Of a DNA stretch of 64,000 nucleotides, positions 1 through 64,000 are shown one piece after another. Source of the DNA: Litoreibacter meonggei (GTDB lineage: Bacteria > Pseudomonadota > Alphaproteobacteria > Rhodobacterales > Rhodobacteraceae). Within the stretch, counting starts at the first letter, position 1. Each line of letters begins with the position of its first letter. Location: contig NZ_RCCE01000007.1 in the NCBI RefSeq assembly GCF_003663885.1, forward strand, positions 1 to 64,000. Reading direction: 5' to 3'. The notes below the pieces were generated by a model. The model made no database searches and was not told the origin of the DNA. It saw only the letters and a program-made list of their open reading frames with translations. The position numbers were made by a program, and so were the translations under genes.

Positions 1-188
1 TCCAAACTCAGGTGAGGGTAACAGCTTCCCATTTGTCATTCTCCATGCAAGGTTCTGTTTTGATACAGAATTTGCACTTCGTTTGTGAATCCACCTGCTA
101 CATGTCTCTAGGCGCATAAGAACTGTTATGTTAAATATATCAGTGTTACTGACCTTGTTTTCCTAACGATTCCAGTTTCGCACGTAAT
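1..188. other. Window edge without recognised gene
   Basis: AT-richer stretch downstream of the small minus-strand gene. I see no convincing coding frame, hairpin terminator or RNA gene here. Confidence 0.4.
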
Positions 189-434
189 TCAATCGTATAC
201 GACATCTTCACGCGCGTCTGATTTCCATCTCGGCACCAACGACCCGGTGTTCCACTCATAAAGCCAACCCACCAGCTCACCAGTCTCTCGATCAAAGATG
301 CGTTTGACAGCCCGTGCATGAACCCGCTTGGGTTCTGCACCGGGCAAATGAGAGCTGTCGGCTCGGATTTTGGACGAGCGACGCAGAACAATCGGGCCAG
401 TCGATATCATTCTTGTTTGGGCAATTCTCGCCAT
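189..434 (-). CDS. Small hypothetical protein, 81 aa
   Basis: A short basic protein whose C-terminal half (IFDRETGELVGWLYEWN, then PRWK) reads like a folded beta-strand-rich domain of the kind that recognises its own ligand, but I do not recognise the family. The start is chosen at the ATG preceded by a GGGGGAG ribosome binding site five bases upstream; a longer in-frame extension to 584 lacks such a site. There is no signal peptide or membrane segment. It is transcribed away from the membrane protein gene on the other strand, with a short shared upstream region. Function unknown. Confidence 0.5.
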   Translation of the reverse strand: MARIAQTRMISTGPIVLRRSSKIRADSSHLPGAEPKRVHARAVKRIFDRETGELVGWLYEWNTGSLVPRWKSDAREDVVYD

Positions 435-478
435 AGTCGCTCCCCCAGAATTCCAGGTCCTTACGCGGGTAAGAGTCC

Positions 479-2239
479 ATGCTCGCCGAAGCGTCATCGG
501 CAGCACCCCGCTTCCCGTCCCAGTTGTGGTTACGAAAGCTGCGATTGCACGATAAGATACGCAAAGGGGCGCAAAGGAGCGCAAAATTCGCGTATAAGAT
601 ATTGATTAAAAACGGTAGATTTTTTATTGCGGCGCAGAAAAGCTCAGAGAACTTCAAAGTGCTGTTCGCCCGCCTAGCTGCAGAAGGGGCAGGCCGTCCA
701 GTAGATCGGCAGGGCTTCGCTGATGGCCCTTGGACGCCCGAAACTCTTGCGGAAGCGGTGTCCTCGTTAGAAGGCAACGAGAATGGCATCGAGCTTCGCG
801 CGGTGCAGACTTGGTTTCAAGATAACGACAACGGGATCAGCAACGATAATATTCGCTGGCTCGCCCGGATCTTCGGATGCTGCGACCCGGAAGAAGCAAG
901 CAAATGGCAAGCTGAGCTGAAGGCATCTAAGGATCGCCTGACAAACCAACGGCGTGAGAAAAAACGTCAGGTCTGCAGTTCGGTGAGTCCAGAAGCCGAA
1001 CCATTGCGTTTTGCGATGCCACAGATGTCTGAGCCACTAAATTATATCGTCAGCACAAGCGCCGCAATCACAACTGAAGACGGCGAACGCAGAGCAAAAT
1101 CCCTGGCGGAAAAGTGCGAATGGATGCTCAGCGGTTCAGGATCAATGAACGTGTTGATCGCATATTGGCTGGTTGTCTGTGGATTGGGTTTGTTGAATTA
1201 TGTTCTGGGTACTCTGAGCGTCACATACAGCCCATTCAATGGACTGGACAAGCAAGTCGGTTTCATCTGGGCGCCAACACTAACAGTTTTACCTCTGATC
1301 GCTTTGCCAGCATTCATTTTTTACGTAAGTGACTTAAACACCTACTGGAAGGGTGTCGGTCGGACCAAATGCACGGCTCATGACGTGATTTCAGTCAAAA
1401 TCGGGAGCAACGAAGCGTGGTTTGCGAAGGTCAACGACTATTCGTTCTCTTTCTGGGGGATTGCTTTGTTCTGCTTCCTGTTCGTCTTTGGATTCCAGTG
1501 GGCCGGCATCTATGTGCCTGCCTATCTATCTGGTGACACCAATGGCGTTCAGATTGATAGATACTTGGTCACATTGGTGCGTCCCGAGGTCATTTCTGTG
1601 GCAGAGGCAATGGCTTTGTCATTCATTGGCTATCTCTACACGGCGTCCTATATCGCGATCTTCATGTTTGGATTGCTGTTCCTGGTCATCATCGTCCTAG
1701 ACTATCATGACCTCTGTACGACCGCTGACCTTGAAGGAAGCACCGCGGATACAAACCAAATCAGGAAAGAAGGCCAGAAGATCGTATGGGGCGGGTTTCG
1801 CATAGCGGTCTTTGCGCTCTGGCTGGCATCGCTGGTCAAGCTACAGATCACTTATCTATCTTCTGACAGTCCAAACTTCGTAACTTGGCTGAGCACCGAT
1901 GCGCTGAGCGTTTTTGGGGCGAACAGCATTCGCAACGGTTGGTTGGAGAATACTTCAATAAGCCACTTCACAACCTTCATGATGATGGTCGTCACCGTCA
2001 CTATTTTCATGGTGTGCGCGCTGAAAATACAGACAGTCTTTGAGCGCTTATCTGTCTACGACGACGACTATCCGTTTTCCCGCGATCGGGTCGCAATCGT
2101 AAAGATGCTTGCAGTTATTGGGTTGCTGTCGTTCAACTTGGTACTTGTGGGAAGATTCACCGGATTTTCGCTTCTTGTTGCAGCCAGTACGCTAGCTTCG
2201 TTGCATGTGCTATCCGGACCAAGATTACGAACATTTTAG
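479..2239 (+). CDS. Multi-pass membrane protein, putative RcgA-like transporter
   Basis: The N-terminal soluble part (about residues 55-160) is helical and contains WTPETLAEAV, GIELRAVQTWFQDN and IRWLARIFGCCDPEE, resembling a small helix-turn-helix-like fold. From about residue 223 there are seven or so hydrophobic segments. From memory this architecture matches proteins called RcgA-family putative transporters in Rhodobacteraceae; substrate unknown. The longest frame starts at ATG 479, but residues 1-50 translate a repeat array and a possible promoter, so a non-ATG start near 602 (TTG) or 659 (GTG) is equally likely. The stop lies seven bases before the hydrolase start, so the two genes form an operon. 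Confidence 0.6.
   Translation: MLAEASSAAPRFPSQLWLRKLRLHDKIRKGAQRSAKFAYKILIKNGRFFIAAQKSSENFKVLFARLAAEGAGRPVDRQGFADGPWTPETLAEAVSSLEGNENGIELRAVQTWFQDNDNGISNDNIRWLARIFGCCDPEEASKWQAELKASKDRLTNQRREKKRQVCSSVSPEAEPLRFAMPQMSEPLNYIVSTSAAITTEDGERRAKSLAEKCEWMLSGSGSMNVLIAYWLVVCGLGLLNYVLGTLSVTYSPFNGLDKQVGFIWAPTLTVLPLIALPAFIFYVSDLNTYWKGVGRTKCTAHDVISVKIGSNEAWFAKVNDYSFSFWGIALFCFLFVFGFQWAGIYVPAYLSGDTNGVQIDRYLVTLVRPEVISVAEAMALSFIGYLYTASYIAIFMFGLLFLVIIVLDYHDLCTTADLEGSTADTNQIRKEGQKIVWGGFRIAVFALWLASLVKLQITYLSSDSPNFVTWLSTDALSVFGANSIRNGWLENTSISHFTTFMMMVVTVTIFMVCALKIQTVFERLSVYDDDYPFSRDRVAIVKMLAVIGLLSFNLVLVGRFTGFSLLVAASTLASLHVLSGPRLRTF
561..586. repeat. Three 10-bp direct repeats (GCAAAGGRGC type)
   Basis: Consecutive units GCAAAGGGGC and GCAAAGGAGC followed by a GCAAAA partial third copy, exactly one helical turn apart. 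TATAAGAT, a possible -10, follows at about 593. The arrangement looks like an activator or repressor array for the downstream membrane protein gene, and implies that its true start may lie beyond the ATG at 479. Confidence 0.45.
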
Positions 2240-2246
2240 GTGGGTG

Positions 2247-3200
2247 ATGGAACAGGCAAAATTCTATGGTGATATTGCAGAAGGCCCTGCATCAGGCAAC
2301 GCCTACTGGATAGAAACGGATGATGGCGTCCGTGTTCGGGTTGGCACTTACGATTCCGAAGCCGAGGCCAAGGGCACGATCTTACTCATGCTCGGTCGCT
2401 TCGGTTATGTTGAGAGATACGGACGGGTTGCAAAGACGTTTGCAGAGAAGGGTTATTCAACCGCGATCATAGACTGGCGTAGCCAGGGTTTATCCGATCG
2501 AATGGCGCCTGATCCACAAGCAGGACACATCGTGAGTTTTTCTGACTATCAAAAAGATGTTGCGGCGTTCCTGAAGGCTGCTGAAGAACTACAGTTGCCA
2601 AAGCCATACTTTTTGGTCGGCGTGTCCATGGGTGCCTGTATCGGCTTTCGCGCCATGCTTGACGGTCTTCCTGTTGCAGCGTCGGCTTTCATTTCTCCTA
2701 TGTTTGGCATCAAGATGTCCACAATTCAGCGCATCGCTGCTTGGCCTCTTTCGTGGGCATTCCAAAAATTGGGTATGGGCCAAAAATACGTACCTGGGGA
2801 AAGTGGCGCGATATATGTTTTGGAAACGCCATTCGAAAACAATAACCTTACGCACAATAATGCGATGTACGATTATTGGGTCAAGCAAGCACAAGCTGCG
2901 CCCGAGCTTCAGATCGGCGGACCAACAATGTCGTGGCTCCATGAAGCACTCGCAGAGTGCCGGAGGCTTTCAACCGTTCCCTCCCCCAGTGTTCCTTGCA
3001 TCACCTTTTGCGGCGAACTTGATCAGCTCGTCGACAACGCCTCAATCAAGCGGCGTATGGAGAAATGGCCGAATGCCGAATTTTCCATGATCCGAAACGC
3101 CAAGCATGACGTGTTGACTGAGATCCCAGAAGTAGGCGGCGACGTGATGATCCAGATTTTCGATTTCTTTGCAAGAGCGAATTCTGCAGCAAAGCGGTAG
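2247..3200 (+). CDS. Alpha/beta hydrolase (lysophospholipase-like)
   Basis: A 317-residue single-domain alpha/beta hydrolase. The nucleophile elbow is GVSMG with Ser at about residue 127; the acid is probably the Asp in CGELDQLVD and the base the His in NAKHDVL near the C-terminus, in the order expected for the fold. It resembles PldB-type monoacylglycerol or lysophospholipid lipases, though the lid region is not diagnostic. There is no signal peptide, so it should act in the cytoplasm. The ATG at 2247 follows the upstream membrane protein stop by seven bases, suggesting joint work at the membrane. Substrate not predictable. Confidence 0.8.
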   Translation: MEQAKFYGDIAEGPASGNAYWIETDDGVRVRVGTYDSEAEAKGTILLMLGRFGYVERYGRVAKTFAEKGYSTAIIDWRSQGLSDRMAPDPQAGHIVSFSDYQKDVAAFLKAAEELQLPKPYFLVGVSMGACIGFRAMLDGLPVAASAFISPMFGIKMSTIQRIAAWPLSWAFQKLGMGQKYVPGESGAIYVLETPFENNNLTHNNAMYDYWVKQAQAAPELQIGGPTMSWLHEALAECRRLSTVPSPSVPCITFCGELDQLVDNASIKRRMEKWPNAEFSMIRNAKHDVLTEIPEVGGDVMIQIFDFFARANSAAKR

Positions 3201-3586
3201 TGGGGCAAGCTGGCCTGCGGGCTTTTTCCGGAGCGTGCATCAAAGGTAGAAAGGCGCGGACGGAACTACCATTCGGACACTTCCGGTAAAAGCTTTGCGA
3301 TGTGATAGATCAAATAAAAGATCAGCATCGTCCAGATGCGTACAACTTCAGTCCCGCGTCGCTGCGGGCGTGACACCGAAAACTCGGCGGATGACGACTG
3401 TCATATGGGCGTGGTTGGGAAAACCGGCGTCGAAGGCGATTTACCCAATGCAACAGGATGTGATAGCAGCAGGCCATCATGCTCGAGAGCGAAACCGGCG
3501 GACCGGCTTAGCTCTAAATGAGTTGAGTCCGATTAGGGTTATAATGTCATTTGAATTTGAGATACTTGAACGATGTCTTTTGGCGA
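3201..3586. other. Intergenic region with regulator remnant
   Basis: 386 bases between two convergent genes. Apart from the AraC remnant described separately I see no intact reading frame and no strong terminator; plus-strand frames here are compositionally implausible. Confidence 0.5.
3348..3440 (-). pseudogene. AraC-family regulator C-terminal remnant
   Basis: In one minus-strand frame the 31 codons read IAFDAGFPNHAHM followed by TVVIRRVFGVTPAATRD and a stop. This is the second helix-turn-helix and the end of an AraC/XylS-family regulator, where GF(S/P)xxxHMTxxFRRxFGxTP is the signature. A TAA stop immediately precedes it in frame (3441-3443), and I cannot follow the protein further upstream, so it is a decayed fragment. 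Confidence 0.6.
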
Positions 3587-4108
3587 CTAAGCCTCAGGGG
3601 TCGGTGGTGAAGTGAGGCTTGGCCCCGTGCTGTTACTCTGGCGCATCCCGAATGCGAACACCCAAAGCCCCGCAAACACAAGACTGAAGACTGCGTTCCA
3701 ACTGGCCATCGACAAAGTTAGAAATTCCCATGCCACCTGATCGCACATGACCAGGCTAGATGGCCCATCGGTAGACAAAAGGTCCTCGGCCGACATTGAG
3801 CTCATGTCGAGCCCGGACCCGGTACAGGATGTAGGCCCTTCCCACCAATCCCGTTCGACACCCGTGTGGAAGACGCCGAGTGCCGCAGTCGTTGCCGCAG
3901 AAGCTGCGCCGATGAGCAAGAGTGGAATAATCGGTAGTCCGATCGCCAAAAGCAGACCCATGCCGATTGCAACTACATGCGGATACCGCTGCCAAATGCA
4001 CATCGCGCAGGGCGCATAGCCCAAAGCCTGAAAGACGAAAGCTGCAAAGAGCAAAGCCGCCGACCCAGCAGCCGCGAGAAGACCAATTTGTTTTCCCGAA
4101 TAGCTCAA
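3587..4108 (-). CDS. dsbB: Disulfide bond formation protein DsbB family
   Basis: Membrane oxidoreductase that reoxidises a DsbA-type thiol oxidase and passes electrons to quinone. Of normal length (173 aa) with four hydrophobic segments. The quinone-side CAMC pair follows TM1 (ALGYAPCAMC), and the periplasmic loop carries the second Cys pair (TSCTGSG and VMCDQ). It is divergent from a DsbA-like gene, so the pair probably forms one oxidation unit despite opposite strands. The ATG at 4108 starts directly before TM1. A second, different DsbB-like protein lies at 43744. Confidence 0.88.
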   Translation of the reverse strand: MSYSGKQIGLLAAAGSAALLFAAFVFQALGYAPCAMCIWQRYPHVVAIGMGLLLAIGLPIIPLLLIGAASAATTAALGVFHTGVERDWWEGPTSCTGSGLDMSSMSAEDLLSTDGPSSLVMCDQVAWEFLTLSMASWNAVFSLVFAGLWVFAFGMRQSNSTGPSLTSPPTPEA

Positions 4109-4216
4109 GCTTTAATCCGTTCATGACAGCAATATTGCCAGAGGTTGAAAATGCATTTGCACCCGACCTCCGATCCTCTGAATATCTCCGCAATGCCATG
4201 TTTTCACGAATAATAT

Positions 4217-4232
4217 TGTATCGGTTTGTAAA
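4217..4232 (+). promoter_or_regulatory. Candidate response-regulator box upstream of dsbA
   Basis: TGTATC GGTT TGTAAA, two TGT half-sites exactly 10 bp apart, as expected for an OmpR-family dimer. It lies immediately upstream of a -35-like TTGACG (4234-4239), with TATGAC about 18 bp further on. The same phased motif occurs at four or five other intergenic sites in this window. Confidence 0.45.
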
Positions 4233-4297
4233 GTTGACGCGTCGCAAGTTGAGACGGTATGACTGACCGCCAATGCGACCCCAATTTACGGCTGAGG

Positions 4298-5080
4298 ATG
4301 GACACCAAGAAGCGATCAACGCTATTGACGATCGGTGCGATCTTAGCGGGTTACACTGCCCTCCGTACGGTGCCCTCTTTGCTGCCCGAAAGGCTCGAAC
4401 TCGTGCCGCTCGACACTCCGATTGGTTTTCGAAAATATGTGGCGGGAGAGACTTCAGGCGGATTTGACCCATTCGTAGGTTTGGGCAACGTTGACAGTGC
4501 TGAGGCGACAGCACGGAAAGCCGCGGCCCTGAAGAGGGTGTCCGAAGATATTTGTGGTGCGCTCTATGGGGGTCTTGAAACGACTGCATCGAAGATTCCG
4601 ATGGCCTCGTTCTCAGATTATTACTGTCCCTTCTGCCGAGTGCAAACCAAACGTCTGGCGGATATGTCACAAGAGATGGATGACGAGGTTGTGGTCGCAT
4701 GGCATGAGCTTCCGCTGCTCGGAGATAGCTCGAACCTGGCCGCCAAAGCCGCGTTAGCGGCAAAACGACAAGGGGCCTACGTCGCGTTCCATGAGAGGTT
4801 GATGAAGAGCCCATTTCAAGCAACGCCCGAGTATCTCCGTCGACTGTCGGATGATCTTGGTGTTGATGGCACCAAATTGGTTGCCGACATGGAAAGCGCC
4901 GAGATTGCCCAAGAACTGGAAAATAGTGCGGCTCTTGCCCGGGTCTTTGCCTTTGTAGGCACACCTGCGCTTGTGATTGGTCGTACCGTCGTTCAAGGCC
5001 AGATCAGCGACAAAATGATCGAACAGATCGTCGAACTGGAGCGCGAAGAAGGTTGGGGCGTGGTATGTGTTTCAGTGTAG
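4298..5080 (+). CDS. DsbA-family thiol oxidase, membrane anchored
   Basis: Thioredoxin-fold protein with N-terminal hydrophobic segment (STLLTIGAILAGY), a spacer, and a DsbA domain with catalytic CPFC (about Cys110 and Cys113) after MASFSDYY. The cis-Pro loop is probably FVGTPALV. It should introduce disulfides in the periplasm with DsbB encoded divergently. I prefer the ATG at 4298, since the phased regulator box and -35/-10 elements place transcription near 4268; an in-frame ATG at 4259 adds 13 residues. The C-terminus (GWGVVCVSV) carries an extra Cys not typical of the family. Confidence 0.83.
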   Translation: MDTKKRSTLLTIGAILAGYTALRTVPSLLPERLELVPLDTPIGFRKYVAGETSGGFDPFVGLGNVDSAEATARKAAALKRVSEDICGALYGGLETTASKIPMASFSDYYCPFCRVQTKRLADMSQEMDDEVVVAWHELPLLGDSSNLAAKAALAAKRQGAYVAFHERLMKSPFQATPEYLRRLSDDLGVDGTKLVADMESAEIAQELENSAALARVFAFVGTPALVIGRTVVQGQISDKMIEQIVELEREEGWGVVCVSV

Positions 5081-5207
5081 AGCCTAATTGGATTTGCCAT
5101 GCCCGTCTCCTTTGGGGCCTTAGGAACTGTCGCAAAAATTCCGCCGCCAATAGGTTGGCCCAGGGATCTGCGCCTGCTTTTGAGCAACAACGACGAAAGC
5201 GCCCCAA

Positions 5208-7283
5208 ATGATGTTGCGAGCCCCGAGGTGTCTTGTTTTGGCGTTGATGGCGTGTCTCTGGGCATCCATGAGCGTCGCAGCGTCAACTGATACTTACGAG
5301 AACACGGCGATTTCAGCGCGGCTTATCTCTGTCGAAAATGGCGTTGCGACGAATTCCGGAACTTTGTCACTCGGCCTCGACATCAAGCTGGCCGAGGGCT
5401 GGAAAGCCTATTGGCGCTCACCCGGCGAGGTCGGTCTGCCGCCTGAAATCTCGTGGGATGGATCGACAAACCTGGCGACGGCACAGATTCTCTGGCCTGC
5501 GCCTGAGCGTTTCACAGCATTCGGGATCGAGAATTTCGGGTACAACAAACGTGTTGTCCTTCCCATCCAGGCGGTTCTTGAAACAGCCGGACAGGCGGTC
5601 GAGCTTCAGGCGGGAGTCACGCTGTTAACCTGCTCGACCGTGTGCGTGCCCCATGATTTCAACCTCGCTCTGACGATCCCGGCTGGCGCTGGAATTGATG
5701 CGGCCTCCGCTTCGCTTATCTCCGAGTTTGCCGAACGGGTGCCGCTTGGTCCCGATGCGGCTGACATCGAGGTCGAGACGGCTGTAATCGCCGATGGCGC
5801 GCTCTACGTCACAGCGCGCAGTGCAAACGCCTTTGTGAACCCGGACGTATTCCCGGAAATGGGACCGACATTTACCTTCGGAAAGCCGGACATCCGAACG
5901 AACAGCGCGGGAACGGAACTTTGGGCGAAATTGCCCCTCTTGGCCAGTGAAGAACAATTGCCACTGTTGCAAGTTACGGTGACAGACGGGTCACGCGCCG
6001 TGACGGCCATGCCTGAGTGGTCAAATACCGTCCCGGATGCGCCTTTCGAGCTTGTGGCGAACCTGCCTGATCTGGCGCAGATACTGGCGATCGCCGCCTT
6101 TGCTTTCCTCGGTGGTTTGATCCTGAATGTCATGCCCTGCGTTCTGCCCGTCCTGTCCATCAAACTGACATCGGTTCTCAATCATGGAGACAAACCATCA
6201 CACGAGGTTCGGAACGGATTCCTGATGTCGGCGCTTGGCGTGCTGGTGTTCATGTGGGTGCTGTCCGCTGGAATTTTGGTCTTGCAGTCCGTCGGGATCA
6301 CGGTGGGATGGGGTCTGCAATTCCAAAACCCTGTTTTCCTGACAATCATGTTTCTGGTCCTGACTGTCTTTGCCGCCAATCTGTTCGGGATATTCGAGAT
6401 TTCGCTGCCTTCCGGGTTACAGTCGCGGCTGGCCAGATCAAGCAGTCGGGACGGTTACATCGGGGATTTCGCGACGGGTGCCTTTGCTGCGGTACTGGCA
6501 ACGCCCTGTTCAGCCCCCTTCCTTGGGACGGCGGTGGCCTTTGCCCTGTCCGGTCGCCCAATTGATGTCATCATCGTGTTCACGGCTTTGGGCCTTGGGC
6601 TGTCCCTGCCCTATCTGCTGTTTGCCTGGAAGCCCGGCATGGTCCGACTGTTGCCCAAGCCCGGCCGATGGATGCTTGTCGTTAAGTGGGTGCTTGCCGG
6701 TCTTTTGGCGGGCACCGCGATCTGGCTGCTCTGGGTCCTGATGGGCGTGTCGGGAGTCCGGGTTGCCGTCTCGGTTCTAGTACTTGCAGTGTTCTTCGTT
6801 CTCTTTGCCACCATCCGGCTGCCAGGGAGATTTACGCGACCTGCCGCGCTGGCTGCCGTTGCCGTTCTCAGCCTTGCACTTCCTCGTACCATGGCCCCCC
6901 CGCCAACGATAAAAGAGATTGGTCAGGATTGGGTCACATTCGACCGCTCCGAAATCCCAAGACTGATCTCTCAGGGCCAGACGGTCTTTGTCGACGTCAC
7001 CGCAGATTGGTGCCTCACCTGCAAGGCAAACAAGACGCTTGTTCTGGACCGAGTGCCGGTCGTTGACCGATTGCGAGACGAAAAAGTCGTCGCAATGCAG
7101 GCCGACTGGACGCGGCCCAATCCCGATATTTCGCGATATCTGGAGGCCCACAACAGGTTTGGGATACCCTTTAACATCGTCTATGGGCCGAATGCGCCGG
7201 ACGGGATCATATTGTCCGAAGTCCTGACATCTGACGCTGTTCTAAACGCATTGGACGCCGCCGCGCTCGCCGTAGACAAATAA
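5208..7283 (+). CDS. Protein-disulfide reductase DsbD/ScsB-like
   Basis: Transfers electrons from cytoplasmic thioredoxin to periplasmic partners. Domain order: signal peptide (1-24), immunoglobulin-like N-terminal domain to about 270 with Cys pair (LLTCSTVCVPHD), a central membrane block with the two conserved Cys motifs NVMPCVLPVL and ATPCSAPFLG, and a C-terminal thioredoxin domain with CLTC in DVTADWCLTC. At 691 residues it is longer than classic DsbD and more like ScsB of copper-tolerance (suppressor of copper sensitivity) loci. Two adjacent ATGs (5208, 5211) could serve as start. It ends two bases from the cueR stop on the other strand. Confidence 0.88.
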   Translation: MMLRAPRCLVLALMACLWASMSVAASTDTYENTAISARLISVENGVATNSGTLSLGLDIKLAEGWKAYWRSPGEVGLPPEISWDGSTNLATAQILWPAPERFTAFGIENFGYNKRVVLPIQAVLETAGQAVELQAGVTLLTCSTVCVPHDFNLALTIPAGAGIDAASASLISEFAERVPLGPDAADIEVETAVIADGALYVTARSANAFVNPDVFPEMGPTFTFGKPDIRTNSAGTELWAKLPLLASEEQLPLLQVTVTDGSRAVTAMPEWSNTVPDAPFELVANLPDLAQILAIAAFAFLGGLILNVMPCVLPVLSIKLTSVLNHGDKPSHEVRNGFLMSALGVLVFMWVLSAGILVLQSVGITVGWGLQFQNPVFLTIMFLVLTVFAANLFGIFEISLPSGLQSRLARSSSRDGYIGDFATGAFAAVLATPCSAPFLGTAVAFALSGRPIDVIIVFTALGLGLSLPYLLFAWKPGMVRLLPKPGRWMLVVKWVLAGLLAGTAIWLLWVLMGVSGVRVAVSVLVLAVFFVLFATIRLPGRFTRPAALAAVAVLSLALPRTMAPPPTIKEIGQDWVTFDRSEIPRLISQGQTVFVDVTADWCLTCKANKTLVLDRVPVVDRLRDEKVVAMQADWTRPNPDISRYLEAHNRFGIPFNIVYGPNAPDGIILSEVLTSDAVLNALDAAALAVDK

Positions 7284-7285
7284 GG

Positions 7286-7675
7286 TCAGGATCCTTTGGC
7301 GAGGTCCTCCAGTATAGGACAGTCTGGCCGATGATCGCCTTGGCACGCTTCGACGAGGTGCGATAGCGTCTTTCGCATTGACTTGAGTTGGGCGATTTTG
7401 CTGTCAATGGCCGTAAGATGCTCTTTCGCGACCGATTTTACTTGCGCGCTTTCCCGCGTCTCATCTTCATATAGACCAAGAAGCGTGCGGCAATCTTCAA
7501 TCGAAAAACCCAGTGTTCGAGCACGGCCCAGGAACGCCAGCTTGTGAATGTCGCTCTCCCGAAAGGCGCGGTACCCGTTATCGCTGCGCAGAGGTCGAAC
7601 AAGACCAATATCCTCGTAGTAGCGGATTGTCTTTGGTGGCAAGCCCGCGCGTTCTGATACTTCGCCGATATTCAC
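7286..7675 (-). CDS. cueR: Copper-responsive MerR-family regulator CueR
   Basis: 129-residue MerR-family activator: winged helix with KTIRYYEDIGLV, a coiled-coil dimer helix and a C-terminal metal loop. The ligands are Cys111 and Cys119 (CQGDHRPDC). A Ser (Ser76) stands where divalent-metal sensors have Cys, the family mark of monovalent Cu(I)/Ag(I)/Au(I) sensing. It lies just downstream of copA on the same strand and is probably co-transcribed, so copper would raise its own sensor. Its expected sites, promoters with a TTCC...GGAA dyad in a 19-bp spacer, are found at copA, copZ and several distant genes in this window. Confidence 0.92.
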   Translation of the reverse strand: MNIGEVSERAGLPPKTIRYYEDIGLVRPLRSDNGYRAFRESDIHKLAFLGRARTLGFSIEDCRTLLGLYEDETRESAQVKSVAKEHLTAIDSKIAQLKSMRKTLSHLVEACQGDHRPDCPILEDLAKGS

Positions 7676-7684
7676 CTTGGCCTC

Positions 7685-10195
7685 CTATTCTGCTGGCTGC
7701 GTTGTGAGTTTCGTTGCGGGTTGCTGGGGCGCGTCACCTTCTGCCATCGTCGGTTTGATACGGCGCAGACGAAGCGCATTGCTCAGAACCGATACCGAAG
7801 ACAGCGCCATGGCCCCGGCGGCAAAGATGGGTGACAACAGCAGCCCAAAGGCGGGATAGAGTGCGCCCGCTGCGACCGGAATCAACGCCACATTGTATCC
7901 AAAGGCCCATATGAGGTTCTGCCGGATGTTGCGCATGGTCGTGCGAGCCACTTCAATGGCGTTCACCACGCCGCGCAAATCCCCGGACATCAACACCACG
8001 TCGGCACTTTCAATGGCCACATCCGTGCCGGTTCCGATGGCGATGCCGACATCGGCATGGGCCAGCGCTGGTGCGTCGTTGATGCCATCGCCGACAAAGG
8101 CGATCTTGCGATTGCCCTGCTTCAGTTCCTGGAGCGCTGCAACTTTTCCATCTGGCAGCACCCCGGCCACAACGTGGTCGATCCCGACCTCGCGGGCAAT
8201 CGCGTCTGCTGTGGCCTTCTTGTCGCCAGTGATCATGGCGACTTTGATCCCGCGATCATGCAGGGCACGGATGACATCGGCGCTGGACGATTTCACCGGG
8301 TCAGAAACAGCAATCACTGCCGCAAGGGATCCATCAACGGCGGCAAAGAGCGCGGTACGTCCCTTGTCAGCCAATGCCCGTTCCCGATCTTCCAACGGGC
8401 CAATGTCGATGCCCCGTTGCGCCATGAAGCGATCGGCGCCAACAAGTACTTTGCGGCCCTGGACCAGAGCTTCGACGCCGTAGCCCGTCACGGAACGGAA
8501 CTCTGTAGCATCCGGCCAGGACACGCCTTCGTTTTCCGCAGACTGCACAATGGCTTCGGCCACGGGATGCTCGGATTGCGCTTCGACAGATGCGATGAGG
8601 GCGAGTGTCTCTGCACGATCAAAGCCATCAGTCGTAATGAGATCGGTCAGGCTTGGCTGACCTTGTGTGACGGTTCCCGTCTTGTCGAGCGCAACAATAT
8701 CAACTTCATCCAGATGTTGCAGCGCATCCCCTTTGCGGAAGAAAACCCCCATTTCGGCCGCGCGGCCCGTGCCCACCATGATTGAGGTGGGCGTGGCCAA
8801 TCCCATGGCACAAGGGCACGCAATGATCAAAACAGACACGCCTGCGACCAGGGCAAAGGTCAGGGCCGGATCAGGACCAACCAGAAGCCAGACAGCCACG
8901 GTCACGAGCGCCAGAACCAGAACGGCCGGTACGAACCACATGGTGACACGATCGACAAGCCCCTGGATCGGCAGCTTCGCGCCCTGCGCTTCTTCCACCA
9001 TACGAATGATCTGGGCGAGCGTGGTATCGGCCCCGACCCGAGTGGCCGCGATGGTCAGGCTACCGGTGCCGTTCACGGTGCCGCCGGTCACTGGATTGCC
9101 CGCCGTTTTCGGAACGGCAAGGGGTTCGCCAGTGATCATGCTTTCATCGACATTGCTTGACCCGTCTGTCACGTCGCCATCGACGGGCACCCTTTCACCG
9201 GGACGCACTAGGACCAGATCCCCGATCCGAAGTGCCTCGATCTCGACCTCGCTGGCCTGTCCGTTGCGCAGAACCCGCGCCGTCCTTGCCTGCAAGCCCA
9301 AAAGCGCCTGTATGGCGGCACCGGTCTTACCCTTTGCGCGGGCTTCCAGAAAGCGCCCCAGCAGGATAAGCACGACAATGACCGCAGCCGCTTCGAAATA
9401 AACGGCTCGAACGCCGTCGGGCAGCAGGTCGGGCAAAAACGTCGCCACGACTGAATAGCTCCATGCCGCACCTGTGCCGAGTGCGACAAGGCTGTTCATA
9501 TCCGGAACACGTCTGAGCAGCGCCGGAATGCCTTTTGCAAAAAAGCCCCAACCCGGTCCAAACAGAACCACCGTCGCAAGCGCGAACTGGATCAACCAAG
9601 AAGTCTGGATGCCGATTGTACGCTCAATCAACTCCTCAAAGCCCGGGATCGTGTGTTTGCCCATTTCCAGAATGAACACCGGAACGGTCAGAATAGCGGC
9701 AAACACGACGCGGCGCGCCAGGACCTTTGCCTCGTCGGCCTTGCGTTCTGATCGGCTGACCTGCGCATCTGTATCTGCAACTTCGGCAGGGTATCCTGCA
9801 GCCGTGCTAGACTCGGCGATTTCTTTAGGTGTGATGACATCTGGCAGATAGCTGACAGCCGCCGTTTCGGCAGCGAGATTGACCGCCACGTCTAAAATAC
9901 CCGGCGCGGCCTTTAGGGCCTGTTCAACCTGACCCACACAGGATGCGCAGGACATCGCCCCCACATTCAACGTGACCCGGGCCGTTCTGGCCGGATAGCC
10001 AGCAGCTGACAGGGCCTCGATTGCGGCACCTGTGGCAGCAGGAAAATCACTTTGGAACCGCACCGTCTCCTTGGCAAGGTTCACGCTTGCGCCCGAAACA
10101 CCAGGCACATCATTCAGGGCATTTTCGACCCGTCCGACACATGACGCACAGCTCATGCCGGTGATTGAAAGCTGTATGGAACTGGAACCTGTCAT
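7685..10195 (-). CDS. copA: Cu(I)-exporting P1B-type ATPase CopA
   Basis: Exports cytoplasmic Cu(I) to the periplasm. Two N-terminal heavy-metal domains carry GMSCASC and AMSCASC, followed by the PIB-1 signature: CPC in TM6, DKTGTVTQ phosphorylation site, [16 protein letters not shown], and the late-TM YN...MALSS elements that define copper specificity. The length, about 836 aa, is normal. The ATG at 10195 has an AGAGGA ribosome site and lies about 20 bases after the expected start of a CueR-type promoter; the upstream GTG at 10213 would overlap the promoter. Downstream, after ten bases, is cueR. A second, unlike copper ATPase is at 32164. Confidence 0.95.
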
Positions 10196-10222
10196 CAAAG
10201 CATCCTCTACCAAGTCGCTTTC

Positions 10223-10253
10223 AATCTAAAGCTTCCAGTTGCGGGAAGCTCAA
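10223..10253 (-). promoter_or_regulatory. CueR-type promoter of copA
   Basis: -35 TTGAGC, 19-bp spacer holding GCTTCC...GGAAGC dyad, -10 TAGATT. The over-long spacer with a dyad in it is the hallmark of MerR-family activated promoters. Transcription would start near 10216, just ahead of the copA ribosome site. Confidence 0.8.
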
Positions 10254-10288
10254 GAGGGAAACTGAATTTTTTTGCGGTCAAAAGTGTC

Positions 10289-10319
10289 TTGACCTTCCCG
10301 CCAGTGGAATCAGCAACAG
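10289..10319 (+). promoter_or_regulatory. CueR-type promoter of copZ
   Basis: -35 TTGACC, spacer with CTTCC...TGGAA dyad, weak -10 CAACAG at 19 bp (AACAGT at 20 bp). It is oriented towards the CopZ gene and lies back to back with the copA promoter, 35 bp apart. Confidence 0.72.
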
Positions 10320-10347
10320 TCAGGTCGCGTTGCAAATGGAGACCCTC

Positions 10348-10542
10348 ATGATTTTTTCCGTCCCGAAAATGACCTGTGAACACTGCACATCCGCCATCGA
10401 AAGCGGTATCAAGGCGAAAGACCCATCGGGCGTCATTGCGACCGATCTGGACCATTGCCTCGTCACTGTCCAAAGCACATTGGAACAAGCCGCCGTGCGG
10501 CAAGCCATCGTTGACGCAGGCTACGACGCTTCAGCCGCGTAG
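10348..10542 (+). CDS. copZ: Copper chaperone CopZ (heavy-metal-associated domain)
   Basis: A 64-residue single HMA domain, ferredoxin-like beta-alpha-beta fold, with the Cu(I)-binding motif MTCEHC at the first loop. Such proteins carry cytoplasmic Cu(I) to CopA or to CueR. The ATG at 10348 is preceded by GGAG at good spacing; an ATG 12 bases upstream is also in frame but would leave almost no leader from the CueR-type promoter. Divergent from copA and convergent with a DsbA gene whose stop lies eight bases beyond. Confidence 0.9.
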   Translation: MIFSVPKMTCEHCTSAIESGIKAKDPSGVIATDLDHCLVTVQSTLEQAAVRQAIVDAGYDASAA

Positions 10543-10550
10543 GCTTGTCC

Positions 10551-11270
10551 TTATTCGGCGGCCCGGGCCTGATCGACAAGTTCAATCATCTGGTCCGCCT
10601 GAATCAGACCCGGCGCAAGACTGTCGCCGATCACGAATGAAGGTGTGCCACTGAACCCCAGCGACTGCGCAAGCCGCATGGAAGTTTGAATGTGCTCTTC
10701 AATTTCCGGTGCGGTCATGTCGCGACGCAGCTGTGCAACATCGAGGCCGATGTCTTCCGCAACGCGAATAATCGTGGCTTCCTCAGCGCGTTGCTTTAAC
10801 TGCATCATCGCCCAGTGGAATTCTTCATACTTGCCCTGATTGCGCGAAGCCAATGCCGCGCGGGCGGCAAACACCGAACCCTCCCCCAAAATCGGCCACT
10901 CTCGATACACGACCCTGACGTTGGGATCGGCGGCAAGCAGTGCCTCCATTTCAGGTTTGACCCTACGGCAATATGGGCAGTTGTAATCGAAGAATTCCAC
11001 AACCGTGACATCGCCCTCCGGATTGCCCAGAACAGGTGCGTTTGGATCATTTTCAAGCGTGGCTTTTTCAGTATCGAGAACCTCCGCTGCGGCTTGCGCC
11101 TGCAAAGCTTGTTGCTGCTCTTCGAACAATTGGGCGGCCTCGAATACAATGCCCGGATTTTCGCGGATGGCTTCCAGCACAAGTTCCTTGATCCGGTTTT
11201 CGTCAAGGCCGTCTGCCATCGCAGCTATGGGAAGCATCACAAGTGCAGCGGTGGCTAAAAATCTCTTCAT
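10551..11270 (-). CDS. DsbA-family thiol-disulfide protein (Com1/ScsC-like)
   Basis: Periplasmic thioredoxin-fold protein, 239 aa. Signal peptide (MKRFLATAALVMLPIAAMA), an N-terminal helical extension rich in Gln and Ala (about 25-70) of the kind that drives trimerisation in ScsC/Com1 proteins, then a DsbA core with CPYC (Cys98, Cys101) and cis-Pro loop FSGTPSFVIG. It is the last gene of a seven-gene operon; its start overlaps the preceding cytochrome stop by one base. In copper loci such proteins can act with a DsbD/ScsB reductase as isomerases or copper-binding thiol proteins; the role here is inferred. Confidence 0.87.
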   Translation of the reverse strand: MKRFLATAALVMLPIAAMADGLDENRIKELVLEAIRENPGIVFEAAQLFEEQQQALQAQAAAEVLDTEKATLENDPNAPVLGNPEGDVTVVEFFDYNCPYCRRVKPEMEALLAADPNVRVVYREWPILGEGSVFAARAALASRNQGKYEEFHWAMMQLKQRAEEATIIRVAEDIGLDVAQLRRDMTAPEIEEHIQTSMRLAQSLGFSGTPSFVIGDSLAPGLIQADQMIELVDQARAAE

Positions 11271-11764
11271 TACCCGTCTCCTTTTGACGCTATGTCCTGT
11301 GCCGTTCGATCGGCCTGCGCGGCGCGTTCACGCTCCGGCCAGATTGATTTGATGTATGCGAGGATGTTCCAGATGTCCTCGTCGCTCAGTTGTTCGCCGA
11401 AACCCGGCATGCCGCTGTTGAATTCAATGCCTTGCGCGGCGAGCGTCGCCTGGCCCCCTTGCTTGGTGTAGGTAAAAAGCATGCTGTCAGGATGATGCCA
11501 TGTATGTCCGGTCGCGTCGTGCGGAGGAGCTGGCAGGCTTCCATCTTCGCGCGGCGTGCGCCAGTCTTCCTCGCCCTCTAGGTTTGCACCATGGCACGCG
11601 GCGCAGTTTTCCGCGTAAAGGATCTCACCTGCGGCTATGTCGACCGGGCCGGCGCTCGCGGAGTTTGACGAAAGGGGCGCGTCGCCGATTTCAGTCCAAA
11701 GGAAGGCCGCAACCGCCGCGACACCCGCAAGTCCAAGCCCGAGATATGCAGATCGGGTCATCAT
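11270..11764 (-). CDS. Membrane-anchored mono-heme cytochrome c
   Basis: 164 residues with an uncleaved or cleaved N-terminal hydrophobic segment (SAYLGLGLAGVAAVAAFLW) and one c-type heme site CAACH at about 54-58; the distal ligand is probably the Met in GMPGFGEQL. It resembles class I cytochromes of the type found beside copper oxidases. The start is the ATG overlapping the multicopper oxidase stop (ATGA), so the two are translationally coupled. It may pass electrons from the oxidase module to the respiratory chain, but the acceptor is unknown. Confidence 0.86.
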   Translation of the reverse strand: MMTRSAYLGLGLAGVAAVAAFLWTEIGDAPLSSNSASAGPVDIAAGEILYAENCAACHGANLEGEEDWRTPREDGSLPAPPHDATGHTWHHPDSMLFTYTKQGGQATLAAQGIEFNSGMPGFGEQLSDEDIWNILAYIKSIWPERERAAQADRTAQDIASKGDG

Positions 11765-13149
11765 CCAACAACGATCTTGGTCATCATGCCCGAGGCCGCA
11801 TGTGACAACATATGGCAATGCAGCAGCCACTGGCCAGGATTGTCCGCCACGAACGCGACTTCACGCGTCTCTCCGCGTTCAAGGAGCGTGGTATCACGTA
11901 GTGGTCCGAGCGTGCCATCCTCTGCCACTTCATGAAAGTGCATACCATGCAGGTGCATGGCATGTGGGAAAACCGTATCGTTCACCATCTTCAAACGCAC
12001 ATTCTGCCCTCGGTCCAATCGCGCGAAAGGTTCGCCGTCGATACCGTCAACCTTCCCGTTGAACGACCAGAAATACCCGGCTTGAACAAGCTCGCCCATC
12101 GGCTTGATTTCCCCACCAAGAGACGCGGAACTCAAACGGCCCATCGCGCCCCCTTCCATACTCAGACTGAGCGTTGTGGCGTCCTGCAGATCAACCATTG
12201 CGTGGTCATTCGGAGGCAGGGCCGCGGGCGCATCCCTGCGGTTTACGGTGCCACCTTCCTCGACCTCGAAAGCGACCTGGCTAAAAGTCTCTTCGCGACC
12301 AACCTGAACGATATGGGCCGTTTCTCCGACGTTTGCCGCTACATCGACGATCAGGTCAATACGTTGGGCCGGTGCAAGGGTCATGGTGTCAGTTACCTTC
12401 AACGGTGCAGTCAACGGCATCCCATCAAGGGCGACCAACCACCCGTCGAGTCCATCCAAGCCCAACTGGAAATTGCGCGCGTTGGAGGCATTGACGAGCC
12501 GCAGACGCAGGCGTTCATTCCTGCGCGCAGACAAAGCGAGATTAAAAGTCCCGTTGGTCGTAATCAGGTTTCCGAGCCTTCCCGCGTGGCTGAGATCACG
12601 AGGCGCACCAAAGTCATTCTGGATCTGGGCGGTTTCGGGATTGATGCGCCAATCATCAAGTATCAAAACCTCCTCCCGATCAATATCGAGGGCCTCCGCT
12701 TCTTCAACGATCAGGGCGCCATAGAGTCCCCTGGCCACCTGTTCCAACGAACGGTTATGCGCGTGATACCAGTAGGTGCCAGCGTCCGGGACAAAAAAGT
12801 CATAGTCGAAGGCATCCCCTGGCTGGACGGCATCCTGCGTCAGGCCCGAAACGCCATCCATGGCGTTGTCGATCCGGATTCCGTGCCAGTGCGTTGAAGT
12901 TCCTTGGGAAAACCGATTGACCAATCTGCGCTGCACCCGACCACCTTGGGCGACACGGATTTCCGGGCCCGGTGAACTCCCGTCAAAGCACCAAAGCGAA
13001 GTTTTGCCATAGTCACCAGGCAGCAACTGCACGTCGCTCTCTTGTGCAATCAGGTTGGTTGGCGGTGAATTGGCGAAACCAGCAGAGGCTGACATCCCGG
13101 CAAATGCGCTGGATGTGGCGAGAAACTGGCGTCGATTGAGCGTGATCAT
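11761..13149 (-). CDS. Multicopper oxidase (CueO/CopA-like), Tat-exported
   Basis: Laccase-family oxidase of 462 aa that probably oxidises periplasmic Cu(I). An RRQF twin-arginine leader (residues 6-9) precedes three cupredoxin domains with the four copper-ligand motifs: THWHG, YWYHAHN, HAMHLHGMHF and HCHMLSH. The type-1 site ends with Met (GMM). It is embedded in an operon with three c-type cytochromes, so its electrons might go to a cytochrome instead of, or as well as, oxygen. A second, different oxidase is encoded at 29122. Confidence 0.93.
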   Translation of the reverse strand: MITLNRRQFLATSSAFAGMSASAGFANSPPTNLIAQESDVQLLPGDYGKTSLWCFDGSSPGPEIRVAQGGRVQRRLVNRFSQGTSTHWHGIRIDNAMDGVSGLTQDAVQPGDAFDYDFFVPDAGTYWYHAHNRSLEQVARGLYGALIVEEAEALDIDREEVLILDDWRINPETAQIQNDFGAPRDLSHAGRLGNLITTNGTFNLALSARRNERLRLRLVNASNARNFQLGLDGLDGWLVALDGMPLTAPLKVTDTMTLAPAQRIDLIVDVAANVGETAHIVQVGREETFSQVAFEVEEGGTVNRRDAPAALPPNDHAMVDLQDATTLSLSMEGGAMGRLSSASLGGEIKPMGELVQAGYFWSFNGKVDGIDGEPFARLDRGQNVRLKMVNDTVFPHAMHLHGMHFHEVAEDGTLGPLRDTTLLERGETREVAFVADNPGQWLLHCHMLSHAASGMMTKIVVG

Positions 13150-13165
13150 CTGTTGATTTCCAGTG

Positions 13166-14056
13166 CTATATATCGTTGTCCATAAGGTAGGTGGCCATCG
13201 CGGTCAGGTCTGCATCGCTTAGGAAGCTCGTTCCATAGCGTACAACTTCGGCCATTGATCCTCCAAAGACATCACCCGAAGGCGTGATGCCAGATCGCAA
13301 TGCATAAGCCAGATCGTCTACTGTCCAACCTTCTGACAAAAGATCGCCGGAACGGATCGATGGGGCCTTGCCGCCTCCAGGCAGGGCATCGTTGCCCGAA
13401 AACCGTTCAGCCACAATGCGTGCACCTACAACGTTCCGCGTCGTATGACAGGCAGAGCAATGTGCGGCACCGTTAACCAGCAGCTTGCCCCGGTTCCAGA
13501 CGTCGCTTTTGTCGGCTTCGGGTGCCGTAAAGGGTTCCGTCAAAAACGCCGCTCTCCAAAGCTTCATCCCCCATCGTTGATCGAACGGAAAAGGGACGTC
13601 GTGGGCCGGCGCTGGCACGTTCACGGCTGGCACGGTCTGGAATGCGGCCCACAGGTCAGCAATGTCCTGATCCGTGAAATTTGCATAAAACGGATACGTG
13701 AAGGTCGGATAATAGGGATCGCCGTCAGGAGAGATACCCTGCCTCACTGCTTTTGCGAAGTCTGCCACGGTCCAGTTTCCCATTCCATGTTCCGCGTCGG
13801 TTGTAAGATTTGGCGGGTAAAAGGTGCCAAAGTCTGTCTTGAGAGGGGCACCCCCGGCCAGCGGGGCACCTCCGGATTCAAAGTGTGTGTGGCACGCGAT
13901 ACAACCGCTGGCCCGTGCCAAATACGATCCCCGTTCAACATCCCCGGCCAGACTTATCTCTGTCTCGGATGCTCCGATCGGCCAGGCTATCGTTGCCGCG
14001 ACAACTCCGATCCCACCGACGCACCCCGCGCCAATAATCCAATGCCACCAGCGCAT
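13166..14056 (-). CDS. Di-heme cytochrome c
   Basis: 296 aa with an N-terminal membrane anchor (MRWWHWIIGAGCVGGIG) and two c-type heme sites, CIACH and CSACH, each in its own cytochrome-c fold of about 120 residues. It resembles the cytochrome subunits of alcohol or aldehyde dehydrogenases (for example gluconate dehydrogenase subunit III), here without a dehydrogenase. The start at ATG 14056 lies four bases after the previous stop. In this operon it may connect the multicopper oxidase or cytochrome c' with the quinone pool or terminal oxidases; this is inference. Confidence 0.87.
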   Translation of the reverse strand: MRWWHWIIGAGCVGGIGVVAATIAWPIGASETEISLAGDVERGSYLARASGCIACHTHFESGGAPLAGGAPLKTDFGTFYPPNLTTDAEHGMGNWTVADFAKAVRQGISPDGDPYYPTFTYPFYANFTDQDIADLWAAFQTVPAVNVPAPAHDVPFPFDQRWGMKLWRAAFLTEPFTAPEADKSDVWNRGKLLVNGAAHCSACHTTRNVVGARIVAERFSGNDALPGGGKAPSIRSGDLLSEGWTVDDLAYALRSGITPSGDVFGGSMAEVVRYGTSFLSDADLTAMATYLMDNDI

Positions 14057-14060
14057 TTGC

Positions 14061-14651
14061 TTACTCGTCTTCTTTGCGGAATTTCTGATGACAGGCCGAA
14101 CATGTCTGAGCAACCATTGTGAACGCCGCGTCTGCGGGCATGTTGGCAAACATCTCGCCCGTCATGACCTGGTTCGATCCCATCATACCTCCACCCATCA
14201 TGGAGGCAGCGCCACCGCCCATCATCCCGCCGGTTGTGCCGCCCATCATTGATCCACTGTCGTTGCTTTGTGCTGTGGCCAGCCCATTACCTGCGCTTAA
14301 CTTCAATCCTTCTGCGGCTGTTTTCAGGTCTTCCGCGAGGGCCGCGAACTGTTCGCTGTCTTCCCACACTGACGGCAACGCTTTGGACACGCCCCCACCC
14401 GACCCCTCGGGAAACAGCCGTGCCATCTGTTCACCCGAATGCCCGACCATTGCGTCTGCCTCACGACGTACCAGATCGGCATCGTATGGAACTTGACCCC
14501 GCATCATCGGGATGAGTGTCTTGATGGATTCTCCCATCGCAGACATGCCTTGCATGCGCTCGAGGACAACACCCGTTGCCCCAGTATGCGCCCAAGCCGC
14601 GACGCCGATCGTCGCAATGACCGTGGATGTGATCCAAACCTTTATTCGCAT
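14061..14651 (-). CDS. Cytochrome c'-like protein with Met/Gly-rich insert
   Basis: Four-helix cytochrome c'/c556-type protein, 196 aa, signal peptide (MRIKVWITSTVIATIGVAA), heme site CSACH at the very C-terminus (CSACHQKFRKE). It is distinguished by an insertion of about 24 residues made of repeated MMGG units (around residues 132-155). Met-rich runs of this sort bind Cu(I) in CopA, CusF-like and PcoC proteins, so the protein may be both electron carrier and copper sink. The ATG at 14651 is preferred over an extension to 14708, which has no signal sequence at its front. Confidence 0.83.
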   Translation of the reverse strand: MRIKVWITSTVIATIGVAAWAHTGATGVVLERMQGMSAMGESIKTLIPMMRGQVPYDADLVRREADAMVGHSGEQMARLFPEGSGGGVSKALPSVWEDSEQFAALAEDLKTAAEGLKLSAGNGLATAQSNDSGSMMGGTTGGMMGGGAASMMGGGMMGSNQVMTGEMFANMPADAAFTMVAQTCSACHQKFRKEDE

Positions 14652-14664
14652 TTCCAGCACTCCA

Positions 14665-14822
14665 TTAGTTGATCCCGTTTGCACGCTGCAGTTCCCGCAC
14701 ATATTCAACAGCCATTTTCACGCCGCTGTTTATGAAGCTTTCGACCGGCTGCAACTGCTGCCAGATCACAGGCGCCCCCCGACAACCAGGACCGCCGCGA
14801 TGAAAATGCCGGATCTCGCCAT
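14665..14822 (-). pseudogene. Small membrane-anchored protein, frameshifted at a G run
   Basis: The ATG at 14820-14822 overlaps the transpeptidase stop (TGATG), so it is translationally coupled. Reading gives MARSGIFIAAVLVVGG, then a stop two codons later. Adding one G to the six-G run (about 14773-14778) restores a 52-residue protein continuing APVIWQQLQPVESFINSG to a stop at 14665. This looks like a single gene with one frameshift: a sequencing error, a fresh mutation, or a programmed slip. No family recognised. Confidence 0.55.
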
Positions 14823-15388
14823 CAGATTAGCTTGACTTGAGTGCCAACTGGCGTCCGGTCATACACTTCGATGATTTGTTCGTTAAACAGACCAATGCAG
14901 CCGTTTGATGAGCGCCGCCCGATCTTGCGTGTATCGTTTGTCCCGTGGATTCTGTAATACTGCCATGTCAAATGCATGGCCCGGATGCCCAAAGGGTTTT
15001 CCGGTCCGGGGGGCACATAGGATGGCAGAGTGGGGTCTCTTTCAAGCATGGACGGTGTTGGCGCCCAGTCCGGCTCTGGATCCTTGAAGATGATTTCGGT
15101 GTATCCGCGCCGCGTTAGCTCGTCTGTCATCGGCACGGACGTTGGATAGATACGCATTTCGCCGTCTGCGGTCCAATGTTGCAGAACACGTGAAACCGTA
15201 TCCGAAATAATGATGCCATTTCCGAGCCGATCAAAGTGATCCTGCCAAGCATGCGTTCGGAACGAAGACATGTTGCGCCGAACCGGAGCTTGTTCTTGCG
15301 CGCCTAGAATAGAAGGCGCTGCGAATGCTGCCGCCCCTACCCCGGTAGAGAATGCGCGACGTGTCAAAACTGTTTGTTTGCGGGTCAT
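14822..15388 (-). CDS. L,D-transpeptidase (YkuD), copy 1
   Basis: Periplasmic enzyme forming meso-DAP cross-links or attaching proteins to peptidoglycan. Tat-like leader (TRRAF) and signal cleavage near ILGA, then a YkuD domain with His148 (HGT) and catalytic Cys164 in SSNGCIG. The usual Arg two residues after the Cys is Gly here, also in copy 3, to which this protein is closely similar throughout. It is first in the cytochrome/oxidase operon, with a phased TGTNNC box upstream. Copper is reported to inhibit E. coli L,D-transpeptidases through this Cys, which could explain the placement. Confidence 0.9.
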   Translation of the reverse strand: MTRKQTVLTRRAFSTGVGAAAFAAPSILGAQEQAPVRRNMSSFRTHAWQDHFDRLGNGIIISDTVSRVLQHWTADGEMRIYPTSVPMTDELTRRGYTEIIFKDPEPDWAPTPSMLERDPTLPSYVPPGPENPLGIRAMHLTWQYYRIHGTNDTRKIGRRSSNGCIGLFNEQIIEVYDRTPVGTQVKLI

Positions 15389-15474
15389 GGGACCAACCTC
15401 GATTAGGGTACCTGCTTCCTTGTTAGATTACCCAATCGCATGGTTTCCCTGAATAGCTGGGCGGTTGGTTTTTT

Positions 15475-15490
15475 GTAACTATATGTATCG
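15475..15490 (+). promoter_or_regulatory. Candidate response-regulator box, cytochrome/oxidase operon
   Basis: TGTAAC TATA TGTATC, half-sites 10 bp apart, in the gap between two minus-strand operons and about 90 bp upstream of the first L,D-transpeptidase. It has the same spacing as the sites at 4217, 18338, 27944 and 27969. Confidence 0.5.
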
Positions 15491-15522
15491 CTATCAAGGC
15501 TCTGTGAGCGTTTTTGCTATTC

Positions 15523-16116
15523 TCACGTGGCGAAAGGTTTGAGCACAACACGCGTCTGGATCGGGACTTGCTCGTATAACTCGACAATTTGGTTGTTCGT
15601 AAGCCTCGCGCAACCGTTCGAGACGCGTCGACCGATCGTCTTCGGGTCCGTGGTTCCGTGAATCCTTAGGTATGTGTCTCCTCGACCCGGTTGAAAGAGG
15701 TACAACGCTCTTGCACCCAGTGGATTTTTTAGTCCCCCAGGAACACCGCCGGCAAAACGAAGATATCGGCCCGGCTCTCTGCTTATCATTGCAGGTGTCG
15801 GCGTCCAGCGCGGCCACTTTTGCTTGCGCGCGACATAGAACTCGCCGGATTCATAGAGGCCTTCCCTGCCAATTCCGACCGTGTACCTGACCGCCCGATG
15901 GTTCGGCAAAGTCCAAAACAACGCGAACTGGTTCGGATCGACATGTATTTCTCCCGGCTTCCCTGCCTCGGAATACTCAACTTCGCGCGGCAAATGCTCA
16001 GGAGGCACGACAGATGGTCCGATGCGGCGATCATGCTCTGCGTCACTATGAGCAAATGCTGTTTTTCCGCACACGGAAAGAGCAATAACAGACGTCAGAA
16101 AATGTCTTCGTTTCAT
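15523..16116 (-). CDS. L,D-transpeptidase (YkuD), copy 2
   Basis: 197-residue exported transpeptidase with signal peptide (MKRRHFLTSVIALSVCGKTAFA), YkuD domain from about 55, His153 in RIHGT and Cys169 in VSNGCARL, so it keeps the canonical Arg after the Cys. It belongs to the ErfK/YbiS-like group by its NHRAVRYTVGIGREGLYESG stretch and differs clearly from copies 1 and 3. It follows the sensor kinase gene by only 17 bases on the same strand, so it appears to be part of the two-component operon itself. Confidence 0.92.
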   Translation of the reverse strand: MKRRHFLTSVIALSVCGKTAFAHSDAEHDRRIGPSVVPPEHLPREVEYSEAGKPGEIHVDPNQFALFWTLPNHRAVRYTVGIGREGLYESGEFYVARKQKWPRWTPTPAMISREPGRYLRFAGGVPGGLKNPLGARALYLFQPGRGDTYLRIHGTTDPKTIGRRVSNGCARLTNNQIVELYEQVPIQTRVVLKPFAT

Positions 16117-16133
16117 ATACGTACCTTGGGAAA

Positions 16134-17576
16134 TTATTGTGTTTTGAGGTTAGTAATAGCATGCGCTATACGTGGCGAAAGAGACTCTTGTCGCGAGGTG
16201 CCGGCACCCGGCCTGATTGGCAGCGTGATTTCTGCGCGGAGCCCCGCATCAACGCGATTTTTCAACAAAATGGAACCGCCGTGCTCAAGGACGATACTTC
16301 GCGCAATTGACAGCCCCAAACCATGACCGCCCGTTTCTTGTGATCGCGACGTCTCAAGTCGGACATAAGGCCCGAAGACGGCCTCTAGTTGATTTTCGGG
16401 GATGCCGGGCCCATTGTCGTCAACGGCGATCACTACCTCATCGCCCGACCTTTCCCAAGATACTCTGGCCTCGTTCCCATAGCGGATCGCGTTCTCAATC
16501 AGGTTTCTCATGGCGCGCCGCATCGCACTTGGCTTCACAGATGCGATCAGGGGCCCTTCGCTGTTCATTTGAACCTTGTCCAACCCCATACCGGTAATCA
16601 GATCATGAAGATCAATGGATTGGACGTCTTCATGCTGGCCCACACCCTTCGCGAAATCCAGAGTTGCATCGACCATTTGTTGCATCTCTTCGCTCGATGT
16701 TACTAAGGATGCGCGTGTATCCTCATCATCTACCATCTCTGCCCGCACGCGAAGGGCGGTCAGAGGGGACCGGAGATCGTGCGCAAGCGCCGCAAGCATC
16801 TGGGTTCGGTCACTGACAAAACGCGTCAGGCGATCCTGCATAGTATTGAACGCATGGGTCAGGTCTTGCACTTCCTTCGGTCCCACAACCGGCAAGTCCC
16901 CCTCTCCGGCACCACGCCCCAAGCGTTCGGATGCGTTTGCCAGGTTGTTGAGTGGGCCGGTCAATCTGGAGAGAAGAAACCAGAAACTGGCAACCAAGAG
17001 AAGGCCCGCAGTCACAGCAAATGATATGTTGGAGGCGAGGGATGATTGCAGCGGCGGCCTTTCAAATCGCGTACCGACGTTGAGCCAACTTCCACCTGCC
17101 AATGCAATAGAAAGCTCCATTTCAATGGCAGCAAGCCTGCCTTGCATCATTTCAGCATGCATATCTGCCATTTCCGGTGACAGATTTGGAAGTGGCAGCA
17201 GGCCTCCTTCAATTTCATGAACCTCAACCCGAATATCACGGCTGTAACTCTCTCCCAGCAATGCCCGGATCCGTGCCTCAACCGCCCCGCCTTCATCATG
17301 ATCTCCATGGGGGACCGTTGGAGCATTTGCCAGATCGAAACGCACAAGCGGTGAGGTCGCAGCGCGAATGATCTGCGCGTGCAGTTCCGGGGGAGCCCCT
17401 TCAATCAACTGAGCGACGTTTGCCGCGCGCGCCGCTGCTTCGGCGCCGATCGCAGCCTGTACGGCAAGCGATCTTTCATCAACAAAGAACCACAGGCTTA
17501 GGGCCTGTGCGAGGGACAGTACGCCGAGGACCAGAAGCGCAATCTGCGCGCGCAACGTCCGTGGTAACATCTTCAT
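16134..17576 (-). CDS. Sensor histidine kinase, copper/envelope-type
   Basis: 480-residue membrane kinase: TM1 about 13-33, periplasmic domain, TM2 about 183-203, HAMP, HisKA with phospho-acceptor His266 (LAHDLRSPL), and HATPase with NAIRYG, DDNGPGIP and GGHGLGLSI boxes. The periplasmic domain carries His/Met clusters (PHGDHDEGG, MADMHAEMMQG) that could bind copper. The start overlaps the response regulator stop by four bases (ATGA). It is in an operon with its regulator and an L,D-transpeptidase, so it should report metal or envelope stress; the signal is inferred. Confidence 0.92.
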   Translation of the reverse strand: MKMLPRTLRAQIALLVLGVLSLAQALSLWFFVDERSLAVQAAIGAEAAARAANVAQLIEGAPPELHAQIIRAATSPLVRFDLANAPTVPHGDHDEGGAVEARIRALLGESYSRDIRVEVHEIEGGLLPLPNLSPEMADMHAEMMQGRLAAIEMELSIALAGGSWLNVGTRFERPPLQSSLASNISFAVTAGLLLVASFWFLLSRLTGPLNNLANASERLGRGAGEGDLPVVGPKEVQDLTHAFNTMQDRLTRFVSDRTQMLAALAHDLRSPLTALRVRAEMVDDEDTRASLVTSSEEMQQMVDATLDFAKGVGQHEDVQSIDLHDLITGMGLDKVQMNSEGPLIASVKPSAMRRAMRNLIENAIRYGNEARVSWERSGDEVVIAVDDNGPGIPENQLEAVFGPYVRLETSRSQETGGHGLGLSIARSIVLEHGGSILLKNRVDAGLRAEITLPIRPGAGTSRQESLSPRIAHAITNLKTQ

Positions 17577-18292
17577 GCGCATATCTCGACATCGCAAGAC
17601 AGGCTGTATCCACCATTACGCACAGTCGCGATGACCCTGGGCCGCAATACATCCTGCTCGATTTTCCTGCGCAATCGGCTCACCTGATTGTCTATTGTTC
17701 GATCCAGAGGCCCCGCTATGCGTCCTGTGCTGAGTTCAAGAAGGTGGTCTCTGTCGAGGACGGCCCTCGGCCTTTTGAGGAACAGCGTTAGCAATTTCAG
17801 TTCCCCGGACGTGAGTTGCGTGCGGGACCCAGTTTGGTCAATCAGAGTGCGACCGTCGACATCTAGCTCAAGATGTGCAAATTTGACTGTCTTCCCGGCA
17901 AAGTCGTCGATCTGCGGGATTTGCTGCGTTCGTCGCAGAATTGCATTAATCCGCGCCAACAGTTCTTTGGGGTTGAAGGGCTTCGCAAGGTAGTCGTCCG
18001 CCCCGCCGTCCAGGCCAGCTATGCGGTTGTCATCGTCTCCCAATGCGGTCAGCATCAGGATCGGTGTATGTCCTTCCCTGCGCAGCCGCCGACACGCGGA
18101 CAACCCGTCTTCCCCCGGCATCATGACATCCAACACGATGAGATCGAAATTGGCTTCTGCGAGCTTACTGTCCATCTGTTCGGCATTCTCTGCCGCAGAT
18201 GCACGTAGTCCGTTCCGTTCCAGATAACTTGTTACGGATTTTCTGATCTCTGAATGGTCGTCGACGACCAGTATACGTGGTTGCTCTTTCAT
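17573..18292 (-). CDS. OmpR-family response regulator
   Basis: 239 aa: receiver domain with acidic pair DD at 11-12, phospho-acceptor Asp55 (LIVLDVMMPGEDG), then a winged-helix DNA-binding domain (LTSGELKLL to VRNGGYSL). First gene of the operon with the kinase and L,D-transpeptidase 2. The ATG at 18292 fits the start of the receiver fold (MKEQPRILVVDD). OmpR-type proteins bind pairs of direct repeats about 10 bp apart; a TGTAGC CAAA TGTAAC site lies in its own upstream region and similar sites recur elsewhere in the window. Confidence 0.93.
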   Translation of the reverse strand: MKEQPRILVVDDHSEIRKSVTSYLERNGLRASAAENAEQMDSKLAEANFDLIVLDVMMPGEDGLSACRRLRREGHTPILMLTALGDDDNRIAGLDGGADDYLAKPFNPKELLARINAILRRTQQIPQIDDFAGKTVKFAHLELDVDGRTLIDQTGSRTQLTSGELKLLTLFLKRPRAVLDRDHLLELSTGRIAGPLDRTIDNQVSRLRRKIEQDVLRPRVIATVRNGGYSLSCDVEICA

Positions 18293-18337
18293 ATTGTCTT
18301 TATAGACATTCCGGCTCAGGAACGCCCATCCCGTGAT

Positions 18338-18353
18338 TGTAGCCAAATGTAAC
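18338..18353 (+). promoter_or_regulatory. Candidate response-regulator box in divergent region
   Basis: TGTAGC CAAA TGTAAC with 10-bp phasing, between the response regulator gene (minus) and the DUF411 gene (plus). It could serve autoregulation, activation of DUF411, or both. Confidence 0.5.
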
Positions 18354-18418
18354 AACGTCTACCGGTCGACTCCCGAACGCATGTCAAGTATCAGAACCAA
18401 GAGAAAAAGGAGTTCGAA

Positions 18419-18865
18419 ATGGACAGACGCCAATTTGTCTTGACGGTCGCCAGTGCGATTGCAGCAGGTCCCGCATTGTCACAGACTGCTACCCCGATGT
18501 TGCAGGTAACCAAAACACCGACCTGCGGCTGCTGCGGTGCGTGGGTTGATGAGATGATCTCTGCCGGGTTCAAAGCATCAGTTGAAGACGTCGACTATGA
18601 CACCCTTCAAGTGTTGAAGCAGAAATACGGCATCGCGCCAGAGCTCGCCGGATGTCACACGACTTCTGTGAGTGGCTACTTCGTTGAGGGCCACGTGCCT
18701 GCCTCCGACATCGCGCGGTTGCTGCAGGAAAAGCCTGCGGCGCGCGGCGTGACAGCGCCGGGCATGCCTATGGGGTCGCCCGGTATGGGCACCAGGGGCG
18801 ATCCGTATGATGTGATGCTTGTGCTTATGGACGGATCGACCCGGGTTTTCGCGACACACGGCTGA
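18419..18865 (+). CDS. DUF411 periplasmic metal-binding protein, copy 1
   Basis: 148 aa with an RRQF leader and cleavable signal, then a DUF411 domain. Conserved features are the CGCC cluster at about 36-39 (KTPTCGCCGAWVD), the GCHTT motif and EGHVPASDI, the C-terminal PGMPMGSPGM. DUF411 proteins occur beside copper resistance genes and are thought to bind copper; no enzymatic activity is established. It is divergent from the two-component operon and followed two bases later by a membrane protein gene. A second copy is in the operon at 47318. Confidence 0.88.
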   Translation: MDRRQFVLTVASAIAAGPALSQTATPMLQVTKTPTCGCCGAWVDEMISAGFKASVEDVDYDTLQVLKQKYGIAPELAGCHTTSVSGYFVEGHVPASDIARLLQEKPAARGVTAPGMPMGSPGMGTRGDPYDVMLVLMDGSTRVFATHG

Positions 18866-18866
18866 C

Positions 18867-19505
18867 GTGCTTTCTCCCGATACGTTCCGACAAAGCTATT
18901 CTCCCGCGCTGCCATTTGGTAGGTTTTGTTGGAACGTATCCCTTCTGAGCATGGCAAGCATCCTGCCGTTTCTGTTTGTCTACGTCGTCAGCACGCCCAA
19001 TTTTGCGGCGATGCTCGTGACGAATTCCACAGCGCTCGGGCGGTTTCTGCGTCAGGTGATGACAAACGGGCTGCCGGTTGTATTTATTGTCAACTATATC
19101 GGGTTTGTCTTCGCACATAACACGTTGAATAATCCCGACCGCTCGGAGATCGGGTATATTGTTCTGGATGGCCTCCTTCGAAGCGCCACTTTCATCGCGA
19201 TTCACATTCTCGTTTATGTACTGTCGGCTGACTTGTTTGGCTCCTTCAGCGGCAATCGCGCAACCGCAGTAAGCGTGGTTGGACCAACGCTTGAGCGGTC
19301 GTTCATTTTTCACAACATCTCTGGCGTGTATCTCTACGCCGTTGTGCCCGGCGCATTCATCGCGCTTCTGGCCGTTCTGACAAAACGTTCAGGCGAGACG
19401 TCTGATACAAGCAAATCCAAAACGAGGAATATAGCTCTGCTCTTCAGCCTGGTCTCGATCCCCGGTGTGACAGTCTTGTCTTACGCGCTGAATTCGGCAA
19501 CCTGA
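18867..19505 (+). CDS. Hypothetical multi-pass membrane protein
   Basis: About 212 aa with five hydrophobic segments and no recognised family (MASILPFLFVYVVS, VVFIVNYIGFVF, FIAIHILVYVL, AVVPGAFIALLAVL, IALLFSLVSIPGVTVLSY). I place the start at GTG 18867, two bases after the DUF411 stop, which makes it operonic; the upstream ATG would overlap the DUF411 gene. There are no conserved Cys/Met/His clusters that would point to metal binding. Function unknown; co-expression with DUF411 suggests an envelope role. Confidence 0.6.
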   Translation: MLSPDTFRQSYSPALPFGRFCWNVSLLSMASILPFLFVYVVSTPNFAAMLVTNSTALGRFLRQVMTNGLPVVFIVNYIGFVFAHNTLNNPDRSEIGYIVLDGLLRSATFIAIHILVYVLSADLFGSFSGNRATAVSVVGPTLERSFIFHNISGVYLYAVVPGAFIALLAVLTKRSGETSDTSKSKTRNIALLFSLVSIPGVTVLSYALNSAT

Positions 19506-19566
19506 CTGATTTACCCGGACAACTATTCGTAGACCGTCATCTGATCAAGTGTATCGAAATGTACCC

Positions 19567-19597
19567 TTGACCTTACCTCACTGGAATGTCGCACAGA
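19567..19597 (+). promoter_or_regulatory. CueR-like promoter of small membrane protein gene
   Basis: -35 TTGACC, 19-bp spacer with CTTACC...TGGAAT half-dyad, weak -10 CACAGA. Start of transcription would fall near 19604, 19 bases ahead of the ATG and just upstream of a GGAGAG ribosome site. Confidence 0.62.
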
Positions 19598-19622
19598 CGT
19601 CCGAGAATGTCTGGAGAGCTAC

Positions 19623-19934
19623 ATGTCTGACACTCAAAGCCAAAAACCCACCTGGTCATCGAAACTGATGCACTATGGCATGGTGGTCTGTTGTGCCGTC
19701 ATGCTGTTGCCGATCGCGGCCTTCTTTGTCGCCGGGGGTACAATTGCCGGTCTGTGGACCAACGTCGGGCTTTTTGCGCCGATCGCACTCTGCCTCGGGG
19801 CACACGTTGTGATGCACAAATTGATTGGAAAGTCGTGCCACGGGTCAAAAGATGAGCAGGCGCAAGAGGATACATTGGATGCAGAATTCCGCGATGGACA
19901 GGTTCCTGCTCGGGACATTGCACGCTCGCGCTAA
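19623..19934 (+). CDS. Small membrane protein, DUF2933-like
   Basis: 103 aa with two hydrophobic segments (GMVVCCAVMLLPIAAFFVAGG and LFAPIALCLGAHVVMH) ending in HKLIGKSCHGSKDEQ. The arrangement of Cys, His and Met around the second segment resembles the small DUF2933 proteins found in copper and silver resistance clusters, though it is longer at the C-terminus. It has its own CueR-like promoter and ribosome site (GGAGAG). Possibly a metal-binding or pump-accessory protein; no function is established. Confidence 0.65.
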   Translation: MSDTQSQKPTWSSKLMHYGMVVCCAVMLLPIAAFFVAGGTIAGLWTNVGLFAPIALCLGAHVVMHKLIGKSCHGSKDEQAQEDTLDAEFRDGQVPARDIARSR

Positions 19935-20151
19935 GCGTCGTCTGGCCCTCAGTTCCACCATCGTCGGTCTGCTTGTCCTGGGCGGATGCTCGACGTCAGG
20001 CGGGATTTGTCCGTTAGAGCCTCCGTCGGTTACACGGGCCGCTGCCGACAATGTGCGTCTACCCGATGGTTGCCGACTGGTGGGCCTGTCTGGAAAGGGC
20101 GTTCAAAAAGTATCCTGCGACGATGGAAGGAGCGGGTTTGCTTTCAATTAA
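19894..20151 (+). CDS. Small hypothetical lipoprotein
   Basis: 85 residues with a signal sequence ending in the lipobox LVLGGC (Cys at about 30) and a short mature part with three further Cys (GICPLEPP, DGCRLVG, KVSCDDGRSG). The start is uncertain: ATG 19894 overlaps the previous gene by 41 bases, and a TTG at 19918 is also possible. Compact Cys-containing lipoproteins like this occur next to envelope and metal genes but I cannot name the family. Confidence 0.5.
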   Translation: MDRFLLGTLHARAKRRLALSSTIVGLLVLGGCSTSGGICPLEPPSVTRAAADNVRLPDGCRLVGLSGKGVQKVSCDDGRSGFAFN

Positions 20152-20210
20152 GGCATCTTGCAACACGCTGTAGTGGTTGCCAGAGCCTCCAGTATTTTTT
20201 TGCCGATCTG

Positions 20211-21641
20211 TCATCCCGCGCAGCAGCTCAGCTTCGCCACGTCCATATCAAAGGTTTGAGCCGCCAGCTTCAGCCCTTCCACGGTCGTCAGATACGGGAA
20301 GATCGTCTCGCCGAGCGCCTTTGTTGTCATGCCGAACTTCAGCGCCATGACGAGGGTCTGGATCGTATCGGACCCCCCGGGCGCGATGATCTGGCCACCA
20401 AGCAGCCGGTCGGTCTTTCTGTCCGCCACCAGCTTGATCAATCCGCGCGTGTCGCGTGCGGCCAGCGCGCGCGGCACCTGATCGAGCGGCACAATGGATG
20501 TCTTGACGTCGAAGCCCGCGTCCCGAGCCTGGGTTTCACTGGGACCGACGCCCGCGACCTGCGGGTCGGAAAACACGACCCAGGGCATCGCGGCGTTGTC
20601 GTAACGATGGTCCTCACCAAGCACTGCGTTTTTGGCTGCGAGCTTTGCACCATAGGCCGCCATATAGACGAACTGGTCACGGTTGGTCACATCGCCCGCA
20701 GCATAGATGCCGTGCACCGATGTCTGCATGTCCTCGCCGACGACGATGGACCCACGCGCGTCGGTTTCCACGCCGATTGCGTCCAGGCCCATATCTTCGG
20801 TATTGGCCCGCCTGCCAGCGGTCGAAACGAGGTGATCCGCCGTCACTTCGACAGGCTTACCGTTCTGGATCACGCGCAGTGTCACGCCCGCGTCGTCGCG
20901 GCGCACAGTGTCGTAGCTTAACCCGGTCAGAAGGGTGATGCCTTCGGCCTCGAACGCCGCCGCCAATGCCTCCGAGACCTCTGGTTCCGCGCCGGGCAGC
21001 AGGTGCGACCGGGCGACAAGCGTGACCTTCACGCCCATCCGGCTCATCATCTGGGCCAGTTCCGTGCCAATGTAGCCCGCGCCGATGAAGATCAGGCTTT
21101 TCGGCAGCACCTCGAGTTCCAGAAGGCTGGTGCTGTCGAGCGTGCCGATTTTCTCGATCCCGTCGATGGTCGGCAGGACGGGACGCCCGCCCGTGGCGAT
21201 GATGGTCCTCGGTGCTTTCAGGGTTCGCTCACCGACTGTCACGCCACCTTCGATCAGCCGCGCGGGACCGGCGTCGATGTAATCAACACCCTCATATTCC
21301 GGCAGAAGGTCCGCGTATTTCTTCTGGCGCAGGGTCGCGACCAGGTCGTCTTTGGACTGAACGAGCGTCTGCCAATCATCCACTTGTGCCCGTCCCGACA
21401 GGCCGGGGAACCGCTTGGCAGCCCCCGCACCGTGCACGGCCTCTGCCGCACGGATCATCGCCTTGGAGGGCACGCATCCCACGTTGACGCAAGTTCCGCC
21501 GATGGTGCCATATCCCACGAGGGCGACACGCTTCCCGGCATCCGCGCCTGTAATTGCGGCGGAGAACCCCGCCGACCCCGCCCCGAGGACGATCAGGTCA
21601 TAGCCGCCTTGGCCGTCGCCGACTTTGATTAAGTCTTTCAT
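20211..21641 (-). CDS. merA: Mercuric reductase MerA, without N-terminal HMA domain
   Basis: Flavoprotein that reduces Hg(II) to Hg(0) with NADPH. FAD-binding GxGxxG at the front (VLGAGSAGFSAA), redox-active Cys pair GGTCVNVGCVPSK, NAD-binding GAGYIGTELAQ, and the diagnostic C-terminal vicinal Cys pair in LSCCAG. At 476 aa it lacks the N-terminal HMA (NmerA) domain, as in many alphaproteobacterial forms. It is last in the mer operon, two bases after a small membrane gene. The ATG at 21641 is preferred over 21656. Confidence 0.95.
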   Translation of the reverse strand: MKDLIKVGDGQGGYDLIVLGAGSAGFSAAITGADAGKRVALVGYGTIGGTCVNVGCVPSKAMIRAAEAVHGAGAAKRFPGLSGRAQVDDWQTLVQSKDDLVATLRQKKYADLLPEYEGVDYIDAGPARLIEGGVTVGERTLKAPRTIIATGGRPVLPTIDGIEKIGTLDSTSLLELEVLPKSLIFIGAGYIGTELAQMMSRMGVKVTLVARSHLLPGAEPEVSEALAAAFEAEGITLLTGLSYDTVRRDDAGVTLRVIQNGKPVEVTADHLVSTAGRRANTEDMGLDAIGVETDARGSIVVGEDMQTSVHGIYAAGDVTNRDQFVYMAAYGAKLAAKNAVLGEDHRYDNAAMPWVVFSDPQVAGVGPSETQARDAGFDVKTSIVPLDQVPRALAARDTRGLIKLVADRKTDRLLGGQIIAPGGSDTIQTLVMALKFGMTTKALGETIFPYLTTVEGLKLAAQTFDMDVAKLSCCAG

Positions 21642-21642
21642 C

Positions 21643-21780
21643 TCAGCGTACCTCACCTAGTTCGTGATTTCTCGATTTAGCCGCGAGAAGATAGATGACC
21701 GCACCGAGGGCGATCAGCGGTGTCAGCATGCCAAGAAGGCCGAAGAACATACCAGTGGCGGTGCAACATCCCATCATCAT
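21643..21780 (-). CDS. Small membrane protein in mer operon, 45 aa
   Basis: An unlisted short frame between merF and merA: MMMGCCTATGMFFG then one hydrophobic helix (LLGMLTPLIALGAVIYLL) and a charged tail. The start codon overlaps the merF stop (ATGA type) and its stop is immediately before merA, so it is fully embedded in the operon and translationally coupled. The N-terminal Met run and CC pair could bind Hg(II). I know no named family; it may assist MerF or hand mercury to MerA. Confidence 0.6.
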   Translation of the reverse strand: MMMGCCTATGMFFGLLGMLTPLIALGAVIYLLAAKSRNHELGEVR

Positions 21781-22163
21781 GAGGGTGATCCTTTCCTTTG
21801 CGCGCGGTTTAGGAGAACCGCGTAGAGTGCTGTGGCGGCGAAAACGACGATTGTGATCCGTATCGCGAACCTGAACTCAAAGAGAATGATCAGGATCGAC
21901 AGGGCTGCCGCGAGGCCGGTGGCCCAAAGTTTCGGGGCAGGACCCGGTTTTCCAGCGCGAAGCCAAAGGGCCTGTGCCACCACTGCGAGGCTTAAAAAAA
22001 GCAGCGGGAACAGCGCGTAATCGAGCCAACCCGTGAGGGCCGACAATCCGACGCCAGCGACGATGACGACCAAAAGCGGCGTAAAGCAGCAGAGCGCGGC
22101 GAAGAGCGCACCGCCAAGCCCCCATTTCAGCAGACGGTCGGAATTTTCAGGTGTGCCAGTCAA
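21777..22163 (-). CDS. merF: Mercury transport protein MerF
   Basis: 128 aa membrane protein. The MerF core is in the first 75 residues: GGALFAALCCFTPLLVVIV with the vicinal Cys pair in TM1, then LSALTGWLDYALFPLLFL. It has an additional pair of membrane segments (LWATGLAAALSILIILFEF and IRITIVVFAATALYAVLL) beyond the usual 81-residue MerF, so it is a long variant. It brings Hg(II) into the cytoplasm for MerA. Its start overlaps the upstream small gene by four bases. Confidence 0.85.
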   Translation of the reverse strand: MTGTPENSDRLLKWGLGGALFAALCCFTPLLVVIVAGVGLSALTGWLDYALFPLLFLSLAVVAQALWLRAGKPGPAPKLWATGLAAALSILIILFEFRFAIRITIVVFAATALYAVLLNRAQRKGSPS

Positions 22164-22411
22164 GGAGCCGTCTTTCTCTGTGATGGGTCGGGGCCGGAGG
22201 CGCGTTTCATTTGCAAATGACGCAGTGCGCGTACGATCAGGTAAGTCAGACCCGCTAAAACCAGCGCGGCAATCCCGCTCATTCCTGAAAGCCAGGCACC
22301 AATCCCGCCGAACAACGCCGCAAACACGGCAGTCCCGCCGCCGCAGCAGACGACCACGACCGGAGCCGCTACCGCGAAGGCCAGTAGACCACCCATAAAA
22401 TTGTCACGCAT
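22160..22411 (-). CDS. Small membrane protein with CC motif in mer operon
   Basis: 83 aa, two hydrophobic segments (LLAFAVAAPVVVVCCGGG and GIAALVLAGLTYLIVRAL) with a vicinal Cys pair at the end of the first, similar in style to Mer transport proteins but not one I can name. Start at ATG 22411 (MRDNFMGG), ten bases after the MerP-like stop; the stop overlaps the merF start. Probably another Hg(II) membrane carrier or accessory protein. Confidence 0.65.
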   Translation of the reverse strand: MRDNFMGGLLAFAVAAPVVVVCCGGGTAVFAALFGGIGAWLSGMSGIAALVLAGLTYLIVRALRHLQMKRASGPDPSQRKTAP

Positions 22412-22421
22412 TGCAGACGGC

Positions 22422-22724
22422 TTAGGAGGCTGTGTCGGGCAGCACCTGCGCCGGATAGCCATTGGCTGTCACCGCGCCGACGATGCTTTCGATGGAAGTC
22501 TCGGCGTCATCGTAGGTCACGCTGTAAACACCCTGCCCGTATTCGGGGCCGTCCTCGAATGCGGCGATCTCGACCGACGGAACACCACGCATCGAGCTGG
22601 CGACGATGAATGAACAGGACGGGCATGTCAGTTCGCTGACGGCGATCTCGACCTGGCGCTCTTCAGCGAGGGCCGGAGTCGAGAGGGCGGCGATGGTCAG
22701 GGCGGATAGTAGAAGATGCTTCAT
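22422..22724 (-). CDS. MerP-like periplasmic metal-binding protein
   Basis: 100 aa with signal peptide (MKHLLLSALTIAALSTPALA) and a heavy-metal-associated fold. The metal motif is SELTCPSCSF, CxxC instead of the classic GMTCxxC of MerP, and the loop between strands is unusually long and acidic (FEDGPEYGQG). It should bind periplasmic Hg(II) and hand it to MerT. It follows merT by 15 bases. Confidence 0.83.
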   Translation of the reverse strand: MKHLLLSALTIAALSTPALAEERQVEIAVSELTCPSCSFIVASSMRGVPSVEIAAFEDGPEYGQGVYSVTYDDAETSIESIVGAVTANGYPAQVLPDTAS

Positions 22725-22739
22725 GGTCTTGGTCCTCGT

Positions 22740-23147
22740 TCAGAATTTCAGGATGAAGGGGGTGATGTAGGGAAAGATCATGGCAACAGCGACAATCGCG
22801 GAAGCGGCCCAGAGGGTTGCGCGCATGATGCGGCGGTCGATGGGGCGGGCGCAGGTGCCATCGGCACAGGCCTCGGCATCTACAGGCTTGTAAGCCTTGT
22901 AGAAGCCGTATCCCAAAAACGCGGCGCTCAGCGCGAAGGTGTACCATTTGTAGGCATAGAGCGCTCCGAGCTGCGCGATGAACACGCCTGTCACGCCAAA
23001 GCTGACCAGCACCAATGGAAGGATGCAGCAAGAAGTCATCGCCAGCGCACCGAGGACGCCGAGGCCGGTCACGCCCCATCCCTTGGTGGTTTCGTCGCCA
23101 ATTTTCTGCGACCGAGATTGCGGAAGTTCCGCCAAATTTTGTTCCAT
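22740..23147 (-). CDS. merT: Mercury transport protein MerT
   Basis: 135 aa inner-membrane protein with three hydrophobic segments. Vicinal Cys40-Cys41 in TM1 (LAMTSCCILPLVLVSFG) and the cytoplasmic-loop pair in EACADGTC are the two mercury relay sites typical of MerT. First gene of the mer operon; ATG 23147 is preceded by AAGGAAG and lies about 20 bases after the predicted transcription start. The long frame to 23297 runs through the promoter and is not used. Confidence 0.9.
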   Translation of the reverse strand: MEQNLAELPQSRSQKIGDETTKGWGVTGLGVLGALAMTSCCILPLVLVSFGVTGVFIAQLGALYAYKWYTFALSAAFLGYGFYKAYKPVDAEACADGTCARPIDRRIMRATLWAASAIVAVAMIFPYITPFILKF

Positions 23148-23176
23148 CGAATCTTCCTTGAACAGATGTTTCCACC

Positions 23177-23207
23177 GTTCTAAGGTCTGTAGTTGATACA
23201 GGCTCAA
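23177..23207 (-). promoter_or_regulatory. MerR-controlled mer operon promoter
   Basis: -35 TTGAGC, 19-bp spacer with CTGTA...TACAG dyad, -10 TAGAAC, directed at merT. The dyad is not the GTAC-N4-GTAC form of classical Tn21/Tn501 mer. Located between merT and divergent merR, as in most Gram-negative mer operons. Confidence 0.75.
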
Positions 23208-23223
23208 GGGGGTTTTTTTTGAA

Positions 23224-23637
23224 ATGAGTAACACAAGCGTGAGATCAATTCGGCGGGGTGATTTGGCACGAGCGACGGGCTGCAACCTGGAAACCATTCG
23301 CTATTATGAGAAAATCGGCATCATGCCGGACCCGCCGCGCAGTACGAAGGGCTATCGAAGCTACGATGATACCCATGTCCGACGATTGAAGTTCGTCATG
23401 CGGTCCCGAGATCTCGGTTTCTCGCTAGAAGAGGTTCGCGGGTTGCTGGGCTTGGTTGATAATCGGATCCAGACCTGCGCCGAAGTCCAAGCCATGGCCG
23501 AAGTACATCTCGGAGAAGTGCGCGCAAAAATAGCCGATCTGACACGGATAGAACGCGTCCTATCGGAAACCGTCGCGCGCTGCACGGGCGATGCGGCACC
23601 CGACTGTGCCATCATTGATGCGCTTTTCGATGCATGA
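23224..23637 (+). CDS. merR: Mercury-responsive regulator MerR
   Basis: 137 aa MerR-family activator-repressor, with the winged helix (NLETIRYYEKIGIMP) and three Hg(II)-binding cysteines at 85 (QTCAEV), 120 and 128 (CTGDAAPDC), spaced as in MerR. Divergent from merTP...A across the dyad promoter. An unusual N-terminal extension of about ten basic residues (MSNTSVRSIRRGDLA) precedes the usual start of the fold. Confidence 0.93.
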   Translation: MSNTSVRSIRRGDLARATGCNLETIRYYEKIGIMPDPPRSTKGYRSYDDTHVRRLKFVMRSRDLGFSLEEVRGLLGLVDNRIQTCAEVQAMAEVHLGEVRAKIADLTRIERVLSETVARCTGDAAPDCAIIDALFDA

Positions 23638-23662
23638 GCACGAAAACAGGTCTGGAAAGATG

Positions 23663-24820
23663 CTATTGGCGCATCCTGGCCAGTGCCTCTTTTAGAGTTT
23701 GCCGCCGCGGATCGTTTTGCGGAGCTTCTGATAACAGTATTTCAGCACGTTCAAGTGCGACGATTGCCTGTTCTCTATCGCCCAAGACGGAGTAAGCGTT
23801 GCCAAGCCGCATCCACCCGTCAAGGTCGTCCGGCTCGTCTTGGAGACGCGCAGCCAGCCGTTCAACCATCGACATGATGAACGCCTGCCTCTCTTCCACT
23901 GTCAGATCTTGCGCGTTTTCAATATCTTCTTGAGTAGGCCCAGGCGCATTGACCATCGGGGCAAAATTAGCCAGCGAGATCGGGGCTCTGCCGATCTCGG
24001 TGCCAATTCGGTTTGCTTCAGCAACAAAGCTTTCCATCCAGGGATAGAAACTGTCCGCGTTGTTCAGTCGTCTTACCAGCAAGTCATGTGCCTGCGCGAT
24101 GTCGCCCTTCTGTCTCAATGCGACTGCCTTGTAGAAGACCGCCGCGGGATTGGACGGGTCCAGTTCCATCGCATGCTCGATTGCGGTCACCGCAGCCGGT
24201 GTCACAACACCTTGCTCTGCCGAGATAAGGGCCTCTGCAAGCATGGAGAAAACGGCCGAAGTGGCTTCTGGTCGTTTGGCGACAATCCCGAAGGCCTCGG
24301 CAGCATCTGCGAACCGACCCATTCTGGAATAGGTTTGTCCCAGAAGCATCCAGCCTTCTGACGGTCCTCCGGAGGGATCAGTCGTGAGCCGATCATAAAG
24401 CTGATTTGTCAAATCTGCGACTTTCGCCGTCTCTTGACGTTCAGCTGTCCGCTCGGAAAATGCAATGCCGGGTATCTCCGGTGATCCCATGACCGCGTAG
24501 TAACCGAATGCGAAGGCCGGAACGAACATAGCACTCAGAACAATGGCAAAGCGACCACCCGATGTCAGTTCCTTGGTCGCCTGAGCAGTCTTGCGCGACT
24601 GCATGAGAATCCGTCTCTTGATCTCCTGTTCTGCCGCGGTGGCCTCTGCGCCAGAAATGACACCGCGCTCCAGGTCCCGTTTGACCTCATCCAATTGGTC
24701 CAAGAGAACGGCGGGGGTTGTATCCGCCATGACCGACGTCATTTCTGACCGGCGTCGGAGCGGTAGTCCCACAAAGAGCAGTCCAATTGTGGACAGTGCG
24801 GCAAAAACCAACCAGATCAT
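23663..24820 (-). CDS. ccmI: Cytochrome c maturation protein CcmI
   Basis: 385 aa: TM1 (MIWLVFAALSTIGLLFVGL), cytoplasmic segment with a coiled-coil-like stretch (LDQLDEVKRDLERGVIS), TM2 (FAIVLSAMFVPAFAFGYYAV), then a periplasmic TPR domain. It holds the apocytochrome C-terminus for heme attachment together with CcmF and CcmH. The ATG at 24820 shares one base with the ccmH stop; a TTG one codon upstream is less likely. Last gene in the ccmFGHI operon. Confidence 0.9.
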   Translation of the reverse strand: MIWLVFAALSTIGLLFVGLPLRRRSEMTSVMADTTPAVLLDQLDEVKRDLERGVISGAEATAAEQEIKRRILMQSRKTAQATKELTSGGRFAIVLSAMFVPAFAFGYYAVMGSPEIPGIAFSERTAERQETAKVADLTNQLYDRLTTDPSGGPSEGWMLLGQTYSRMGRFADAAEAFGIVAKRPEATSAVFSMLAEALISAEQGVVTPAAVTAIEHAMELDPSNPAAVFYKAVALRQKGDIAQAHDLLVRRLNNADSFYPWMESFVAEANRIGTEIGRAPISLANFAPMVNAPGPTQEDIENAQDLTVEERQAFIMSMVERLAARLQDEPDDLDGWMRLGNAYSVLGDREQAIVALERAEILLSEAPQNDPRRQTLKEALARMRQ

Positions 24821-25287
24821 CAATTGTCCTTTGGAGTGTTAATGTCGATGAAACGCGCAATCTCGGCTTCCTCAACTTCGGAAAAATCCGCCACGACGCC
24901 TTTGCGCCGGCTTCTCAAAATGATCGCCCAGCCCGCCAGGAGAGAAACGACAGCCAAAACAAAGGGCGCCAACCAAAGGGCCAGGGTGGAGGCATTGAAA
25001 GGCGGGCGCATCAGAACGTAGTCGCCATAGCGCGCATGAATAAACGCGATGACCTCTTCATCGCTGTCGCCAGCGACCAACCTTTCACGCACCAAAATCC
25101 GCAAATCCCGCGCAACGCCAGCATTGGAGCTGTCGATATCCTGATTTTGACAGACGACGCAGCGCAGTTCCTTTGAAATCACCCGCGCGCGCTCTTCAAG
25201 CACCAGATCCTGCAACATCTCGTCCGGCTCGACCGCAAAGGCCATCACCGGAAGAAGCAAAAAAAGCGCGATGATCACATGCCTCAT
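24820..25287 (-). CDS. ccmH: Cytochrome c maturation protein CcmH
   Basis: 155 aa: signal peptide, the redox motif LRCVVCQNQ (CxxC at about 43-46), and a C-terminal membrane helix (LALWLAPFVLAVVSLLAGWAIIL). It reduces apocytochrome CxxCH cysteines before heme ligation. The start overlaps the ccmG stop by four bases. Normal alphaproteobacterial length, i.e. without the fused CcmI domain seen in E. coli. Confidence 0.93.
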   Translation of the reverse strand: MRHVIIALFLLLPVMAFAVEPDEMLQDLVLEERARVISKELRCVVCQNQDIDSSNAGVARDLRILVRERLVAGDSDEEVIAFIHARYGDYVLMRPPFNASTLALWLAPFVLAVVSLLAGWAIILRSRRKGVVADFSEVEEAEIARFIDINTPKDN

Positions 25288-25850
25288 CCGTTCTGCCCCC
25301 TCGGCAATGCGCCTGCCTGTTCGAGCGCCTCTCTGAACCTAGCAATGGCTTCATCACCAACAACAGGCCCCACGTATCTGAACAACACAGTTCCATCGGG
25401 TCCGACAATGAACGTCTCGGGTACGCCCGACAGGCCCCATTCAATGCCAGCCCTTCCACTCAAGTCTGAGCCAATCCTTTCATAGGGATTGCCAAGCTCC
25501 GCCAGCCATTTTGTCGCATCTTCCGGCTTGTCCTTGTAGTTGATACCGAACAGCCTCAGCCCATCTTTTTCGACCATTTGGGTCAGTATGCCATGCTCCG
25601 CCCGGCAGGGTACGCACCACGAAGCAAACACATTCACGATGACCGGTCCGGCGTTATCCACGAGATCGGCGCGGGACAAGCCGGGCGTCTCCAGCCCCTC
25701 AATGGCAGCCAGATCGAACTGGGGCGCAGGCTGGGAGATCAAAACAGATGGAATGTTGTTTGGATCCCGATCGGGGTTAAGCCCCCATAGGAAGAACCCG
25801 CCAAATACCGCCGCGATCGCGAGCGGGATGAATGCCAGTATACGTCCCAT
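25284..25850 (-). CDS. ccmG: Thiol:disulfide oxidoreductase CcmG/DsbE
   Basis: 188 aa, N-terminal membrane anchor and a thioredoxin fold with WCVPC active site (FASWCVPCRAEH) and the Glu/Pro features of CcmG (GVPETFIVGPDG). It donates electrons to CcmH. Two bases separate it from the ccmF stop and it overlaps ccmH, so it is firmly within the operon. Confidence 0.93.
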   Translation of the reverse strand: MGRILAFIPLAIAAVFGGFFLWGLNPDRDPNNIPSVLISQPAPQFDLAAIEGLETPGLSRADLVDNAGPVIVNVFASWCVPCRAEHGILTQMVEKDGLRLFGINYKDKPEDATKWLAELGNPYERIGSDLSGRAGIEWGLSGVPETFIVGPDGTVLFRYVGPVVGDEAIARFREALEQAGALPRGQNG

Positions 25851-25852
25851 CG

Positions 25853-27853
25853 TTACTCTGCCGGAACCCGAGCGGTCACAGCTGCTTTGCGACGAGGTGC
25901 ACCGACGCGCAGCCGACGATCCGACAGCGAAAGACCGCCGCCTAGAACAAGCATCGCAGACCCGATCCAGATGAAATTGACCAAAGGTTCATACAGAATT
26001 CGAAGAGTCCATGCGCCTTGTGTACTGGCGTCCTCCGAGGCCGGGTTCGCGATGGACGCATAGAGATCTCCTGCCAGTGTGGAGCGTATCGCGCTCTCGG
26101 TCGTGGTGCTTTGAGCAACCGGGTAAGTCCGCCGCTCCGGGAAGAGATCGGTCAAGTATTTTCCATCCCTCGAAACGGTCAATTCACCGCGATCCGCAAA
26201 GTAATTGGGCCCACGCACCCGTTCGACTCCGTTGAACCTCACATCAAACCCGCCGATACTGATGTCAGCGCCGGGCTGGACAAACATAATTTCCTCGGAT
26301 TTCCAAACTGTTGAGCCAATGAATCCGAACATGGCAACAGCAAGACCTGCGTGAGCCAACGTCATGCCATGCGCAGATCTGGGCAGATTTGAAGCCCGGC
26401 GCCAGGATGTTGAAACCGGGCCCTCAAACAGCTTGATCCGCATCGTCCATTCCCGCACCGTCGCCATGAACAGCCAAAAGGCGAGCATCAGAGACAGATA
26501 GCCCAACACCGGGCCACCTTCCGCCAAATACCAGACCGCAAGCGTCCCCAGAACGGCAAGAAGGGCGACAAAGCGCAGACGTTGCAGGACGCCCGGCAAA
26601 TCCGCGCGCTTCCACGACAAGAAGGGTCCACACCCCATTGCAAAGACAAGCGGCAACATGACCGGAATGAACGCAGCATTGAAAAATGGCGGGCCTACCG
26701 ACAGCTTTTCGCCGCCTGTCATTGCTTCGTAGAACAGAGGGTACAATGTACCAAAAAGGACGACGCCAGTGGCCGTTGTCAGAATCAGATTGTTTACCAA
26801 CAGGCCCGCTTCACGGCTGATCGGTTTGAACAGCCCACCCGGCTCCATCATCGGCGCGCGCCATGCAAATAGCGCGAGCGAGCCACCGATTGACACCGCC
26901 AGCAGTCCCAGAATGTAGAGGCCTCTTTCGGGATCAACCGCAAATGCATGCACAGAGGTCAGCAGCCCCGACCTGACGACAAACGTTCCCAAGAGGGACA
27001 GGGAAAAGGTCAGGATCGCGAGGAGAATTGTCCAGCTTTTGAAGGCGTCTCTTTTTTCTGTCACGATTGCGGAATGCAGCAGTGCCGTGCCCATCAGCCA
27101 GGGCATGAAACTGACGTTTTCGACAGGATCCCAGAACCACCAGCCGCCCCAGCCAAGCTCGTAATAGGCCCACCAAGACCCCAAGGCGATGCCCGCGGTC
27201 AGGCTCATCCAGGCGGCCAGTGTCCACGGACGCACCCACCGCGCCCAGGCGGCATCCACCCGTCCTTCGATAAGGGCTGCAACGGCAAAAGAGAAAACAA
27301 TCGAAAACCCGACATATCCAAAATAAAGGAGCGGTGGATGCATCGCGAGGCCAACATCCTGCAGCAGCGGGTTAAGGTCCTGGCCGTCGCTGGGTGGCGG
27401 GAAGACGCGATCAAAAGGGTTGGACGTAAACAGCATGAAGGTCAGAAAGCCGACACTGATCCATGCCTGTACCGACAGCGTTCGCGCCTTCAGTGCTTGC
27501 GGAATATTGGATCCAAACAAAGCAACAGCAGCCCCGAAAACCGTCAAAATGAGTGTCCAGAGCAAAAGCGAGCCTTCATGGCTGCCCCATGTGCCCGCCA
27601 CCTTATATAACATCGGTTTGAGTGAATTCGAATTCTCAACAACATTCTTGACCGTAAAGTCGCTGGTGATGAATGCCTGCATGAGCGCAAGGAATGCAAC
27701 GGTGACGAAGAGCACCTGTCCAAACGCGGACCATCGGGCCGATTGCATCCAAAGAATATTCCGACGTTTGGCACCGAGGATTGGCAATACACTTTGAACA
27801 AGAGCCAGAGCCAAGGCCAAGGCCAGCGCGAAATGACCAACTTCAGGTGTCAT
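25853..27853 (-). CDS. ccmF: Heme lyase CcmF
   Basis: 666 aa polytopic membrane protein with the heme-handling WWD motif (GWGGWWFWDPVENVSFMPW) and flanking conserved His residues. It ligates heme to apocytochromes with CcmH and CcmI. The start at ATG 27853 (MTPEVGHFALAL) gives the family length; a longer frame to 27925 is not supported. The rest of the maturation system (ccmABCDE) is not in the window, so this is a partial set that presumably complements a chromosomal one. Confidence 0.93.
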   Translation of the reverse strand: MTPEVGHFALALALALALVQSVLPILGAKRRNILWMQSARWSAFGQVLFVTVAFLALMQAFITSDFTVKNVVENSNSLKPMLYKVAGTWGSHEGSLLLWTLILTVFGAAVALFGSNIPQALKARTLSVQAWISVGFLTFMLFTSNPFDRVFPPPSDGQDLNPLLQDVGLAMHPPLLYFGYVGFSIVFSFAVAALIEGRVDAAWARWVRPWTLAAWMSLTAGIALGSWWAYYELGWGGWWFWDPVENVSFMPWLMGTALLHSAIVTEKRDAFKSWTILLAILTFSLSLLGTFVVRSGLLTSVHAFAVDPERGLYILGLLAVSIGGSLALFAWRAPMMEPGGLFKPISREAGLLVNNLILTTATGVVLFGTLYPLFYEAMTGGEKLSVGPPFFNAAFIPVMLPLVFAMGCGPFLSWKRADLPGVLQRLRFVALLAVLGTLAVWYLAEGGPVLGYLSLMLAFWLFMATVREWTMRIKLFEGPVSTSWRRASNLPRSAHGMTLAHAGLAVAMFGFIGSTVWKSEEIMFVQPGADISIGGFDVRFNGVERVRGPNYFADRGELTVSRDGKYLTDLFPERRTYPVAQSTTTESAIRSTLAGDLYASIANPASEDASTQGAWTLRILYEPLVNFIWIGSAMLVLGGGLSLSDRRLRVGAPRRKAAVTARVPAE

Positions 27854-27943
27854 CTGATCATCCACCCCTTCGATGAACTCACCGCTTTGTGCGGTTCGTA
27901 CCATTCCTACCAAGTCGGCCTGCAAACTGTCAGGGGTTGCTTT

Positions 27944-27959
27944 GTCACCGTTTGTAACA
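27944..27959 (+). promoter_or_regulatory. Candidate response-regulator box, EF-hand operon (plus)
   Basis: TGTCAC CGTT TGTAAC with 10-bp phasing in the gap between ccmF and the EF-hand gene. It forms a head-to-head pair with the minus-oriented box at 27969. Confidence 0.5.
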
Positions 27960-27968
27960 AAGAGCCCT

Positions 27969-27984
27969 GTGACATATCATTACA
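27969..27984 (-). promoter_or_regulatory. Candidate response-regulator box, EF-hand operon (minus)
   Basis: On the minus strand TGTAAT GATA TGTCAC, again two TGT half-sites 10 bp apart. Together with the 27944 site it makes an inverted pair separated by 9 bp, which could control ccmF and the EF-hand operon jointly. Confidence 0.5.
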
Positions 27985-28061
27985 AAACACCCCCTCCCCC
28001 GGTCTTTATCTGATCCGACATAATAACGATGTTTCGAGAGTAAGTTGGAAAGGAAAGACCG

Positions 28062-28613
28062 ATGGCAAATAGAAGCATTTTTGCACTTTGCGTGCTGACT
28101 ACCTTTGGCATATCGCAAGCTGCGTTTGCGGAGTCGCATGTCGGCGGCGAAACTCAGCCTGATACGGGCGCAATGTCCAACATGACAATGGGCGATGGTG
28201 CCGCGCAAACTGGTATGATGAGTGGGGACATGATGTCCATGATGCAGAACATGATGAAGATGCACGCATCCAGGATGGGTGGCCGCGGCGGTATGATGGG
28301 TATGATGGATCGTGATATGATGGCCATGATGATGCCCAGCGGTGATCCTCAGAACATGCGCGCGCACATGGGCGTGAAGTTGCGAGAATTTGATGCCGAC
28401 GCCAACGGTGCGCTGACCCTCGAGGAATTCGAGACCTTGCACATGAATGTCGTTCGCGACCGCATGGTTGACCGATTCCAGCATCTGGACGCGGATGCCG
28501 ATGGTCAGATCACTCAGCAAGAAATGGACGCCGCCGGTACACGGATGGGCGACATGCAAACAACGTCGGATGCGTCCGGATCTGCCGATCACCATGGTAG
28601 CGACAATGAATAA
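28062..28613 (+). CDS. Met-rich periplasmic EF-hand protein
   Basis: 183 aa: signal peptide, a strongly Met-rich segment (about residues 40-100, many MM pairs with G, D, and H), then two EF-hands with loops DADANGALTLEE and DADADGQITQQE, and an acidic His-containing tail (ADHHGSDNE). Met-rich stretches bind Cu(I), as in CopA/PcoA and CopK-like proteins, while the EF-hands bind Ca(II). It is first in an operon with a rhodanese-like protein and a multicopper oxidase. Likely a periplasmic copper buffer; the role of calcium is unknown. Confidence 0.82.
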   Translation: MANRSIFALCVLTTFGISQAAFAESHVGGETQPDTGAMSNMTMGDGAAQTGMMSGDMMSMMQNMMKMHASRMGGRGGMMGMMDRDMMAMMMPSGDPQNMRAHMGVKLREFDADANGALTLEEFETLHMNVVRDRMVDRFQHLDADADGQITQQEMDAAGTRMGDMQTTSDASGSADHHGSDNE

Positions 28614-28652
28614 GCAAAGCGTCAGGCCTGCCTATTCCAAAGGAGGCCTCCG

Positions 28653-29120
28653 ATGCCATCCGATCTGACACGTCGCACGGTCGGATTAGCCTTGATCGCT
28701 GCAGCCGTCTCACCAACTTTAGCCGTCGCACAGACAGCCAAGATTTGGTCATCTGACTCCGCGTATAATGCGCTGCGGCAAGATCGCGTCCGGATGATCG
28801 ACGTCCGTTCGCGGCCGGAATGGGCCGACACCGGGATTGCTGAAGGAGCCTGGCCGATCAGCATGCACGAAGATCGGTTCCCCGAGCGGCTTTTTTCAGC
28901 CCGTGCAATGGCCAAAGGCCGGCCTGTCGCCCTCATTTGTGCAACTGGTGGTCGGTCAGGAAGTGTGATGCGGAGTCTCCAGCAAGCTGGGTATAGTGAC
29001 TTTGTTGATGTATCCGAAGGAATGCTCGGATCTGCCGCCGGGCAAGGTTGGATTGCAGCCGGCCATCCGGTTGTCAGCATGGAAGCTGCCCTGGCGGCCC
29101 TTCCGGAAGGCTTGGCCTGA
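28653..29120 (+). CDS. Exported rhodanese-like protein
   Basis: 155 aa with an N-terminal signal sequence (Tat-like TRRTVG) and one rhodanese domain. The active-site loop is ICATGGRSG with Cys at about 93, of the length that fits sulfurtransferases. Located in the periplasm, it might handle sulfane sulfur or bind copper through the Cys. It lies 39 bases after the EF-hand gene and one base before the oxidase start. The substrate is not predictable. Confidence 0.87.
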   Translation: MPSDLTRRTVGLALIAAAVSPTLAVAQTAKIWSSDSAYNALRQDRVRMIDVRSRPEWADTGIAEGAWPISMHEDRFPERLFSARAMAKGRPVALICATGGRSGSVMRSLQQAGYSDFVDVSEGMLGSAAGQGWIAAGHPVVSMEAALAALPEGLA

Positions 29121-29121
29121 C

Positions 29122-30570
29122 GTGCGCCTCTTGAACCGCCGTGAAGCTATTGGATATGCCGCAGGTTTCGGAGCCGCCGCTGTGCTGCCATCTGCTGCGC
29201 TATCCGGCACAGGGCGGAAGCTTGAATACCCAGAGCTTCTGGATGCAACAACATCGCGACGATTTCAGCTGAAAGCTCAATCTGGCGCGACCCGATTTCG
29301 CGGCAGTTCCGCGACCGAAACCATCGGTTACAACCAAGGCTATCTTGGACCAACGATCCGGCTTTTGACCGATGCAGATACTTTGGCCGAGGTGCAAAAC
29401 ACTCTGGACGAACCCGTCTCGTCGCATTGGCATGGGTTGCTTGTTCCAGGCCCCTTCGATGGTGGGCCGCATCAGGCCATCGCGCCCGGACGATCATGGG
29501 ACCCGGTACTCAACCTTGATCAGCCTCCAGCAACAGCATGGTATCATAGCCATGTGCACGGTTCGACAGCCCGACAGGTCATGTTCGGACTGGCAGGTGT
29601 TCTGCATGTTACCGATGGGGAAGACGATGAACGTGGTCTGCCGTCCACCTATGCGGTTGATGACTTGACCCTCGTACTGCAGGACCGTCAATTTAATTGG
29701 CGCGGTCGCATGACATACGATGTCGGCATGCATCAATCGATGAATGGTTTTCGAGGTGACACAATGCTCGTGAACGGGCAGGCAGGAGCCTCAGCGGCAG
29801 TTCCCAAGGGGGTCGTGCGGTGCCGTCTTGTCAACGGTTCGAATGCGCGGATTTACCGACTGTCCTTGGCCGACGATCGGCCACTTCACCTCGTGGCGAC
29901 GGATGGCGGATTCCTGGATCGACCGGTTGCACTCACTCGTATGGTGCTTGCGCCAGGAGAAAGGGTCGAAGTTCTCATTGATTTCACGGATGGCAGGGAC
30001 AGCGTCCTGGTGTCCGACGATATTGCAAACTCCGCCATGGGTGGAATGATGGGAAGTGGTTCTGGCGGTCGTTTTACGGTGCTGCACTTCGCCGTCGATA
30101 CAACCCTCCCCGTCCGTATCGACACCCTGCCCGATGCCATGGATGGCCCGTTGCCTGACCTTTCTTCCAACGATATCCCCGTTCGGCGTCTAACTCTAGA
30201 CATGTCGATGGGAATGGGCATGATGATGTCCCGCTCCGGCAATCAGTTTTCAATCAATGGCGCGCCCTATGATCAAAACGCCCTCAATTTCTCTACCAAG
30301 CTCAAAAGCACCGAGCGCTGGATTGTCCGCGGCGACATGATGATGCACCCGTTCCATATTCATGGGGTGCGCTTTCAAGTCTTGTCCGACAACGGACGCC
30401 AGCCGCGGGCAGAGAACAGGGGCTGGAAAGACACCGTTCTCGTGGCTGGCGAGGTTGAACTGGCGATAACGTTCGAAAAACCGGCGCCATCGTCGGCACC
30501 GTATATGTATCATTGTCACATTCTTGAACATGAAGACGGCGGCATGATGGGACAATTCAGTGTCTCATGA
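29122..30570 (+). CDS. Multicopper oxidase (CueO-like), second copy
   Basis: 482 aa with a twin-arginine leader (LNRREAIGYAAG) and three cupredoxin domains; copper motifs SHWHG, WYHSHVHG, HPFHIHG and YHCHILEHEDGGMM. A Met-rich loop (MSMGMGMMMSRSG, about 355-367) sits where CueO has its substrate-binding Met insert, which supports cuprous oxidase activity. The GTG at 29122 directly after the rhodanese stop is preferred, since it begins the Tat leader. Distinct in sequence from the oxidase at 11761. Confidence 0.93.
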   Translation: MRLLNRREAIGYAAGFGAAAVLPSAALSGTGRKLEYPELLDATTSRRFQLKAQSGATRFRGSSATETIGYNQGYLGPTIRLLTDADTLAEVQNTLDEPVSSHWHGLLVPGPFDGGPHQAIAPGRSWDPVLNLDQPPATAWYHSHVHGSTARQVMFGLAGVLHVTDGEDDERGLPSTYAVDDLTLVLQDRQFNWRGRMTYDVGMHQSMNGFRGDTMLVNGQAGASAAVPKGVVRCRLVNGSNARIYRLSLADDRPLHLVATDGGFLDRPVALTRMVLAPGERVEVLIDFTDGRDSVLVSDDIANSAMGGMMGSGSGGRFTVLHFAVDTTLPVRIDTLPDAMDGPLPDLSSNDIPVRRLTLDMSMGMGMMMSRSGNQFSINGAPYDQNALNFSTKLKSTERWIVRGDMMMHPFHIHGVRFQVLSDNGRQPRAENRGWKDTVLVAGEVELAITFEKPAPSSAPYMYHCHILEHEDGGMMGQFSVS

Positions 30571-30582
30571 TGAAGAATGTGC

Positions 30583-30613
30583 TTGACCCTCTACTCGCTG
30601 GAACCATGACAGT
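30583..30613 (+). promoter_or_regulatory. MerR-family promoter upstream of TVP38 gene
   Basis: -35 TTGACC, 19-bp spacer with CTCTA...TGGAA (left half like the cadmium-type, right half like the copper-type sites), -10 GACAGT. It begins 13 bases after the oxidase stop and would start transcription near 30620, ahead of a GAGGGA ribosome site. Confidence 0.6.
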
Positions 30614-30641
30614 TGTGCTTGGCCTTTATTGAGGGATCAAA

Positions 30642-30722
30642 ATGGATAATGGATCGAACATCGGGCGTCCTTTTCACGTCGACGTTGTAGCGGTTTTCGT
30701 GGCGCTCTATGCGATCGGGTAA
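30642..30722 (+). CDS. Possible 26-aa leader or small membrane peptide
   Basis: MDNGSNIGRPFHVDVV followed by AVFVALYAIG and stop. It has a GAGGGA ribosome site at ideal distance, lies just downstream of the MerR-type promoter and overlaps the start of the TVP38 gene by 14 bases, so it could couple translation. No homology recognised. Confidence 0.4.
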   Translation: MDNGSNIGRPFHVDVVAVFVALYAIG

Positions 30723-31383
30723 CACGCATCCCCGTCACTTGGGACTAGTTCTGATCGCAGTGCTTGCGGCGCTGCTCACTGGCATGTGGGCCTTGGATTA
30801 TTGGCCGAACATAACCCGGGAAACCATCGAGGGCTGGGTTGATGGTGCCGGTCCTTGGGGGCCACTTCTGATTGTTTTGCTGATGATGGGATCAATCGTT
30901 GCAAGCCCCATTCCCAGTGCCCCGATCGCCCTTGTAAGCGGAGTTGCCTATGGCCACATGGAAGGAGCCATCTATGTAGCCATCGGGTCGGAACTGGGTG
31001 CATTGTCAGCGTTCATCATCGCGCGTTACCTAGGGCGCGTCTACGTCGAGCGATGGCTAGGTAACAAGGCCGCTTATGGTTTGCTCGGGTCTCAAAATTT
31101 GCTTACTTTGACGGTGTTTGCTTCCCGTCTTTTGCCCTTCATCTCGTTTGATGCAATGAGCTATGCTGCGGGCCTTAGCCGCCTTCACCTTTGGCGCTTT
31201 TTGATTGCAACACTCGCCGGAATTCTTCCCGCGAGCTTCCTGCTCGCGCATATTGGAGCAGAAGCGATGTCAGGGAGTTTCGACGCTGCTGAGTGGGTCA
31301 TCGTTGGTCTCGGAGTGATGACAGCAACACCGTTGATTCTGGTGGCGATTTTGCGCCCCTCCGACCGAAACAAAGCTTCCTGA
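30709..31383 (+). CDS. TVP38/TMEM64-family (DedA superfamily) membrane protein
   Basis: 224 aa with five or six membrane segments. SNARE-associated/VTT-type motifs: SPIPSAPIALVSGVAYG, IGSELGALSAFIIARYLGR and SRLLPFISFDAMSYAAGLS with a conserved Arg. These proteins are linked to phospholipid or undecaprenyl-phosphate flipping and to envelope stress, and relatives occur in mercury and copper clusters. Its only apparent promoter is MerR-type. The short frame upstream may set its translation. Confidence 0.85.
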   Translation: MRSGNTHPRHLGLVLIAVLAALLTGMWALDYWPNITRETIEGWVDGAGPWGPLLIVLLMMGSIVASPIPSAPIALVSGVAYGHMEGAIYVAIGSELGALSAFIIARYLGRVYVERWLGNKAAYGLLGSQNLLTLTVFASRLLPFISFDAMSYAAGLSRLHLWRFLIATLAGILPASFLLAHIGAEAMSGSFDAAEWVIVGLGVMTATPLILVAILRPSDRNKAS

Positions 31384-31430
31384 GTTTGGATTACCGACTA
31401 GAGCAACTCCTTCACCCGCCTTGCTCAACA

Positions 31431-31461
31431 TTGACCTTCCCACGCAGGAAGCCCCTAGAGT
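31431..31461 (+). promoter_or_regulatory. CueR-type promoter of spare Rieske gene
   Basis: -35 TTGACC, 19-bp spacer with CTTCCC...GGAAGC dyad, -10 TAGAGT. The start codon begins seven bases after the -10, so the transcript is predicted to be leaderless. Confidence 0.75.
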
Positions 31462-31467
31462 CGAATC

Positions 31468-32028
31468 ATGACAGAGTTGCAAACCGAACAGCATCGCCGG
31501 GATTTTCTCTACTATGCGACTGCCGGAGCGGGAGCAGTTGCCACTGGCTCGGCAGTTTGGCCTTTGATCAATCAAATGAATCCATCTGCAGATGTTCGAG
31601 CTCTCTCAAGCATCCGGGTCGACATTTCGGATGTAGAGCCTGGAACACAACTGACAGTAAGTTGGCGGGGCAAACCGGTCTTTATCCGCCACCGAAATGA
31701 AGAAGAGATCGCTCAGGCGCGCTCCGAGGACGTGTCGTCATTGCCCGATGCAGTGGCTCGAAATCCAAATATTCCTGGTGAAGATCCGGCCACAGACGAA
31801 AATAGAGCACTGCCCGGACATGAGAATTTCTTGGTTATGATTGGTGTTTGCACACATCTCGGTTGTGTGCCCCTCGGTGATGGTGCCGGCGACTTTGGCG
31901 GCTGGTTCTGTCCATGTCATGGATCCCACTATGATACTGCGGGACGTATCCGGAAAGGGCCCGCACCAGAGAACCTTCACATTCCCACATTATCGGTTTC
32001 GGAAGGCATGATATTGACACTGGGCTAG
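31468..32028 (+). CDS. petA: Rieske iron-sulfur subunit of cytochrome bc1 (extra copy)
   Basis: 186 aa with N-terminal anchor and Tat-like [18 protein letters not shown] leader, then the Rieske fold. Cluster ligands Cys128, His130 (VCTHLGC) and Cys148, His151 (CPCHGSHYD), with the disulfide pair Cys133-Cys150; [10 protein letters not shown] ends the domain. It is a normal, apparently functional PetA but petB and petC are not next to it. It stands alone behind a CueR-type promoter and has no ribosome site upstream of ATG 31468. I infer a copper-induced replacement subunit for the respiratory bc1 complex. Confidence 0.92.
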
Positions 32029-32065
32029 CGGGTTTCACGGGCGGAGACCTAAAAATCTCGAACCC

Positions 32066-32081
32066 GATACGAATTGTTACA
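32066..32081 (-). promoter_or_regulatory. Weak candidate response-regulator box
   Basis: On the minus strand TGTAAC AATT CGTATC, one mismatch to the TGTNNC pair with 10-bp phasing. It lies 20 bp before the -35 of the copper ATPase promoter. Confidence 0.3.
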
Positions 32082-32100
32082 TATGCATGCTGAGTCTGCC

Positions 32101-32131
32101 TTGACCTTCCAGCTACTGGAGGAGCTAGTTG
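32101..32131 (+). promoter_or_regulatory. CueR-type promoter of second copper ATPase
   Basis: -35 TTGACC, 19-bp spacer with the near-perfect dyad CTTCCAGCTACTGGAGG, -10 TAGTTG. Predicted transcription start about 26 bases ahead of the ATG. Confidence 0.75.
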
Positions 32132-32163
32132 TATGATCGTCTTGAATATCAAGGATTGAGACG

Positions 32164-34509
32164 ATGAGCACGGATCAAGATCAACACCACAACACCATGC
32201 AGGCCGCGACCGCTTCGAACGCCACGACAGTGATCGATCCGGTGTGTGGCATGACCGTTGAGGTCAACGAAAATCCCCGGAATACTGAATTTGGAGGGGA
32301 GACCTTCCATTTTTGTTCAGAGAACTGTGAAACGAAGTTTCGCAGCGACCCATATTACTACGCCTCGGGACATGCGCAAAAGGCGCAAACGCATAGCAAG
32401 GCAAGTACTCAATGGACTTGCCCGATGCATCCCGAAATCCTCAGGGACGAGCCTGGCGCGTGCCCGATTTGTGGTATGGCGCTTGAGCCAATGCTCCCAT
32501 CGGATGAGCCGTCCGAAGAACTCTCCGATTTCACGAAGCGCATGTGGATCAGCGCGGCAGCCGCAGTTCCGCTGGTCATCTTGACCATGGGCGAACTGGT
32601 CGGTCTGCCCGTGCGCGCGTGGATCGGTCATCAGAATGCAGTCTACATCGAATTCCTCCTCGCAACGCCGATCATTCTCTGGGCCGCGCTCCCGTTCTTC
32701 AAAAGGGGGTGGGATTCCATAACGACTCTATCTCCAAACATGTGGACGCTTATCGCGCTCGGGGTCGGAGCCGCCTACACCTATTCGCTTGCCGCGACCT
32801 TCTTGCCTGGAATTTTTCCTTCGGCGTACCAAACCGGCGAAGGCGTCGGCACTTATTACGAAGCCGCAGTTGTGATCGTCACATTGATCTTTGTCGGTCA
32901 GGTGCTTGAATTGCGTGCACGGGAACGAACGGGTGATGCAATCCGCGCCTTGCTTGATCTCGCACCGAAAACAGCCCGCCGTATTATGCCGGACGGGACC
33001 GAATACGACGCACCGCTGGAGCATATCATTGCTGGCGATACGCTACGCGTGCGACCCGGTGACAGCATCCCAGTGGACGCTGACGTGCTTGAGGGGCGTT
33101 CATCAATCGACGAAAGCATGATTACTGGAGAGCCGCTTCCCGTTGAAAAAACACAAGGGGACCGGGTCACGGGCGGGACGATCAACAAAAACGGCACGTT
33201 GATGGTGAGGGCCACGCAAGTCGGGGCGGACACAGTCCTTTCTCAGATCGTGGATATGGTCGCTGGAGCGAAACGGTCGCGCGCGCCAATTCAGGGACTA
33301 GCAGACCGTGTGTCGTCAGTATTCGTGCCAACGGTCGTTCTCATTGCGGTCACATCGTTCATCGCTTGGCTCATGTTCGGGCCAGATCCGGCACTTGCAT
33401 TTGCGATAACAGCTGCAGTCTCTGTGCTTATTATCGCCTGCCCTTGCGCATTGGGTCTCGCAACACCGATCTCGATCACCACTGCTGCGGGCCGCGGGGC
33501 ACAAGCGGGTGTCTTGATCAAGGATGCAGAGGCACTTGAGCGGATGGCGCGCGTCGATACGGTCATTGTTGATAAGACTGGCACCCTCACCCAAGGGCGT
33601 CCGAAGCTCACAGATTTGGTGGTCACGGGTGGGCACTCTGAAAATGATGTTCTTACCCTTGTTGCAGCCTTAGAACGAGGCTCAGAGCACCCCCTTGCGG
33701 AGGCGATTGTGGAGGGTGCACGAGAGCAAGGCCTGTCGCTTTTTGAAGCAACAAACTTCGAGGCTATCACTGGCAAAGGTGTCAGAGGTCAAGTTGACGG
33801 CCATGATGTCGCTCTCGGAAATCCAGCAATGATGGACGAAATCAATGTGGACCATTCGGTTGCTGAACATGCTGCAAATGACCTCAGGGCTTCTGGAAAG
33901 ACTGCCATGTTCATAGCAGTCGATGGTAGGTTCGCCGGGATCGTGGCAGTCGCTGACCCGATCAAAGAAACCACGGCCGGTGCCATTGACGATCTTCATC
34001 GCCTCGGGCTCAGGGTCATCATGGCGACTGGTGACAATCAAAAGACGGCGGAAGCCGTCGCTTTGAAGCTTGGAATAGATGAAGTTCATGCAGGGGTTTT
34101 GCCGGAAGACAAGAAAGCCCTGGTGGAAAACTTGAGGCATGAAGGCGCCCAGATTGCCATGGCCGGAGATGGCGTAAACGATGCGCCTGCCCTAGCGGCT
34201 GCCGATGTCGGGATTGCGATGGGTACCGGTGCCGACGTTGCCGTCGAAAGCGCTGGCATCACACTATTGGGAGGCGATCTGGTAGGCATTGTCAGAGCCC
34301 GCAGGCTCGCAAAAGCAACGGTTCGAAATATCAAACAGAACCTATTTTTTGCGTTTGCCTATAACACTGCAGGTGTTCCTGTCGCGGCTGGCATTCTCTA
34401 CCCCATTTTCGGGTTGCTTCTTTCGCCAATGATCGCTGCCGCAGCCATGAGCCTGTCGTCAGTATCGGTCATTGCGAATGCGCTTCGATTGCGGCGTGCC
34501 GAACTTTGA
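32164..34509 (+). CDS. Cu(I)/Ag(I) P1B-type ATPase with YHS and CxxC N-domains
   Basis: 781 aa. The N-terminus has no HMA domain but a YHS-type zinc-ribbon-like domain (DPVCGM...FCSENC, 26-58) and a heavy-metal-binding domain ([21 protein letters not shown], about 83-110). The transport part has CPC ([13 protein letters not shown]), [25 protein letters not shown] and the copper-specific MSLSS region. It resembles SilP and the SenC/actP-type copper pumps rather than CopA at 7685. The two pumps may differ in rate or in the donor they accept. It has its own CueR-type promoter. Confidence 0.94.
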
Positions 34510-34669
34510 CCCCTGTATGCGAAATTGTCATCAGATTCTTGAGCTTTCCACCAAGCCGCAACTCAAGAAGGACAGGTCCAATCCCGCCTTCATGGTCCAG
34601 ATTGCCATTGTGCGGCACAATAGCTCTAAGTATCTGTGGTGCAGGAAAGCCGGATTGCCTTCATTTCAT
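34510..34669. other. Convergent intergenic region with inverted repeat
   Basis: TTCTTGAG (34536-34543) and CTCAAGAA (34562-34569) form an eight-pair stem with an 18-base loop. No T run follows, so a terminator is only possible, not shown. Confidence 0.3.
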
Positions 34670-37150
34670 TCAGTTGCGCTGTGGCAGCAGACTTGTCGTT
34701 CCCACCGACCCGGCATTCACGAGTTGTCGCTCAAGATACATAGGGACATACTCTCCACGCCGCCACAATCGACCAAGATCATCGTAAAAGCGGCTGAGAA
34801 AATGGCCCGACTGTCCGGTTGATGCTATGTATACCGAACTGTTTGGATCAGAAAGGTCATAGACCCCACGGAAAGTCGATCCAAAATCAGCCTGGAACGG
34901 GTCCTCGGATGCACCCGCAGAAAATCCAAGGAAAAGAGTGGTGTCGCCGCCTGAGAACGGAAGTCGAATGTTTGACATGAAACTGAAACCTCGAGACCAA
35001 CTCAGGATAGGATGATCAAGTGCGGTTTGATGGGCATCTCCCCACCTCAAAGTACTCAAATCGCCACGCCCAAATGTTTCTTCGAGCCATAACAGTGAAT
35101 CGTCGAGCGCGAGGCTAGCGATCTGATCACAGGTCTCGATTTCTTCCGATTGAACTACGTCGCACCAGATTGAGGCACCATCGACATCGCGGAACACGCG
35201 CTCGAGAAAAAGTGTCTGAATGACAGGCAATCCCTCAGCCATTTTGCTCAACTCGTCGTTTATCAACCGTTGCTGGAGGGCGCGCATCCAAGCGGTATAG
35301 ATCAGGGGTTCCGCCATGTGCTCGTTCATGTCGCCGTTCCAATCTGCCAGCATTTGCAGAGCTTCGGCACGCCGTCGGGCAAGAGTTCCTTGGGGCGCGG
35401 GTGGTTCTGAAAACCACAAGTTCTTGGCGATGAGTGGCAACAGGCCCCTTGCGGCCGGACTGATAGTGTCTTGCTGATACTCAACGAAACCGTCCCGGGT
35501 GTGGACGTCGCGCGCCTCAAGCAGCCTCGTAAGGCGACCTAACCTAAAGCTTCGTCCGTCTGCCCAAACAAATTCGGGAGAGGGCGCTTGATTGTCTATG
35601 TCGCGATCAATTTGTGTCTGGGAGTTTGGATCGGATAACTCGGCGTCCTCCGAGGTGTCACCTGGGCCAGTCTCAAGCCAGCGGCTTTCCGACAGCCATC
35701 CAGGTGCTGGCATAGACCCCGCAAACGCATTTCGAGGATCTCGAATTGGTTGGACGCCAACAAACTGACTTGCGAGATTTTCCTCGTCTGCAATGATCAT
35801 CTTCATAGCGGGTGCGATGAAGGATCGCATTGCCAAGAACCCTTGATCTGTACTCTTTGCAGTCATCAAACCCATGAGCGCACTTATGGAAGTGTCATTT
35901 GTGGACAGGCCGGTCCATGCCAGAGAGGCAATGTGCCCTTCTGGAATGACCGACGATAAACCGAACAAGTCAGATTGAACGATCGGACCGTTTTCGCTTC
36001 GCTCCAAGCGAATAGTCACGGGCGCTTCGCCCCGAATGCGTATAACGGAGGGGCGCGAAACGATTGGCCGGGGTCCCGCCGGTGTCAGTACCTCACGAGA
36101 GCCTGTGTCGAGTAGCTTCTCAATAAAAAGATCCTGGTCGTCGATGTTCGATGTGGTTCCAGACCATGCCAGACTGCTGTTACGACCTGACAGTATGACC
36201 GGCAACCCAGGTATTGTCGCACCGATGACGCCACCGACTTGAAGCTCCAACCCAGCGAGGTACCAGAGCGAAGGTATGGCCAACTGAGTGTCGAAAATAC
36301 CGGCAACTACCGCGTTGCCTGAAACGGTTCGGTTGCGGGTGGCAGCCCAGGCAAGCATCGACGAATTGAGATTGGGACTTCTAAGAGGCGACAATCTGCT
36401 CAGTTCAGCGGGTTCAAATCGAATGGCGCCGAGACGAGCATTCGGAAACTGGTCAAAGTACCTTGGTATGTTGCGATCATCATTGGCAAATGACGCCGGG
36501 AGAAGATCAGAAACGCGTGCGGGGGGAATGAGCATAGAGAGGCGAGCCCTCAAAACCTCTTCTTGGAATTGACCCGAGCTCTGTAACGCAAAAAGCTTGA
36601 GAATTGCGATGCTGTCCTCTGGTCTCCATGGCGCGATGGAGCTTTCAAACAGAAAGAATTCTGGTGCACCTCGCCCCAACGCACCTTTGTTGATTTCCTC
36701 AATCCACGCATTCACCCCTTCCGCATAGGCGTTGAGAGCTTCACGCGTTTTGTCGTCCTGGGCGGAAAGCGAAGAACGAGCGGCCTCGGCCAGATCAAGT
36801 CTGCGCATGAAATCGTCATAGGCCAAAGTGCTTCGTCCGAAGAGTTCAGATAGGCGTCCTTGGGCAATTCTTCTTAGAAGGGTCATTTGCCACAGCCTGT
36901 CTTGCGCGTGAGCGACTCCAAGCCCAAAAAAGACATCGGGGTCGTTCGTTCCAAAAATGTGTGGAACTGCGTAAGCGTCTCTCACGATATCGACCGGTGC
37001 CGATAGACCCTCAACATTGAAACTTGCCGTGTAGTCTGGAATTGATCGAGTCATCAGCCAAATCGCCAATACGATCGCAACTATTGTTATGATTGCTGCG
37101 GCGATGAACCCTCTAAGCAAGAGTCGGAATAGACGTCTCATCCGTACCAT
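34670..37150 (-). CDS. Penicillin acylase family protein (Ntn hydrolase)
   Basis: 826 aa, N-terminal membrane segment (about 11-33), then the penicillin G acylase fold: alpha-chain part to about 262 and the processing site in front of the catalytic beta-chain Ser263 (LNSSMLAWAATRN). The usual Ser-Asn is Ser-Ser here. Such enzymes cleave amide-linked acyl groups, for example of beta-lactams, N-acyl-homoserine lactones or lipopeptides; substrate cannot be told. It may be expressed with the upstream small membrane gene and L,D-transpeptidase 3. ATG 37150 or 37141 could be the start. Confidence 0.83.
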   Translation of the reverse strand: MVRMRRLFRLLLRGFIAAAIITIVAIVLAIWLMTRSIPDYTASFNVEGLSAPVDIVRDAYAVPHIFGTNDPDVFFGLGVAHAQDRLWQMTLLRRIAQGRLSELFGRSTLAYDDFMRRLDLAEAARSSLSAQDDKTREALNAYAEGVNAWIEEINKGALGRGAPEFFLFESSIAPWRPEDSIAILKLFALQSSGQFQEEVLRARLSMLIPPARVSDLLPASFANDDRNIPRYFDQFPNARLGAIRFEPAELSRLSPLRSPNLNSSMLAWAATRNRTVSGNAVVAGIFDTQLAIPSLWYLAGLELQVGGVIGATIPGLPVILSGRNSSLAWSGTTSNIDDQDLFIEKLLDTGSREVLTPAGPRPIVSRPSVIRIRGEAPVTIRLERSENGPIVQSDLFGLSSVIPEGHIASLAWTGLSTNDTSISALMGLMTAKSTDQGFLAMRSFIAPAMKMIIADEENLASQFVGVQPIRDPRNAFAGSMPAPGWLSESRWLETGPGDTSEDAELSDPNSQTQIDRDIDNQAPSPEFVWADGRSFRLGRLTRLLEARDVHTRDGFVEYQQDTISPAARGLLPLIAKNLWFSEPPAPQGTLARRRAEALQMLADWNGDMNEHMAEPLIYTAWMRALQQRLINDELSKMAEGLPVIQTLFLERVFRDVDGASIWCDVVQSEEIETCDQIASLALDDSLLWLEETFGRGDLSTLRWGDAHQTALDHPILSWSRGFSFMSNIRLPFSGGDTTLFLGFSAGASEDPFQADFGSTFRGVYDLSDPNSSVYIASTGQSGHFLSRFYDDLGRLWRRGEYVPMYLERQLVNAGSVGTTSLLPQRN

Positions 37151-37292
37151 GTCCGCTGAGGGTAGCTTCGCAGAACATTCTTCGTTTCAGTAAAGCGCGT
37201 ACCGAAACAGGTCGACTTCCAGTCCTTTTTATACGCGAGGTCACAGCTCCGTCTTGAAGATCGGGCGTCGGCTGGCGGATTCAAAATGGCTA

Positions 37293-37430
37293 TTACTTCC
37301 GGTTTCGGCCGTTCCATCGCTTGCAGACCCAAACGACGCAAAACAGAGCCAAAATTACGGCGAATACTAAAGCCGCCCATGTGATGCCAATAGAGAATAT
37401 GGTTGTCGTCCCGTCGCTGTCACCTTGCAT
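37293..37430 (-). CDS. Small single-pass membrane protein, 45 aa
   Basis: A frame with an excellent ribosome site (CTTGGAGGC) before ATG: a short N-terminus (MQGDSDGTTTIFS), one long hydrophobic helix (about residues 14-36, ending FCVVWVCK) and a basic tail. It lies between L,D-transpeptidase 3 and the acylase on the same strand. Size and topology fit a small membrane regulator or assembly factor, but no family is recognised. Confidence 0.6.
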   Translation of the reverse strand: MQGDSDGTTTIFSIGITWAALVFAVILALFCVVWVCKRWNGRNRK

Positions 37431-37582
37431 CGACTTCTGCCTCCAAGAAAAAGGTAGAGCAACGTCGATCCACGGCAGTTTCTATCATGAACCCTTGGCT
37501 GTTTCGCCGTGCATACGATCTTTGGAATACACTTCAGATTGGCGGCCAAAAGGCCCGCCGCTGTCACGGGACAATCAGTGAA

Positions 37583-38161
37583 CTAAAAAAGTCTGACTTG
37601 GGTGCCGACTTCCGCCAGATCGAACAACTCTGCGATATGCTCGTTGTACAGCCCAATGCACCCATTGGAAGACTGACGCCCGATCTTGCGTGTGTCGCCG
37701 GTCCCGTGGACACGGTAATATTGCCAGGAAAGATAGAGCGCGTGTGTGCCGAGAGGGTTGTCCGGGCCCGGTGGCCAGTAGTCAGGCCATTCAGGATTAC
37801 GCTCCTTCATCGAAGGTGTCGGTCTCCAACTCGGACCTTCTACTTTTTGAACGACCCTTGTGTATCCCCGCCGGGTCAACTCTTCTGATTGAGGCACGCT
37901 CGACGGGTAGAGCTTGTAAATACTTTCGTCCTCAGACCAGAACTGAACGGCTCTTGAATTGATGTCGCAGAGGATCGCCCCATGCTCGAGATTATCAAAG
38001 TGGTCTTGCCATGGCTGAGCGCTGAAGGACGAGATATTCCTGCGTACCGCCGTTCCGGTCGGTTGCTCCACAGACTGGGCCTTTACCAAGGCCGGAAGTC
38101 CGATGACGGCGGCGGCTGTTGTTGACAGAAACTGCCTGCGGTTTTTAATTATTCTGCTCAC
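37583..38161 (-). CDS. L,D-transpeptidase (YkuD), copy 3, metal-controlled
   Basis: 192 aa exported through a twin-arginine leader (NRRQFLSTTAAA). YkuD domain with His152 (VHGT) and Cys168 in SSNGCIG. It is a clear paralogue of copy 1: shared blocks include RRN(I/M)SSF, WQDHFD, LTRRGYT and PTPSMKERNP. As in copy 1 the canonical Arg after the catalytic Cys is Gly. The GTG start has a GGAGGA ribosome site and stands about 15 bases after the predicted start from a MerR-type promoter, which makes it a metal-induced cell wall enzyme. Confidence 0.9.
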   Translation of the reverse strand: MSRIIKNRRQFLSTTAAAVIGLPALVKAQSVEQPTGTAVRRNISSFSAQPWQDHFDNLEHGAILCDINSRAVQFWSEDESIYKLYPSSVPQSEELTRRGYTRVVQKVEGPSWRPTPSMKERNPEWPDYWPPGPDNPLGTHALYLSWQYYRVHGTGDTRKIGRQSSNGCIGLYNEHIAELFDLAEVGTQVRLF

Positions 38162-38182
38162 AGCTTTCCTCCATTTTTTTGA

Positions 38183-38213
38183 GTCGTAAGACCTCTAGTA
38201 GCTAGAGGGTCAA
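38183..38213 (-). promoter_or_regulatory. CadR/PbrR-type promoter of L,D-transpeptidase 3
   Basis: -35 TTGACC, 19-bp spacer containing CCTCTAGCTACTAGAGG (perfect CCTCTAG/CTAGAGG arms), -10 TACGAC. Such dyads are typical of ZntR/CadR/PbrR operators. Confidence 0.75.
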
Positions 38214-38245
38214 GCGATCCGGGAATGACATTTTTGTGAAGCGAT

Positions 38246-38797
38246 TTAGAGAAAGCGACGGGTTGAAGCCCGATACTCTTCAAATTCAGAACCGTACAGG
38301 TCCTTTAGCCACGGCTCTTCTGCGAATGGCGCGGCAATCAAAACAAGGATGGCCGCTGTTCCTACAATGAGAGCCGAGGGTGAAGACGTAAGGATCATCC
38401 ATCCACCGACGATTGCCATATCCGCCATGTATTGAGGGTTTCGAGAGTAGCGATACATGCCGGTAGTCTTCAACGTGCCTTTAGCTCCACCAGTTTGCGC
38501 TATCCCGAAATGAGCGACTTCAGTCCAGACGACAAAATTGCCAAACAGAATGAGAGGTATCCCAACCCCGAACCGGAGCCAGTTGGGAAACGCCAAAATG
38601 CCCCACCCCAAGACGCCAAGCACAATGAATACGCCAAACAACGAAAACGTTGGCACCCAGACCAGAATTGGAGTGATCGCCGTGTAACGTTGGGGCGGCC
38701 AGATACGGCGCTTTGGGGAAACAATTGACCAAAGGATCGAAGCCAGTGTTGCTGCAGCAATTCCTAGACCAGAAAGAACAAGCGTAGTTTCCATCAT
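38246..38797 (-). CDS. Isoprenylcysteine methyltransferase-like membrane protein
   Basis: 183 aa with four or five membrane segments and the phospholipid/isoprenylcysteine methyltransferase signature near the C-terminus: GMYRYSRNPQYMAD, then EEPWLKDLYGSEFEEYRA STRRF. Relatives occur beside cation-diffusion transporters such as czcD/czcN and are presumed to be S-adenosylmethionine-dependent, but the methyl acceptor is unknown. The start overlaps the CDF stop by four bases; last gene of the transglutaminase-CDF operon. Confidence 0.83.
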   Translation of the reverse strand: MMETTLVLSGLGIAAATLASILWSIVSPKRRIWPPQRYTAITPILVWVPTFSLFGVFIVLGVLGWGILAFPNWLRFGVGIPLILFGNFVVWTEVAHFGIAQTGGAKGTLKTTGMYRYSRNPQYMADMAIVGGWMILTSSPSALIVGTAAILVLIAAPFAEEPWLKDLYGSEFEEYRASTRRFL

Positions 38798-39714
38798 GCT
38801 TTTGTCTGCTCGTGTCCATAGAGTTGTGCGCTCTCATGAGCATTCTCCAAGTCTTCGAATTCGAGCGTGGAGTGCCGGATGCCGAACTCTTCGGCGAGAC
38901 GCGCCTTTATGGCAGCTTTGATCCCTTCGCCGGATGAGCCATCGATGGTCACTATATGGCAATCCAGCGCCGCCTCGTTCTCTTGCATCTGCCAAAGATG
39001 AACGTGGTGGACGTCATGGACCCCGTCGACGTCTCTGATTGCGGCAACAATTGCGTCATTGTCGAGGTCAGGTGGACTTCCCAGCATCAGGATGCGAATG
39101 GGTCCGCCGATTTCAGTTAGAGCGAGGTAAAGGATGTAGAGCGCGATGCCGATCGTGATCGCCGGATCGACCCACCACATATTATAGAGCAGGATGAGCG
39201 AGCCGCCGATGATCACCGCAACAGAGGCCAGTGCGTCTGACAGATTGTGCAGGAAAAGCGCCCGGATGTTCACGCTGCCCTTTTGCATCGAATACGTCAG
39301 CAGCGCTGTCAGCGTGTCGACGACCAGCGCCACTGAGCCCAGGATCACCACAGTCCAACCGGCCACTTCGGTCGGTTCGATCATGCGCATCCCGCCCTCG
39401 TAAATGAGATAGATACCGACGAGGATGAGGGTGGTGTAGTTGATCAAGGCAGCCACAACTTCAATCCGGCCATAGCCAAAAGTCATGCGCTTGTCGGCGG
39501 GTCTTCGGGATATCTTTCGGGCTGCGAACGCGATTACCAGAGACGCCATGTCTGAGAAGTTGTGCAGTGCATCCGCTATGAGAGCGAGGCTGCCAGAGAG
39601 GATGCCGCCCACAATCTGTACAACCGTCAGAAGTGCGTTGGCCCAGATAGCGATGGAGACACGGCGGTCGCCTGACGCGGGATCAATATGCGCGTGGCCG
39701 TGATCATGAGGCAT
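38794..39714 (-). CDS. Cation diffusion facilitator (CzcD-like zinc/cadmium exporter)
   Basis: 306 aa, His-rich N-terminus (MPHDHGHAHIDP), six membrane segments and a C-terminal cytoplasmic ferredoxin-like domain (GVHDVHHVHLWQM). The transport site residues are present: HNFSD in TM2 (HxxxD) and HNLSD in TM5, so a Zn(II)-type HD/HD site. It exports divalent cations to the periplasm against protons. It overlaps the transglutaminase stop by 11 bases. ATG 39714 is preferred over a longer frame. Confidence 0.92.
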   Translation of the reverse strand: MPHDHGHAHIDPASGDRRVSIAIWANALLTVVQIVGGILSGSLALIADALHNFSDMASLVIAFAARKISRRPADKRMTFGYGRIEVVAALINYTTLILVGIYLIYEGGMRMIEPTEVAGWTVVILGSVALVVDTLTALLTYSMQKGSVNIRALFLHNLSDALASVAVIIGGSLILLYNMWWVDPAITIGIALYILYLALTEIGGPIRILMLGSPPDLDNDAIVAAIRDVDGVHDVHHVHLWQMQENEAALDCHIVTIDGSSGEGIKAAIKARLAEEFGIRHSTLEFEDLENAHESAQLYGHEQTKA

Positions 39715-40474
39715 GACGCGATTCCTCGTGTCTATGATTAGGCAATGCCAAGCCAGGGATCTGCGGCACACTACCTGATCTGATCCGGCGCACGCGGGCG
39801 TTCATCCAATGGCGTATGATATGGCGATACAATATGCCCTTTACGAAGCTGAATGACTGCTGATGAGCGGCGTAGAAGTTGTCGGGCGCGTCGAAAGTAC
39901 CAAAGTCCTGGGCAATACCGGTCTCTTGGATGTAGGTATTGCCCCCCGTCCACTCCACTGGCGGCGCCTGCAGGCAGTCGGTCCCTGCCCCGTAACCGCA
40001 GAGACTGTGTGAATCGGCAAATTTGGATTGCAGCGCTGATAGAAACTCCGCATCCAGAATGAATCCTTCGAGGTTTGCCCAACCCGTCTCCGTCTCCACC
40101 TCAACCCAAGAGTGGACGATCTCATTGGGTGCAAGAGGATAGACGAGCTCTGGCACAACACCCCGTTGCAGCTCTTTGTGGATCGTGAACCCGTGAAGGC
40201 GGCACTGCACACTTACCGCGCGCAACAGGGCCATGAGAAGCGTGCCCTTGGTGTTGCATTGACCAAAACCGTCAGCGAGCACCTCGGCGGCCGAGATGTG
40301 GTCAGCGCGGTTGTACCCAAAGGCAATTTCATTGCGGACGAAATCGTAGACAGCGCCGATCCGGTCATGTTGAGAAAGGGCTTTCCACCCTCGGTCCTCG
40401 ATCAATTGTGCAATCGACGGGTGGTCGAAGTTCAGGATTGGGGTTGTTGCCAACAGCCGATCATTCGCGCTCAT
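39704..40474 (-). CDS. Transglutaminase-like domain protein
   Basis: 256 aa without signal peptide. The papain-like triad is visible: Cys73 in GFGQCNTKG, His121 in EIVHSWVEV and Asp141 in GFILD. Such domains act as cysteine proteases or transferases. The C-terminal 80 residues show two further Cys and no known domain. It is first in an operon with a CDF exporter and a methyltransferase behind a MerR-type promoter; why a peptidase belongs here is unknown. Ribosome site GAGGAG before ATG 40474. Confidence 0.82.
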   Translation of the reverse strand: MSANDRLLATTPILNFDHPSIAQLIEDRGWKALSQHDRIGAVYDFVRNEIAFGYNRADHISAAEVLADGFGQCNTKGTLLMALLRAVSVQCRLHGFTIHKELQRGVVPELVYPLAPNEIVHSWVEVETETGWANLEGFILDAEFLSALQSKFADSHSLCGYGAGTDCLQAPPVEWTGGNTYIQETGIAQDFGTFDAPDNFYAAHQQSFSFVKGILYRHIIRHWMNARVRRIRSGSVPQIPGLALPNHRHEESRHAS

Positions 40475-40503
40475 TTTATATCTCCTCGAATCGTCTACGT
40501 GAA

Positions 40504-40534
40504 GATGTAATTGCTACAGTCACTATAGATTCAA
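40504..40534 (-). promoter_or_regulatory. CadR/PbrR-type promoter of transglutaminase-CDF operon
   Basis: -35 TTGAAT, 19-bp spacer with CTATAG...CTGTAG dyad, -10 TACATC. Predicted transcription start about 23 bases before the ATG at 40474. Confidence 0.68.
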
Positions 40535-40564
40535 GATCCAAATTTCATTTTAGTTTAGCACACG

Positions 40565-40581
40565 CTGTCACAAATCTGATG
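40565..40581 (+). promoter_or_regulatory. Pho box upstream of alkaline phosphatase
   Basis: CTGTCA CAAAT CTGATG, close to the PhoB consensus of two CTGTCA half-sites 11 bp apart. It is 54 bp before the phosphatase start and suggests control by phosphate limitation. Confidence 0.6.
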
Positions 40582-40634
40582 CTTAAGACCCGCATCTTCG
40601 CTGCAAACTCATCCCTCTTTTCAGGAGCAAAACT

Positions 40635-42110
40635 ATGAAGACGTTAACAGCGGTATCCGCCCTTGCCATCGCGGTATCAGGCATGGCGACAGCACAAGAC
40701 CTGCCGCAGGCAGAAAATGATTGGTTCGTATCCGGCCAAGAGCGTCTGGCCGAAGAGTTGGCAAAACTGCCCAATACCAACAGAGCCGTCAACATCATTT
40801 TGATGATCTCTGACGGCAACGGCGTTGGTACAAACTACGCATCGCGTCTGTTTGCAGGCCAGCAAGAGGGCGGCTTTGGTGATGAGTATGTTCAACCCCA
40901 GGAGGCCTTTCCAAACCTCGCTCTGGTCAAGACCTACAACGTTAATGCCCAGACGCCGGACAGCGCTGGAACAGGCACGGCCATGATGGCCGGGATCAAG
41001 ACCAAGGCTGGCATCATCGGTGTGAATGAAAACGTGAACCGCGGCGACTGTTCGACGCTGCCGGGCAATACCGTTGCCTCCATGAACGAACTTATGAGTG
41101 AGATGGGAAAAGAAACCGGCATTGTCTCCACAGCGCGCATCACACATGCAACGCCGGCCTCGGCCTATGCAAAGACAGTGGACCGCAATTTCGAGGCGTC
41201 AGTGCCTGAAGGTTGCGACACCCAGACTGACATTGCGACGCAGCTGATCGAGGCCATGCGTTCCGGGATGATCGACGTCGCCATGGGCGGCGGCATGCGC
41301 AACTTTCATGGTGACGAAGGCGGGCGCCGCGAAGACGGGGTCAATCTGATGGACGTAGCCCAAAGCGAACTAGGCGCTCATTTGGCGACCGATCAGGCGT
41401 CTTTCGAAAACACCCCTTTGGATGGGACCCCGATCCTCGGGTTGTTTGAAAGCAGCCACATGATGTACGAAGCTGACCGCGAAGACGAACCCAGCCTGGC
41501 CGACATGACCGGTGCGGCCATCCAGGCGCTTCAGGCAAAATCGGGGGACAATGGCTTCTTTCTTCAGGTCGAAGCGGGTCGCGTGGACCATGCCAACCAC
41601 GGCGGCAACCTTGCACGCGCGGTACGTGACCAAAAGGCGTTCTCCGACGCCGTCGCGATCGCTGATGAACTGACGGACGATGCCGACACCCTGATCATCG
41701 TGACGGCTGATCATGAACATGCACTTGCCTTCAATGGTTATTGCGGGCGTGGGTCGGACATCCTTGGCCTGTGCATGGGCATCGACGGCGAAGGCGTGGC
41801 GCATACCGGAGAGCCCGAATTGGGAGCCGACAATAAGCCGTTCACCGTCGCAGGCTACCTGAACGGTGCGGGATCGGTTCTGACCGAACAAGCGGATGGT
41901 TCTTTCTTTGGTACGCGTCCGGCGCTCACCGAAGAGGCCGCGACAGACCTGGACTATTTGCAGCAGGCGGTGGTTCCCAAGTCCTCCGAAACCCATTCGG
42001 GTGAGGATGTCGCCGCCTATGCCAAAGGCCCGTGGGCACACCTTGTCGATGGCACAATTGAACAGAACATGATTTTTCACATCATGAACTACGCCGCGAC
42101 GGCCGAATAA
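40635..42110 (+). CDS. phoA: Alkaline phosphatase (PhoA type)
   Basis: Periplasmic phosphomonoesterase, 491 aa, signal peptide (MKTLTAVSALAIAVSGMATA). Metal-site and catalytic motifs: MISDGNGVG, nucleophile Ser in QTPDSAGTGTAM, HATPAS, EAGRVDHANHGG and TADHEHALAF. It needs zinc and magnesium. A Pho box upstream and a strong terminator downstream make it a free-standing unit. It is the only gene in this stretch not obviously connected with metal resistance. Confidence 0.95.
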   Translation: MKTLTAVSALAIAVSGMATAQDLPQAENDWFVSGQERLAEELAKLPNTNRAVNIILMISDGNGVGTNYASRLFAGQQEGGFGDEYVQPQEAFPNLALVKTYNVNAQTPDSAGTGTAMMAGIKTKAGIIGVNENVNRGDCSTLPGNTVASMNELMSEMGKETGIVSTARITHATPASAYAKTVDRNFEASVPEGCDTQTDIATQLIEAMRSGMIDVAMGGGMRNFHGDEGGRREDGVNLMDVAQSELGAHLATDQASFENTPLDGTPILGLFESSHMMYEADREDEPSLADMTGAAIQALQAKSGDNGFFLQVEAGRVDHANHGGNLARAVRDQKAFSDAVAIADELTDDADTLIIVTADHEHALAFNGYCGRGSDILGLCMGIDGEGVAHTGEPELGADNKPFTVAGYLNGAGSVLTEQADGSFFGTRPALTEEAATDLDYLQQAVVPKSSETHSGEDVAAYAKGPWAHLVDGTIEQNMIFHIMNYAATAE

Positions 42111-42131
42111 TCTGATTTGGTCTGATCACGA

Positions 42132-42166
42132 CATCCCCAAGAGTTTCGCTCTTGGGGATGTTTTGC
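42132..42166 (+). terminator. Rho-independent terminator after phoA
   Basis: Perfect 12-bp stem (CATCCCCAAGAG with CTCTTGGGGATG) with a TTTCG loop, followed by TTTTGCATTT. It ends the phosphatase transcript and may also serve ynfA on the other strand only weakly. Confidence 0.88.
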
Positions 42167-42213
42167 ATTTGATTTTGAAGATACGAGCCCCAAAGAAACC
42201 ATTGGTCCAAGCC

Positions 42214-42546
42214 CTAGCTTAAGGCGTTGCGTGGACCCAAAAGAATGATGGCGGCGCCAATCAGGCAAACAACAACGCCTATGACATCCCATCTGTCAGG
42301 CCGCTGTCCCTCAGCCAGCCACATCCACATGACTGATGCCGCGATATAAACTCCGCCGTACGCAGCAAATGCACGTCCCGCGACGGTGGTATCGACCTGT
42401 GCCAACAGCCAACCAAACACCAATAGGGCGCATGCTCCTGGCAGGATCCAAAAAGCGGTGGCACCGAGACGCCACCAGTTCCAGATCGTAAAACACCCTG
42501 CGATTTCAGCCAAGGCTGCGAGTGGATATGCGAGCAATGCAGGCAT
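42214..42546 (-). CDS. ynfA: YnfA-family (UPF0060) membrane protein
   Basis: 110 aa with four membrane helices typical of the small multidrug-resistance fold. YnfA signatures: [26 protein letters not shown] and [19 protein letters not shown]. These proteins are associated with efflux of toxic compounds. It starts two bases after the MerR-family regulator stop and is therefore co-transcribed with it. Confidence 0.92.
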
Positions 42547-42548
42547 TG

Positions 42549-42977
42549 CTACGCGCCAATCTCGTCATGGTCGGTCAGGCACTCAGAATGATCGCGCAAG
42601 ACCTCGAGAACCTTGCAGTCCGCGGTATTGCCTCCGCTGCATTCATGGATCATGCGCTTCAGCTCGGTGCGCAGCGCTTTCAATCGATCCATCCTTAGTT
42701 CTACTTGCTTGAGTTGCCGCCGCGCGATGGAGTCTGCTTCATGGCAAGACCTATCTGGGTTGTCGCTCAGATCAAGCAACTCGCGGATCGCTTCAAGTGG
42801 AAATCCCAACTGGCGTGAGTGTCGAATAAAGGACAAGCGGTCGACTTCCGCATCGCCATAGCGCCGTTGCCCCCCTTCTGTCCGGCCCGGTTCAGGCATC
42901 AACCCGATCTGTTCATAGTACCGGATGGTCTGAACTTTTGTTCCGGTCTTCTTTCCCAAGCTTCCAATTGTCAGCAT
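42549..42977 (-). CDS. MerR-family regulator, CadR/PbrR type
   Basis: 142 aa. Winged helix ([17 protein letters not shown]), dimer helix and a metal site with Cys78 (DRSCHEAD), Cys113 and Cys121 (CSGGNTADC), the three-Cys set of Pb(II)/Cd(II) sensors, plus a C-terminal Cys133/His pair (SECLTDH) as in CadR. Cys78 marks divalent sensing, unlike Ser76 of CueR. Divergent from the SCO-Lnt operon. It is the natural candidate for the five CTCTAG...CTAGAG-type promoters in the window. An AT-rich dyad (GTAGCTATAGCTAC) lies upstream and may serve autoregulation. Confidence 0.88.
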
Positions 42978-43082
42978 GCGACCTCCATATCTATAGTATT
43001 GGTAGCTATAGCTACTGGCGTCTGCAAGCCGGGGCTCTGTTCACGGGTACGTGACACAAACGTCTCTGCGACAAGAAACAGC

Positions 43083-43113
43083 TTGAACCTCTAGCAACTA
43101 GAACATTTAGAAC
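43083..43113 (+). promoter_or_regulatory. CadR/PbrR-type promoter of the SCO-Lnt operon
   Basis: -35 TTGAAC, 19-bp spacer with CTCTAGCAACTAGA dyad, -10 TAGAAC. Start of transcription about 30 bases ahead of the first SCO gene; no other promoter-like gap exists until 47768. Confidence 0.75.
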
Positions 43114-43150
43114 GCTCTAAAAATGGGCGGAATCGGGCGCAATACGGCCA

Positions 43151-43747
43151 ATGAGATTATCAGTGATTCAGAAAGGGCTTTGGGGACTCACCGTGATCGC
43201 GGTTGTGGGGTTCGTTTGGCTGCAGATTTCTGCCAGAGGCGAACGGTCAACTGATGGGCCTGCGTTCCGAGCCGATTTCGAACTGACCGATCATAATGGG
43301 ATGGTCCAAACAGACGAATATCTCGCAGGGCGCTGGATGCTCGTTTTCTTTGGCTTTGCGAATTGCCCCGACGTGTGCCCCACAACTCTGGCGGAGGTAG
43401 CCGCTGTGATGGACGGGCTCGGCTCCGATGCGACACAAGTCCAGCCGCTTTTTATCTCGATTGATCCAGAACGCGACACGCCGCAAGCGCTTGCTGAGTT
43501 TATCCCATATTTTGACGCAAACATCATCGGACTGACAGGCACCGCTGATCAAATTGAGAGAACGTCCAAGACATTTCGCATCTACTACGAAAAGATTGAG
43601 GAAGCCGCTTCGCCCGACGGATACACGATGGGGCATTCGTCTCAGCTGTTTCTCTTTGATCCGCAAGGCGGATATGTCGGTGCCTGGACATATGGCACGC
43701 CGGCAGAGGAGATCCTTGCCGATCTGAAGGCGCGGATGTCGATATGA
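43151..43747 (+). CDS. SCO1/SenC-family copper chaperone, copy 1
   Basis: 198 aa, N-terminal anchor, thioredoxin-like fold with CPDVCP (Cys72, Cys76) and distal His162 (GHSSQLFLF), the full copper-binding set. SCO proteins deliver copper to CuA of cytochrome oxidase or reduce its cysteines. It is first in a ten-gene operon; its stop overlaps the DsbB start by four bases. Confidence 0.92.
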   Translation: MRLSVIQKGLWGLTVIAVVGFVWLQISARGERSTDGPAFRADFELTDHNGMVQTDEYLAGRWMLVFFGFANCPDVCPTTLAEVAAVMDGLGSDATQVQPLFISIDPERDTPQALAEFIPYFDANIIGLTGTADQIERTSKTFRIYYEKIEEAASPDGYTMGHSSQLFLFDPQGGYVGAWTYGTPAEEILADLKARMSI

Positions 43748-44169
43748 GCCGGGTGATGTCAAAAGAGACGGCTTTGACCGCCGCGTGGATCGTCGCTTTG
43801 GGGAGTTCCTTGGCCGTGCTCTATATAGGTGAGGTTCTGGGGCAGGCTCCGTGCAATCTGTGCTGGTTCCAGCGTGCGTTTATGTTCCCTCTGGTCGTCG
43901 TTCTGGGCCTCGGTCTCTGGTGGGAGGATCAACGGGTCGGTCGCTACGGTGTTGCTCTTGCCCTTGGTGGCGCTGCCATCGCGCTTTGGCATCTTGGTCT
44001 CTATACTGGAGTTTTGCCCGAGCCGATCCAACCCTGCACGGCGACTGGCCCATCCTGCACCGGCGACAATCAGCTGTTTCTTGGAATCCCTATCCCGCTC
44101 TTGGCGCTGATTGCCTTTGCGTTTATCGGCTTCTTGTCATTTTTCTCCCTGAAGGAGCCCCGTCCATGA
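43744..44169 (+). CDS. DsbB/BdbC-like disulfide oxidase
   Basis: 141 aa, four membrane segments, quinone-side APCNLCW pair and periplasmic-loop pair (QPCTATGPSC). It is shorter than the DsbB at 3587 and of the BdbC kind. It reoxidises the DsbA encoded immediately downstream, with which it overlaps by four bases. Confidence 0.88.
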   Translation: MSRVMSKETALTAAWIVALGSSLAVLYIGEVLGQAPCNLCWFQRAFMFPLVVVLGLGLWWEDQRVGRYGVALALGGAAIALWHLGLYTGVLPEPIQPCTATGPSCTGDNQLFLGIPIPLLALIAFAFIGFLSFFSLKEPRP

Positions 44170-44825
44170 AAAACAAATCCATCGTCCTATCGGTCCTTCT
44201 TGTTGGGCTTGCCGTCTTTGCCGCCGCGATTTGGTATCAGTCCCGCCCTGGCCCGGTTGCCCAGGTTGATCCGGTCCAACCCGAAATCGCCGAAGCACTC
44301 ATGCGTCCCTACTCACCTATCATGGGACCCGAAGACGCGCCGGTCACAATTGTGGAGTTCTTCGATCCCGCTTGCGAAGCCTGCCGTGCTTTCTATCCGA
44401 TCATAAAGGACATCATGGCGGAACACGGCGATCAGGTCCGCGTCGTATTGCGATACACCCCATTTCATGGCGCGGCATCGGAAGAGGCGATCCGGGTGAT
44501 GGAAGCGGCGCGCATGCAGGACGTATATATTCCGGTCAAAGAAGCGATCCTCGAATTTCAGCCACGATGGGCATCCCACGGTGAACCAGCGCCCGGATTG
44601 ATCCTTGGCATTGCAGAGCAGGCCGGTCTGGACGTAGAGGCCGCACAAAATCAGATGAAAGCGCCGCAGACGCTCGCAATCCTTAATCAGGATCGTGCAG
44701 ATGTGGAGACAATGGGCGTGCGTCAGACACCAACGTTCTATGTGAATGGCAAACCGCTTGACCCGTTCGGAGCCGACGAGCTCCGTGCGCTTGTTGCGGC
44801 CGAGGTCGCTGCAGCAGGGTCGTGA
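44166..44825 (+). CDS. DsbA-family thiol oxidase
   Basis: 219 aa, membrane-anchored, thioredoxin fold with active site CEAC (Cys70, Cys73) instead of the common CPxC, and cis-Pro in RQTPTFYVNG. The closest family is BdbD/DsbA-like oxidases paired with BdbC. It follows DsbB with four-base overlap. It probably keeps SCO and other Cys proteins of this operon oxidised or folded. Confidence 0.9.
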   Translation: MKNKSIVLSVLLVGLAVFAAAIWYQSRPGPVAQVDPVQPEIAEALMRPYSPIMGPEDAPVTIVEFFDPACEACRAFYPIIKDIMAEHGDQVRVVLRYTPFHGAASEEAIRVMEAARMQDVYIPVKEAILEFQPRWASHGEPAPGLILGIAEQAGLDVEAAQNQMKAPQTLAILNQDRADVETMGVRQTPTFYVNGKPLDPFGADELRALVAAEVAAAGS

Positions 44826-44853
44826 CCAAGAGATCATTGAAAGGAATAGATAG

Positions 44854-45318
44854 GTGAAATCTCCAGTTGCCGCAGTGGCCATCGCACTGAGCATATTTTT
44901 GGGTCTACCGATCTCCTCCTTTGCAGGGTCTCAGGACATTGTGGTCGAAGATGCTTGGGCGCGCGCCTCAATCGGCAAAAACCGTCCGGGTGCAGCCTAC
45001 ATGACGGTGCGCAACACAGGCACGGATCCAGTGACCATATTGAGCCTTGAAACACCCTTGGCGATGATGCCAGACATCCACCGAACCACAACCGATGCCA
45101 ATGGCGTTAGTTCGATGGCTCCGGCCGGGGAAATAACAATCGCGCCGGGGGAAGCTGTATCTTTGGAGCCAGGTGGACTGCACGCCATGTTGATGCGGTT
45201 GGAAACCCCGATGGTTGAAGGCGAGAGTTTTTCACTGACACTGACATTTGACGATGGTGGGACAGTGACTGTCGATGTGCCCATCCTAGGCATTGCGGCG
45301 CGAGGGCCGGAGGGCTGA
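44854..45318 (+). CDS. PCu(A)C periplasmic copper chaperone
   Basis: 154 aa with signal peptide and a cupredoxin-like fold. The Cu(I) site is visible as His76, Met88, His110 and Met112 (H-X11-M-X21-H-X-M; LHAMLM), matching the PCuAC motif. PCuAC hands copper to SCO or directly to CuA. Its stop overlaps the start of the second SCO gene by one base. Confidence 0.92.
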   Translation: MKSPVAAVAIALSIFLGLPISSFAGSQDIVVEDAWARASIGKNRPGAAYMTVRNTGTDPVTILSLETPLAMMPDIHRTTTDANGVSSMAPAGEITIAPGEAVSLEPGGLHAMLMRLETPMVEGESFSLTLTFDDGGTVTVDVPILGIAARGPEG

Positions 45319-45944
45319 TGCAGCGACGGCACCTTCTCACTTATATTGGAGCAGCATCCGGTGCGTTGGCTCTCGCCCTATTTGCCGGTTGGTGGCAGGT
45401 GGACGGGCCCGGTGCCCCTGAACCGGTCGCCAAGCGACCGTTACCGTTGACCGAGATGGATTTCCGGATGACCGATCAGACTGGGACGGCTGTCGGCCCT
45501 GAATCACTTCTTGGCAACGCATCCATGGTGTTCTTCGGCTTTACCTACTGTCCGGATGTATGCCCGACCACGCTGTCCGACATCTCCAGTTGGCTCGACG
45601 ATCTGGGTGAGGATGTTGCGCAATTGAATGTTGTGTTCATAACCATCGATCCAAAACGCGACACTGTTGCGGCTATGGCGGAATATGTGAGCTACTTCCA
45701 TCCAGCCATCCAGGGTTGGAGGGGTTCACGGGATCAAACAATGCGGGCCGCAGAGGGATTTCGCGCGAGCTATGAAAAGGTCGCCACCGGTGGTGGTGAC
45801 TATACCATGAACCATACGGCGAGCGTCTTCATGTTCGATGCTGAGGGACAGTTTGCCGGCACAATCGATTATCATGAACCAAGAGAATTTGCGGTGCCGA
45901 AGATCCGCCGCGTCCTCGCAAGAACCGAAGAAGAAACATCATGA
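45318..45944 (+). CDS. SCO1/SenC-family copper chaperone, copy 2
   Basis: 208 aa, Tat-like N-terminus (MQRRHLLTYIG) and anchor, then the SCO fold with TYCPDVCP (Cys78, Cys82) and His166 in MNHTASVFMF. It is related to, but only moderately like, copy 1. Two SCO proteins with a PCuAC between them suggest one may act as copper carrier and the other as thiol reductase. The stop overlaps the peptidase start. Confidence 0.92.
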   Translation: MQRRHLLTYIGAASGALALALFAGWWQVDGPGAPEPVAKRPLPLTEMDFRMTDQTGTAVGPESLLGNASMVFFGFTYCPDVCPTTLSDISSWLDDLGEDVAQLNVVFITIDPKRDTVAAMAEYVSYFHPAIQGWRGSRDQTMRAAEGFRASYEKVATGGGDYTMNHTASVFMFDAEGQFAGTIDYHEPREFAVPKIRRVLARTEEETS

Positions 45945-47314
45945 AGCTGAGATACCTCGTAGCAAGCATCTCCGGAACAAGCCTCGCCGTTGCACTGGTG
46001 CTGGGATTCCAGACCGACTGGAGAAAGGCCCCCGTTCCGGAGGCGCTGGCAGCCGTGTCTGATTGGCAACCGTCACCAATGCGGATGCCCGCACCGCCGG
46101 ATCAACTGCTTTCAATCTACTCGAACGAGACTTTTGAACCTGTAGCAGTCGCATGGAGGGCAGAACCCCCTACTCTGCAATTTACCACTGTCGCTTTGCT
46201 TGAAGTGAGGCCCCCGGTTGAAATCTGGTCAGGGACATTGTCCGCCGGCGAAACCCTAGATGCACTGCTCTCCAAGGCAGGTCTTTCTGCAAGCGACCGC
46301 GCTGAGGTCGCGCTTGCCTTGGCTGCAGAATACGATCTGCGAAAACTGAAACCCGGATACGGCATTGAAGTCGAAACTTCCTTGTCGGGCACCCCACGCC
46401 GCGTCGCGCTTTCGGTGGGCGAAGGTGTTCGGATTGAAGCCACGTTTACAGATGAGATTGCGACACGCAGGATTGTTCCCGAGCCAGACTTGATTGTTCG
46501 CGCCGCCGATACCACCGTTCAGAATTCAATCTTTGCCACCCTTGCGTCAGCGGATGTCCCGGCTCGGTTTGCAGTGGACCTCGCCGAGATGCTGGGCGGC
46601 ACCGTGGATTTCCGACGGGATCTGAAAGGGGGCGAACGACTGCAATTGATGTGGCGTGAAACGATGCTCGAGGATGAAGTGATTGGGCAACCCAGCCTGT
46701 CCTTCGCCGCGCTGACGATCGAAGAGACGCTTTATGAAGTCGTCTGGCCCGACGACAACTCTGGCAACGCCACTATCTTCATTGACGGAGAACTGCTTAG
46801 GGTCTTTGCGCAGCCTGTGAAAGGCGCTCGGCTAAGCTCAGTTTACGGCAATCGCAGGCACCCTGTATTTGGCGACGTGCGCATGCATACCGGGGTCGAT
46901 TTTGCAGCCCGCCATGGGACGCCTGTTTACGCGACAGCACCTGGCCGCATCTCGTTCGTCGGGCGACGCCGCGGTTATGGTCGCGTCGTCGAGATCGCAC
47001 ATGGTTCAGACACCATGACCCGATATGCACATCTCAGCGACGTCCCGGAGGGACTGGGCGTTGGAGCCAGAGTTGCCGCAGGTGACAATATTGGTAGTGT
47101 CGGCGCGACCGGAACCGCAACCGGTCCAAACCTGCACTACGAAGTGCGCGTAGACGGTCGCCCGACAGACCCAATGTCAGAAGAACGGCTTGCCGCAGCG
47201 GCAAGCCAACTCGAGACCAACAGCAGCGTTCTGGTTCGTCTTGAGACTGTTCGCGCGCAGTTCAACGGTTTGCTTGACCAGGAAGTTGCCGCCGCGACTT
47301 CAAAAAGACTGTAG
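45941..47314 (+). CDS. M23-family peptidoglycan endopeptidase
   Basis: 457 aa: N-terminal anchor, a LysM-like/OapA-type region (about 95-200, SAGETLDALLSKAGLS), then the LytM domain with zinc ligands in MHTGVDF and LHYEVRVDG near the end. It cuts peptide cross-links in the cell wall, the partner activity of transpeptidases. Its place in a metal-controlled operon fits with the abundance of L,D-transpeptidases here. Confidence 0.9.
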   Translation: MKLRYLVASISGTSLAVALVLGFQTDWRKAPVPEALAAVSDWQPSPMRMPAPPDQLLSIYSNETFEPVAVAWRAEPPTLQFTTVALLEVRPPVEIWSGTLSAGETLDALLSKAGLSASDRAEVALALAAEYDLRKLKPGYGIEVETSLSGTPRRVALSVGEGVRIEATFTDEIATRRIVPEPDLIVRAADTTVQNSIFATLASADVPARFAVDLAEMLGGTVDFRRDLKGGERLQLMWRETMLEDEVIGQPSLSFAALTIEETLYEVVWPDDNSGNATIFIDGELLRVFAQPVKGARLSSVYGNRRHPVFGDVRMHTGVDFAARHGTPVYATAPGRISFVGRRRGYGRVVEIAHGSDTMTRYAHLSDVPEGLGVGARVAAGDNIGSVGATGTATGPNLHYEVRVDGRPTDPMSEERLAAAASQLETNSSVLVRLETVRAQFNGLLDQEVAAATSKRL

Positions 47315-47317
47315 ATT

Positions 47318-47767
47318 ATGAGACTGCTCACACTCGCAACAGCACTATCATTCGGTCTCGCCGGTCAGGCATTTGCTGAACCCACACCCATAGACGTCAA
47401 AAAGACGAATGGCTGCGGGTGTTGCATTGCTTGGATGGATCATCTCGAGGAGAATGGATTTGCACCGACGGGACAAGACATGTTCGCAGGGCTTCTCGTC
47501 CGCTTCAAACTCGAAAACGGCATCCCGCAACGCATGGTGTCCTGTCATACCAGTCTGATCGACGGCTACGTAATCGAAGGCCATGTGCCTGCGGATGATA
47601 TTCGGAGATTGCTCCGGGAAAGGCCCGACGCAGTCGGTCTCGCAGTGCCTGGCATGCCGCTTGGTTCCCCCGGCATGGATCAAAGCCGCTGGCGTGAGGA
47701 CTATGACGTTTTTCTCATCGAAAAAGACGGATCGACGGAAGTGTTTGCCAGCTATCCCGGCAATTGA
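47318..47767 (+). CDS. DUF411 periplasmic metal-binding protein, copy 2
   Basis: 149 aa with a Sec-type signal, then GCGCC at about 32-36, SCHTS, EGHVPADDIRRLL and PGMPLGSPGM, all as in copy 1 at 18419. It follows the peptidase stop by three bases. Copper binding is presumed from the family. Confidence 0.9.
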   Translation: MRLLTLATALSFGLAGQAFAEPTPIDVKKTNGCGCCIAWMDHLEENGFAPTGQDMFAGLLVRFKLENGIPQRMVSCHTSLIDGYVIEGHVPADDIRRLLRERPDAVGLAVPGMPLGSPGMDQSRWREDYDVFLIEKDGSTEVFASYPGN

Positions 47768-47846
47768 AGGCTGACACCAATAAACCGGAAAAATCCAGTT
47801 ACTCCCCCATCACCTTTGGGTCCCTGAGCAGCATAAAGGCCAGCGC

Positions 47847-48317
47847 ATGAAACACACGATAACTCTTGGGCTGGTAAGCACACTCAGTGCCGTTGTCGTG
47901 GATCAAGCGAGCAAAATGGCTGTCGTCGCAAACGCTTCTACACTGAGCTCCGGTGTTTCCGTCTTTCCTGGTTTCAATCTAGTCTACCATCGCAATGATG
48001 GCGTGACTTTTGGTCTGTTAAATGGTGCGCCATGGTGGGGGCTAGTATTACTGGCAACGGTTGTATGCCTATGGCTCGTAGTCCTGATGTTCAGAACGAA
48101 AGAAGAGGGCGAGGCCGTGGCCTATGGCCTGATCATTGGCGGAGCCTTGGGGAACGTTATTGATCGGATCAGAGTAGGCTCCGTCACCGATTTTCTGGAC
48201 TTTTATGTTTGGGATCTGCATTGGCCAGCCTTCAACCTCGCAGACACAGCTATTTTTTGCGGCGTCGCCCTGCTGCTGACCTGGCCGGGGTTGAAGAAAA
48301 CCCAGACCGAGCAATGA
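47847..48317 (+). CDS. lspA: Lipoprotein signal peptidase LspA, copy 1
   Basis: 156 aa aspartic peptidase with four membrane helices. Catalytic Asp residues lie in GGALGNVIDRI and FNLADTAI; the substrate-loop motif HRNDGVTFG is slightly divergent from the common N-x-G-AAF. It cleaves prolipoproteins after diacylglyceryl addition. Its stop overlaps the Lnt start by four bases. An 79-base gap before it could hold a second promoter, but I see none. Confidence 0.93.
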   Translation: MKHTITLGLVSTLSAVVVDQASKMAVVANASTLSSGVSVFPGFNLVYHRNDGVTFGLLNGAPWWGLVLLATVVCLWLVVLMFRTKEEGEAVAYGLIIGGALGNVIDRIRVGSVTDFLDFYVWDLHWPAFNLADTAIFCGVALLLTWPGLKKTQTEQ

Positions 48318-49891
48318 CAGAAACCGCCGGAGAGAAGGCCGCATTTCGGAAGGTCGCCCTTGTGCTTTCGCTAGCTCATGCCGCAGCAATTGTTTGTCTT
48401 GGTGCGCTGACCGTCCTGACCCTTCCGCCTTTCTCATATTTGATAATTGCTCCGGCGACCTACGGTGGCTTCTTTTTTATTTTGCGAGGGCTTCGCCCAT
48501 TTCGCGCTGCGGTCACGGGTTGGACCTTTGGTCTGGGATATTTCGCCGGTGGGATCTTTTGGATCGCTGAAAGCTTTTTTGTGGATGCGGATCGCTTTAG
48601 TCTGCTTGCCATACCTGCAGTCGCTGGGTTGAGCGCGCTGCTTGCGTTCTTTCCCGCACTGGCCTCTTTCGCGTTTGCTGTGCTGGCGCGGTCGCGATTG
48701 TCTGAAGGTCTGGCCGGCCCTCTGCTCTTTGCAACATGCTGGACCGCCGCCGAATGGTTGCGGGGACATGTCCTGACGGGATTCCCCTGGAACCTGTCAA
48801 GTTATGCGCTCGTCGAATATGAGCCACTGCGGCAACCGGCGGCGTGGATTGGCAGTTACGGTCTCGGCTTTCTCTTTGTTTTTCTGGTTGTTCTGCCAAC
48901 CCATCTGATTGCCAGTCGCAATAGTAGACGTCCGTGGGGCCTGGTCTTGGCGCTTGGAGTTGCCGCAAGCCTTTGGGGCGCGGGGCAAACCCGTCTCTGG
49001 CTTGGCATAGAAGAACCGACGAACATCACTGTGCGGATTGCTCAGGGAAACGTGCCGCAGCAGGACAAGTGGCGTCCGGAACTGCGAGAAGAAACTGTAT
49101 CACGGTACATTGACTTGTCGAGCCAGGGTGACGTTCCTGACATCGTATTGTGGCCTGAAACAGCCTATCCGGGGTTTCTGGACGAGGTTGAAGAAGATCG
49201 TCAGAGGATCATGCGCGCACTCCCACAGACACGCATCTTCATGACCGGTGTGCCGGACCGGGTCGGGGTCGACGCTGACACCATCTACTTCAATACCGTC
49301 CAGGCATATGACCCCAAGGGGCGCAGCCTTGGTGGCTATGCGAAACACAAACTGGTTCCCTTCGGTGAGTATGTTCCGCTTCGAAAATGGCTACCGTTTG
49401 AGCGTCTGACCGAAAGTCTTGGGGATTTTACACCGGGCCCAGGGCCACGCACCTTAGCCTTGCCTGGAATACCTTTTGTTGGCGTTGCGATATGCTATGA
49501 GATCATTTTTCCGGGTCATGTGGTCGACGATGCCATTCGACCGGACTGGATATTCAATGCCACAAACGATGCATGGTTCGGAACATCGATCGGACCGGAG
49601 CAGCATCTGGCGGCCGCACGGATGCGCGCTGTCGAAGAAGGCTTGCCAGTGCTTCGGGCCGCAAACACCGGCATTTCCGCAGTCATTGATGCCAGAGGGC
49701 GCGTCTTGGCCCGCCTAGACCTTGAACATACTGGAGTCCTGGACGTGCCTCTGCCCCCTGCCCTGCCACGTACACTTTATGCGCGCTTCGGCGACTGGAC
49801 GCTTTTGCCGCTGGTTTTGACATGTTGGTTTCTGGGTGTAGGCCTGCCTGCTATCGCAAAGAAGTTATTGGCCACTCGGAAAGGGGTCTGA
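48314..49891 (+). CDS. lnt: Apolipoprotein N-acyltransferase Lnt
   Basis: 525 aa: about seven membrane helices then the nitrilase-like domain with catalytic Glu (WPETAYPG), Lys (YAKHKLVPFGEY) and Cys (VAICYEIIFP). It adds the third acyl chain to lipoproteins. With LspA it forms a lipoprotein maturation pair. ATG 48314 overlaps the LspA stop; the longer frame from 48209 lies inside lspA and is rejected. It is presumably an extra copy of an essential gene. Confidence 0.93.
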   Translation: MTETAGEKAAFRKVALVLSLAHAAAIVCLGALTVLTLPPFSYLIIAPATYGGFFFILRGLRPFRAAVTGWTFGLGYFAGGIFWIAESFFVDADRFSLLAIPAVAGLSALLAFFPALASFAFAVLARSRLSEGLAGPLLFATCWTAAEWLRGHVLTGFPWNLSSYALVEYEPLRQPAAWIGSYGLGFLFVFLVVLPTHLIASRNSRRPWGLVLALGVAASLWGAGQTRLWLGIEEPTNITVRIAQGNVPQQDKWRPELREETVSRYIDLSSQGDVPDIVLWPETAYPGFLDEVEEDRQRIMRALPQTRIFMTGVPDRVGVDADTIYFNTVQAYDPKGRSLGGYAKHKLVPFGEYVPLRKWLPFERLTESLGDFTPGPGPRTLALPGIPFVGVAICYEIIFPGHVVDDAIRPDWIFNATNDAWFGTSIGPEQHLAAARMRAVEEGLPVLRAANTGISAVIDARGRVLARLDLEHTGVLDVPLPPALPRTLYARFGDWTLLPLVLTCWFLGVGLPAIAKKLLATRKGV

Positions 49892-49892
49892 C

Positions 49893-50060
49893 GTGATTGT
49901 AATCATTATGACATTAATCGGGGCGTTCTGGGGCGCATACCTTGCAAAAAAACGTAAAGGCAATCGACTTGACATCGCTCAACATGCTGCGAGTTCTGCC
50001 ATTCTGTTTTGTTTGATCGGATTGTTTGCCACGATCCTGATCGCCCGGATTCTTGGATAG
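49893..50060 (+). CDS. Small membrane protein, 55 aa, end of operon
   Basis: GTG start one base after the Lnt stop. Two hydrophobic stretches (VIVIIMTLIGAFWGAYLA and AILFCLIGLFATILIARIL) around a basic loop (KKRKGNRLD). It is tightly linked to lnt, so it may be a genuine accessory protein; family unknown. Confidence 0.55.
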   Translation: MIVIIMTLIGAFWGAYLAKKRKGNRLDIAQHAASSAILFCLIGLFATILIARILG

Positions 50061-50219
50061 TCTGGTTGTTGGGCGGCGTTGTGGGTAATTCAACCGGCTG
50101 TCCGGTTCGAGCGATCGAGTCCCCTTCGATGCTCGCTATGGTTCTCGTGATGGCGATACCCGTCCTGCAACTTTACTGAACACCAATGGTCGACGGCTCA
50201 GCCCATTTTTGGACCAGGA
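50061..50219. other. Intergenic region
   Basis: 159 bases between two convergent genes; no coding frame or clear hairpin terminator seen. Confidence 0.4.
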
Positions 50220-50681
50220 TCAATCGGATCCCTTGATATGGTTTTCGAAAGCTATCAACGTTGCCTCGCTGACATGGTGTTCGATGCCTTCGGCATCACG
50301 CTCGGCCGTTACTTCGTCAATTCCGAGGCTTTGCAGAAACGCGACCACGATCCTGTGGCGCCTTCTGCACGCCTCTGCGAGGGCTTGGCCTCTGTCGGTC
50401 AGGAAAATCGAGCGATACTTTTCTCGACGCACCAACCCCGCCACTTTCAAGCGCGAGATATTCTTGGTCACCGTCGGGGCTTTGACCCCCAGCCGTTCCG
50501 CGATGTCGACCGGTCGCGCCTCTCCATGGGCTTCGATCAATTCCGCGATCAGTTCCACATAGTCTTCCGCCATCTCGCTTTCATGGGCATTGCGCACATG
50601 CGCGAACCCGTCGGCCTGGGCTTCGGGATCGCGGGAATCAGGCGTAAAATCTTCACGCGTCTGTGATGCGCCGGACGACAT
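50220..50681 (-). CDS. MntR-like DtxR-family metal regulator
   Basis: 153 aa: N-terminal acidic extension, winged helix (KAPTVTKNISRLKVAGLV), dimerisation helices with likely metal ligands (ESEMAEDYVELI, CRRRHRIV, AEGIEHHVSE) arranged as in manganese-responsive MntR. No SH3-like third domain, so it is a short MntR-type, not DtxR. I start at ATG 50681; a GTG at 50747 would include the operator. It is divergent from the di-heme/PhnDCE operon, whose promoter holds a palindrome it may bind. Confidence 0.88.
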   Translation of the reverse strand: MSSGASQTREDFTPDSRDPEAQADGFAHVRNAHESEMAEDYVELIAELIEAHGEARPVDIAERLGVKAPTVTKNISRLKVAGLVRREKYRSIFLTDRGQALAEACRRRHRIVVAFLQSLGIDEVTAERDAEGIEHHVSEATLIAFENHIKGSD

Positions 50682-50709
50682 ATGACGACTTTGCCCGATG
50701 GTTGATGGA

Positions 50710-50738
50710 TTGACAACAAGTTGGCTTTGGGTAGATAA
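50710..50738 (+). promoter_or_regulatory. Promoter of the di-heme/PhnDCE operon
   Basis: TTGACA at 50710 and TAGATA/GATAAG about 16-18 bp further on form a near-consensus sigma-70 promoter. Its -10 runs into the palindromic operator. Confidence 0.62.
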
Positions 50739-50756
50739 GTTAGACACGTCTAACTT
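50737..50756. promoter_or_regulatory. MntR/DtxR-type palindromic operator
   Basis: AAGTTAGACACGTCTAACTT: nine-bp perfect arms around a two-base centre. It overlaps the predicted transcription start, fit for repression by the metal-loaded regulator encoded divergently. Confidence 0.75.
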
Positions 50757-50773
50757 TTTGAATGGAGCCGTCT

Positions 50774-52654
50774 GTGATCCATCACGTCCTGCGCGTGATC
50801 CTCTGCGCGATTGTCACCGCTTCGGTGTTGGCTGGTCCCTCATCGGCAACACCCGCCAAGGAAGCCCCCTGGTTGCCCGAAGCCGCAGCCTATCGGTTGA
50901 CGCTGTTTCTGGGCAATCTCGCGCCGGTCCCGTGGGACAAAGTGGAACAAGCCTGGTCTGAGCCCTATCGCGGATCGGAGTATCGCCTCGGAGCCTTTGA
51001 CTGGCTGGAGCGAGAGAGCGCCATTGAGGTTGCTGATCTGTCCGACGCGATTGGCAGGCAGGATCGGCATGCCGTTCATCTAGCAGCCACCCGCCTCATC
51101 GCGCTGAGAATCGAAGAAGAGCTGGATGCAGCCATTGCTGCCGATAACCCGGCGGTATCGCAACAGGCAGTGGCCACTGCCAAGGAGCTTTACCGCGCGT
51201 TTGCCGACCATATCAAAGCCGCGGACCCTAGTGCGGCCCGGACACTGGGTCGGGCGTGGTTGGAACTCAACAATGCCACGGGATCAGCAGGCGTGCTCGG
51301 CGCTGGCGCCAAGGATAGGAATGTTAAAGAAATGACTGACGCGCGCGCGGAAATTTCAGCCTATCTGGCCGAAAATTACCTCGTCGCGGATCCTGCCCCG
51401 CGCCAGACGCTGACTGCCGTGCCCGAGGCGATTGCCCGAACCGGACAGCCGGTTGAATTGCCCGCCGCCCTGCCCCCCGGCTCAGACATCTTCGATCAGG
51501 ACCCTCTACCACTTCTCGTGCTCAATTTCGAGGAGCAGGGGATCGACGAAACCGACCTGCCCCTCATCGCCTACGGTGACATGCTGTTCGACAGTGCCGA
51601 GATATTCGGCGGACCGGCCCGCGATCTGGGCATAGCCTGTTCGACCTGCCACAACCGCTCGGACATCAATCAACGGTTTTTCATTCCCGGCGCCAGTCAC
51701 CAGCCCGGCGCGGTCGACGTGGATGGCGCTTTCTTCAACCCGATGTTCAACGATCGCCGCGATGATCCGATCGATATCCCAAGCCTGCGCGGGCTGCGGT
51801 TTACCGGACCTTACGGCCGCGATGGCCGTTTCGCGTCGCTGCGGGATTTCTCCCGCAACGTGATCGTCAATGAATTCGCTGGCGAAGAACCCACACCCTT
51901 CATGCTGGACGCGCTCGTGGCCTACATGACCGAGTTCGATTTCCTGCCCAATTCCCTGGTCACCGGCGACGGCCAATTGACGGAGGCCGCGCCGGATGCT
52001 GCGCGGCGTGGCGAAGTGGTATTCAACCGTCCCTTTGCCGGAATGGGCAACCAATCCTGCGCCAGCTGCCATACGCCATCCGGCAACTTTCTTGATCGCA
52101 AATCGCACGACATCGGATCGGTGGCTGCGGCTTACGAAGAGTCACATGCAGGTGCCCTCGACACGCCCACCTTGCTCGGTACGCTCTACACAGCGCCGTA
52201 TTTCCACGACGGTGCCCTGCCGACGCTGGCAAGTGTTGTGGATTGGTTCGACGAGACAAAGAACCTTGGCCTGTCCGGTGCCGAGCGGTCGGACTTGACC
52301 GCCTATCTGGAAACGGTCGGCGCAGCCGATGAGCCATACGAGGATTTCGATACCGCGAACACGCCCTTCCGTCTGGCCTTCGCCGAGCTCACCACCTTTG
52401 CCTCGACGCTCGACACGCTTCTACCGAAACGCGATGCGCGGCACATCCTGGTCTTGACCGACACGGTCGCGGCCGATCTGGCCGCCGATGCAGGCACGAT
52501 GGCCAATCTTTCGTCGCGGCCCGAGGTCTACGCGCTGGCCGAGCGCTTGGCAGAGGTCGGCGCAGCCGTTCGGGCAGAGGACTGGGCGGCCGCGGAAACG
52601 AGTTGGAGTCTGTTCAAGACGGATGCCGCGGCCATTGAAGATAAGGCGTTTTGA
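50774..52654 (+). CDS. Di-heme cytochrome peroxidase-like protein with N-terminal helical domain
   Basis: Exported protein of about 626 aa. After the signal sequence come about 200 helical residues that resemble the periplasmic helical parts of iron/manganese uptake proteins (imelysin or FTR1-associated), then a MauG/CcpA-type di-heme region with CSTCH (about 293-297) and CASCH (433-437), and a further helical C-terminal part. I choose GTG 50774, since GGAG lies six bases upstream; ATG 50762 has no ribosome site. Its stop overlaps the substrate-binding protein start. In an MntR-controlled operon it may oxidise or reduce metal before uptake. Confidence 0.8.
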   Translation: MIHHVLRVILCAIVTASVLAGPSSATPAKEAPWLPEAAAYRLTLFLGNLAPVPWDKVEQAWSEPYRGSEYRLGAFDWLERESAIEVADLSDAIGRQDRHAVHLAATRLIALRIEEELDAAIAADNPAVSQQAVATAKELYRAFADHIKAADPSAARTLGRAWLELNNATGSAGVLGAGAKDRNVKEMTDARAEISAYLAENYLVADPAPRQTLTAVPEAIARTGQPVELPAALPPGSDIFDQDPLPLLVLNFEEQGIDETDLPLIAYGDMLFDSAEIFGGPARDLGIACSTCHNRSDINQRFFIPGASHQPGAVDVDGAFFNPMFNDRRDDPIDIPSLRGLRFTGPYGRDGRFASLRDFSRNVIVNEFAGEEPTPFMLDALVAYMTEFDFLPNSLVTGDGQLTEAAPDAARRGEVVFNRPFAGMGNQSCASCHTPSGNFLDRKSHDIGSVAAAYEESHAGALDTPTLLGTLYTAPYFHDGALPTLASVVDWFDETKNLGLSGAERSDLTAYLETVGAADEPYEDFDTANTPFRLAFAELTTFASTLDTLLPKRDARHILVLTDTVAADLAADAGTMANLSSRPEVYALAERLAEVGAAVRAEDWAAAETSWSLFKTDAAAIEDKAF

Positions 52655-53526
52655 TGATGCCTCGCTTGAATCGCCGTCACCTTCTTATTCTCGCAGCGGC
52701 CGGTCTTGCCTCGCAGCCGATGTCTGCTCTGGCGCAGTCTGGCCCGTTGCGCCTGGCCTTCATACCGCAGGAGAACCCCGACAAGCTTCTGGGGGATATC
52801 GAGGCGATCACCGCCTGGCTGTCGTCTGAAATCGGAATGCCGGTCGAGGGGTTCGTGACCATTGACCATGCCGCCGCAGTCGAGGCGCTGCGCAATGGGG
52901 ATGCCGATATTTCCTTTATGGGTGCCCTACCCTTCGTTCTGGCCGAAAGGGAAATCGGTGCCATCCCGCTCTTGTCAGAGGTCTACCGCGATGCGCCCAG
53001 TTATACGGGCCGAGTCTTTGTGCGCCGTGACAGCGGCTTCAAGACGCTGGCCGATCTGGAAGGTCGCGACATCGCCTTTGCCGACCCGATTTCGGAATCG
53101 GGATACATGTACCCCCTGGCCGAGTTTGAGCGCGCAGGCTTAGTATCCAGCCCGGATGCGGCAGAGGACTTCTTTGGCCGCATTTTCTTTGCCGGTGGCT
53201 ACCAGCAGGCGATGCAGGCGATGGCGGAAGGCTTGGTTGATGCCGCTGGGGCAAGCCAATACGCTGACCTTCTTCTCACCCCTGAGCAGCAATCTCAGGT
53301 CACGTGGATCGCGGAAAGCGATGCCATTCCAAGCCACGTCGTCATCGCACGCCCCGAACTGGACGCGGAGCTTCGCGAGAACTTCGTTGCCGCGATGATG
53401 AAGCTCAACATGCCAGAACACCGCGACAAACTCCGCTATCTCTACGGCCCGGATGGCTATGTCGAAGCCGACCCTTCGGGGTTCGACGGTGTGCGGACCA
53501 TGGCGCAGCGCTTCGGATTGCTATGA
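52651..53526 (+). CDS. PhnD/SsuA/transferrin-family substrate-binding protein
   Basis: 291 aa, signal peptide (RRHLLILAAAGLASQPMSALA), type-II periplasmic binding fold typical of PhnD: RLAFIPQENPDKLL, FMGALPFVLAE and EGLVDAAGASQYAD. Phosphonate binding residues are not evident, and the MntR-type control and the cytochrome partner suggest a metal, metal chelate or oxyanion as ligand (inference). Overlaps both neighbours by four bases. Confidence 0.85.
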   Translation: MMMPRLNRRHLLILAAAGLASQPMSALAQSGPLRLAFIPQENPDKLLGDIEAITAWLSSEIGMPVEGFVTIDHAAAVEALRNGDADISFMGALPFVLAEREIGAIPLLSEVYRDAPSYTGRVFVRRDSGFKTLADLEGRDIAFADPISESGYMYPLAEFERAGLVSSPDAAEDFFGRIFFAGGYQQAMQAMAEGLVDAAGASQYADLLLTPEQQSQVTWIAESDAIPSHVVIARPELDAELRENFVAAMMKLNMPEHRDKLRYLYGPDGYVEADPSGFDGVRTMAQRFGLL

Positions 53527-54308
53527 TGCAAGACGCCATTCACATCGACGATCTGAGCTTTGGCCATCACGGTGCTGAGCAGCGCGCCATCGATCAAATA
53601 TCCCTGAACATTGCGGCCGGAGATTGCGTTGCCCTTCTTGGTCCTTCCGGAGCCGGAAAGACCACACTTTTGACGTTGCTGGACGGACGGCTGCGCGATT
53701 GGCAGGGGCGGGTCTCAGTCCTTGGCACGCCATTCGAACCCACCCGCGCCCTGCCCTTGGCAAAGCGCGCTGATACCGGGTTCATCTTTCAGGAGTTTGC
53801 GCTTGTCGAACGATCGACAGTGATGCGCAACGTATTGAACGGCAGGCTGGGCCGGATGCCCAGCTGGCGCGCGCTGCTCGGCAACGTGTCGAAGTCTGAC
53901 ATGGACATAGCCCGATCGACACTCTCCGATTGCGGCATCGCGGACCTCGCAGACCGGCGCGTGGACTCGCTCAGCGGCGGCCAGCGGCAGCGGGTGGCAA
54001 TTGCCCGTTGTCTCGCACAAGAGCCTAAGCTGATCTTCGCGGACGAGCCGGTCAGCAACCTTGATCCGTCCAGAGCAGCGGACATCCTGACGCTTCTCAC
54101 CAGCGCCGCCCAGGCACGCGGGGCAACGACTGTGTTCTCGTCGCATCAACCGGAACTGGCACGGCGTTTTGCCGACCGTATCATCGGAATGCGCAACGGT
54201 CGGATCGTCTTTGATGTCGCGACGCGCGATTTGACCGATGACGCGACGGCGGCGCTCTATGATGATACAGACCCGGCATCCGGCGCACGGCTCAAGGTCG
54301 TAAGCTGA
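53523..54308 (+). CDS. ABC transporter ATP-binding protein (PhnC-like)
   Basis: 261 aa with Walker [11 protein letters not shown]-loop, signature [14 protein letters not shown], Walker B LIFADEP and switch His in SSHQPE. It energises import together with the permease downstream. ATG 53523 overlaps the binding-protein stop by four bases; the longer frame from 53304 is a shadow. Confidence 0.93.
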
Positions 54309-55066
54309 TGCGGTCGCGCGATCTGGGCGGGTTCTGGGCCGGGCTGTTGGTTGCCGGTGTGGTGCTGTGGTCGCTGATCACCACCGATGTCGAACTGTCC
54401 CGACTACTGTCTGCAGGCCCTCGCATTGCCGATTTCCTTGGCCGCATGTTCCCGCCGGATCCGACCATTATGGACGAGATCTGGAAGGGGAGCGCCGAGA
54501 CGCTGCGGATCGCGATCCTCGGCACTCTCGGTGCCGTGTTCTTTTCCGTTCCGCTTGGTATTCTCGCCTCAGAGACGATGGTGTCCGCAGCGGTGCACCG
54601 ACCTGTCCGCACCGTTCTGGCATTTATCCGCGCGATCCCGCTGATCCTGGTGGCGATGTTGATGGTGGGCGCGGTTGGGCTGGGGCCATTGCCCGGCATC
54701 ATCGCGGTGGCGTTCCACGCGACAGGCATGCTGGCCAAATTCTACGCCGAAGCGATTGATGGTGTATCTCGCGCCCCGATTGCCGCTTTGGAAAGTGCCG
54801 GAGCCGGGCCATTGTTGCGTTTGCGCTATGCGATCTGGCCGCAAATGGCCCCGGTCGTGGCCCGCGACACGATCTTTCGGTTCGAGTTGAACCTGCGCGA
54901 GTCGCTGATCCTTGGCATCGTCGGGGCAGGTGGAATCGGGTTCTACATTCAGACCTATGTGCGCTCGTTCCAATACGATAAGGCGGCGAGCGTGACGATT
55001 GCCGTGGTCATCATGGTGATCGCCATTGAAGGGATCAATGTTGCGCTTCGCCGCCGATTTGCCTGA
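54308..55066 (+). CDS. ABC transporter permease (PhnE-like)
   Basis: 252 aa with about six membrane helices and the coupling EAA-type loop (YAEAIDGVSRAPIAALESAGAG). Shares one base with the ATPase stop. It completes a four-gene operon: di-heme protein, binding protein, ATPase and permease. Confidence 0.92.
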   Translation: MRSRDLGGFWAGLLVAGVVLWSLITTDVELSRLLSAGPRIADFLGRMFPPDPTIMDEIWKGSAETLRIAILGTLGAVFFSVPLGILASETMVSAAVHRPVRTVLAFIRAIPLILVAMLMVGAVGLGPLPGIIAVAFHATGMLAKFYAEAIDGVSRAPIAALESAGAGPLLRLRYAIWPQMAPVVARDTIFRFELNLRESLILGIVGAGGIGFYIQTYVRSFQYDKAASVTIAVVIMVIAIEGINVALRRRFA

Positions 55067-55098
55067 TCTGGTTGAGCTTCAGTGAGTCTCAGAAGCTG

Positions 55099-55611
55099 CT
55101 AGGCATAAATCTCGATGGGTGTCCCATCGCGCACCATTGCGTAGACCTCTTCGACCTGCCGGTCGGTGACCGAGATACATCCAGCCGTCCAGTCCCGCTT
55201 GTCCATTGGATCGATACCCTTTCGGGGGCCTCCATGGATGAAGATATCACCGCCGGGCGACTTGCCCTGCGCTGCAGCAAAGGCGATGTCCGCCTCGTTC
55301 GGGTAGGAGATGCCGACAGACAGATGAAACAGGCTGTCCGGATTGCGTCGATCGATGGTGTACGCACCTTCAGGCGTGCGTCCATCGCCCTCGAATTGCT
55401 TGTGTCCTTCCGGCGCGAAGCCAAGGCCGACAGGGTACGTTTTGAGCACTCCGTCCGCGCCATCGAGCACCAGCAGCCTCTCCGACTTGTATAGGCGCAC
55501 CCGCGTCACTTCTGGCCCTGTGTAAGAGCGGAACTTGCTTGCGCATCCCGAGAGAAAGGCCGCCACGCCACCCAAGAGAAAAAAACGTCTCGGAAGTCTG
55601 TCAATCATCAC
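55099..55611 (-). CDS. L,D-transpeptidase (YkuD) lipoprotein, copy 4
   Basis: 170 aa with RR-leader and lipobox LSGC (Cys23), so membrane-anchored through lipid. YkuD domain with His126 (FIHGG) and Cys145 in WTAGCISV; Ser replaces the common Arg after the Cys, as in YafK-like enzymes. It lies 127 bases downstream of the degenerate CDF gene on the same strand and may share its MerR-type promoter. As a lipoprotein it would depend on LspA and Lnt, which are both encoded nearby. Confidence 0.9.
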   Translation of the reverse strand: MMIDRLPRRFFLLGGVAAFLSGCASKFRSYTGPEVTRVRLYKSERLLVLDGADGVLKTYPVGLGFAPEGHKQFEGDGRTPEGAYTIDRRNPDSLFHLSVGISYPNEADIAFAAAQGKSPGGDIFIHGGPRKGIDPMDKRDWTAGCISVTDRQVEEVYAMVRDGTPIEIYA

Positions 55612-55738
55612 TGCTCGATGCCCCTTTTTCGGACTAATTGATTAAGGCAAGAATATTAAGAAGTTGATTTTGGATCAACCGTTGCCAGCGAGCGAAAGAC
55701 TTTCCAACTGCTGCGGGCGTGCATGAATGTCAACAAGC

Positions 55739-56653
55739 TCAAGTGCCGTAAACATGGCAAGAATCCAGCTCCCTGTCTGGCGTTTCCATCTCGAGGGTGC
55801 TGTGTTCTACTCCGAACTTATGGATTAGAATTGCTTCGATGTGATCCCTGATGGCTTCGGCTTTAGGCCAATTCGGTACTGTGACAACGACATGAGCGTC
55901 GATGGCCAGTCTCTGTTCCGGGAGCCGCCAGAAGTGTAGATGATGAATATCTTGCACCCCTTCTACGGAAATTATTTGTTGCACAACATCTGCCGCATCC
56001 AGGTTTGATGGCGCTCCAAGCAGCGACGATCTAAGCGCCTCCCCAATACCGCGGAGGGCGAACCAAAGAAGCGCGCCGGACAATAAAACTGCAATAATCG
56101 TGTCAGTTCGCCCGGAACCAAGCAACAAAATAGCTACGCCGCCAGCGAGAACTGGTAGCAAGAACGCTAAACGGTCTGACCATAGGGGCGGTGATGTGCC
56201 GATTTTACGTCGGCGCCACGATGTTGGTGCCGGTTTCGAGAACACCAGTAACTCAATCCCTATCAAGACAGAGACGAGCACCACTATGATCCAGCCTTGC
56301 GCCAGATGAGGGGAATTTAGGCGCATAACGCCGTGGTAAATGACCGAAGCGGATAGCAGTGCCACAGCAACACAACCCGCCAACTCTGTCGCAATTTCCA
56401 ATCGCCCATATCCCAGGACAACGCGGTCCTCTTCCTGACGTTGTGTCAGTCTAGTGGCCACTGAACTCAACAACAACTCGACCACGTCCGAAGCGTAGAG
56501 CAATGCGATGGCAATAAGGGCAAGGCTTCCAGAAAAAAGGCTGCCGACTGACAACGCCAAGGCAATCGGCAAGTACAACCACTTGTTCCGTCGCGCTTGC
56601 CTCTGACAACTGGCGACGCCCGCCAACACTTCGATTTGCTTATCGCTCTTCAT
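55739..56653 (-). CDS. CDF-family transporter with altered metal site
   Basis: 304 aa from ATG 56653, or 342 aa from GTG 56767. Six membrane segments and an intact C-terminal domain (GVQDIHHLHFWRL, EHSTLEME) identify the cation diffusion facilitator family. The transport sites are abnormal: TM2 has LLYASD and TM5 PPLWSD, so both His ligands of the HD/HD site are lost while both Asp remain. It may carry another cation, or act as sensor or partner of an active CDF. A MerR-type promoter stands upstream. Confidence 0.85.
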   Translation of the reverse strand: MKSDKQIEVLAGVASCQRQARRNKWLYLPIALALSVGSLFSGSLALIAIALLYASDVVELLLSSVATRLTQRQEEDRVVLGYGRLEIATELAGCVAVALLSASVIYHGVMRLNSPHLAQGWIIVVLVSVLIGIELLVFSKPAPTSWRRRKIGTSPPLWSDRLAFLLPVLAGGVAILLLGSGRTDTIIAVLLSGALLWFALRGIGEALRSSLLGAPSNLDAADVVQQIISVEGVQDIHHLHFWRLPEQRLAIDAHVVVTVPNWPKAEAIRDHIEAILIHKFGVEHSTLEMETPDRELDSCHVYGT

Positions 56654-56850
56654 GTACCGGCCAAACCTTGTCTGGCCGGGCTCTCTGCTCAACCAGAATA
56701 CTGCCGCTGATCTCCGTGCGTCGATGCACTTTTTGCAACGCAGCAGACGCTCTTCTTCCCTTGTCACTCTCTCTCAAGGACACGATCAGAAGATCTTTGA
56801 AACAGGCGAGATTGCCATCGCAAGTCTGGCTCCTCCACAGCTCAACATAA

Positions 56851-56881
56851 AGTCTACAACCTCTAGCAACTAGAAGTTCAA
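56851..56881 (-). promoter_or_regulatory. CadR/PbrR-type promoter of altered CDF gene
   Basis: -35 TTGAAC, 19-bp spacer with CTTCTAGTTGCTAGAGG dyad, -10 TAGACT. Predicted start near 56844, 77 or 190 bases before the two possible CDF starts. Confidence 0.75.
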
Positions 56882-56938
56882 GCAAATTCGCTCCGATTAG
56901 GATCAATCACAGCCGATACCCAAAGTATGCAACATCTG

Positions 56939-58312
56939 TCACCGTTGGATCAGTTGCGGCATATCTGCGGTCCCAAGGGCCATCTCAGGCAGCCAAGTGA
57001 TAAGCTGAGGAAACGAGATCAGCGCCGCGATCAATGCGATCTCAATGGCAACAAGCGGTACCGCACCGCGATAGATATCGGAAAGATTGATGCCCTTCGG
57101 TGCCGCCATCTTGGCAAAGAATAGAGCATAGCCGAAAGGCGGCGTCAGAAAGGATGTCTGCAAGGCCAGTGCAATCAGGCCAGCAATCCAGATTTGCGCA
57201 AAGTAGGCAGAGCCGACGTGATCTGCGAAATCGAGCTCTGAAATAATCGGCATCAGTACGGGTACAAAGACCAGCAGCACCTCGATCCAGTCAAAAACAA
57301 ACCCAAGTATGATGATCACGCCAAGGAGGATCGCCAACAGTTCCCATTGGGTGAGATCGAATGCGGATATCCACTCGAAGATGACGTCCGGTCCACCGAC
57401 CAGGTGGAAACTGAGCGAAAACACCGATGCGCCCAATACGATGAAGAAGACCATCGACGTCATCGTGCTTGTCTGCACCGTGACAGAGTTCAACGATGAG
57501 AAAGACAAGCGCTTTCGCGCCAGCGCGACCAATAGCGCGCCAAAAACCCCTACTCCAGCCGCCTCTGTTAGTGTCGCAAAGCCCAGAATGATGCTGAGCG
57601 GAATGGATGCGATAACCGCGACAGACGCGAGTACAAACAAGAGGTCTGACACAAGATTGGTCTTGGGTGCGTCCAGCGGGATTTCGACGGTTTTCCGCAA
57701 GGTGAAGGCAAAGTAGATCGCGAAGGCCATGACCATCAGAAGAACAGGCACGATGAGGGCCACATACATCAATCCGATGCGCAGGTAGAACACGTTCGAG
57801 ATGAAGAACAGCATCACGGCAGGCGGGAACACGACACCCAGTGCTCCAGAAGCTGCGACAGCGCCTCCTGCGGTTCGCGGTGCGTAGCCCGACGCCATCA
57901 TCGGGGCATAGGCCACCAACGCCACAGTGATGACCGATGCGCCGATCACCCCGGCGGCGGGCGCAAGAACAAGGCCGATCAGCAAAGTCGCAATGGCGTA
58001 GCGACCCGGAACGCCCGTCAGAAGACGGCCCAGCAAGCGAAACATGGTTTCGGCAACCCCGCTGGCATTGAGGATCAGGCCAAGAAAAATCAACATTGGA
58101 ACGCTGGTGAATTGGACTGATTCATTGGTCAATACACCACGGGCCCGCAGGTAGATCAGCCCCAGATGCTGGAAATCAGTGATCCCCACCCAAACCGCAG
58201 CCACAAACCCCAAAAAGCCTGTCCCCGCGAGCACCAGAGCCACCGGAAAGCCGCTGAAGACCCCGATGGCCATCACGACAAGCATGGCAACCGTGAAGAC
58301 CTCATTCACCAT
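56939..58312 (-). CDS. dctM: TRAP transporter large permease (DctM)
   Basis: 457 aa with about twelve membrane segments and DctM features (SVPMLIFLGLILNASG, GAVAASGALGVVFPPAV, LTPPFGYALFFAKM). It imports organic acids or similar solutes using sodium. Preferred start ATG 58312 overlaps the small permease by 11 bases. No periplasmic binding protein (DctP) is encoded nearby, so its substrate is unknown. Confidence 0.9.
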   Translation of the reverse strand: MVNEVFTVAMLVVMAIGVFSGFPVALVLAGTGFLGFVAAVWVGITDFQHLGLIYLRARGVLTNESVQFTSVPMLIFLGLILNASGVAETMFRLLGRLLTGVPGRYAIATLLIGLVLAPAAGVIGASVITVALVAYAPMMASGYAPRTAGGAVAASGALGVVFPPAVMLFFISNVFYLRIGLMYVALIVPVLLMVMAFAIYFAFTLRKTVEIPLDAPKTNLVSDLLFVLASVAVIASIPLSIILGFATLTEAAGVGVFGALLVALARKRLSFSSLNSVTVQTSTMTSMVFFIVLGASVFSLSFHLVGGPDVIFEWISAFDLTQWELLAILLGVIIILGFVFDWIEVLLVFVPVLMPIISELDFADHVGSAYFAQIWIAGLIALALQTSFLTPPFGYALFFAKMAAPKGINLSDIYRGAVPLVAIEIALIAALISFPQLITWLPEMALGTADMPQLIQR

Positions 58313-58823
58313 TGTGCAGGCCGCTTGCTTGTTCCGGTGCACCTTGCGCACGTCTCCCTGTCAGAAAGGCGATGTTGCGAAGGGCTACGATCATCCCGGC
58401 AAGAGCCAGCAAGATGGGGCCGATGACTCCGGCAATGCGTTGTGCCCACAACTGGGTTTCCGCGTATTTCGTGGTGCGCATCAAACCGTCCCATCCGTAG
58501 TAGGTCAGGATGGCGGCGAGCGGCAGAAGGACAAAAAGGCCGCCAATCAGTTCGATCCACGCAATGCGGCGGGCGGACCAATGTCTGCGAAGAACATCAA
58601 CGCGCACGTGACCGTCGCGCAGATAGGTATACCCAAAGGTCAAGAAAATCAGGATGAACAGCAGTGACGTGGACAGGTCGGGCAAATAGCTCGACACGCC
58701 AAGTTGTAGCTTGCGATCCAGCATCTGAAGCGCGCCATAAGCAGCAATCGAAACAACTGTCAGCCACGCAGTCACGACGCCGATGCCGCGAATGCCACGG
58801 TCAATCCAATCCAAAAATCTCAA
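58302..58823 (-). CDS. dctQ: TRAP transporter small permease (DctQ)
   Basis: 173 aa, four membrane helices with the DctQ motif (LTFGYTYLRDGHVRVDVL). TTG start supported by a strong GGGAGGG ribosome site eight bases upstream. It follows lspA copy 2 by 37 bases, an unusual place for a TRAP gene, and may be read in the same transcript as the HMA-CDF and LspA genes. Confidence 0.9.
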   Translation of the reverse strand: MRFLDWIDRGIRGIGVVTAWLTVVSIAAYGALQMLDRKLQLGVSSYLPDLSTSLLFILIFLTFGYTYLRDGHVRVDVLRRHWSARRIAWIELIGGLFVLLPLAAILTYYGWDGLMRTTKYAETQLWAQRIAGVIGPILLALAGMIVALRNIAFLTGRRAQGAPEQASGLHNGE

Positions 58824-58860
58824 GCCGAATTCCCTCCCAAAGTTCTTTGCCTGTTAGCTG

Positions 58861-59370
58861 TTATCCCCCCGTGACATCTCCCTTGCGATTGTCTTTTTCC
58901 CGATTTTCCGGCCTGACTTTCGAGGCGCGAAAGCCGTCCCAGGACAGCAGTGCCGCCCCGCAGAAAATCGCCACGTCAGCGAGGTTGAAGGACGGCCAGT
59001 GGTATGTTCCGAAATGAAAATCCAGAAAGTCAGGGACCGCCTGATAACGCAGCCGGTCGATGACATTGCCGAGCGCACCGCCGATGATCAGACCGAGAGC
59101 AGCAGCCGTCAGCCTGTCCGGTGCGCGCCATAACCAGATCAGCAGCCCTGCCATGATCGCGGTAGCAAGCACGACGAGACCCCACCAAGGCACGATCCCG
59201 CCGAGCATGCCGAAGCTGACCCCATCGTTCAGGACACGAACGAGATTGAGAAAGGGCAGAACCTCGACCCCATGTTCAAGCGCCGGGGTGTTCAGGGCAA
59301 GCGCCTTGGTGCCCTGATCGAGACCGAATGCTGCAATCGCACAGAGCCCACCCAGAACGCGGTTGTTCAT
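58861..59370 (-). CDS. lspA: Lipoprotein signal peptidase LspA, copy 2
   Basis: 169 aa with four membrane helices and catalytic Asp motifs GGALGNVIDRL and FNLADVAIF, plus a charged tail (RPENREKDNRKGD). The ATG overlaps the CDF stop by four bases, so it is coupled to the exporter. LspA next to a CDF or Pb/Cd ATPase is known from pbr and cad loci (PbrC). Its relation to copy 1 is clear but not close. Confidence 0.93.
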   Translation of the reverse strand: MNNRVLGGLCAIAAFGLDQGTKALALNTPALEHGVEVLPFLNLVRVLNDGVSFGMLGGIVPWWGLVVLATAIMAGLLIWLWRAPDRLTAAALGLIIGGALGNVIDRLRYQAVPDFLDFHFGTYHWPSFNLADVAIFCGAALLSWDGFRASKVRPENREKDNRKGDVTGG

Positions 59371-60215
59371 GCCGCCGCCTTCAAGTCGGAGCGTGCATCG
59401 CGGATGATCGACCAGGAAGAATGCAGGAATAACCCGGCGATGCCGAAGGCGACAATGAGGTCGGGCCACGCGCTACCCAGCCAAACCACCAGACCGGCCG
59501 CGACAACGACTGCCGCATTGCCAATGGCGTCGTTGCGCGAGAACAGCCAGACGGCACGCATGTTCGCGTCCCCCTTCCGGTACTGCAGCAACGGCAGCAC
59601 GGAGATGACATTGATCACAAGAGCAATCAGGCCCAGAAGCCCCATCAGCATGGCGTCTGGGGTTGTCGGCTCGAATGCCCGCATGATGGTTGTCCCAAAG
59701 ACGCCAAGGCCAAGCAGGCCGAGGAAGATGCCCTGGATCAGGGCCGACCGCGCTCGCCAAGCGAGGCTCCAGCCGATGGCCAACAGGCCGAGGAAGGTGA
59801 TTGCGCCGTCGCCGATGAAATCGAGCGCATCGGCCTTCACAGCCTGTGACCCGGCGATGAACCCGCCAATCATTTCCAGAACGCCGTAACCGACATTCAG
59901 AATCACGACGATCCAGAGCGCGCGTCGGTAGGCCGGGTCCTGATGGGCCGCACCTTGCTGAATATCCTCGTCGCTCTCGATACGGTCAAACCCATAACCT
60001 GTTGTCTCAACGGCTTTTTCGATCTCCGGCAAGTGCGCTTCAGGGGCATTCAGAGTCATGATATGGGTCGCCGCTGATACTTTCACTGCGTCGGGCGCGA
60101 CACCTGCAGATTGCGCCGCCCGCTCGATCTGGGCGGCATCCTTGGCGCAATCCATGCCGGAAACGCGGTAACGGAAGGATGGGATATCTGCTATCGCGCT
60201 TTCTGCGTTGGCCAT
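59367..60215 (-). CDS. CDF-family transporter with N-terminal HMA domain
   Basis: 282 aa. Residues 1-75 form a heavy-metal domain with GMDCA (one Cys) that probably docks metal; the rest is a six-helix cation transporter with DALDFIGD in TM2 (DxxxD) and SRNDAIGN in TM5, and no C-terminal cytoplasmic domain. It likely exports Cd, Zn, or Pb. AGGAGG ribosome site before ATG 60215. It is divergent from the CmtR-like repressor. Confidence 0.88.
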   Translation of the reverse strand: MANAESAIADIPSFRYRVSGMDCAKDAAQIERAAQSAGVAPDAVKVSAATHIMTLNAPEAHLPEIEKAVETTGYGFDRIESDEDIQQGAAHQDPAYRRALWIVVILNVGYGVLEMIGGFIAGSQAVKADALDFIGDGAITFLGLLAIGWSLAWRARSALIQGIFLGLLGLGVFGTTIMRAFEPTTPDAMLMGLLGLIALVINVISVLPLLQYRKGDANMRAVWLFSRNDAIGNAAVVVAAGLVVWLGSAWPDLIVAFGIAGLFLHSSWSIIRDARSDLKAAA

Positions 60216-60253
60216 GATCGCAGTCCTCCTGCTAAAGTGGGAAAAGAGATAAT

Positions 60254-60273
60254 ATATCAGTGAGTAATGATAT
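60254..60273. promoter_or_regulatory. Candidate ArsR/CmtR operator
   Basis: ATATCA-N8-TGATAT inverted repeat in the 56-bp gap between the HMA-CDF gene and the repressor gene. It overlaps the repressor start codon region and is AT-rich as usual for ArsR/SmtB-family sites. Confidence 0.5.
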
Positions 60274-60622
60274 GGATCAAATTGTCGCCTGCTGCAATAG
60301 TGGGACAACCGCTATTGAGCGAAGAGCGAAGCTGTTTCGCGGTTTTGCGGACCCAAGCCGCCTCGCGATTCTCGACGCCTTATGCGATGCGCCGTTGGCC
60401 GTTCATGAGATTGTGACTTGTACGAAGTTATCGCAACCAAATGTCTCCAACCATCTCCGGTGTCTTCTGGATTGTGGGCTTGTCGCCAGCGACCGAGACG
60501 GACGTTTCATCCGCTACCGTATCAGCAGCCCGCGCATCAAAGCTCTCTTGAATGACGTGGACACCCTTCTCGATGCGGTCGCGGAGGGTATAGAGGCCTG
60601 TGACAATTATCGCGGAACATAA
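60272..60622 (+). CDS. ArsR/SmtB-family repressor, CmtR-like
   Basis: 116 aa winged-helix repressor. In the recognition helix region it has NHLRCLLDCGLV, i.e. Cys-x3-Cys at the position of Cys57 and Cys61 of mycobacterial CmtR, and a C-terminal Cys (GIEACDNYRGT) like Cys102, so a Cd(II)/Pb(II) sensor of the alpha4C type. ATG 60272 or GTG 60260 is the start. It should repress the divergent HMA-CDF/LspA/TRAP operon and its own gene. Confidence 0.88.
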   Translation: MDQIVACCNSGTTAIERRAKLFRGFADPSRLAILDALCDAPLAVHEIVTCTKLSQPNVSNHLRCLLDCGLVASDRDGRFIRYRISSPRIKALLNDVDTLLDAVAEGIEACDNYRGT

Positions 60623-60678
60623 GCGGTCGTTTCTGCTGCCATGCCCTGCTGATGCGAGATCAATTGCCTAATCTGGAC

Positions 60679-60718
60679 AAAAACCCCGGCAACACTTTCG
60701 AGATCTTGGCAGGTTTTT
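60679..60718. terminator. Possible bidirectional terminator
   Basis: AAAAACC (60679-60685) and GGTTTTT (60712-60718) frame an imperfect hairpin between convergent cmtR-like and zntA-like genes. A and T runs on either side would work for both directions. The rest of this 285-base gap shows no gene I can support. Confidence 0.4.
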
Positions 60719-60907
60719 GCCCTTGGCGATTGTGGTTACGACAAGGTCAGTGGTGTGGGGTCGAACGGTCTTTCGCTGTGGTTGGACCAATGGCCGTTTT
60801 GGTTGGTCAGCGCACCATTGACCGAGGGACAATAGTCGACACCTAGCGATCAATCAAATCGATAAGTCGCAAGCCGCCCCTCCCACAGGTTCTAGCCAGT
60901 CACATTG

Positions 60908-63250
60908 TTAGTGTCCGTGCGCCAGCGCGCCCTTGGCCATAGTGGTTCCAATTTGTTTTCCACCACGCGGCCCGGCGTCGTCCTCCCGCGCTTGCAGTAG
61001 CCTCAGAGCATTTGCAACGACAAGCAAGGATACGCCGACATCGGCCGCGATCGCGCCCCACATCGAGGCCATGCCGAAGGCGGTCGCGACCACAAAGACG
61101 GCTTTGGTCGCAAGGGACAGCCCGATGTTCTGTTTGATGATCGACATGGTTCGACGGGAATGGCCAATCAGCCATGGCACCTTGCCGATATCGTCGGTCA
61201 TGAGCGCAATGTCAGCCGTTTCAATTGCGGCGTCCGATCCCACGGCCCCCATAGCGATCCCGTAATGCGCGCGCGCCATTGCCGGGGCGTCGTTCACGCC
61301 ATCCCCGATCATTGCCACGGTGTCGTGGATTGCCACCAGCTCCTCGACCGCTGCGACCTTGTCTTCAGGCAGAAGTTCGGCACGCACCTCGTCTATGCCG
61401 ACTTCAGCGGCCACCGCCCGTGCCGTAGCTGCGTTGTCGCCGGTGAGCATCACAATCTTCTTGACCCCCTGCGCATGTAGACGGGCAACGATCCCCTTGG
61501 CATCGGGCCGGATCCGGTCACGCAGTTCTAGCACTCCATTGACCCCAGTAGCATCGCCGATGGCCACCAATGTACTTCCGGACCCCTCGATCGCGTCGCG
61601 CAACTCTGCTGGAATCGCCGTACCAAGACCCTTTTCCTCCGCAAATCGATCCGAGCCCAACCAGATGGATTGACCGTCCAAATGGCCCTCAAGACCGCGC
61701 CCAGGCACCGTCCGCGTGTTTTCGGCGGCGACGATTTGCATTCCGTCCTGCTCCGCCCGGCTCAGGATCGCCCGTGCGAGCGGGTGTGATGACCGCGCTT
61801 CGAGCGCGGCCGCGCGCATTAGGAGATCGCGTTCGGAAGTCTCGCCAATTGGATAAACCGCAGCGACTTCCGGTTCTCCCATCGTAATCGTGCCGGTCTT
61901 GTCCATGGCCAATGCTGTGGTGCGACCGGGCGCTTCGACATATGCCCCGCCCTTGATCAGCACACCATTGCGCGCCGAGGCGGCAAGCGAGGCGACGATT
62001 GAGACTGGAGTCGAGATCACCAAGGCACAAGGACAGGCAATAACCAGAAGAACCAGTGCGTTGTAGAACCAGAAACCCCAATCGCCGCCCGCGAAAAGCG
62101 GGGGCACCAAGGCAATGACAATGGCGAGCACCATCACAACCGGTGTGTAGATTCGGGCAAACTTTGTCACCCACTGTTCGACCTCGGCACGGCGGGAATG
62201 TGCATCGCCCACCATGCGGATAATCTTGGACAATACCGTGTCGGAGGCGGCTTTCGTTGCCCGCACAGTCAAAGTGCCCTCGCCATTGATGCTGCCAGCA
62301 TAAACATCGTCGCCTGTCTCCTTTGGCACCAATGCACTCTCGCCCGTGATTGGCGCCTGGTCGACGGCCCCTGCTCCATCAACAACTTCTCCATCCAGCG
62401 GAATTCGGTCGCCACCGCGCACGACGAACCGCGCGCCAACAGCTACGGCCGCAGCCGGAACATCGGCTTCAGAGCCATCATCATAGAGCACCCGGGCTGT
62501 TGGGGGTGCGAGATCGAGAAGTGCTGACACAGCGTTGCGCGCGCGCCCTACGCTCCAGCTTTCAAGATAGAGTGAGAGTGAAAAGAAGAACGCCACTGTT
62601 GCGGCCTCAAAAAACTCGCCAAGCCCGATAGCACCGGCCACGGCGACCACCATCAACAGGTTCATATCCGGAGAAAGCCGACGCGCCGACGACCACGCTT
62701 TGGGTGATACAAGCCAAACGCCAAACAGTATTGCAATTGCGAACAGCGCCGCTTCTGCCATGGGCATCGGCGCTTCACCATGGCCCGAGAACAATCCGAT
62801 GGCACCACCGAACCCAGTCTCAATGATGTGGTAGATGAACCCCGCCGCCCAGAAGCCGCCACTGAGCATCGTGAACCATTTTTGTTTTTTCAGATGTGCG
62901 GCCTGATCCGCACTGGCATCTTCGGCATCCCAGGGTTTGGCCGTCATCCCGGTTGTCGCAACCAATTCAAGGATCCTGTCCGAAGACGAATTTGGTCCGC
63001 CATCCAGAACCGTCATGCGCGCATTGATAACGTCAAACGCAAGATACTCTTGGCCACCAACTTCGGGACCCACGACTCGGTTCAGGATCGAAACCTCTTC
63101 GGCGCAATCCAATCCGCTGACATGAAAACTGCGGCCATCCAAGGCTGCCACCTGCGTTGGCTTAATGGCCTCTCCTCCGCAGCAGCTTCCGCTGTCACCC
63201 TTTGTTGCATGTGAATGATTTTGAGCGGTTGGAATCCCGTCATGTGGCAT
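60908..63250 (-). CDS. Zn/Cd/Pb-exporting P1B-type ATPase (ZntA/CadA)
   Basis: 780 aa. The N-terminus has a Cys pair (SGSCCGGEA) and an HMA-like domain with GLDCAEE, then the PIB-2 transport core: [40 protein letters not shown]. The late membrane Lys (SLATKAVFVV) and Asp (AIAADVGVSLL) define divalent Zn/Cd/Pb specificity. His-rich ends (NHSHATK, ALAHGH). It has its own MerR-type promoter and a GAGGA ribosome site before ATG 63250. Confidence 0.95.
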   Translation of the reverse strand: MPHDGIPTAQNHSHATKGDSGSCCGGEAIKPTQVAALDGRSFHVSGLDCAEEVSILNRVVGPEVGGQEYLAFDVINARMTVLDGGPNSSSDRILELVATTGMTAKPWDAEDASADQAAHLKKQKWFTMLSGGFWAAGFIYHIIETGFGGAIGLFSGHGEAPMPMAEAALFAIAILFGVWLVSPKAWSSARRLSPDMNLLMVVAVAGAIGLGEFFEAATVAFFFSLSLYLESWSVGRARNAVSALLDLAPPTARVLYDDGSEADVPAAAVAVGARFVVRGGDRIPLDGEVVDGAGAVDQAPITGESALVPKETGDDVYAGSINGEGTLTVRATKAASDTVLSKIIRMVGDAHSRRAEVEQWVTKFARIYTPVVMVLAIVIALVPPLFAGGDWGFWFYNALVLLVIACPCALVISTPVSIVASLAASARNGVLIKGGAYVEAPGRTTALAMDKTGTITMGEPEVAAVYPIGETSERDLLMRAAALEARSSHPLARAILSRAEQDGMQIVAAENTRTVPGRGLEGHLDGQSIWLGSDRFAEEKGLGTAIPAELRDAIEGSGSTLVAIGDATGVNGVLELRDRIRPDAKGIVARLHAQGVKKIVMLTGDNAATARAVAAEVGIDEVRAELLPEDKVAAVEELVAIHDTVAMIGDGVNDAPAMARAHYGIAMGAVGSDAAIETADIALMTDDIGKVPWLIGHSRRTMSIIKQNIGLSLATKAVFVVATAFGMASMWGAIAADVGVSLLVVANALRLLQAREDDAGPRGGKQIGTTMAKGALAHGH

Positions 63251-63281
63251 GAATTGTCCTCAGATTCGCTATGGTGAAAAG

Positions 63282-63312
63282 TACATACGCCCTACAGCAA
63301 CTAGAGGTTCAA
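63282..63312 (-). promoter_or_regulatory. CadR/PbrR-type promoter of Zn/Cd/Pb ATPase
   Basis: -35 TTGAAC, 19-bp spacer with CCTCTAGTTGCTGTAGGG dyad, -10 TATGTA. Predicted start about 25 bases before the ATG. Confidence 0.78.
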
Positions 63313-63502
63313 GCGAAAAGTTCCCACTGTAAGACAGTCGCAACGTTCACGGTGCGAAGGGTGAAGATTTGGGTCGAAACTATTGAGTTTCAGCCACTTT
63401 TCTCAGGAGATTCGCCTATGAACCTGCCTTTGCATTGCACCACATGCCGCCAAATGCGAGAAAGATGCATCTAAGAATTCAAAGCAGTAGGACAGTCAGT
63501 TT

Positions 63503-63772
63503 ATGTACAGGCGGAGCGCAATTCTTCTCTTTTTCGGTTTGGCGCTTGGGGCCTGCTCAGAGTCTTTGTCGAATTCACAAGGCTCGGGGTCCCTTCCGCC
63601 CCTCCCGGAACAGGTCGCAGCTCTAGCGGCTCCGAACCAGGATCTGGCAACCGCGCGTTTGCGCCCGGAAGACAACTGTTATTGGTACATGCATTCCGGG
63701 CCGGTCGAGGACACGCTCTTGCCGCTCAGAACAACTCGCGGCAATCCGATCTGCGTCAAGCCGGCCGCGTAG
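63503..63772 (+). CDS. Small lipoprotein next to L,D-transpeptidase
   Basis: 89 aa with lipobox LALGAC (Cys at about 18), a Ser/Pro-rich linker and a short conserved-looking domain (LRPEDNCYWYMHSGPVEDTLLPL, C-terminal ICVKPAA with two Cys that could pair). It is convergent with the fifth L,D-transpeptidase, 38 bases apart. Function unknown; a cell wall association is plausible. Confidence 0.68.
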   Translation: MYRRSAILLFFGLALGACSESLSNSQGSGSLPPLPEQVAALAAPNQDLATARLRPEDNCYWYMHSGPVEDTLLPLRTTRGNPICVKPAA

Positions 63773-63810
63773 CCTTGGCGGCTGAACGGGCCTTACCGCT
63801 AAGCTGAGAA

Positions 63811-64000
63811 CTAGCTGCGCGCTGTGACGCTGTCTTCAGCGGAGTACAAAAATGCGGTCGCGCCAATTGCGACCCTGGGATAAAGCTCGTTGATATGCGC
63901 CATGACCATTCGGACACATCCCGAGCTCGCACGTCCACCAATTGACCTCGCTTGCGGCGTACCGTGAATACGCAGATACGTGTCGCGCTGGCCGACAAAG
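63811..64000 (-). CDS. L,D-transpeptidase (YkuD), copy 5, partial
   Basis: The minus-strand frame running off the window reads DTYLRIHGTPQARSIG then GRASSGCVRMVMAHINELY and ends at a stop at 63811. This is the C-terminal half of a YkuD catalytic domain with His in RIHGT and Cys in SSGCVRM, keeping the canonical Arg. The start lies beyond 64000. Of the listed copies it is most like copy 2 in the DTYLRIHGT stretch. Confidence 0.85.
   Translation of the reverse strand, partial: FVGQRDTYLRIHGTPQARSIGGRASSGCVRMVMAHINELYPRVAIGATAFLYSAEDSVTARS

Follow-up and report, generated by a model that had tools for sequence, protein, structure and literature searches.

A roseobacter metal plasmid with a predicted MerR-type regulon that extends to envelope genes

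Twelve sites in the stretch of Litoreibacter meonggei DNA that we analysed (64,000 nucleotides of contig C7, hereafter the window) are very probably genuine promoters of the MerR family, carried on a metal plasmid of a roseobacter, and are predicted to be served by CueR-, CadR/PbrR- and MerR-like regulators and to include an envelope arm. The most likely reading is a mobile MerR-type regulon with such an arm, for which binding and induction are predictions from sequence. What was computed directly is the presence of the sites, their departure from chance, their repeated occurrence in front of the same types of gene and the association of the Cd/Pb/Zn class with its kind of regulator. Contig C7 (118 kb) matches a marine roseobacter plasmid typed as conjugative.

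Table 1. Sites, regulators and target genes (window positions; C7, contig position)
Feature	Position	Strand	Basis or remark
CueR, 129 aa, Ser76	7286..7675	-	TIGR02044 over cut-off
Copper P-type ATPase, CopA-like, two CxxC motifs	7685..10195	-	translation; relatives annotate heavy metal P-type ATPase
CueR-type promoter, N7 dyad	10223..10253	-	58 bp before in-frame ATG of copA at 10195
CueR-type site, weak -10 CAACAG	10289..10319	+	59 bp before copZ-like ORF
copZ-like copper chaperone, MTCEHC, 64 aa	10348..10542	+	reading of translation
CueR-type site, N6, weak -10	19567..19597	+	before DUF2933 gene
DUF2933 protein	19623..19934	+	domain match
Hg-class MerR-type promoter heading mer operon	23177..23207	-	ATG 60 bp on; mer genes annotated in relative
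MerR-like regulator, divergent from mer operon	23224..23637	+	below every NCBIfam cut-off
Mixed CTCTA...GGAAC site, weak -10	30583..30613	+	126 or 156 bp before VTT/TVP38 gene
VTT-domain (TVP38/DedA) membrane protein	30709..31383	+	domain match
CueR-type site, N6, -10 TAGAGT	31431..31461	+	37 bp before Rieske ATG; leaderless mRNA predicted
Second copy of Rieske iron-sulfur subunit (bc1)	31468..32028	+	TIGR01416 over cut-off
CueR-type promoter before P-type ATPase	32101..32131	+	leave-one-out and strict pattern
Heavy-metal P-type ATPase, best with copper group	32164..34509	+	NCBIfam profile scores
L,D-transpeptidase (YkuD), motif SSNGC	37583..38161	-	Pfam and motif
Cd/Pb/Zn-type promoter before L,D-transpeptidase	38183..38213	-	leave-one-out and strict pattern
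Transglutaminase-like, CDF transporter, PEMT-type methyltransferase	38246..40474	-	relative's annotation, domain matches
Cd/Pb/Zn-type promoter before transglutaminase-CDF-PEMT operon	40504..40534	-	leave-one-out and strict pattern
CadR/PbrR-like regulator (Cys78, Cys113, Cys121)	42549..42977	-	CadR alignment, NCBIfam scores
Cd/Pb/Zn-type promoter, divergent from CadR/PbrR-like gene	43083..43113	+	leave-one-out and strict pattern
SCO, DsbB, thioredoxin-fold, PCuAC, SCO, M23 peptidase, DUF411, LspA, Lnt	43151..49891	+	one strand, taken as one operon
CDF transporter	55739..56767	-	ORF, relative's annotation; inner ATG may be start, 228 bp from site
Cd/Pb/Zn-type promoter before CDF transporter	56851..56881	-	leave-one-out and strict pattern
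P-type ATPase, Zn/Cd/Pb group	60908..63250	-	NCBIfam profile scores
Cd/Pb/Zn-type promoter before P-type ATPase	63282..63312	-	leave-one-out and strict pattern
Second L,D-transpeptidase, 3' part (whole gene 63811-64473 of C7)	63811..64000	-	under 13th site
13th site, just outside window, before L,D-transpeptidase 63811-64473	C7:64565-64535	-	strict pattern

All twelve sites listed by a first-pass annotation were present: TTGA is followed at exactly 19 bp by a hexamer with A in second position (12/12), and nine of these -10 hexamers start with TA. Weak -10 boxes, called at three sites, were confirmed (10289, CAACAG; 19567, CACAGA; 30583, GACAGT). Six sites lie on the plus strand (10289, 19567, 30583, 31431, 32101 and 43083) and six on the minus strand, with their 5' T at 10253, 23207, 38213, 40534, 56881 and 63312. 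A central dyad was found in every site, but not in a single register: ten have half-sites seven bases apart (N7), while those of 19567 and 31431 are one base closer (N6). Every site lies between ORFs taken as genes and points at a gene start as claimed, with start codons 37-126 bp from the site's 5' end when the longest ORFs are used; the annotated starts of a related plasmid put three genes further away (96 bp for 32101, 156 bp for 30583 and about 227 bp for 56881). That is, by position all twelve have the layout of MerR-type promoters (-35 and -10 19-20 bp apart, dyad in the spacer), with a weak -10 in three.

Enrichment over shuffled sequence was borne out. With a leave-one-out matrix, nine sites scored above every non-training position of the window and were never reached in 20 shuffled windows. 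For 31431, 10289 and 19567, respectively, 1, 4 and 11 window positions scored better, and their scores were reached 0.15, 1.3 and 2.8 times per shuffled window. Hence 10289 and 19567 do not stand out by score alone; their targets (copZ-like and DUF2933 genes) and the relatives support both. Plain TTGA counts were uninformative (607 versus 574 expected). A strict pattern with up to three mismatches gave 19 matches versus 3.9 expected, but reversed copies and unrelated positions are among them, so the analysis turned to the leave-one-out matrix. The strict pattern itself, derived from the same sites whose matches are counted, gave 10 matches in the 3.95 Mb genome and none for the reversed control. 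Eight fall in the window, one lies further along the same contig (C7:64565) and one on contig C6, which places nine of the ten on a contig comprising 3% of the genome. The extra C7 match is a 13th site, absent from the original list, which scores 23.0 and precedes another L,D-transpeptidase gene. Among 296 genomes of the family, the strict pattern occurred in 200 (the window's own included) versus 8 for the reversed control.

The cores had been divided into a copper and a Cd/Pb/Zn class (CTCTAG...CTAGAG). Both are real, but the mer site represents a third, Hg class, the copper class comprises two geometries that had not been separated (CTTCC-N6-GGAAG beside N7), and 30583 mixes both classes (CTCTA...GGAAC). 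In CueR, a Ser characteristically replaces the first metal-site Cys. The protein annotated as CueR carries this Ser76 together with Cys111 and Cys119, and its TIGR02044 score (160.4 bits, cut-off 147.4) upheld the assignment. For the protein encoded at 42549, proposed to be CadR/PbrR-like with Cys78, we found Cys78, Cys113 and Cys121 aligned with the three metal-site Cys of CadR, and its best solved-structure matches were CadR. It scored 107.3 bits with TIGR02047 (CadR-PbrR, cut-off 151.45) and is therefore called only CadR/PbrR-like. The 23224 protein scored 129.2 bits with TIGR02051 (MerR of mer operons, cut-off 150.85); its gene adjoins merT, which supports a role as mer regulator. Both non-copper regulators stay below all NCBIfam cut-offs. 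In relatives, among the matches listed, a divergent MerR-like motif lay within 600 bp of 41 of 63 TTGAA (Cd/Pb/Zn-type) sites versus none of 17 TTGAC/TTGAG sites, which were hand-picked and come mostly from plasmid-like contigs. The supposed number of three regulators is a minimum because contig C5 encodes a second CueR homologue, and the claim that they control most of the 64 kb failed: the genes behind the twelve sites cover about 36% of the window, given the operon ends assumed here.

By analogy with the known families for binding, metal response and DNA untwisting, each regulator would sit on the dyad inside the 19-bp spacer and, once metal-bound, would untwist the DNA, which would make -35 and -10 boxes otherwise too far apart usable by RNA polymerase. 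CueR would act at TTCC...GGAA sites, the CadR/PbrR-like protein at CTCTAG...CTAGAG sites and the MerR-like protein at the mer site. The predicted output comprises mer genes, a chaperone and pumps together with an envelope arm, namely L,D-transpeptidases and an operon that encodes thiol and copper-delivery proteins as well as an M23 peptidase, LspA and Lnt.

That targets extend beyond pumps was substantiated in relatives. Pfam analysis of 63 first ORFs behind TTGAA sites, picked by eye from the matches listed, revealed 16 P-type ATPases, 13 CDF, 12 SCO, 10 transglutaminase-like and 6 YkuD proteins, 1 ArsP and 1 PCuAC; 4 matched none. This census leaves out the near-duplicate G050:C4, the window's own sites and three rows that had no ORF downstream, being the far side of loci that overlap; several of its loci are near-identical, and 4 genomes account for the 6 YkuD loci. 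Recurrent targets include L,D-transpeptidases and an operon with LspA and Lnt. An alkaline phosphatase gene was noted at 40635-42110.

The envelope genes were classified by profile. The window L,D-transpeptidases exceed the PF03734 cut-off and carry S-x-G-C, the YkuD L,D-transpeptidase motif, while Lnt (TIGR00546, 314.8 versus 132.9 bits), LspA (PF01252, 126.9 versus 25) and the Rieske subunit (TIGR01416, 223 versus 97.4) lie above theirs. Genome-wide we counted 2 Lnt over cut-off, 3 LspA (2 on C7), 2 Rieske, 4 SCO (2 on C7) and 11 YkuD proteins (5 on C7). Cys/Met/His counts of plasmid versus other Lnt, LspA and Rieske proteins went no single way; as they include possible N-terminal overextensions and one LspA maybe in the wrong frame, nothing was drawn from them on metal-tolerant variants.

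Among the best 80 of 421 relatives of the 63811 L,D-transpeptidase, 54 had a site scoring at least 13 within 200 bp upstream and 26 had none at this score, versus 0 of 80 gene bodies; all 8 sequences of the query alignment came from loci with a site, so that this sample may lean to that lineage. For the 37583 protein, 11 of 16 fetched relatives (of 40 among the matches listed; 169 with a match) had a site with a score above 13 ahead of the gene and 5 lacked one. A separate set of 63811-type relatives had the site in 4 of 4 fetched (of 40 among the matches listed; 672 in all), as did three further copies in loci of the 37583 set. On C7 itself, no site immediately precedes three of the five L,D-transpeptidase genes (14822, 15523, 55099).

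Accounts of metal resistance usually centre on efflux, chaperones and enzymes for detoxification. We tentatively suggest, while thinking it somewhat more likely wrong than right, that MerR-type promoters of two operator geometries additionally induce plasmid copies of envelope enzymes disabled by soft metals: L,D-transpeptidases, LspA, Lnt, thiol-oxidation and copper-delivery proteins and the Rieske subunit. Copper is reported to inhibit LD-transpeptidases (in excerpts of PMC9302775, citing Peters et al. 2018) and lipoprotein maturation (in excerpts of PMC6538781). In the latter excerpts, the effect of copper resembled that of losing Lgt rather than LspA or Lnt, and the relative's annotation names no Lgt in the 43083 operon. 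If target replacement is true, envelope repair would be a genetic part of resistance, carried by plasmids between marine bacteria, and the extra housekeeping envelope genes on these plasmids would be explained. Regulators of the Cd/Pb/Zn type would then be wired directly, and in a conserved way, to the cross-linking of the cell wall and the maturation of lipoproteins.

Alternatively, the envelope genes might trap or precipitate metal, as proposed for Pbr, or remodel the wall against metal entry, which we regard as possible yet rather unlikely. The C. metallidurans pbr locus encodes PbrC, a predicted signal peptidase (PMC1526738), and in two Mesorhizobium isolates Zn induces a signal peptidase II resembling PbrC more than 3-fold, an enzyme discussed as part of metal precipitation (in excerpts of PMC3668242). 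The alkaline phosphatase would fit as well, but its strand carries no site above 6.4 in the scan, that one being the reverse of 40534; moreover, precipitation by itself leaves Lnt, several L,D-transpeptidases and the second Rieske subunit unexplained.

A second alternative concerns the N6 copper sites (31431, 19567 and those in relatives), which might answer to a regulator other than CueR because their half-sites are one base closer. The N6 pattern occurs in 42 of 296 genomes versus 11 for the reversed control and has its own target set: 29 first ORFs, scanned from 30 loci among the matches listed, comprised 9 cytochrome c, 5 YkuD (3 nearly identical), 3 HMA, 2 Rieske and 2 DUF2933 proteins and one enolase-type family match, while several without a match look like wrong ORFs. 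Yet the arms of N6 sites are the same as in CueR sites, 25 of 31 sites have A at position 27, in register with the 19-bp spacing, and copZ-like genes follow both geometries. Furthermore, of the six MerR_1 matches examined out of seven in the genome, only two were copper-type, both CueR-like. We therefore consider a separate regulator doubtful, and the N6 sites lend themselves to asking how exactly CueR gauges half-site distance.

It is improbable, in our view, that the envelope genes came along as passengers, as housekeeping genes that were duplicated and ended up behind metal promoters on one successful plasmid lineage. Long stretches common to the plasmid family and the near-identical census loci would suit this history. 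In contrast, the site forms a conserved block upstream of the L,D-transpeptidase (92 bp before it in 28 loci, chosen for having the site), and L,D-transpeptidases are headed by two different operator types. Finally, chance matches or ordinary sigma-70 promoters in intergenic DNA without MerR-type control are barely credible, because the shuffle counts of 10289 and 19567 are outweighed by the nine unmatched sites, the concentration on C7 and the recurrence before metal genes in relatives.

The predicted MerR-type regulon resembles several known systems. Among the open-access papers listed by our searches, with most subscription papers outside this scope, none linked an L,D-transpeptidase or Lnt to MerR-type metal promoters; a term search of a 2025 review (PMC12729407) met copper only in a reference title, and PMC4447125 mentions none of transpeptidase, signal peptidase, lspA and SCO. 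The copper arm shares with CueR/HmrR regulons the 19-bp spacer, the ACCTTCC...GGAAGG dyad (signals per PMC1526738), a CueR over its NCBIfam cut-off and copA and copZ-like targets; it differs in the N6 geometry and in its Rieske, DUF2933 and VTT targets, joined in relatives by L,D-transpeptidase. The same survey predicted CueR sites before Vibrio cytochrome genes and found cueR systems only on chromosomes (PMC1526738), whereas C7 is plasmid-like. As in CadR/PbrR regulons (C. metallidurans pbr; Pseudomonas cad), a divergent regulator accompanies a transporter, either P-type ATPase or CDF, and a signal peptidase gene is present as in pbr (PMC1526738). Here, however, the regulator scores under the CadR-PbrR cut-off, several sites are found at a distance from its gene, before L,D-transpeptidases, the transglutaminase operon and pumps, and the 43083 operon encodes SCO/DsbB/PCuAC and Lnt in addition to LspA. 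Like in mer operons, the regulator is divergent from merT, followed by mer genes with merA last (relative's annotation), but the operator core is TGTATCAACTACA instead of the proteobacterial consensus TCCGTAC-(4)-GTACGGA (PMC1526738). The envelope copper response of E. coli (Cpx/NlpE, cutE = lnt) likewise ties copper to lipoprotein acylation and envelope repair (in excerpts of PMC6538781), through a different type of regulator and without the plasmid-borne extra copies found here. On this plasmid, likely metal switches precede pumps as well as extra copies of envelope enzymes, including kinds that copper reportedly disables. E. coli ycfS, a Cpx-controlled, copper-inducible L,D-transpeptidase gene, would be a precedent under another regulator.

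All twelve MerR-type promoters described in the first-pass annotation are present in the window, and all lie between ORFs taken as genes. We name the minus-strand sites by their 5' ends (10253, 23207, 38213, 40534, 56881 and 63312), for which low-coordinate ends had been given before. Each of the twelve carries TTGA, and at a distance of exactly 19 bp from the -35 hexamer there follows another hexamer whose second base is A. This -10 hexamer begins with TA in nine sites; the remaining three are exactly those singled out earlier for weak -10s (10289, 19567 and 30583). Using the longest ORFs, 37 to 126 bp separate the 5' end of a site from the start codon, while the annotation of a related plasmid gives 96 bp for 32101, 156 bp for 30583 and about 227 bp for 56881. 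In a leave-one-out matrix analysis, nine sites scored above every other window position, and 31431, 10289 and 19567 ranked behind 1, 4 and 11 other positions, respectively. The latter two are therefore unconvincing on score alone.

The whole genome was scanned with a strict pattern built from the window's own sites and, as control, the same pattern read backwards. It gave 10 matches versus none: eight in the window, one at position 64565 of the same contig (C7) and one on contig C6. A looser pattern yielded 16 matches (11 on C7) versus 2 in the control. The match at C7:64565 (score 23.0), which was outside the matrix training and unknown to the first-pass annotation, is located 92 bp upstream of the L,D-transpeptidase gene 63811. 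On C6, the copper-type strict match (G000:C6:224283) precedes CopC/CopD-like genes and a looser copper-type site (C6:116743) precedes a cytochrome c gene, according to our reading of the translations. Among 296 genomes of the family, 200 contained the strict pattern, versus 8 for the reversed control.

C7, whose bases 1-64000 form the window, comprises 118,113 bp of a 3.95 Mb genome. The window matches plasmid pDSM107133_e of Pseudosulfitobacter sp. DSM 107133 (conjugative according to PLSDB) at 97.8% over 86% of bases 1-25000, at 97.7% over 98% of bases 29000-44000 and at 89.1% in 44000-64000. Nine of the sites (19567 to 56881 in window terms) recur in L008, a part of this plasmid, and gene names follow its annotation together with our own family scans.

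Eleven YkuD (L,D-transpeptidase) matches were detected in the genome, five of them on the plasmid-like C7. A MerR-type site immediately precedes two of the C7 genes, with scores of 36.5 and 23.0; no such site directly precedes the other nine YkuD genes of the genome (best scores below 0).

Coordinates of gene groups on contig C7
Feature	Position	Source
L,D-transpeptidase genes (five)	14822-16116, 37583-38161, 55099-55611, 63811-64473	
Cytochrome c maturation genes (CcmI, CcmH-like, DsbE-type, CcmF-like)	23663-27925	annotation of a relative

Among the best 80 of 421 relatives of the 63811 protein, taken from named genomes, 54 have a site scoring at least 13 within 200 bp upstream, versus 0 of 80 for the gene bodies. 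In 28 loci (22 distinct sequences), the distance from site to gene is exactly 92 bp, and there the site is the conserved block in variable surrounding DNA, although part of this conservation is a selection effect, since the loci were picked for having the site. Two of the 26 relatives below threshold carry weaker look-alikes (9.1 and 5.3); the other 24 share 8 distinct upstream regions, the four viewed being alike, and in one of these site-less relatives (L298) we read the preceding gene as DsbB-like. For the 37583 protein, 11 of 16 fetched plasmid relatives have a site, some of Cd/Pb/Zn type and some of copper type, and 5 have none.

Genes for LspA and Lnt, both scoring over the cut-offs, close the 43083 operon. 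The genome holds two copies of Lnt over the cut-off (37% identity), three of LspA (two on C7), two of the Rieske subunit (69% identity) and four of SCO (two on C7). Apart from the one in the 43083 operon, an LspA gene lies next to a cation transporter gene at 58861-60308, and an ArsR/SmtB regulator is annotated in the matching stretch of related plasmids. On the Sulfitobacter indolifex plasmid pDSM14862_f, a site likewise heads an operon of this kind, which includes LspA and Lnt and additionally a ZIP transporter gene; behind another of its sites, an L,D-transpeptidase gene lies immediately 3' of a P-type ATPase gene.

Non-pump targets had been claimed for the window, and they recur in relatives. 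At 80 loci, we took the longest ORF beginning shortly past each site as first gene. Pfam families behind 63 TTGAA (Cd/Pb/Zn-type) sites were P-type ATPases (16), CDF (13), SCO (12), transglutaminase-like (10), YkuD (6, from only 4 genomes), ArsP (1) and PCuAC (1), with none of these in 4; behind 17 non-TTGAA sites they were P-type ATPases (9), DUF6010 (5), DUF411, VTT and MerR (1 each). Thus the SCO operon, transglutaminase, L,D-transpeptidase and VTT protein of the window are seen again. The DUF6010 membrane proteins, each first behind a CueR-type site (L157, L158, L160, L161 and L165), are near-identical. A divergent MerR-like motif lies at most 600 bp away from 41 of the 63 TTGAA sites versus none of the 17 others, and we read the translations as similar to the 42549 protein; site 43083 exemplifies this pairing in the window. 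The CTCTAG class is thereby linked with the CadR/PbrR-like branch of regulators.

At copper sites 19567-19597 and 31431-31461, the dyad arms are 6 bases apart, not 7. Together with relatives (L215-L243), they define the N6 operator TTGACC(T/C)TCC-N6-GGAAG. Its exact pattern was found in 42 of the 296 family genomes and the reversed control in 11; roughly one in four of the genomes with the pattern may therefore carry it by chance. The 29 first ORFs behind N6 sites encode cytochrome c (9), YkuD (5, three nearly identical), HMA (3, copZ-like), Rieske (2, one being the window's own), DUF2933 (2), DUF305 (1) and an enolase-type protein (1); the rest showed nothing notable. Among 31 N6 sites, 25 have A at position 27, indicating that the 19-bp promoter spacing is retained despite the shorter dyad, and 8 have T at position 26. 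The weak first base of the -10 thus looks like a property of the N6 group rather than decay. In the stretch 31431-31470, transcription from the 31431 promoter would, if it is used, begin at about the start codon of the Rieske gene and yield a leaderless mRNA; the site-to-start distance is nearly equal (39 bp) in the relative L238.

The Hg-class operator CTGTATCAACTACAG (23177-23207) recurs almost unchanged in relatives. No site upstream of the cytochrome c maturation genes was among the best 40 scores of the window scan.

A metal-bound MerR-family regulator on the dyad would distort the over-long spacer and allow RNA polymerase to initiate, a step that is likely by analogy with well-studied activators of the family. 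Foremost among the candidate regulators of the three site classes are CueR, the CadR/PbrR-like protein and the MerR-like protein; a CueR homologue on contig C5 (L004) may share the copper sites. Much less certainly, the envelope genes behind such sites (L,D-transpeptidases and the 43083 operon) may stand in for envelope enzymes that soft metals put out of action. PMC9302775 reports copper inhibition of LD-transpeptidases, and PMC6538781 copper inhibition of lipoprotein maturation, with lnt harboured by cutE; however, the copper effect described there resembles Lgt loss, which counts against a simple match. Zinc induces a PbrC-like signal peptidase in Mesorhizobium, a finding in favour of metal regulation of LspA, but that study interprets it as part of precipitation (PMC3668242).

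The promoter type, CueR, the mer operon and the pump targets are already known. The survey of Permina et al. 2006 (PMC1526738) describes MerR-family signals and predicts cytochromes, glutathione S-transferases and a glutaminase as non-pump targets; the roseobacter mer operator differs from the proteobacterial consensus given there. Among the papers listed by searches of an open-access collection, which misses most subscription papers, none linked L,D-transpeptidases or Lnt to MerR-type regulation. What we call new is therefore a large regulon carried on a plasmid, together with its envelope arm and the second geometry of its copper operators.
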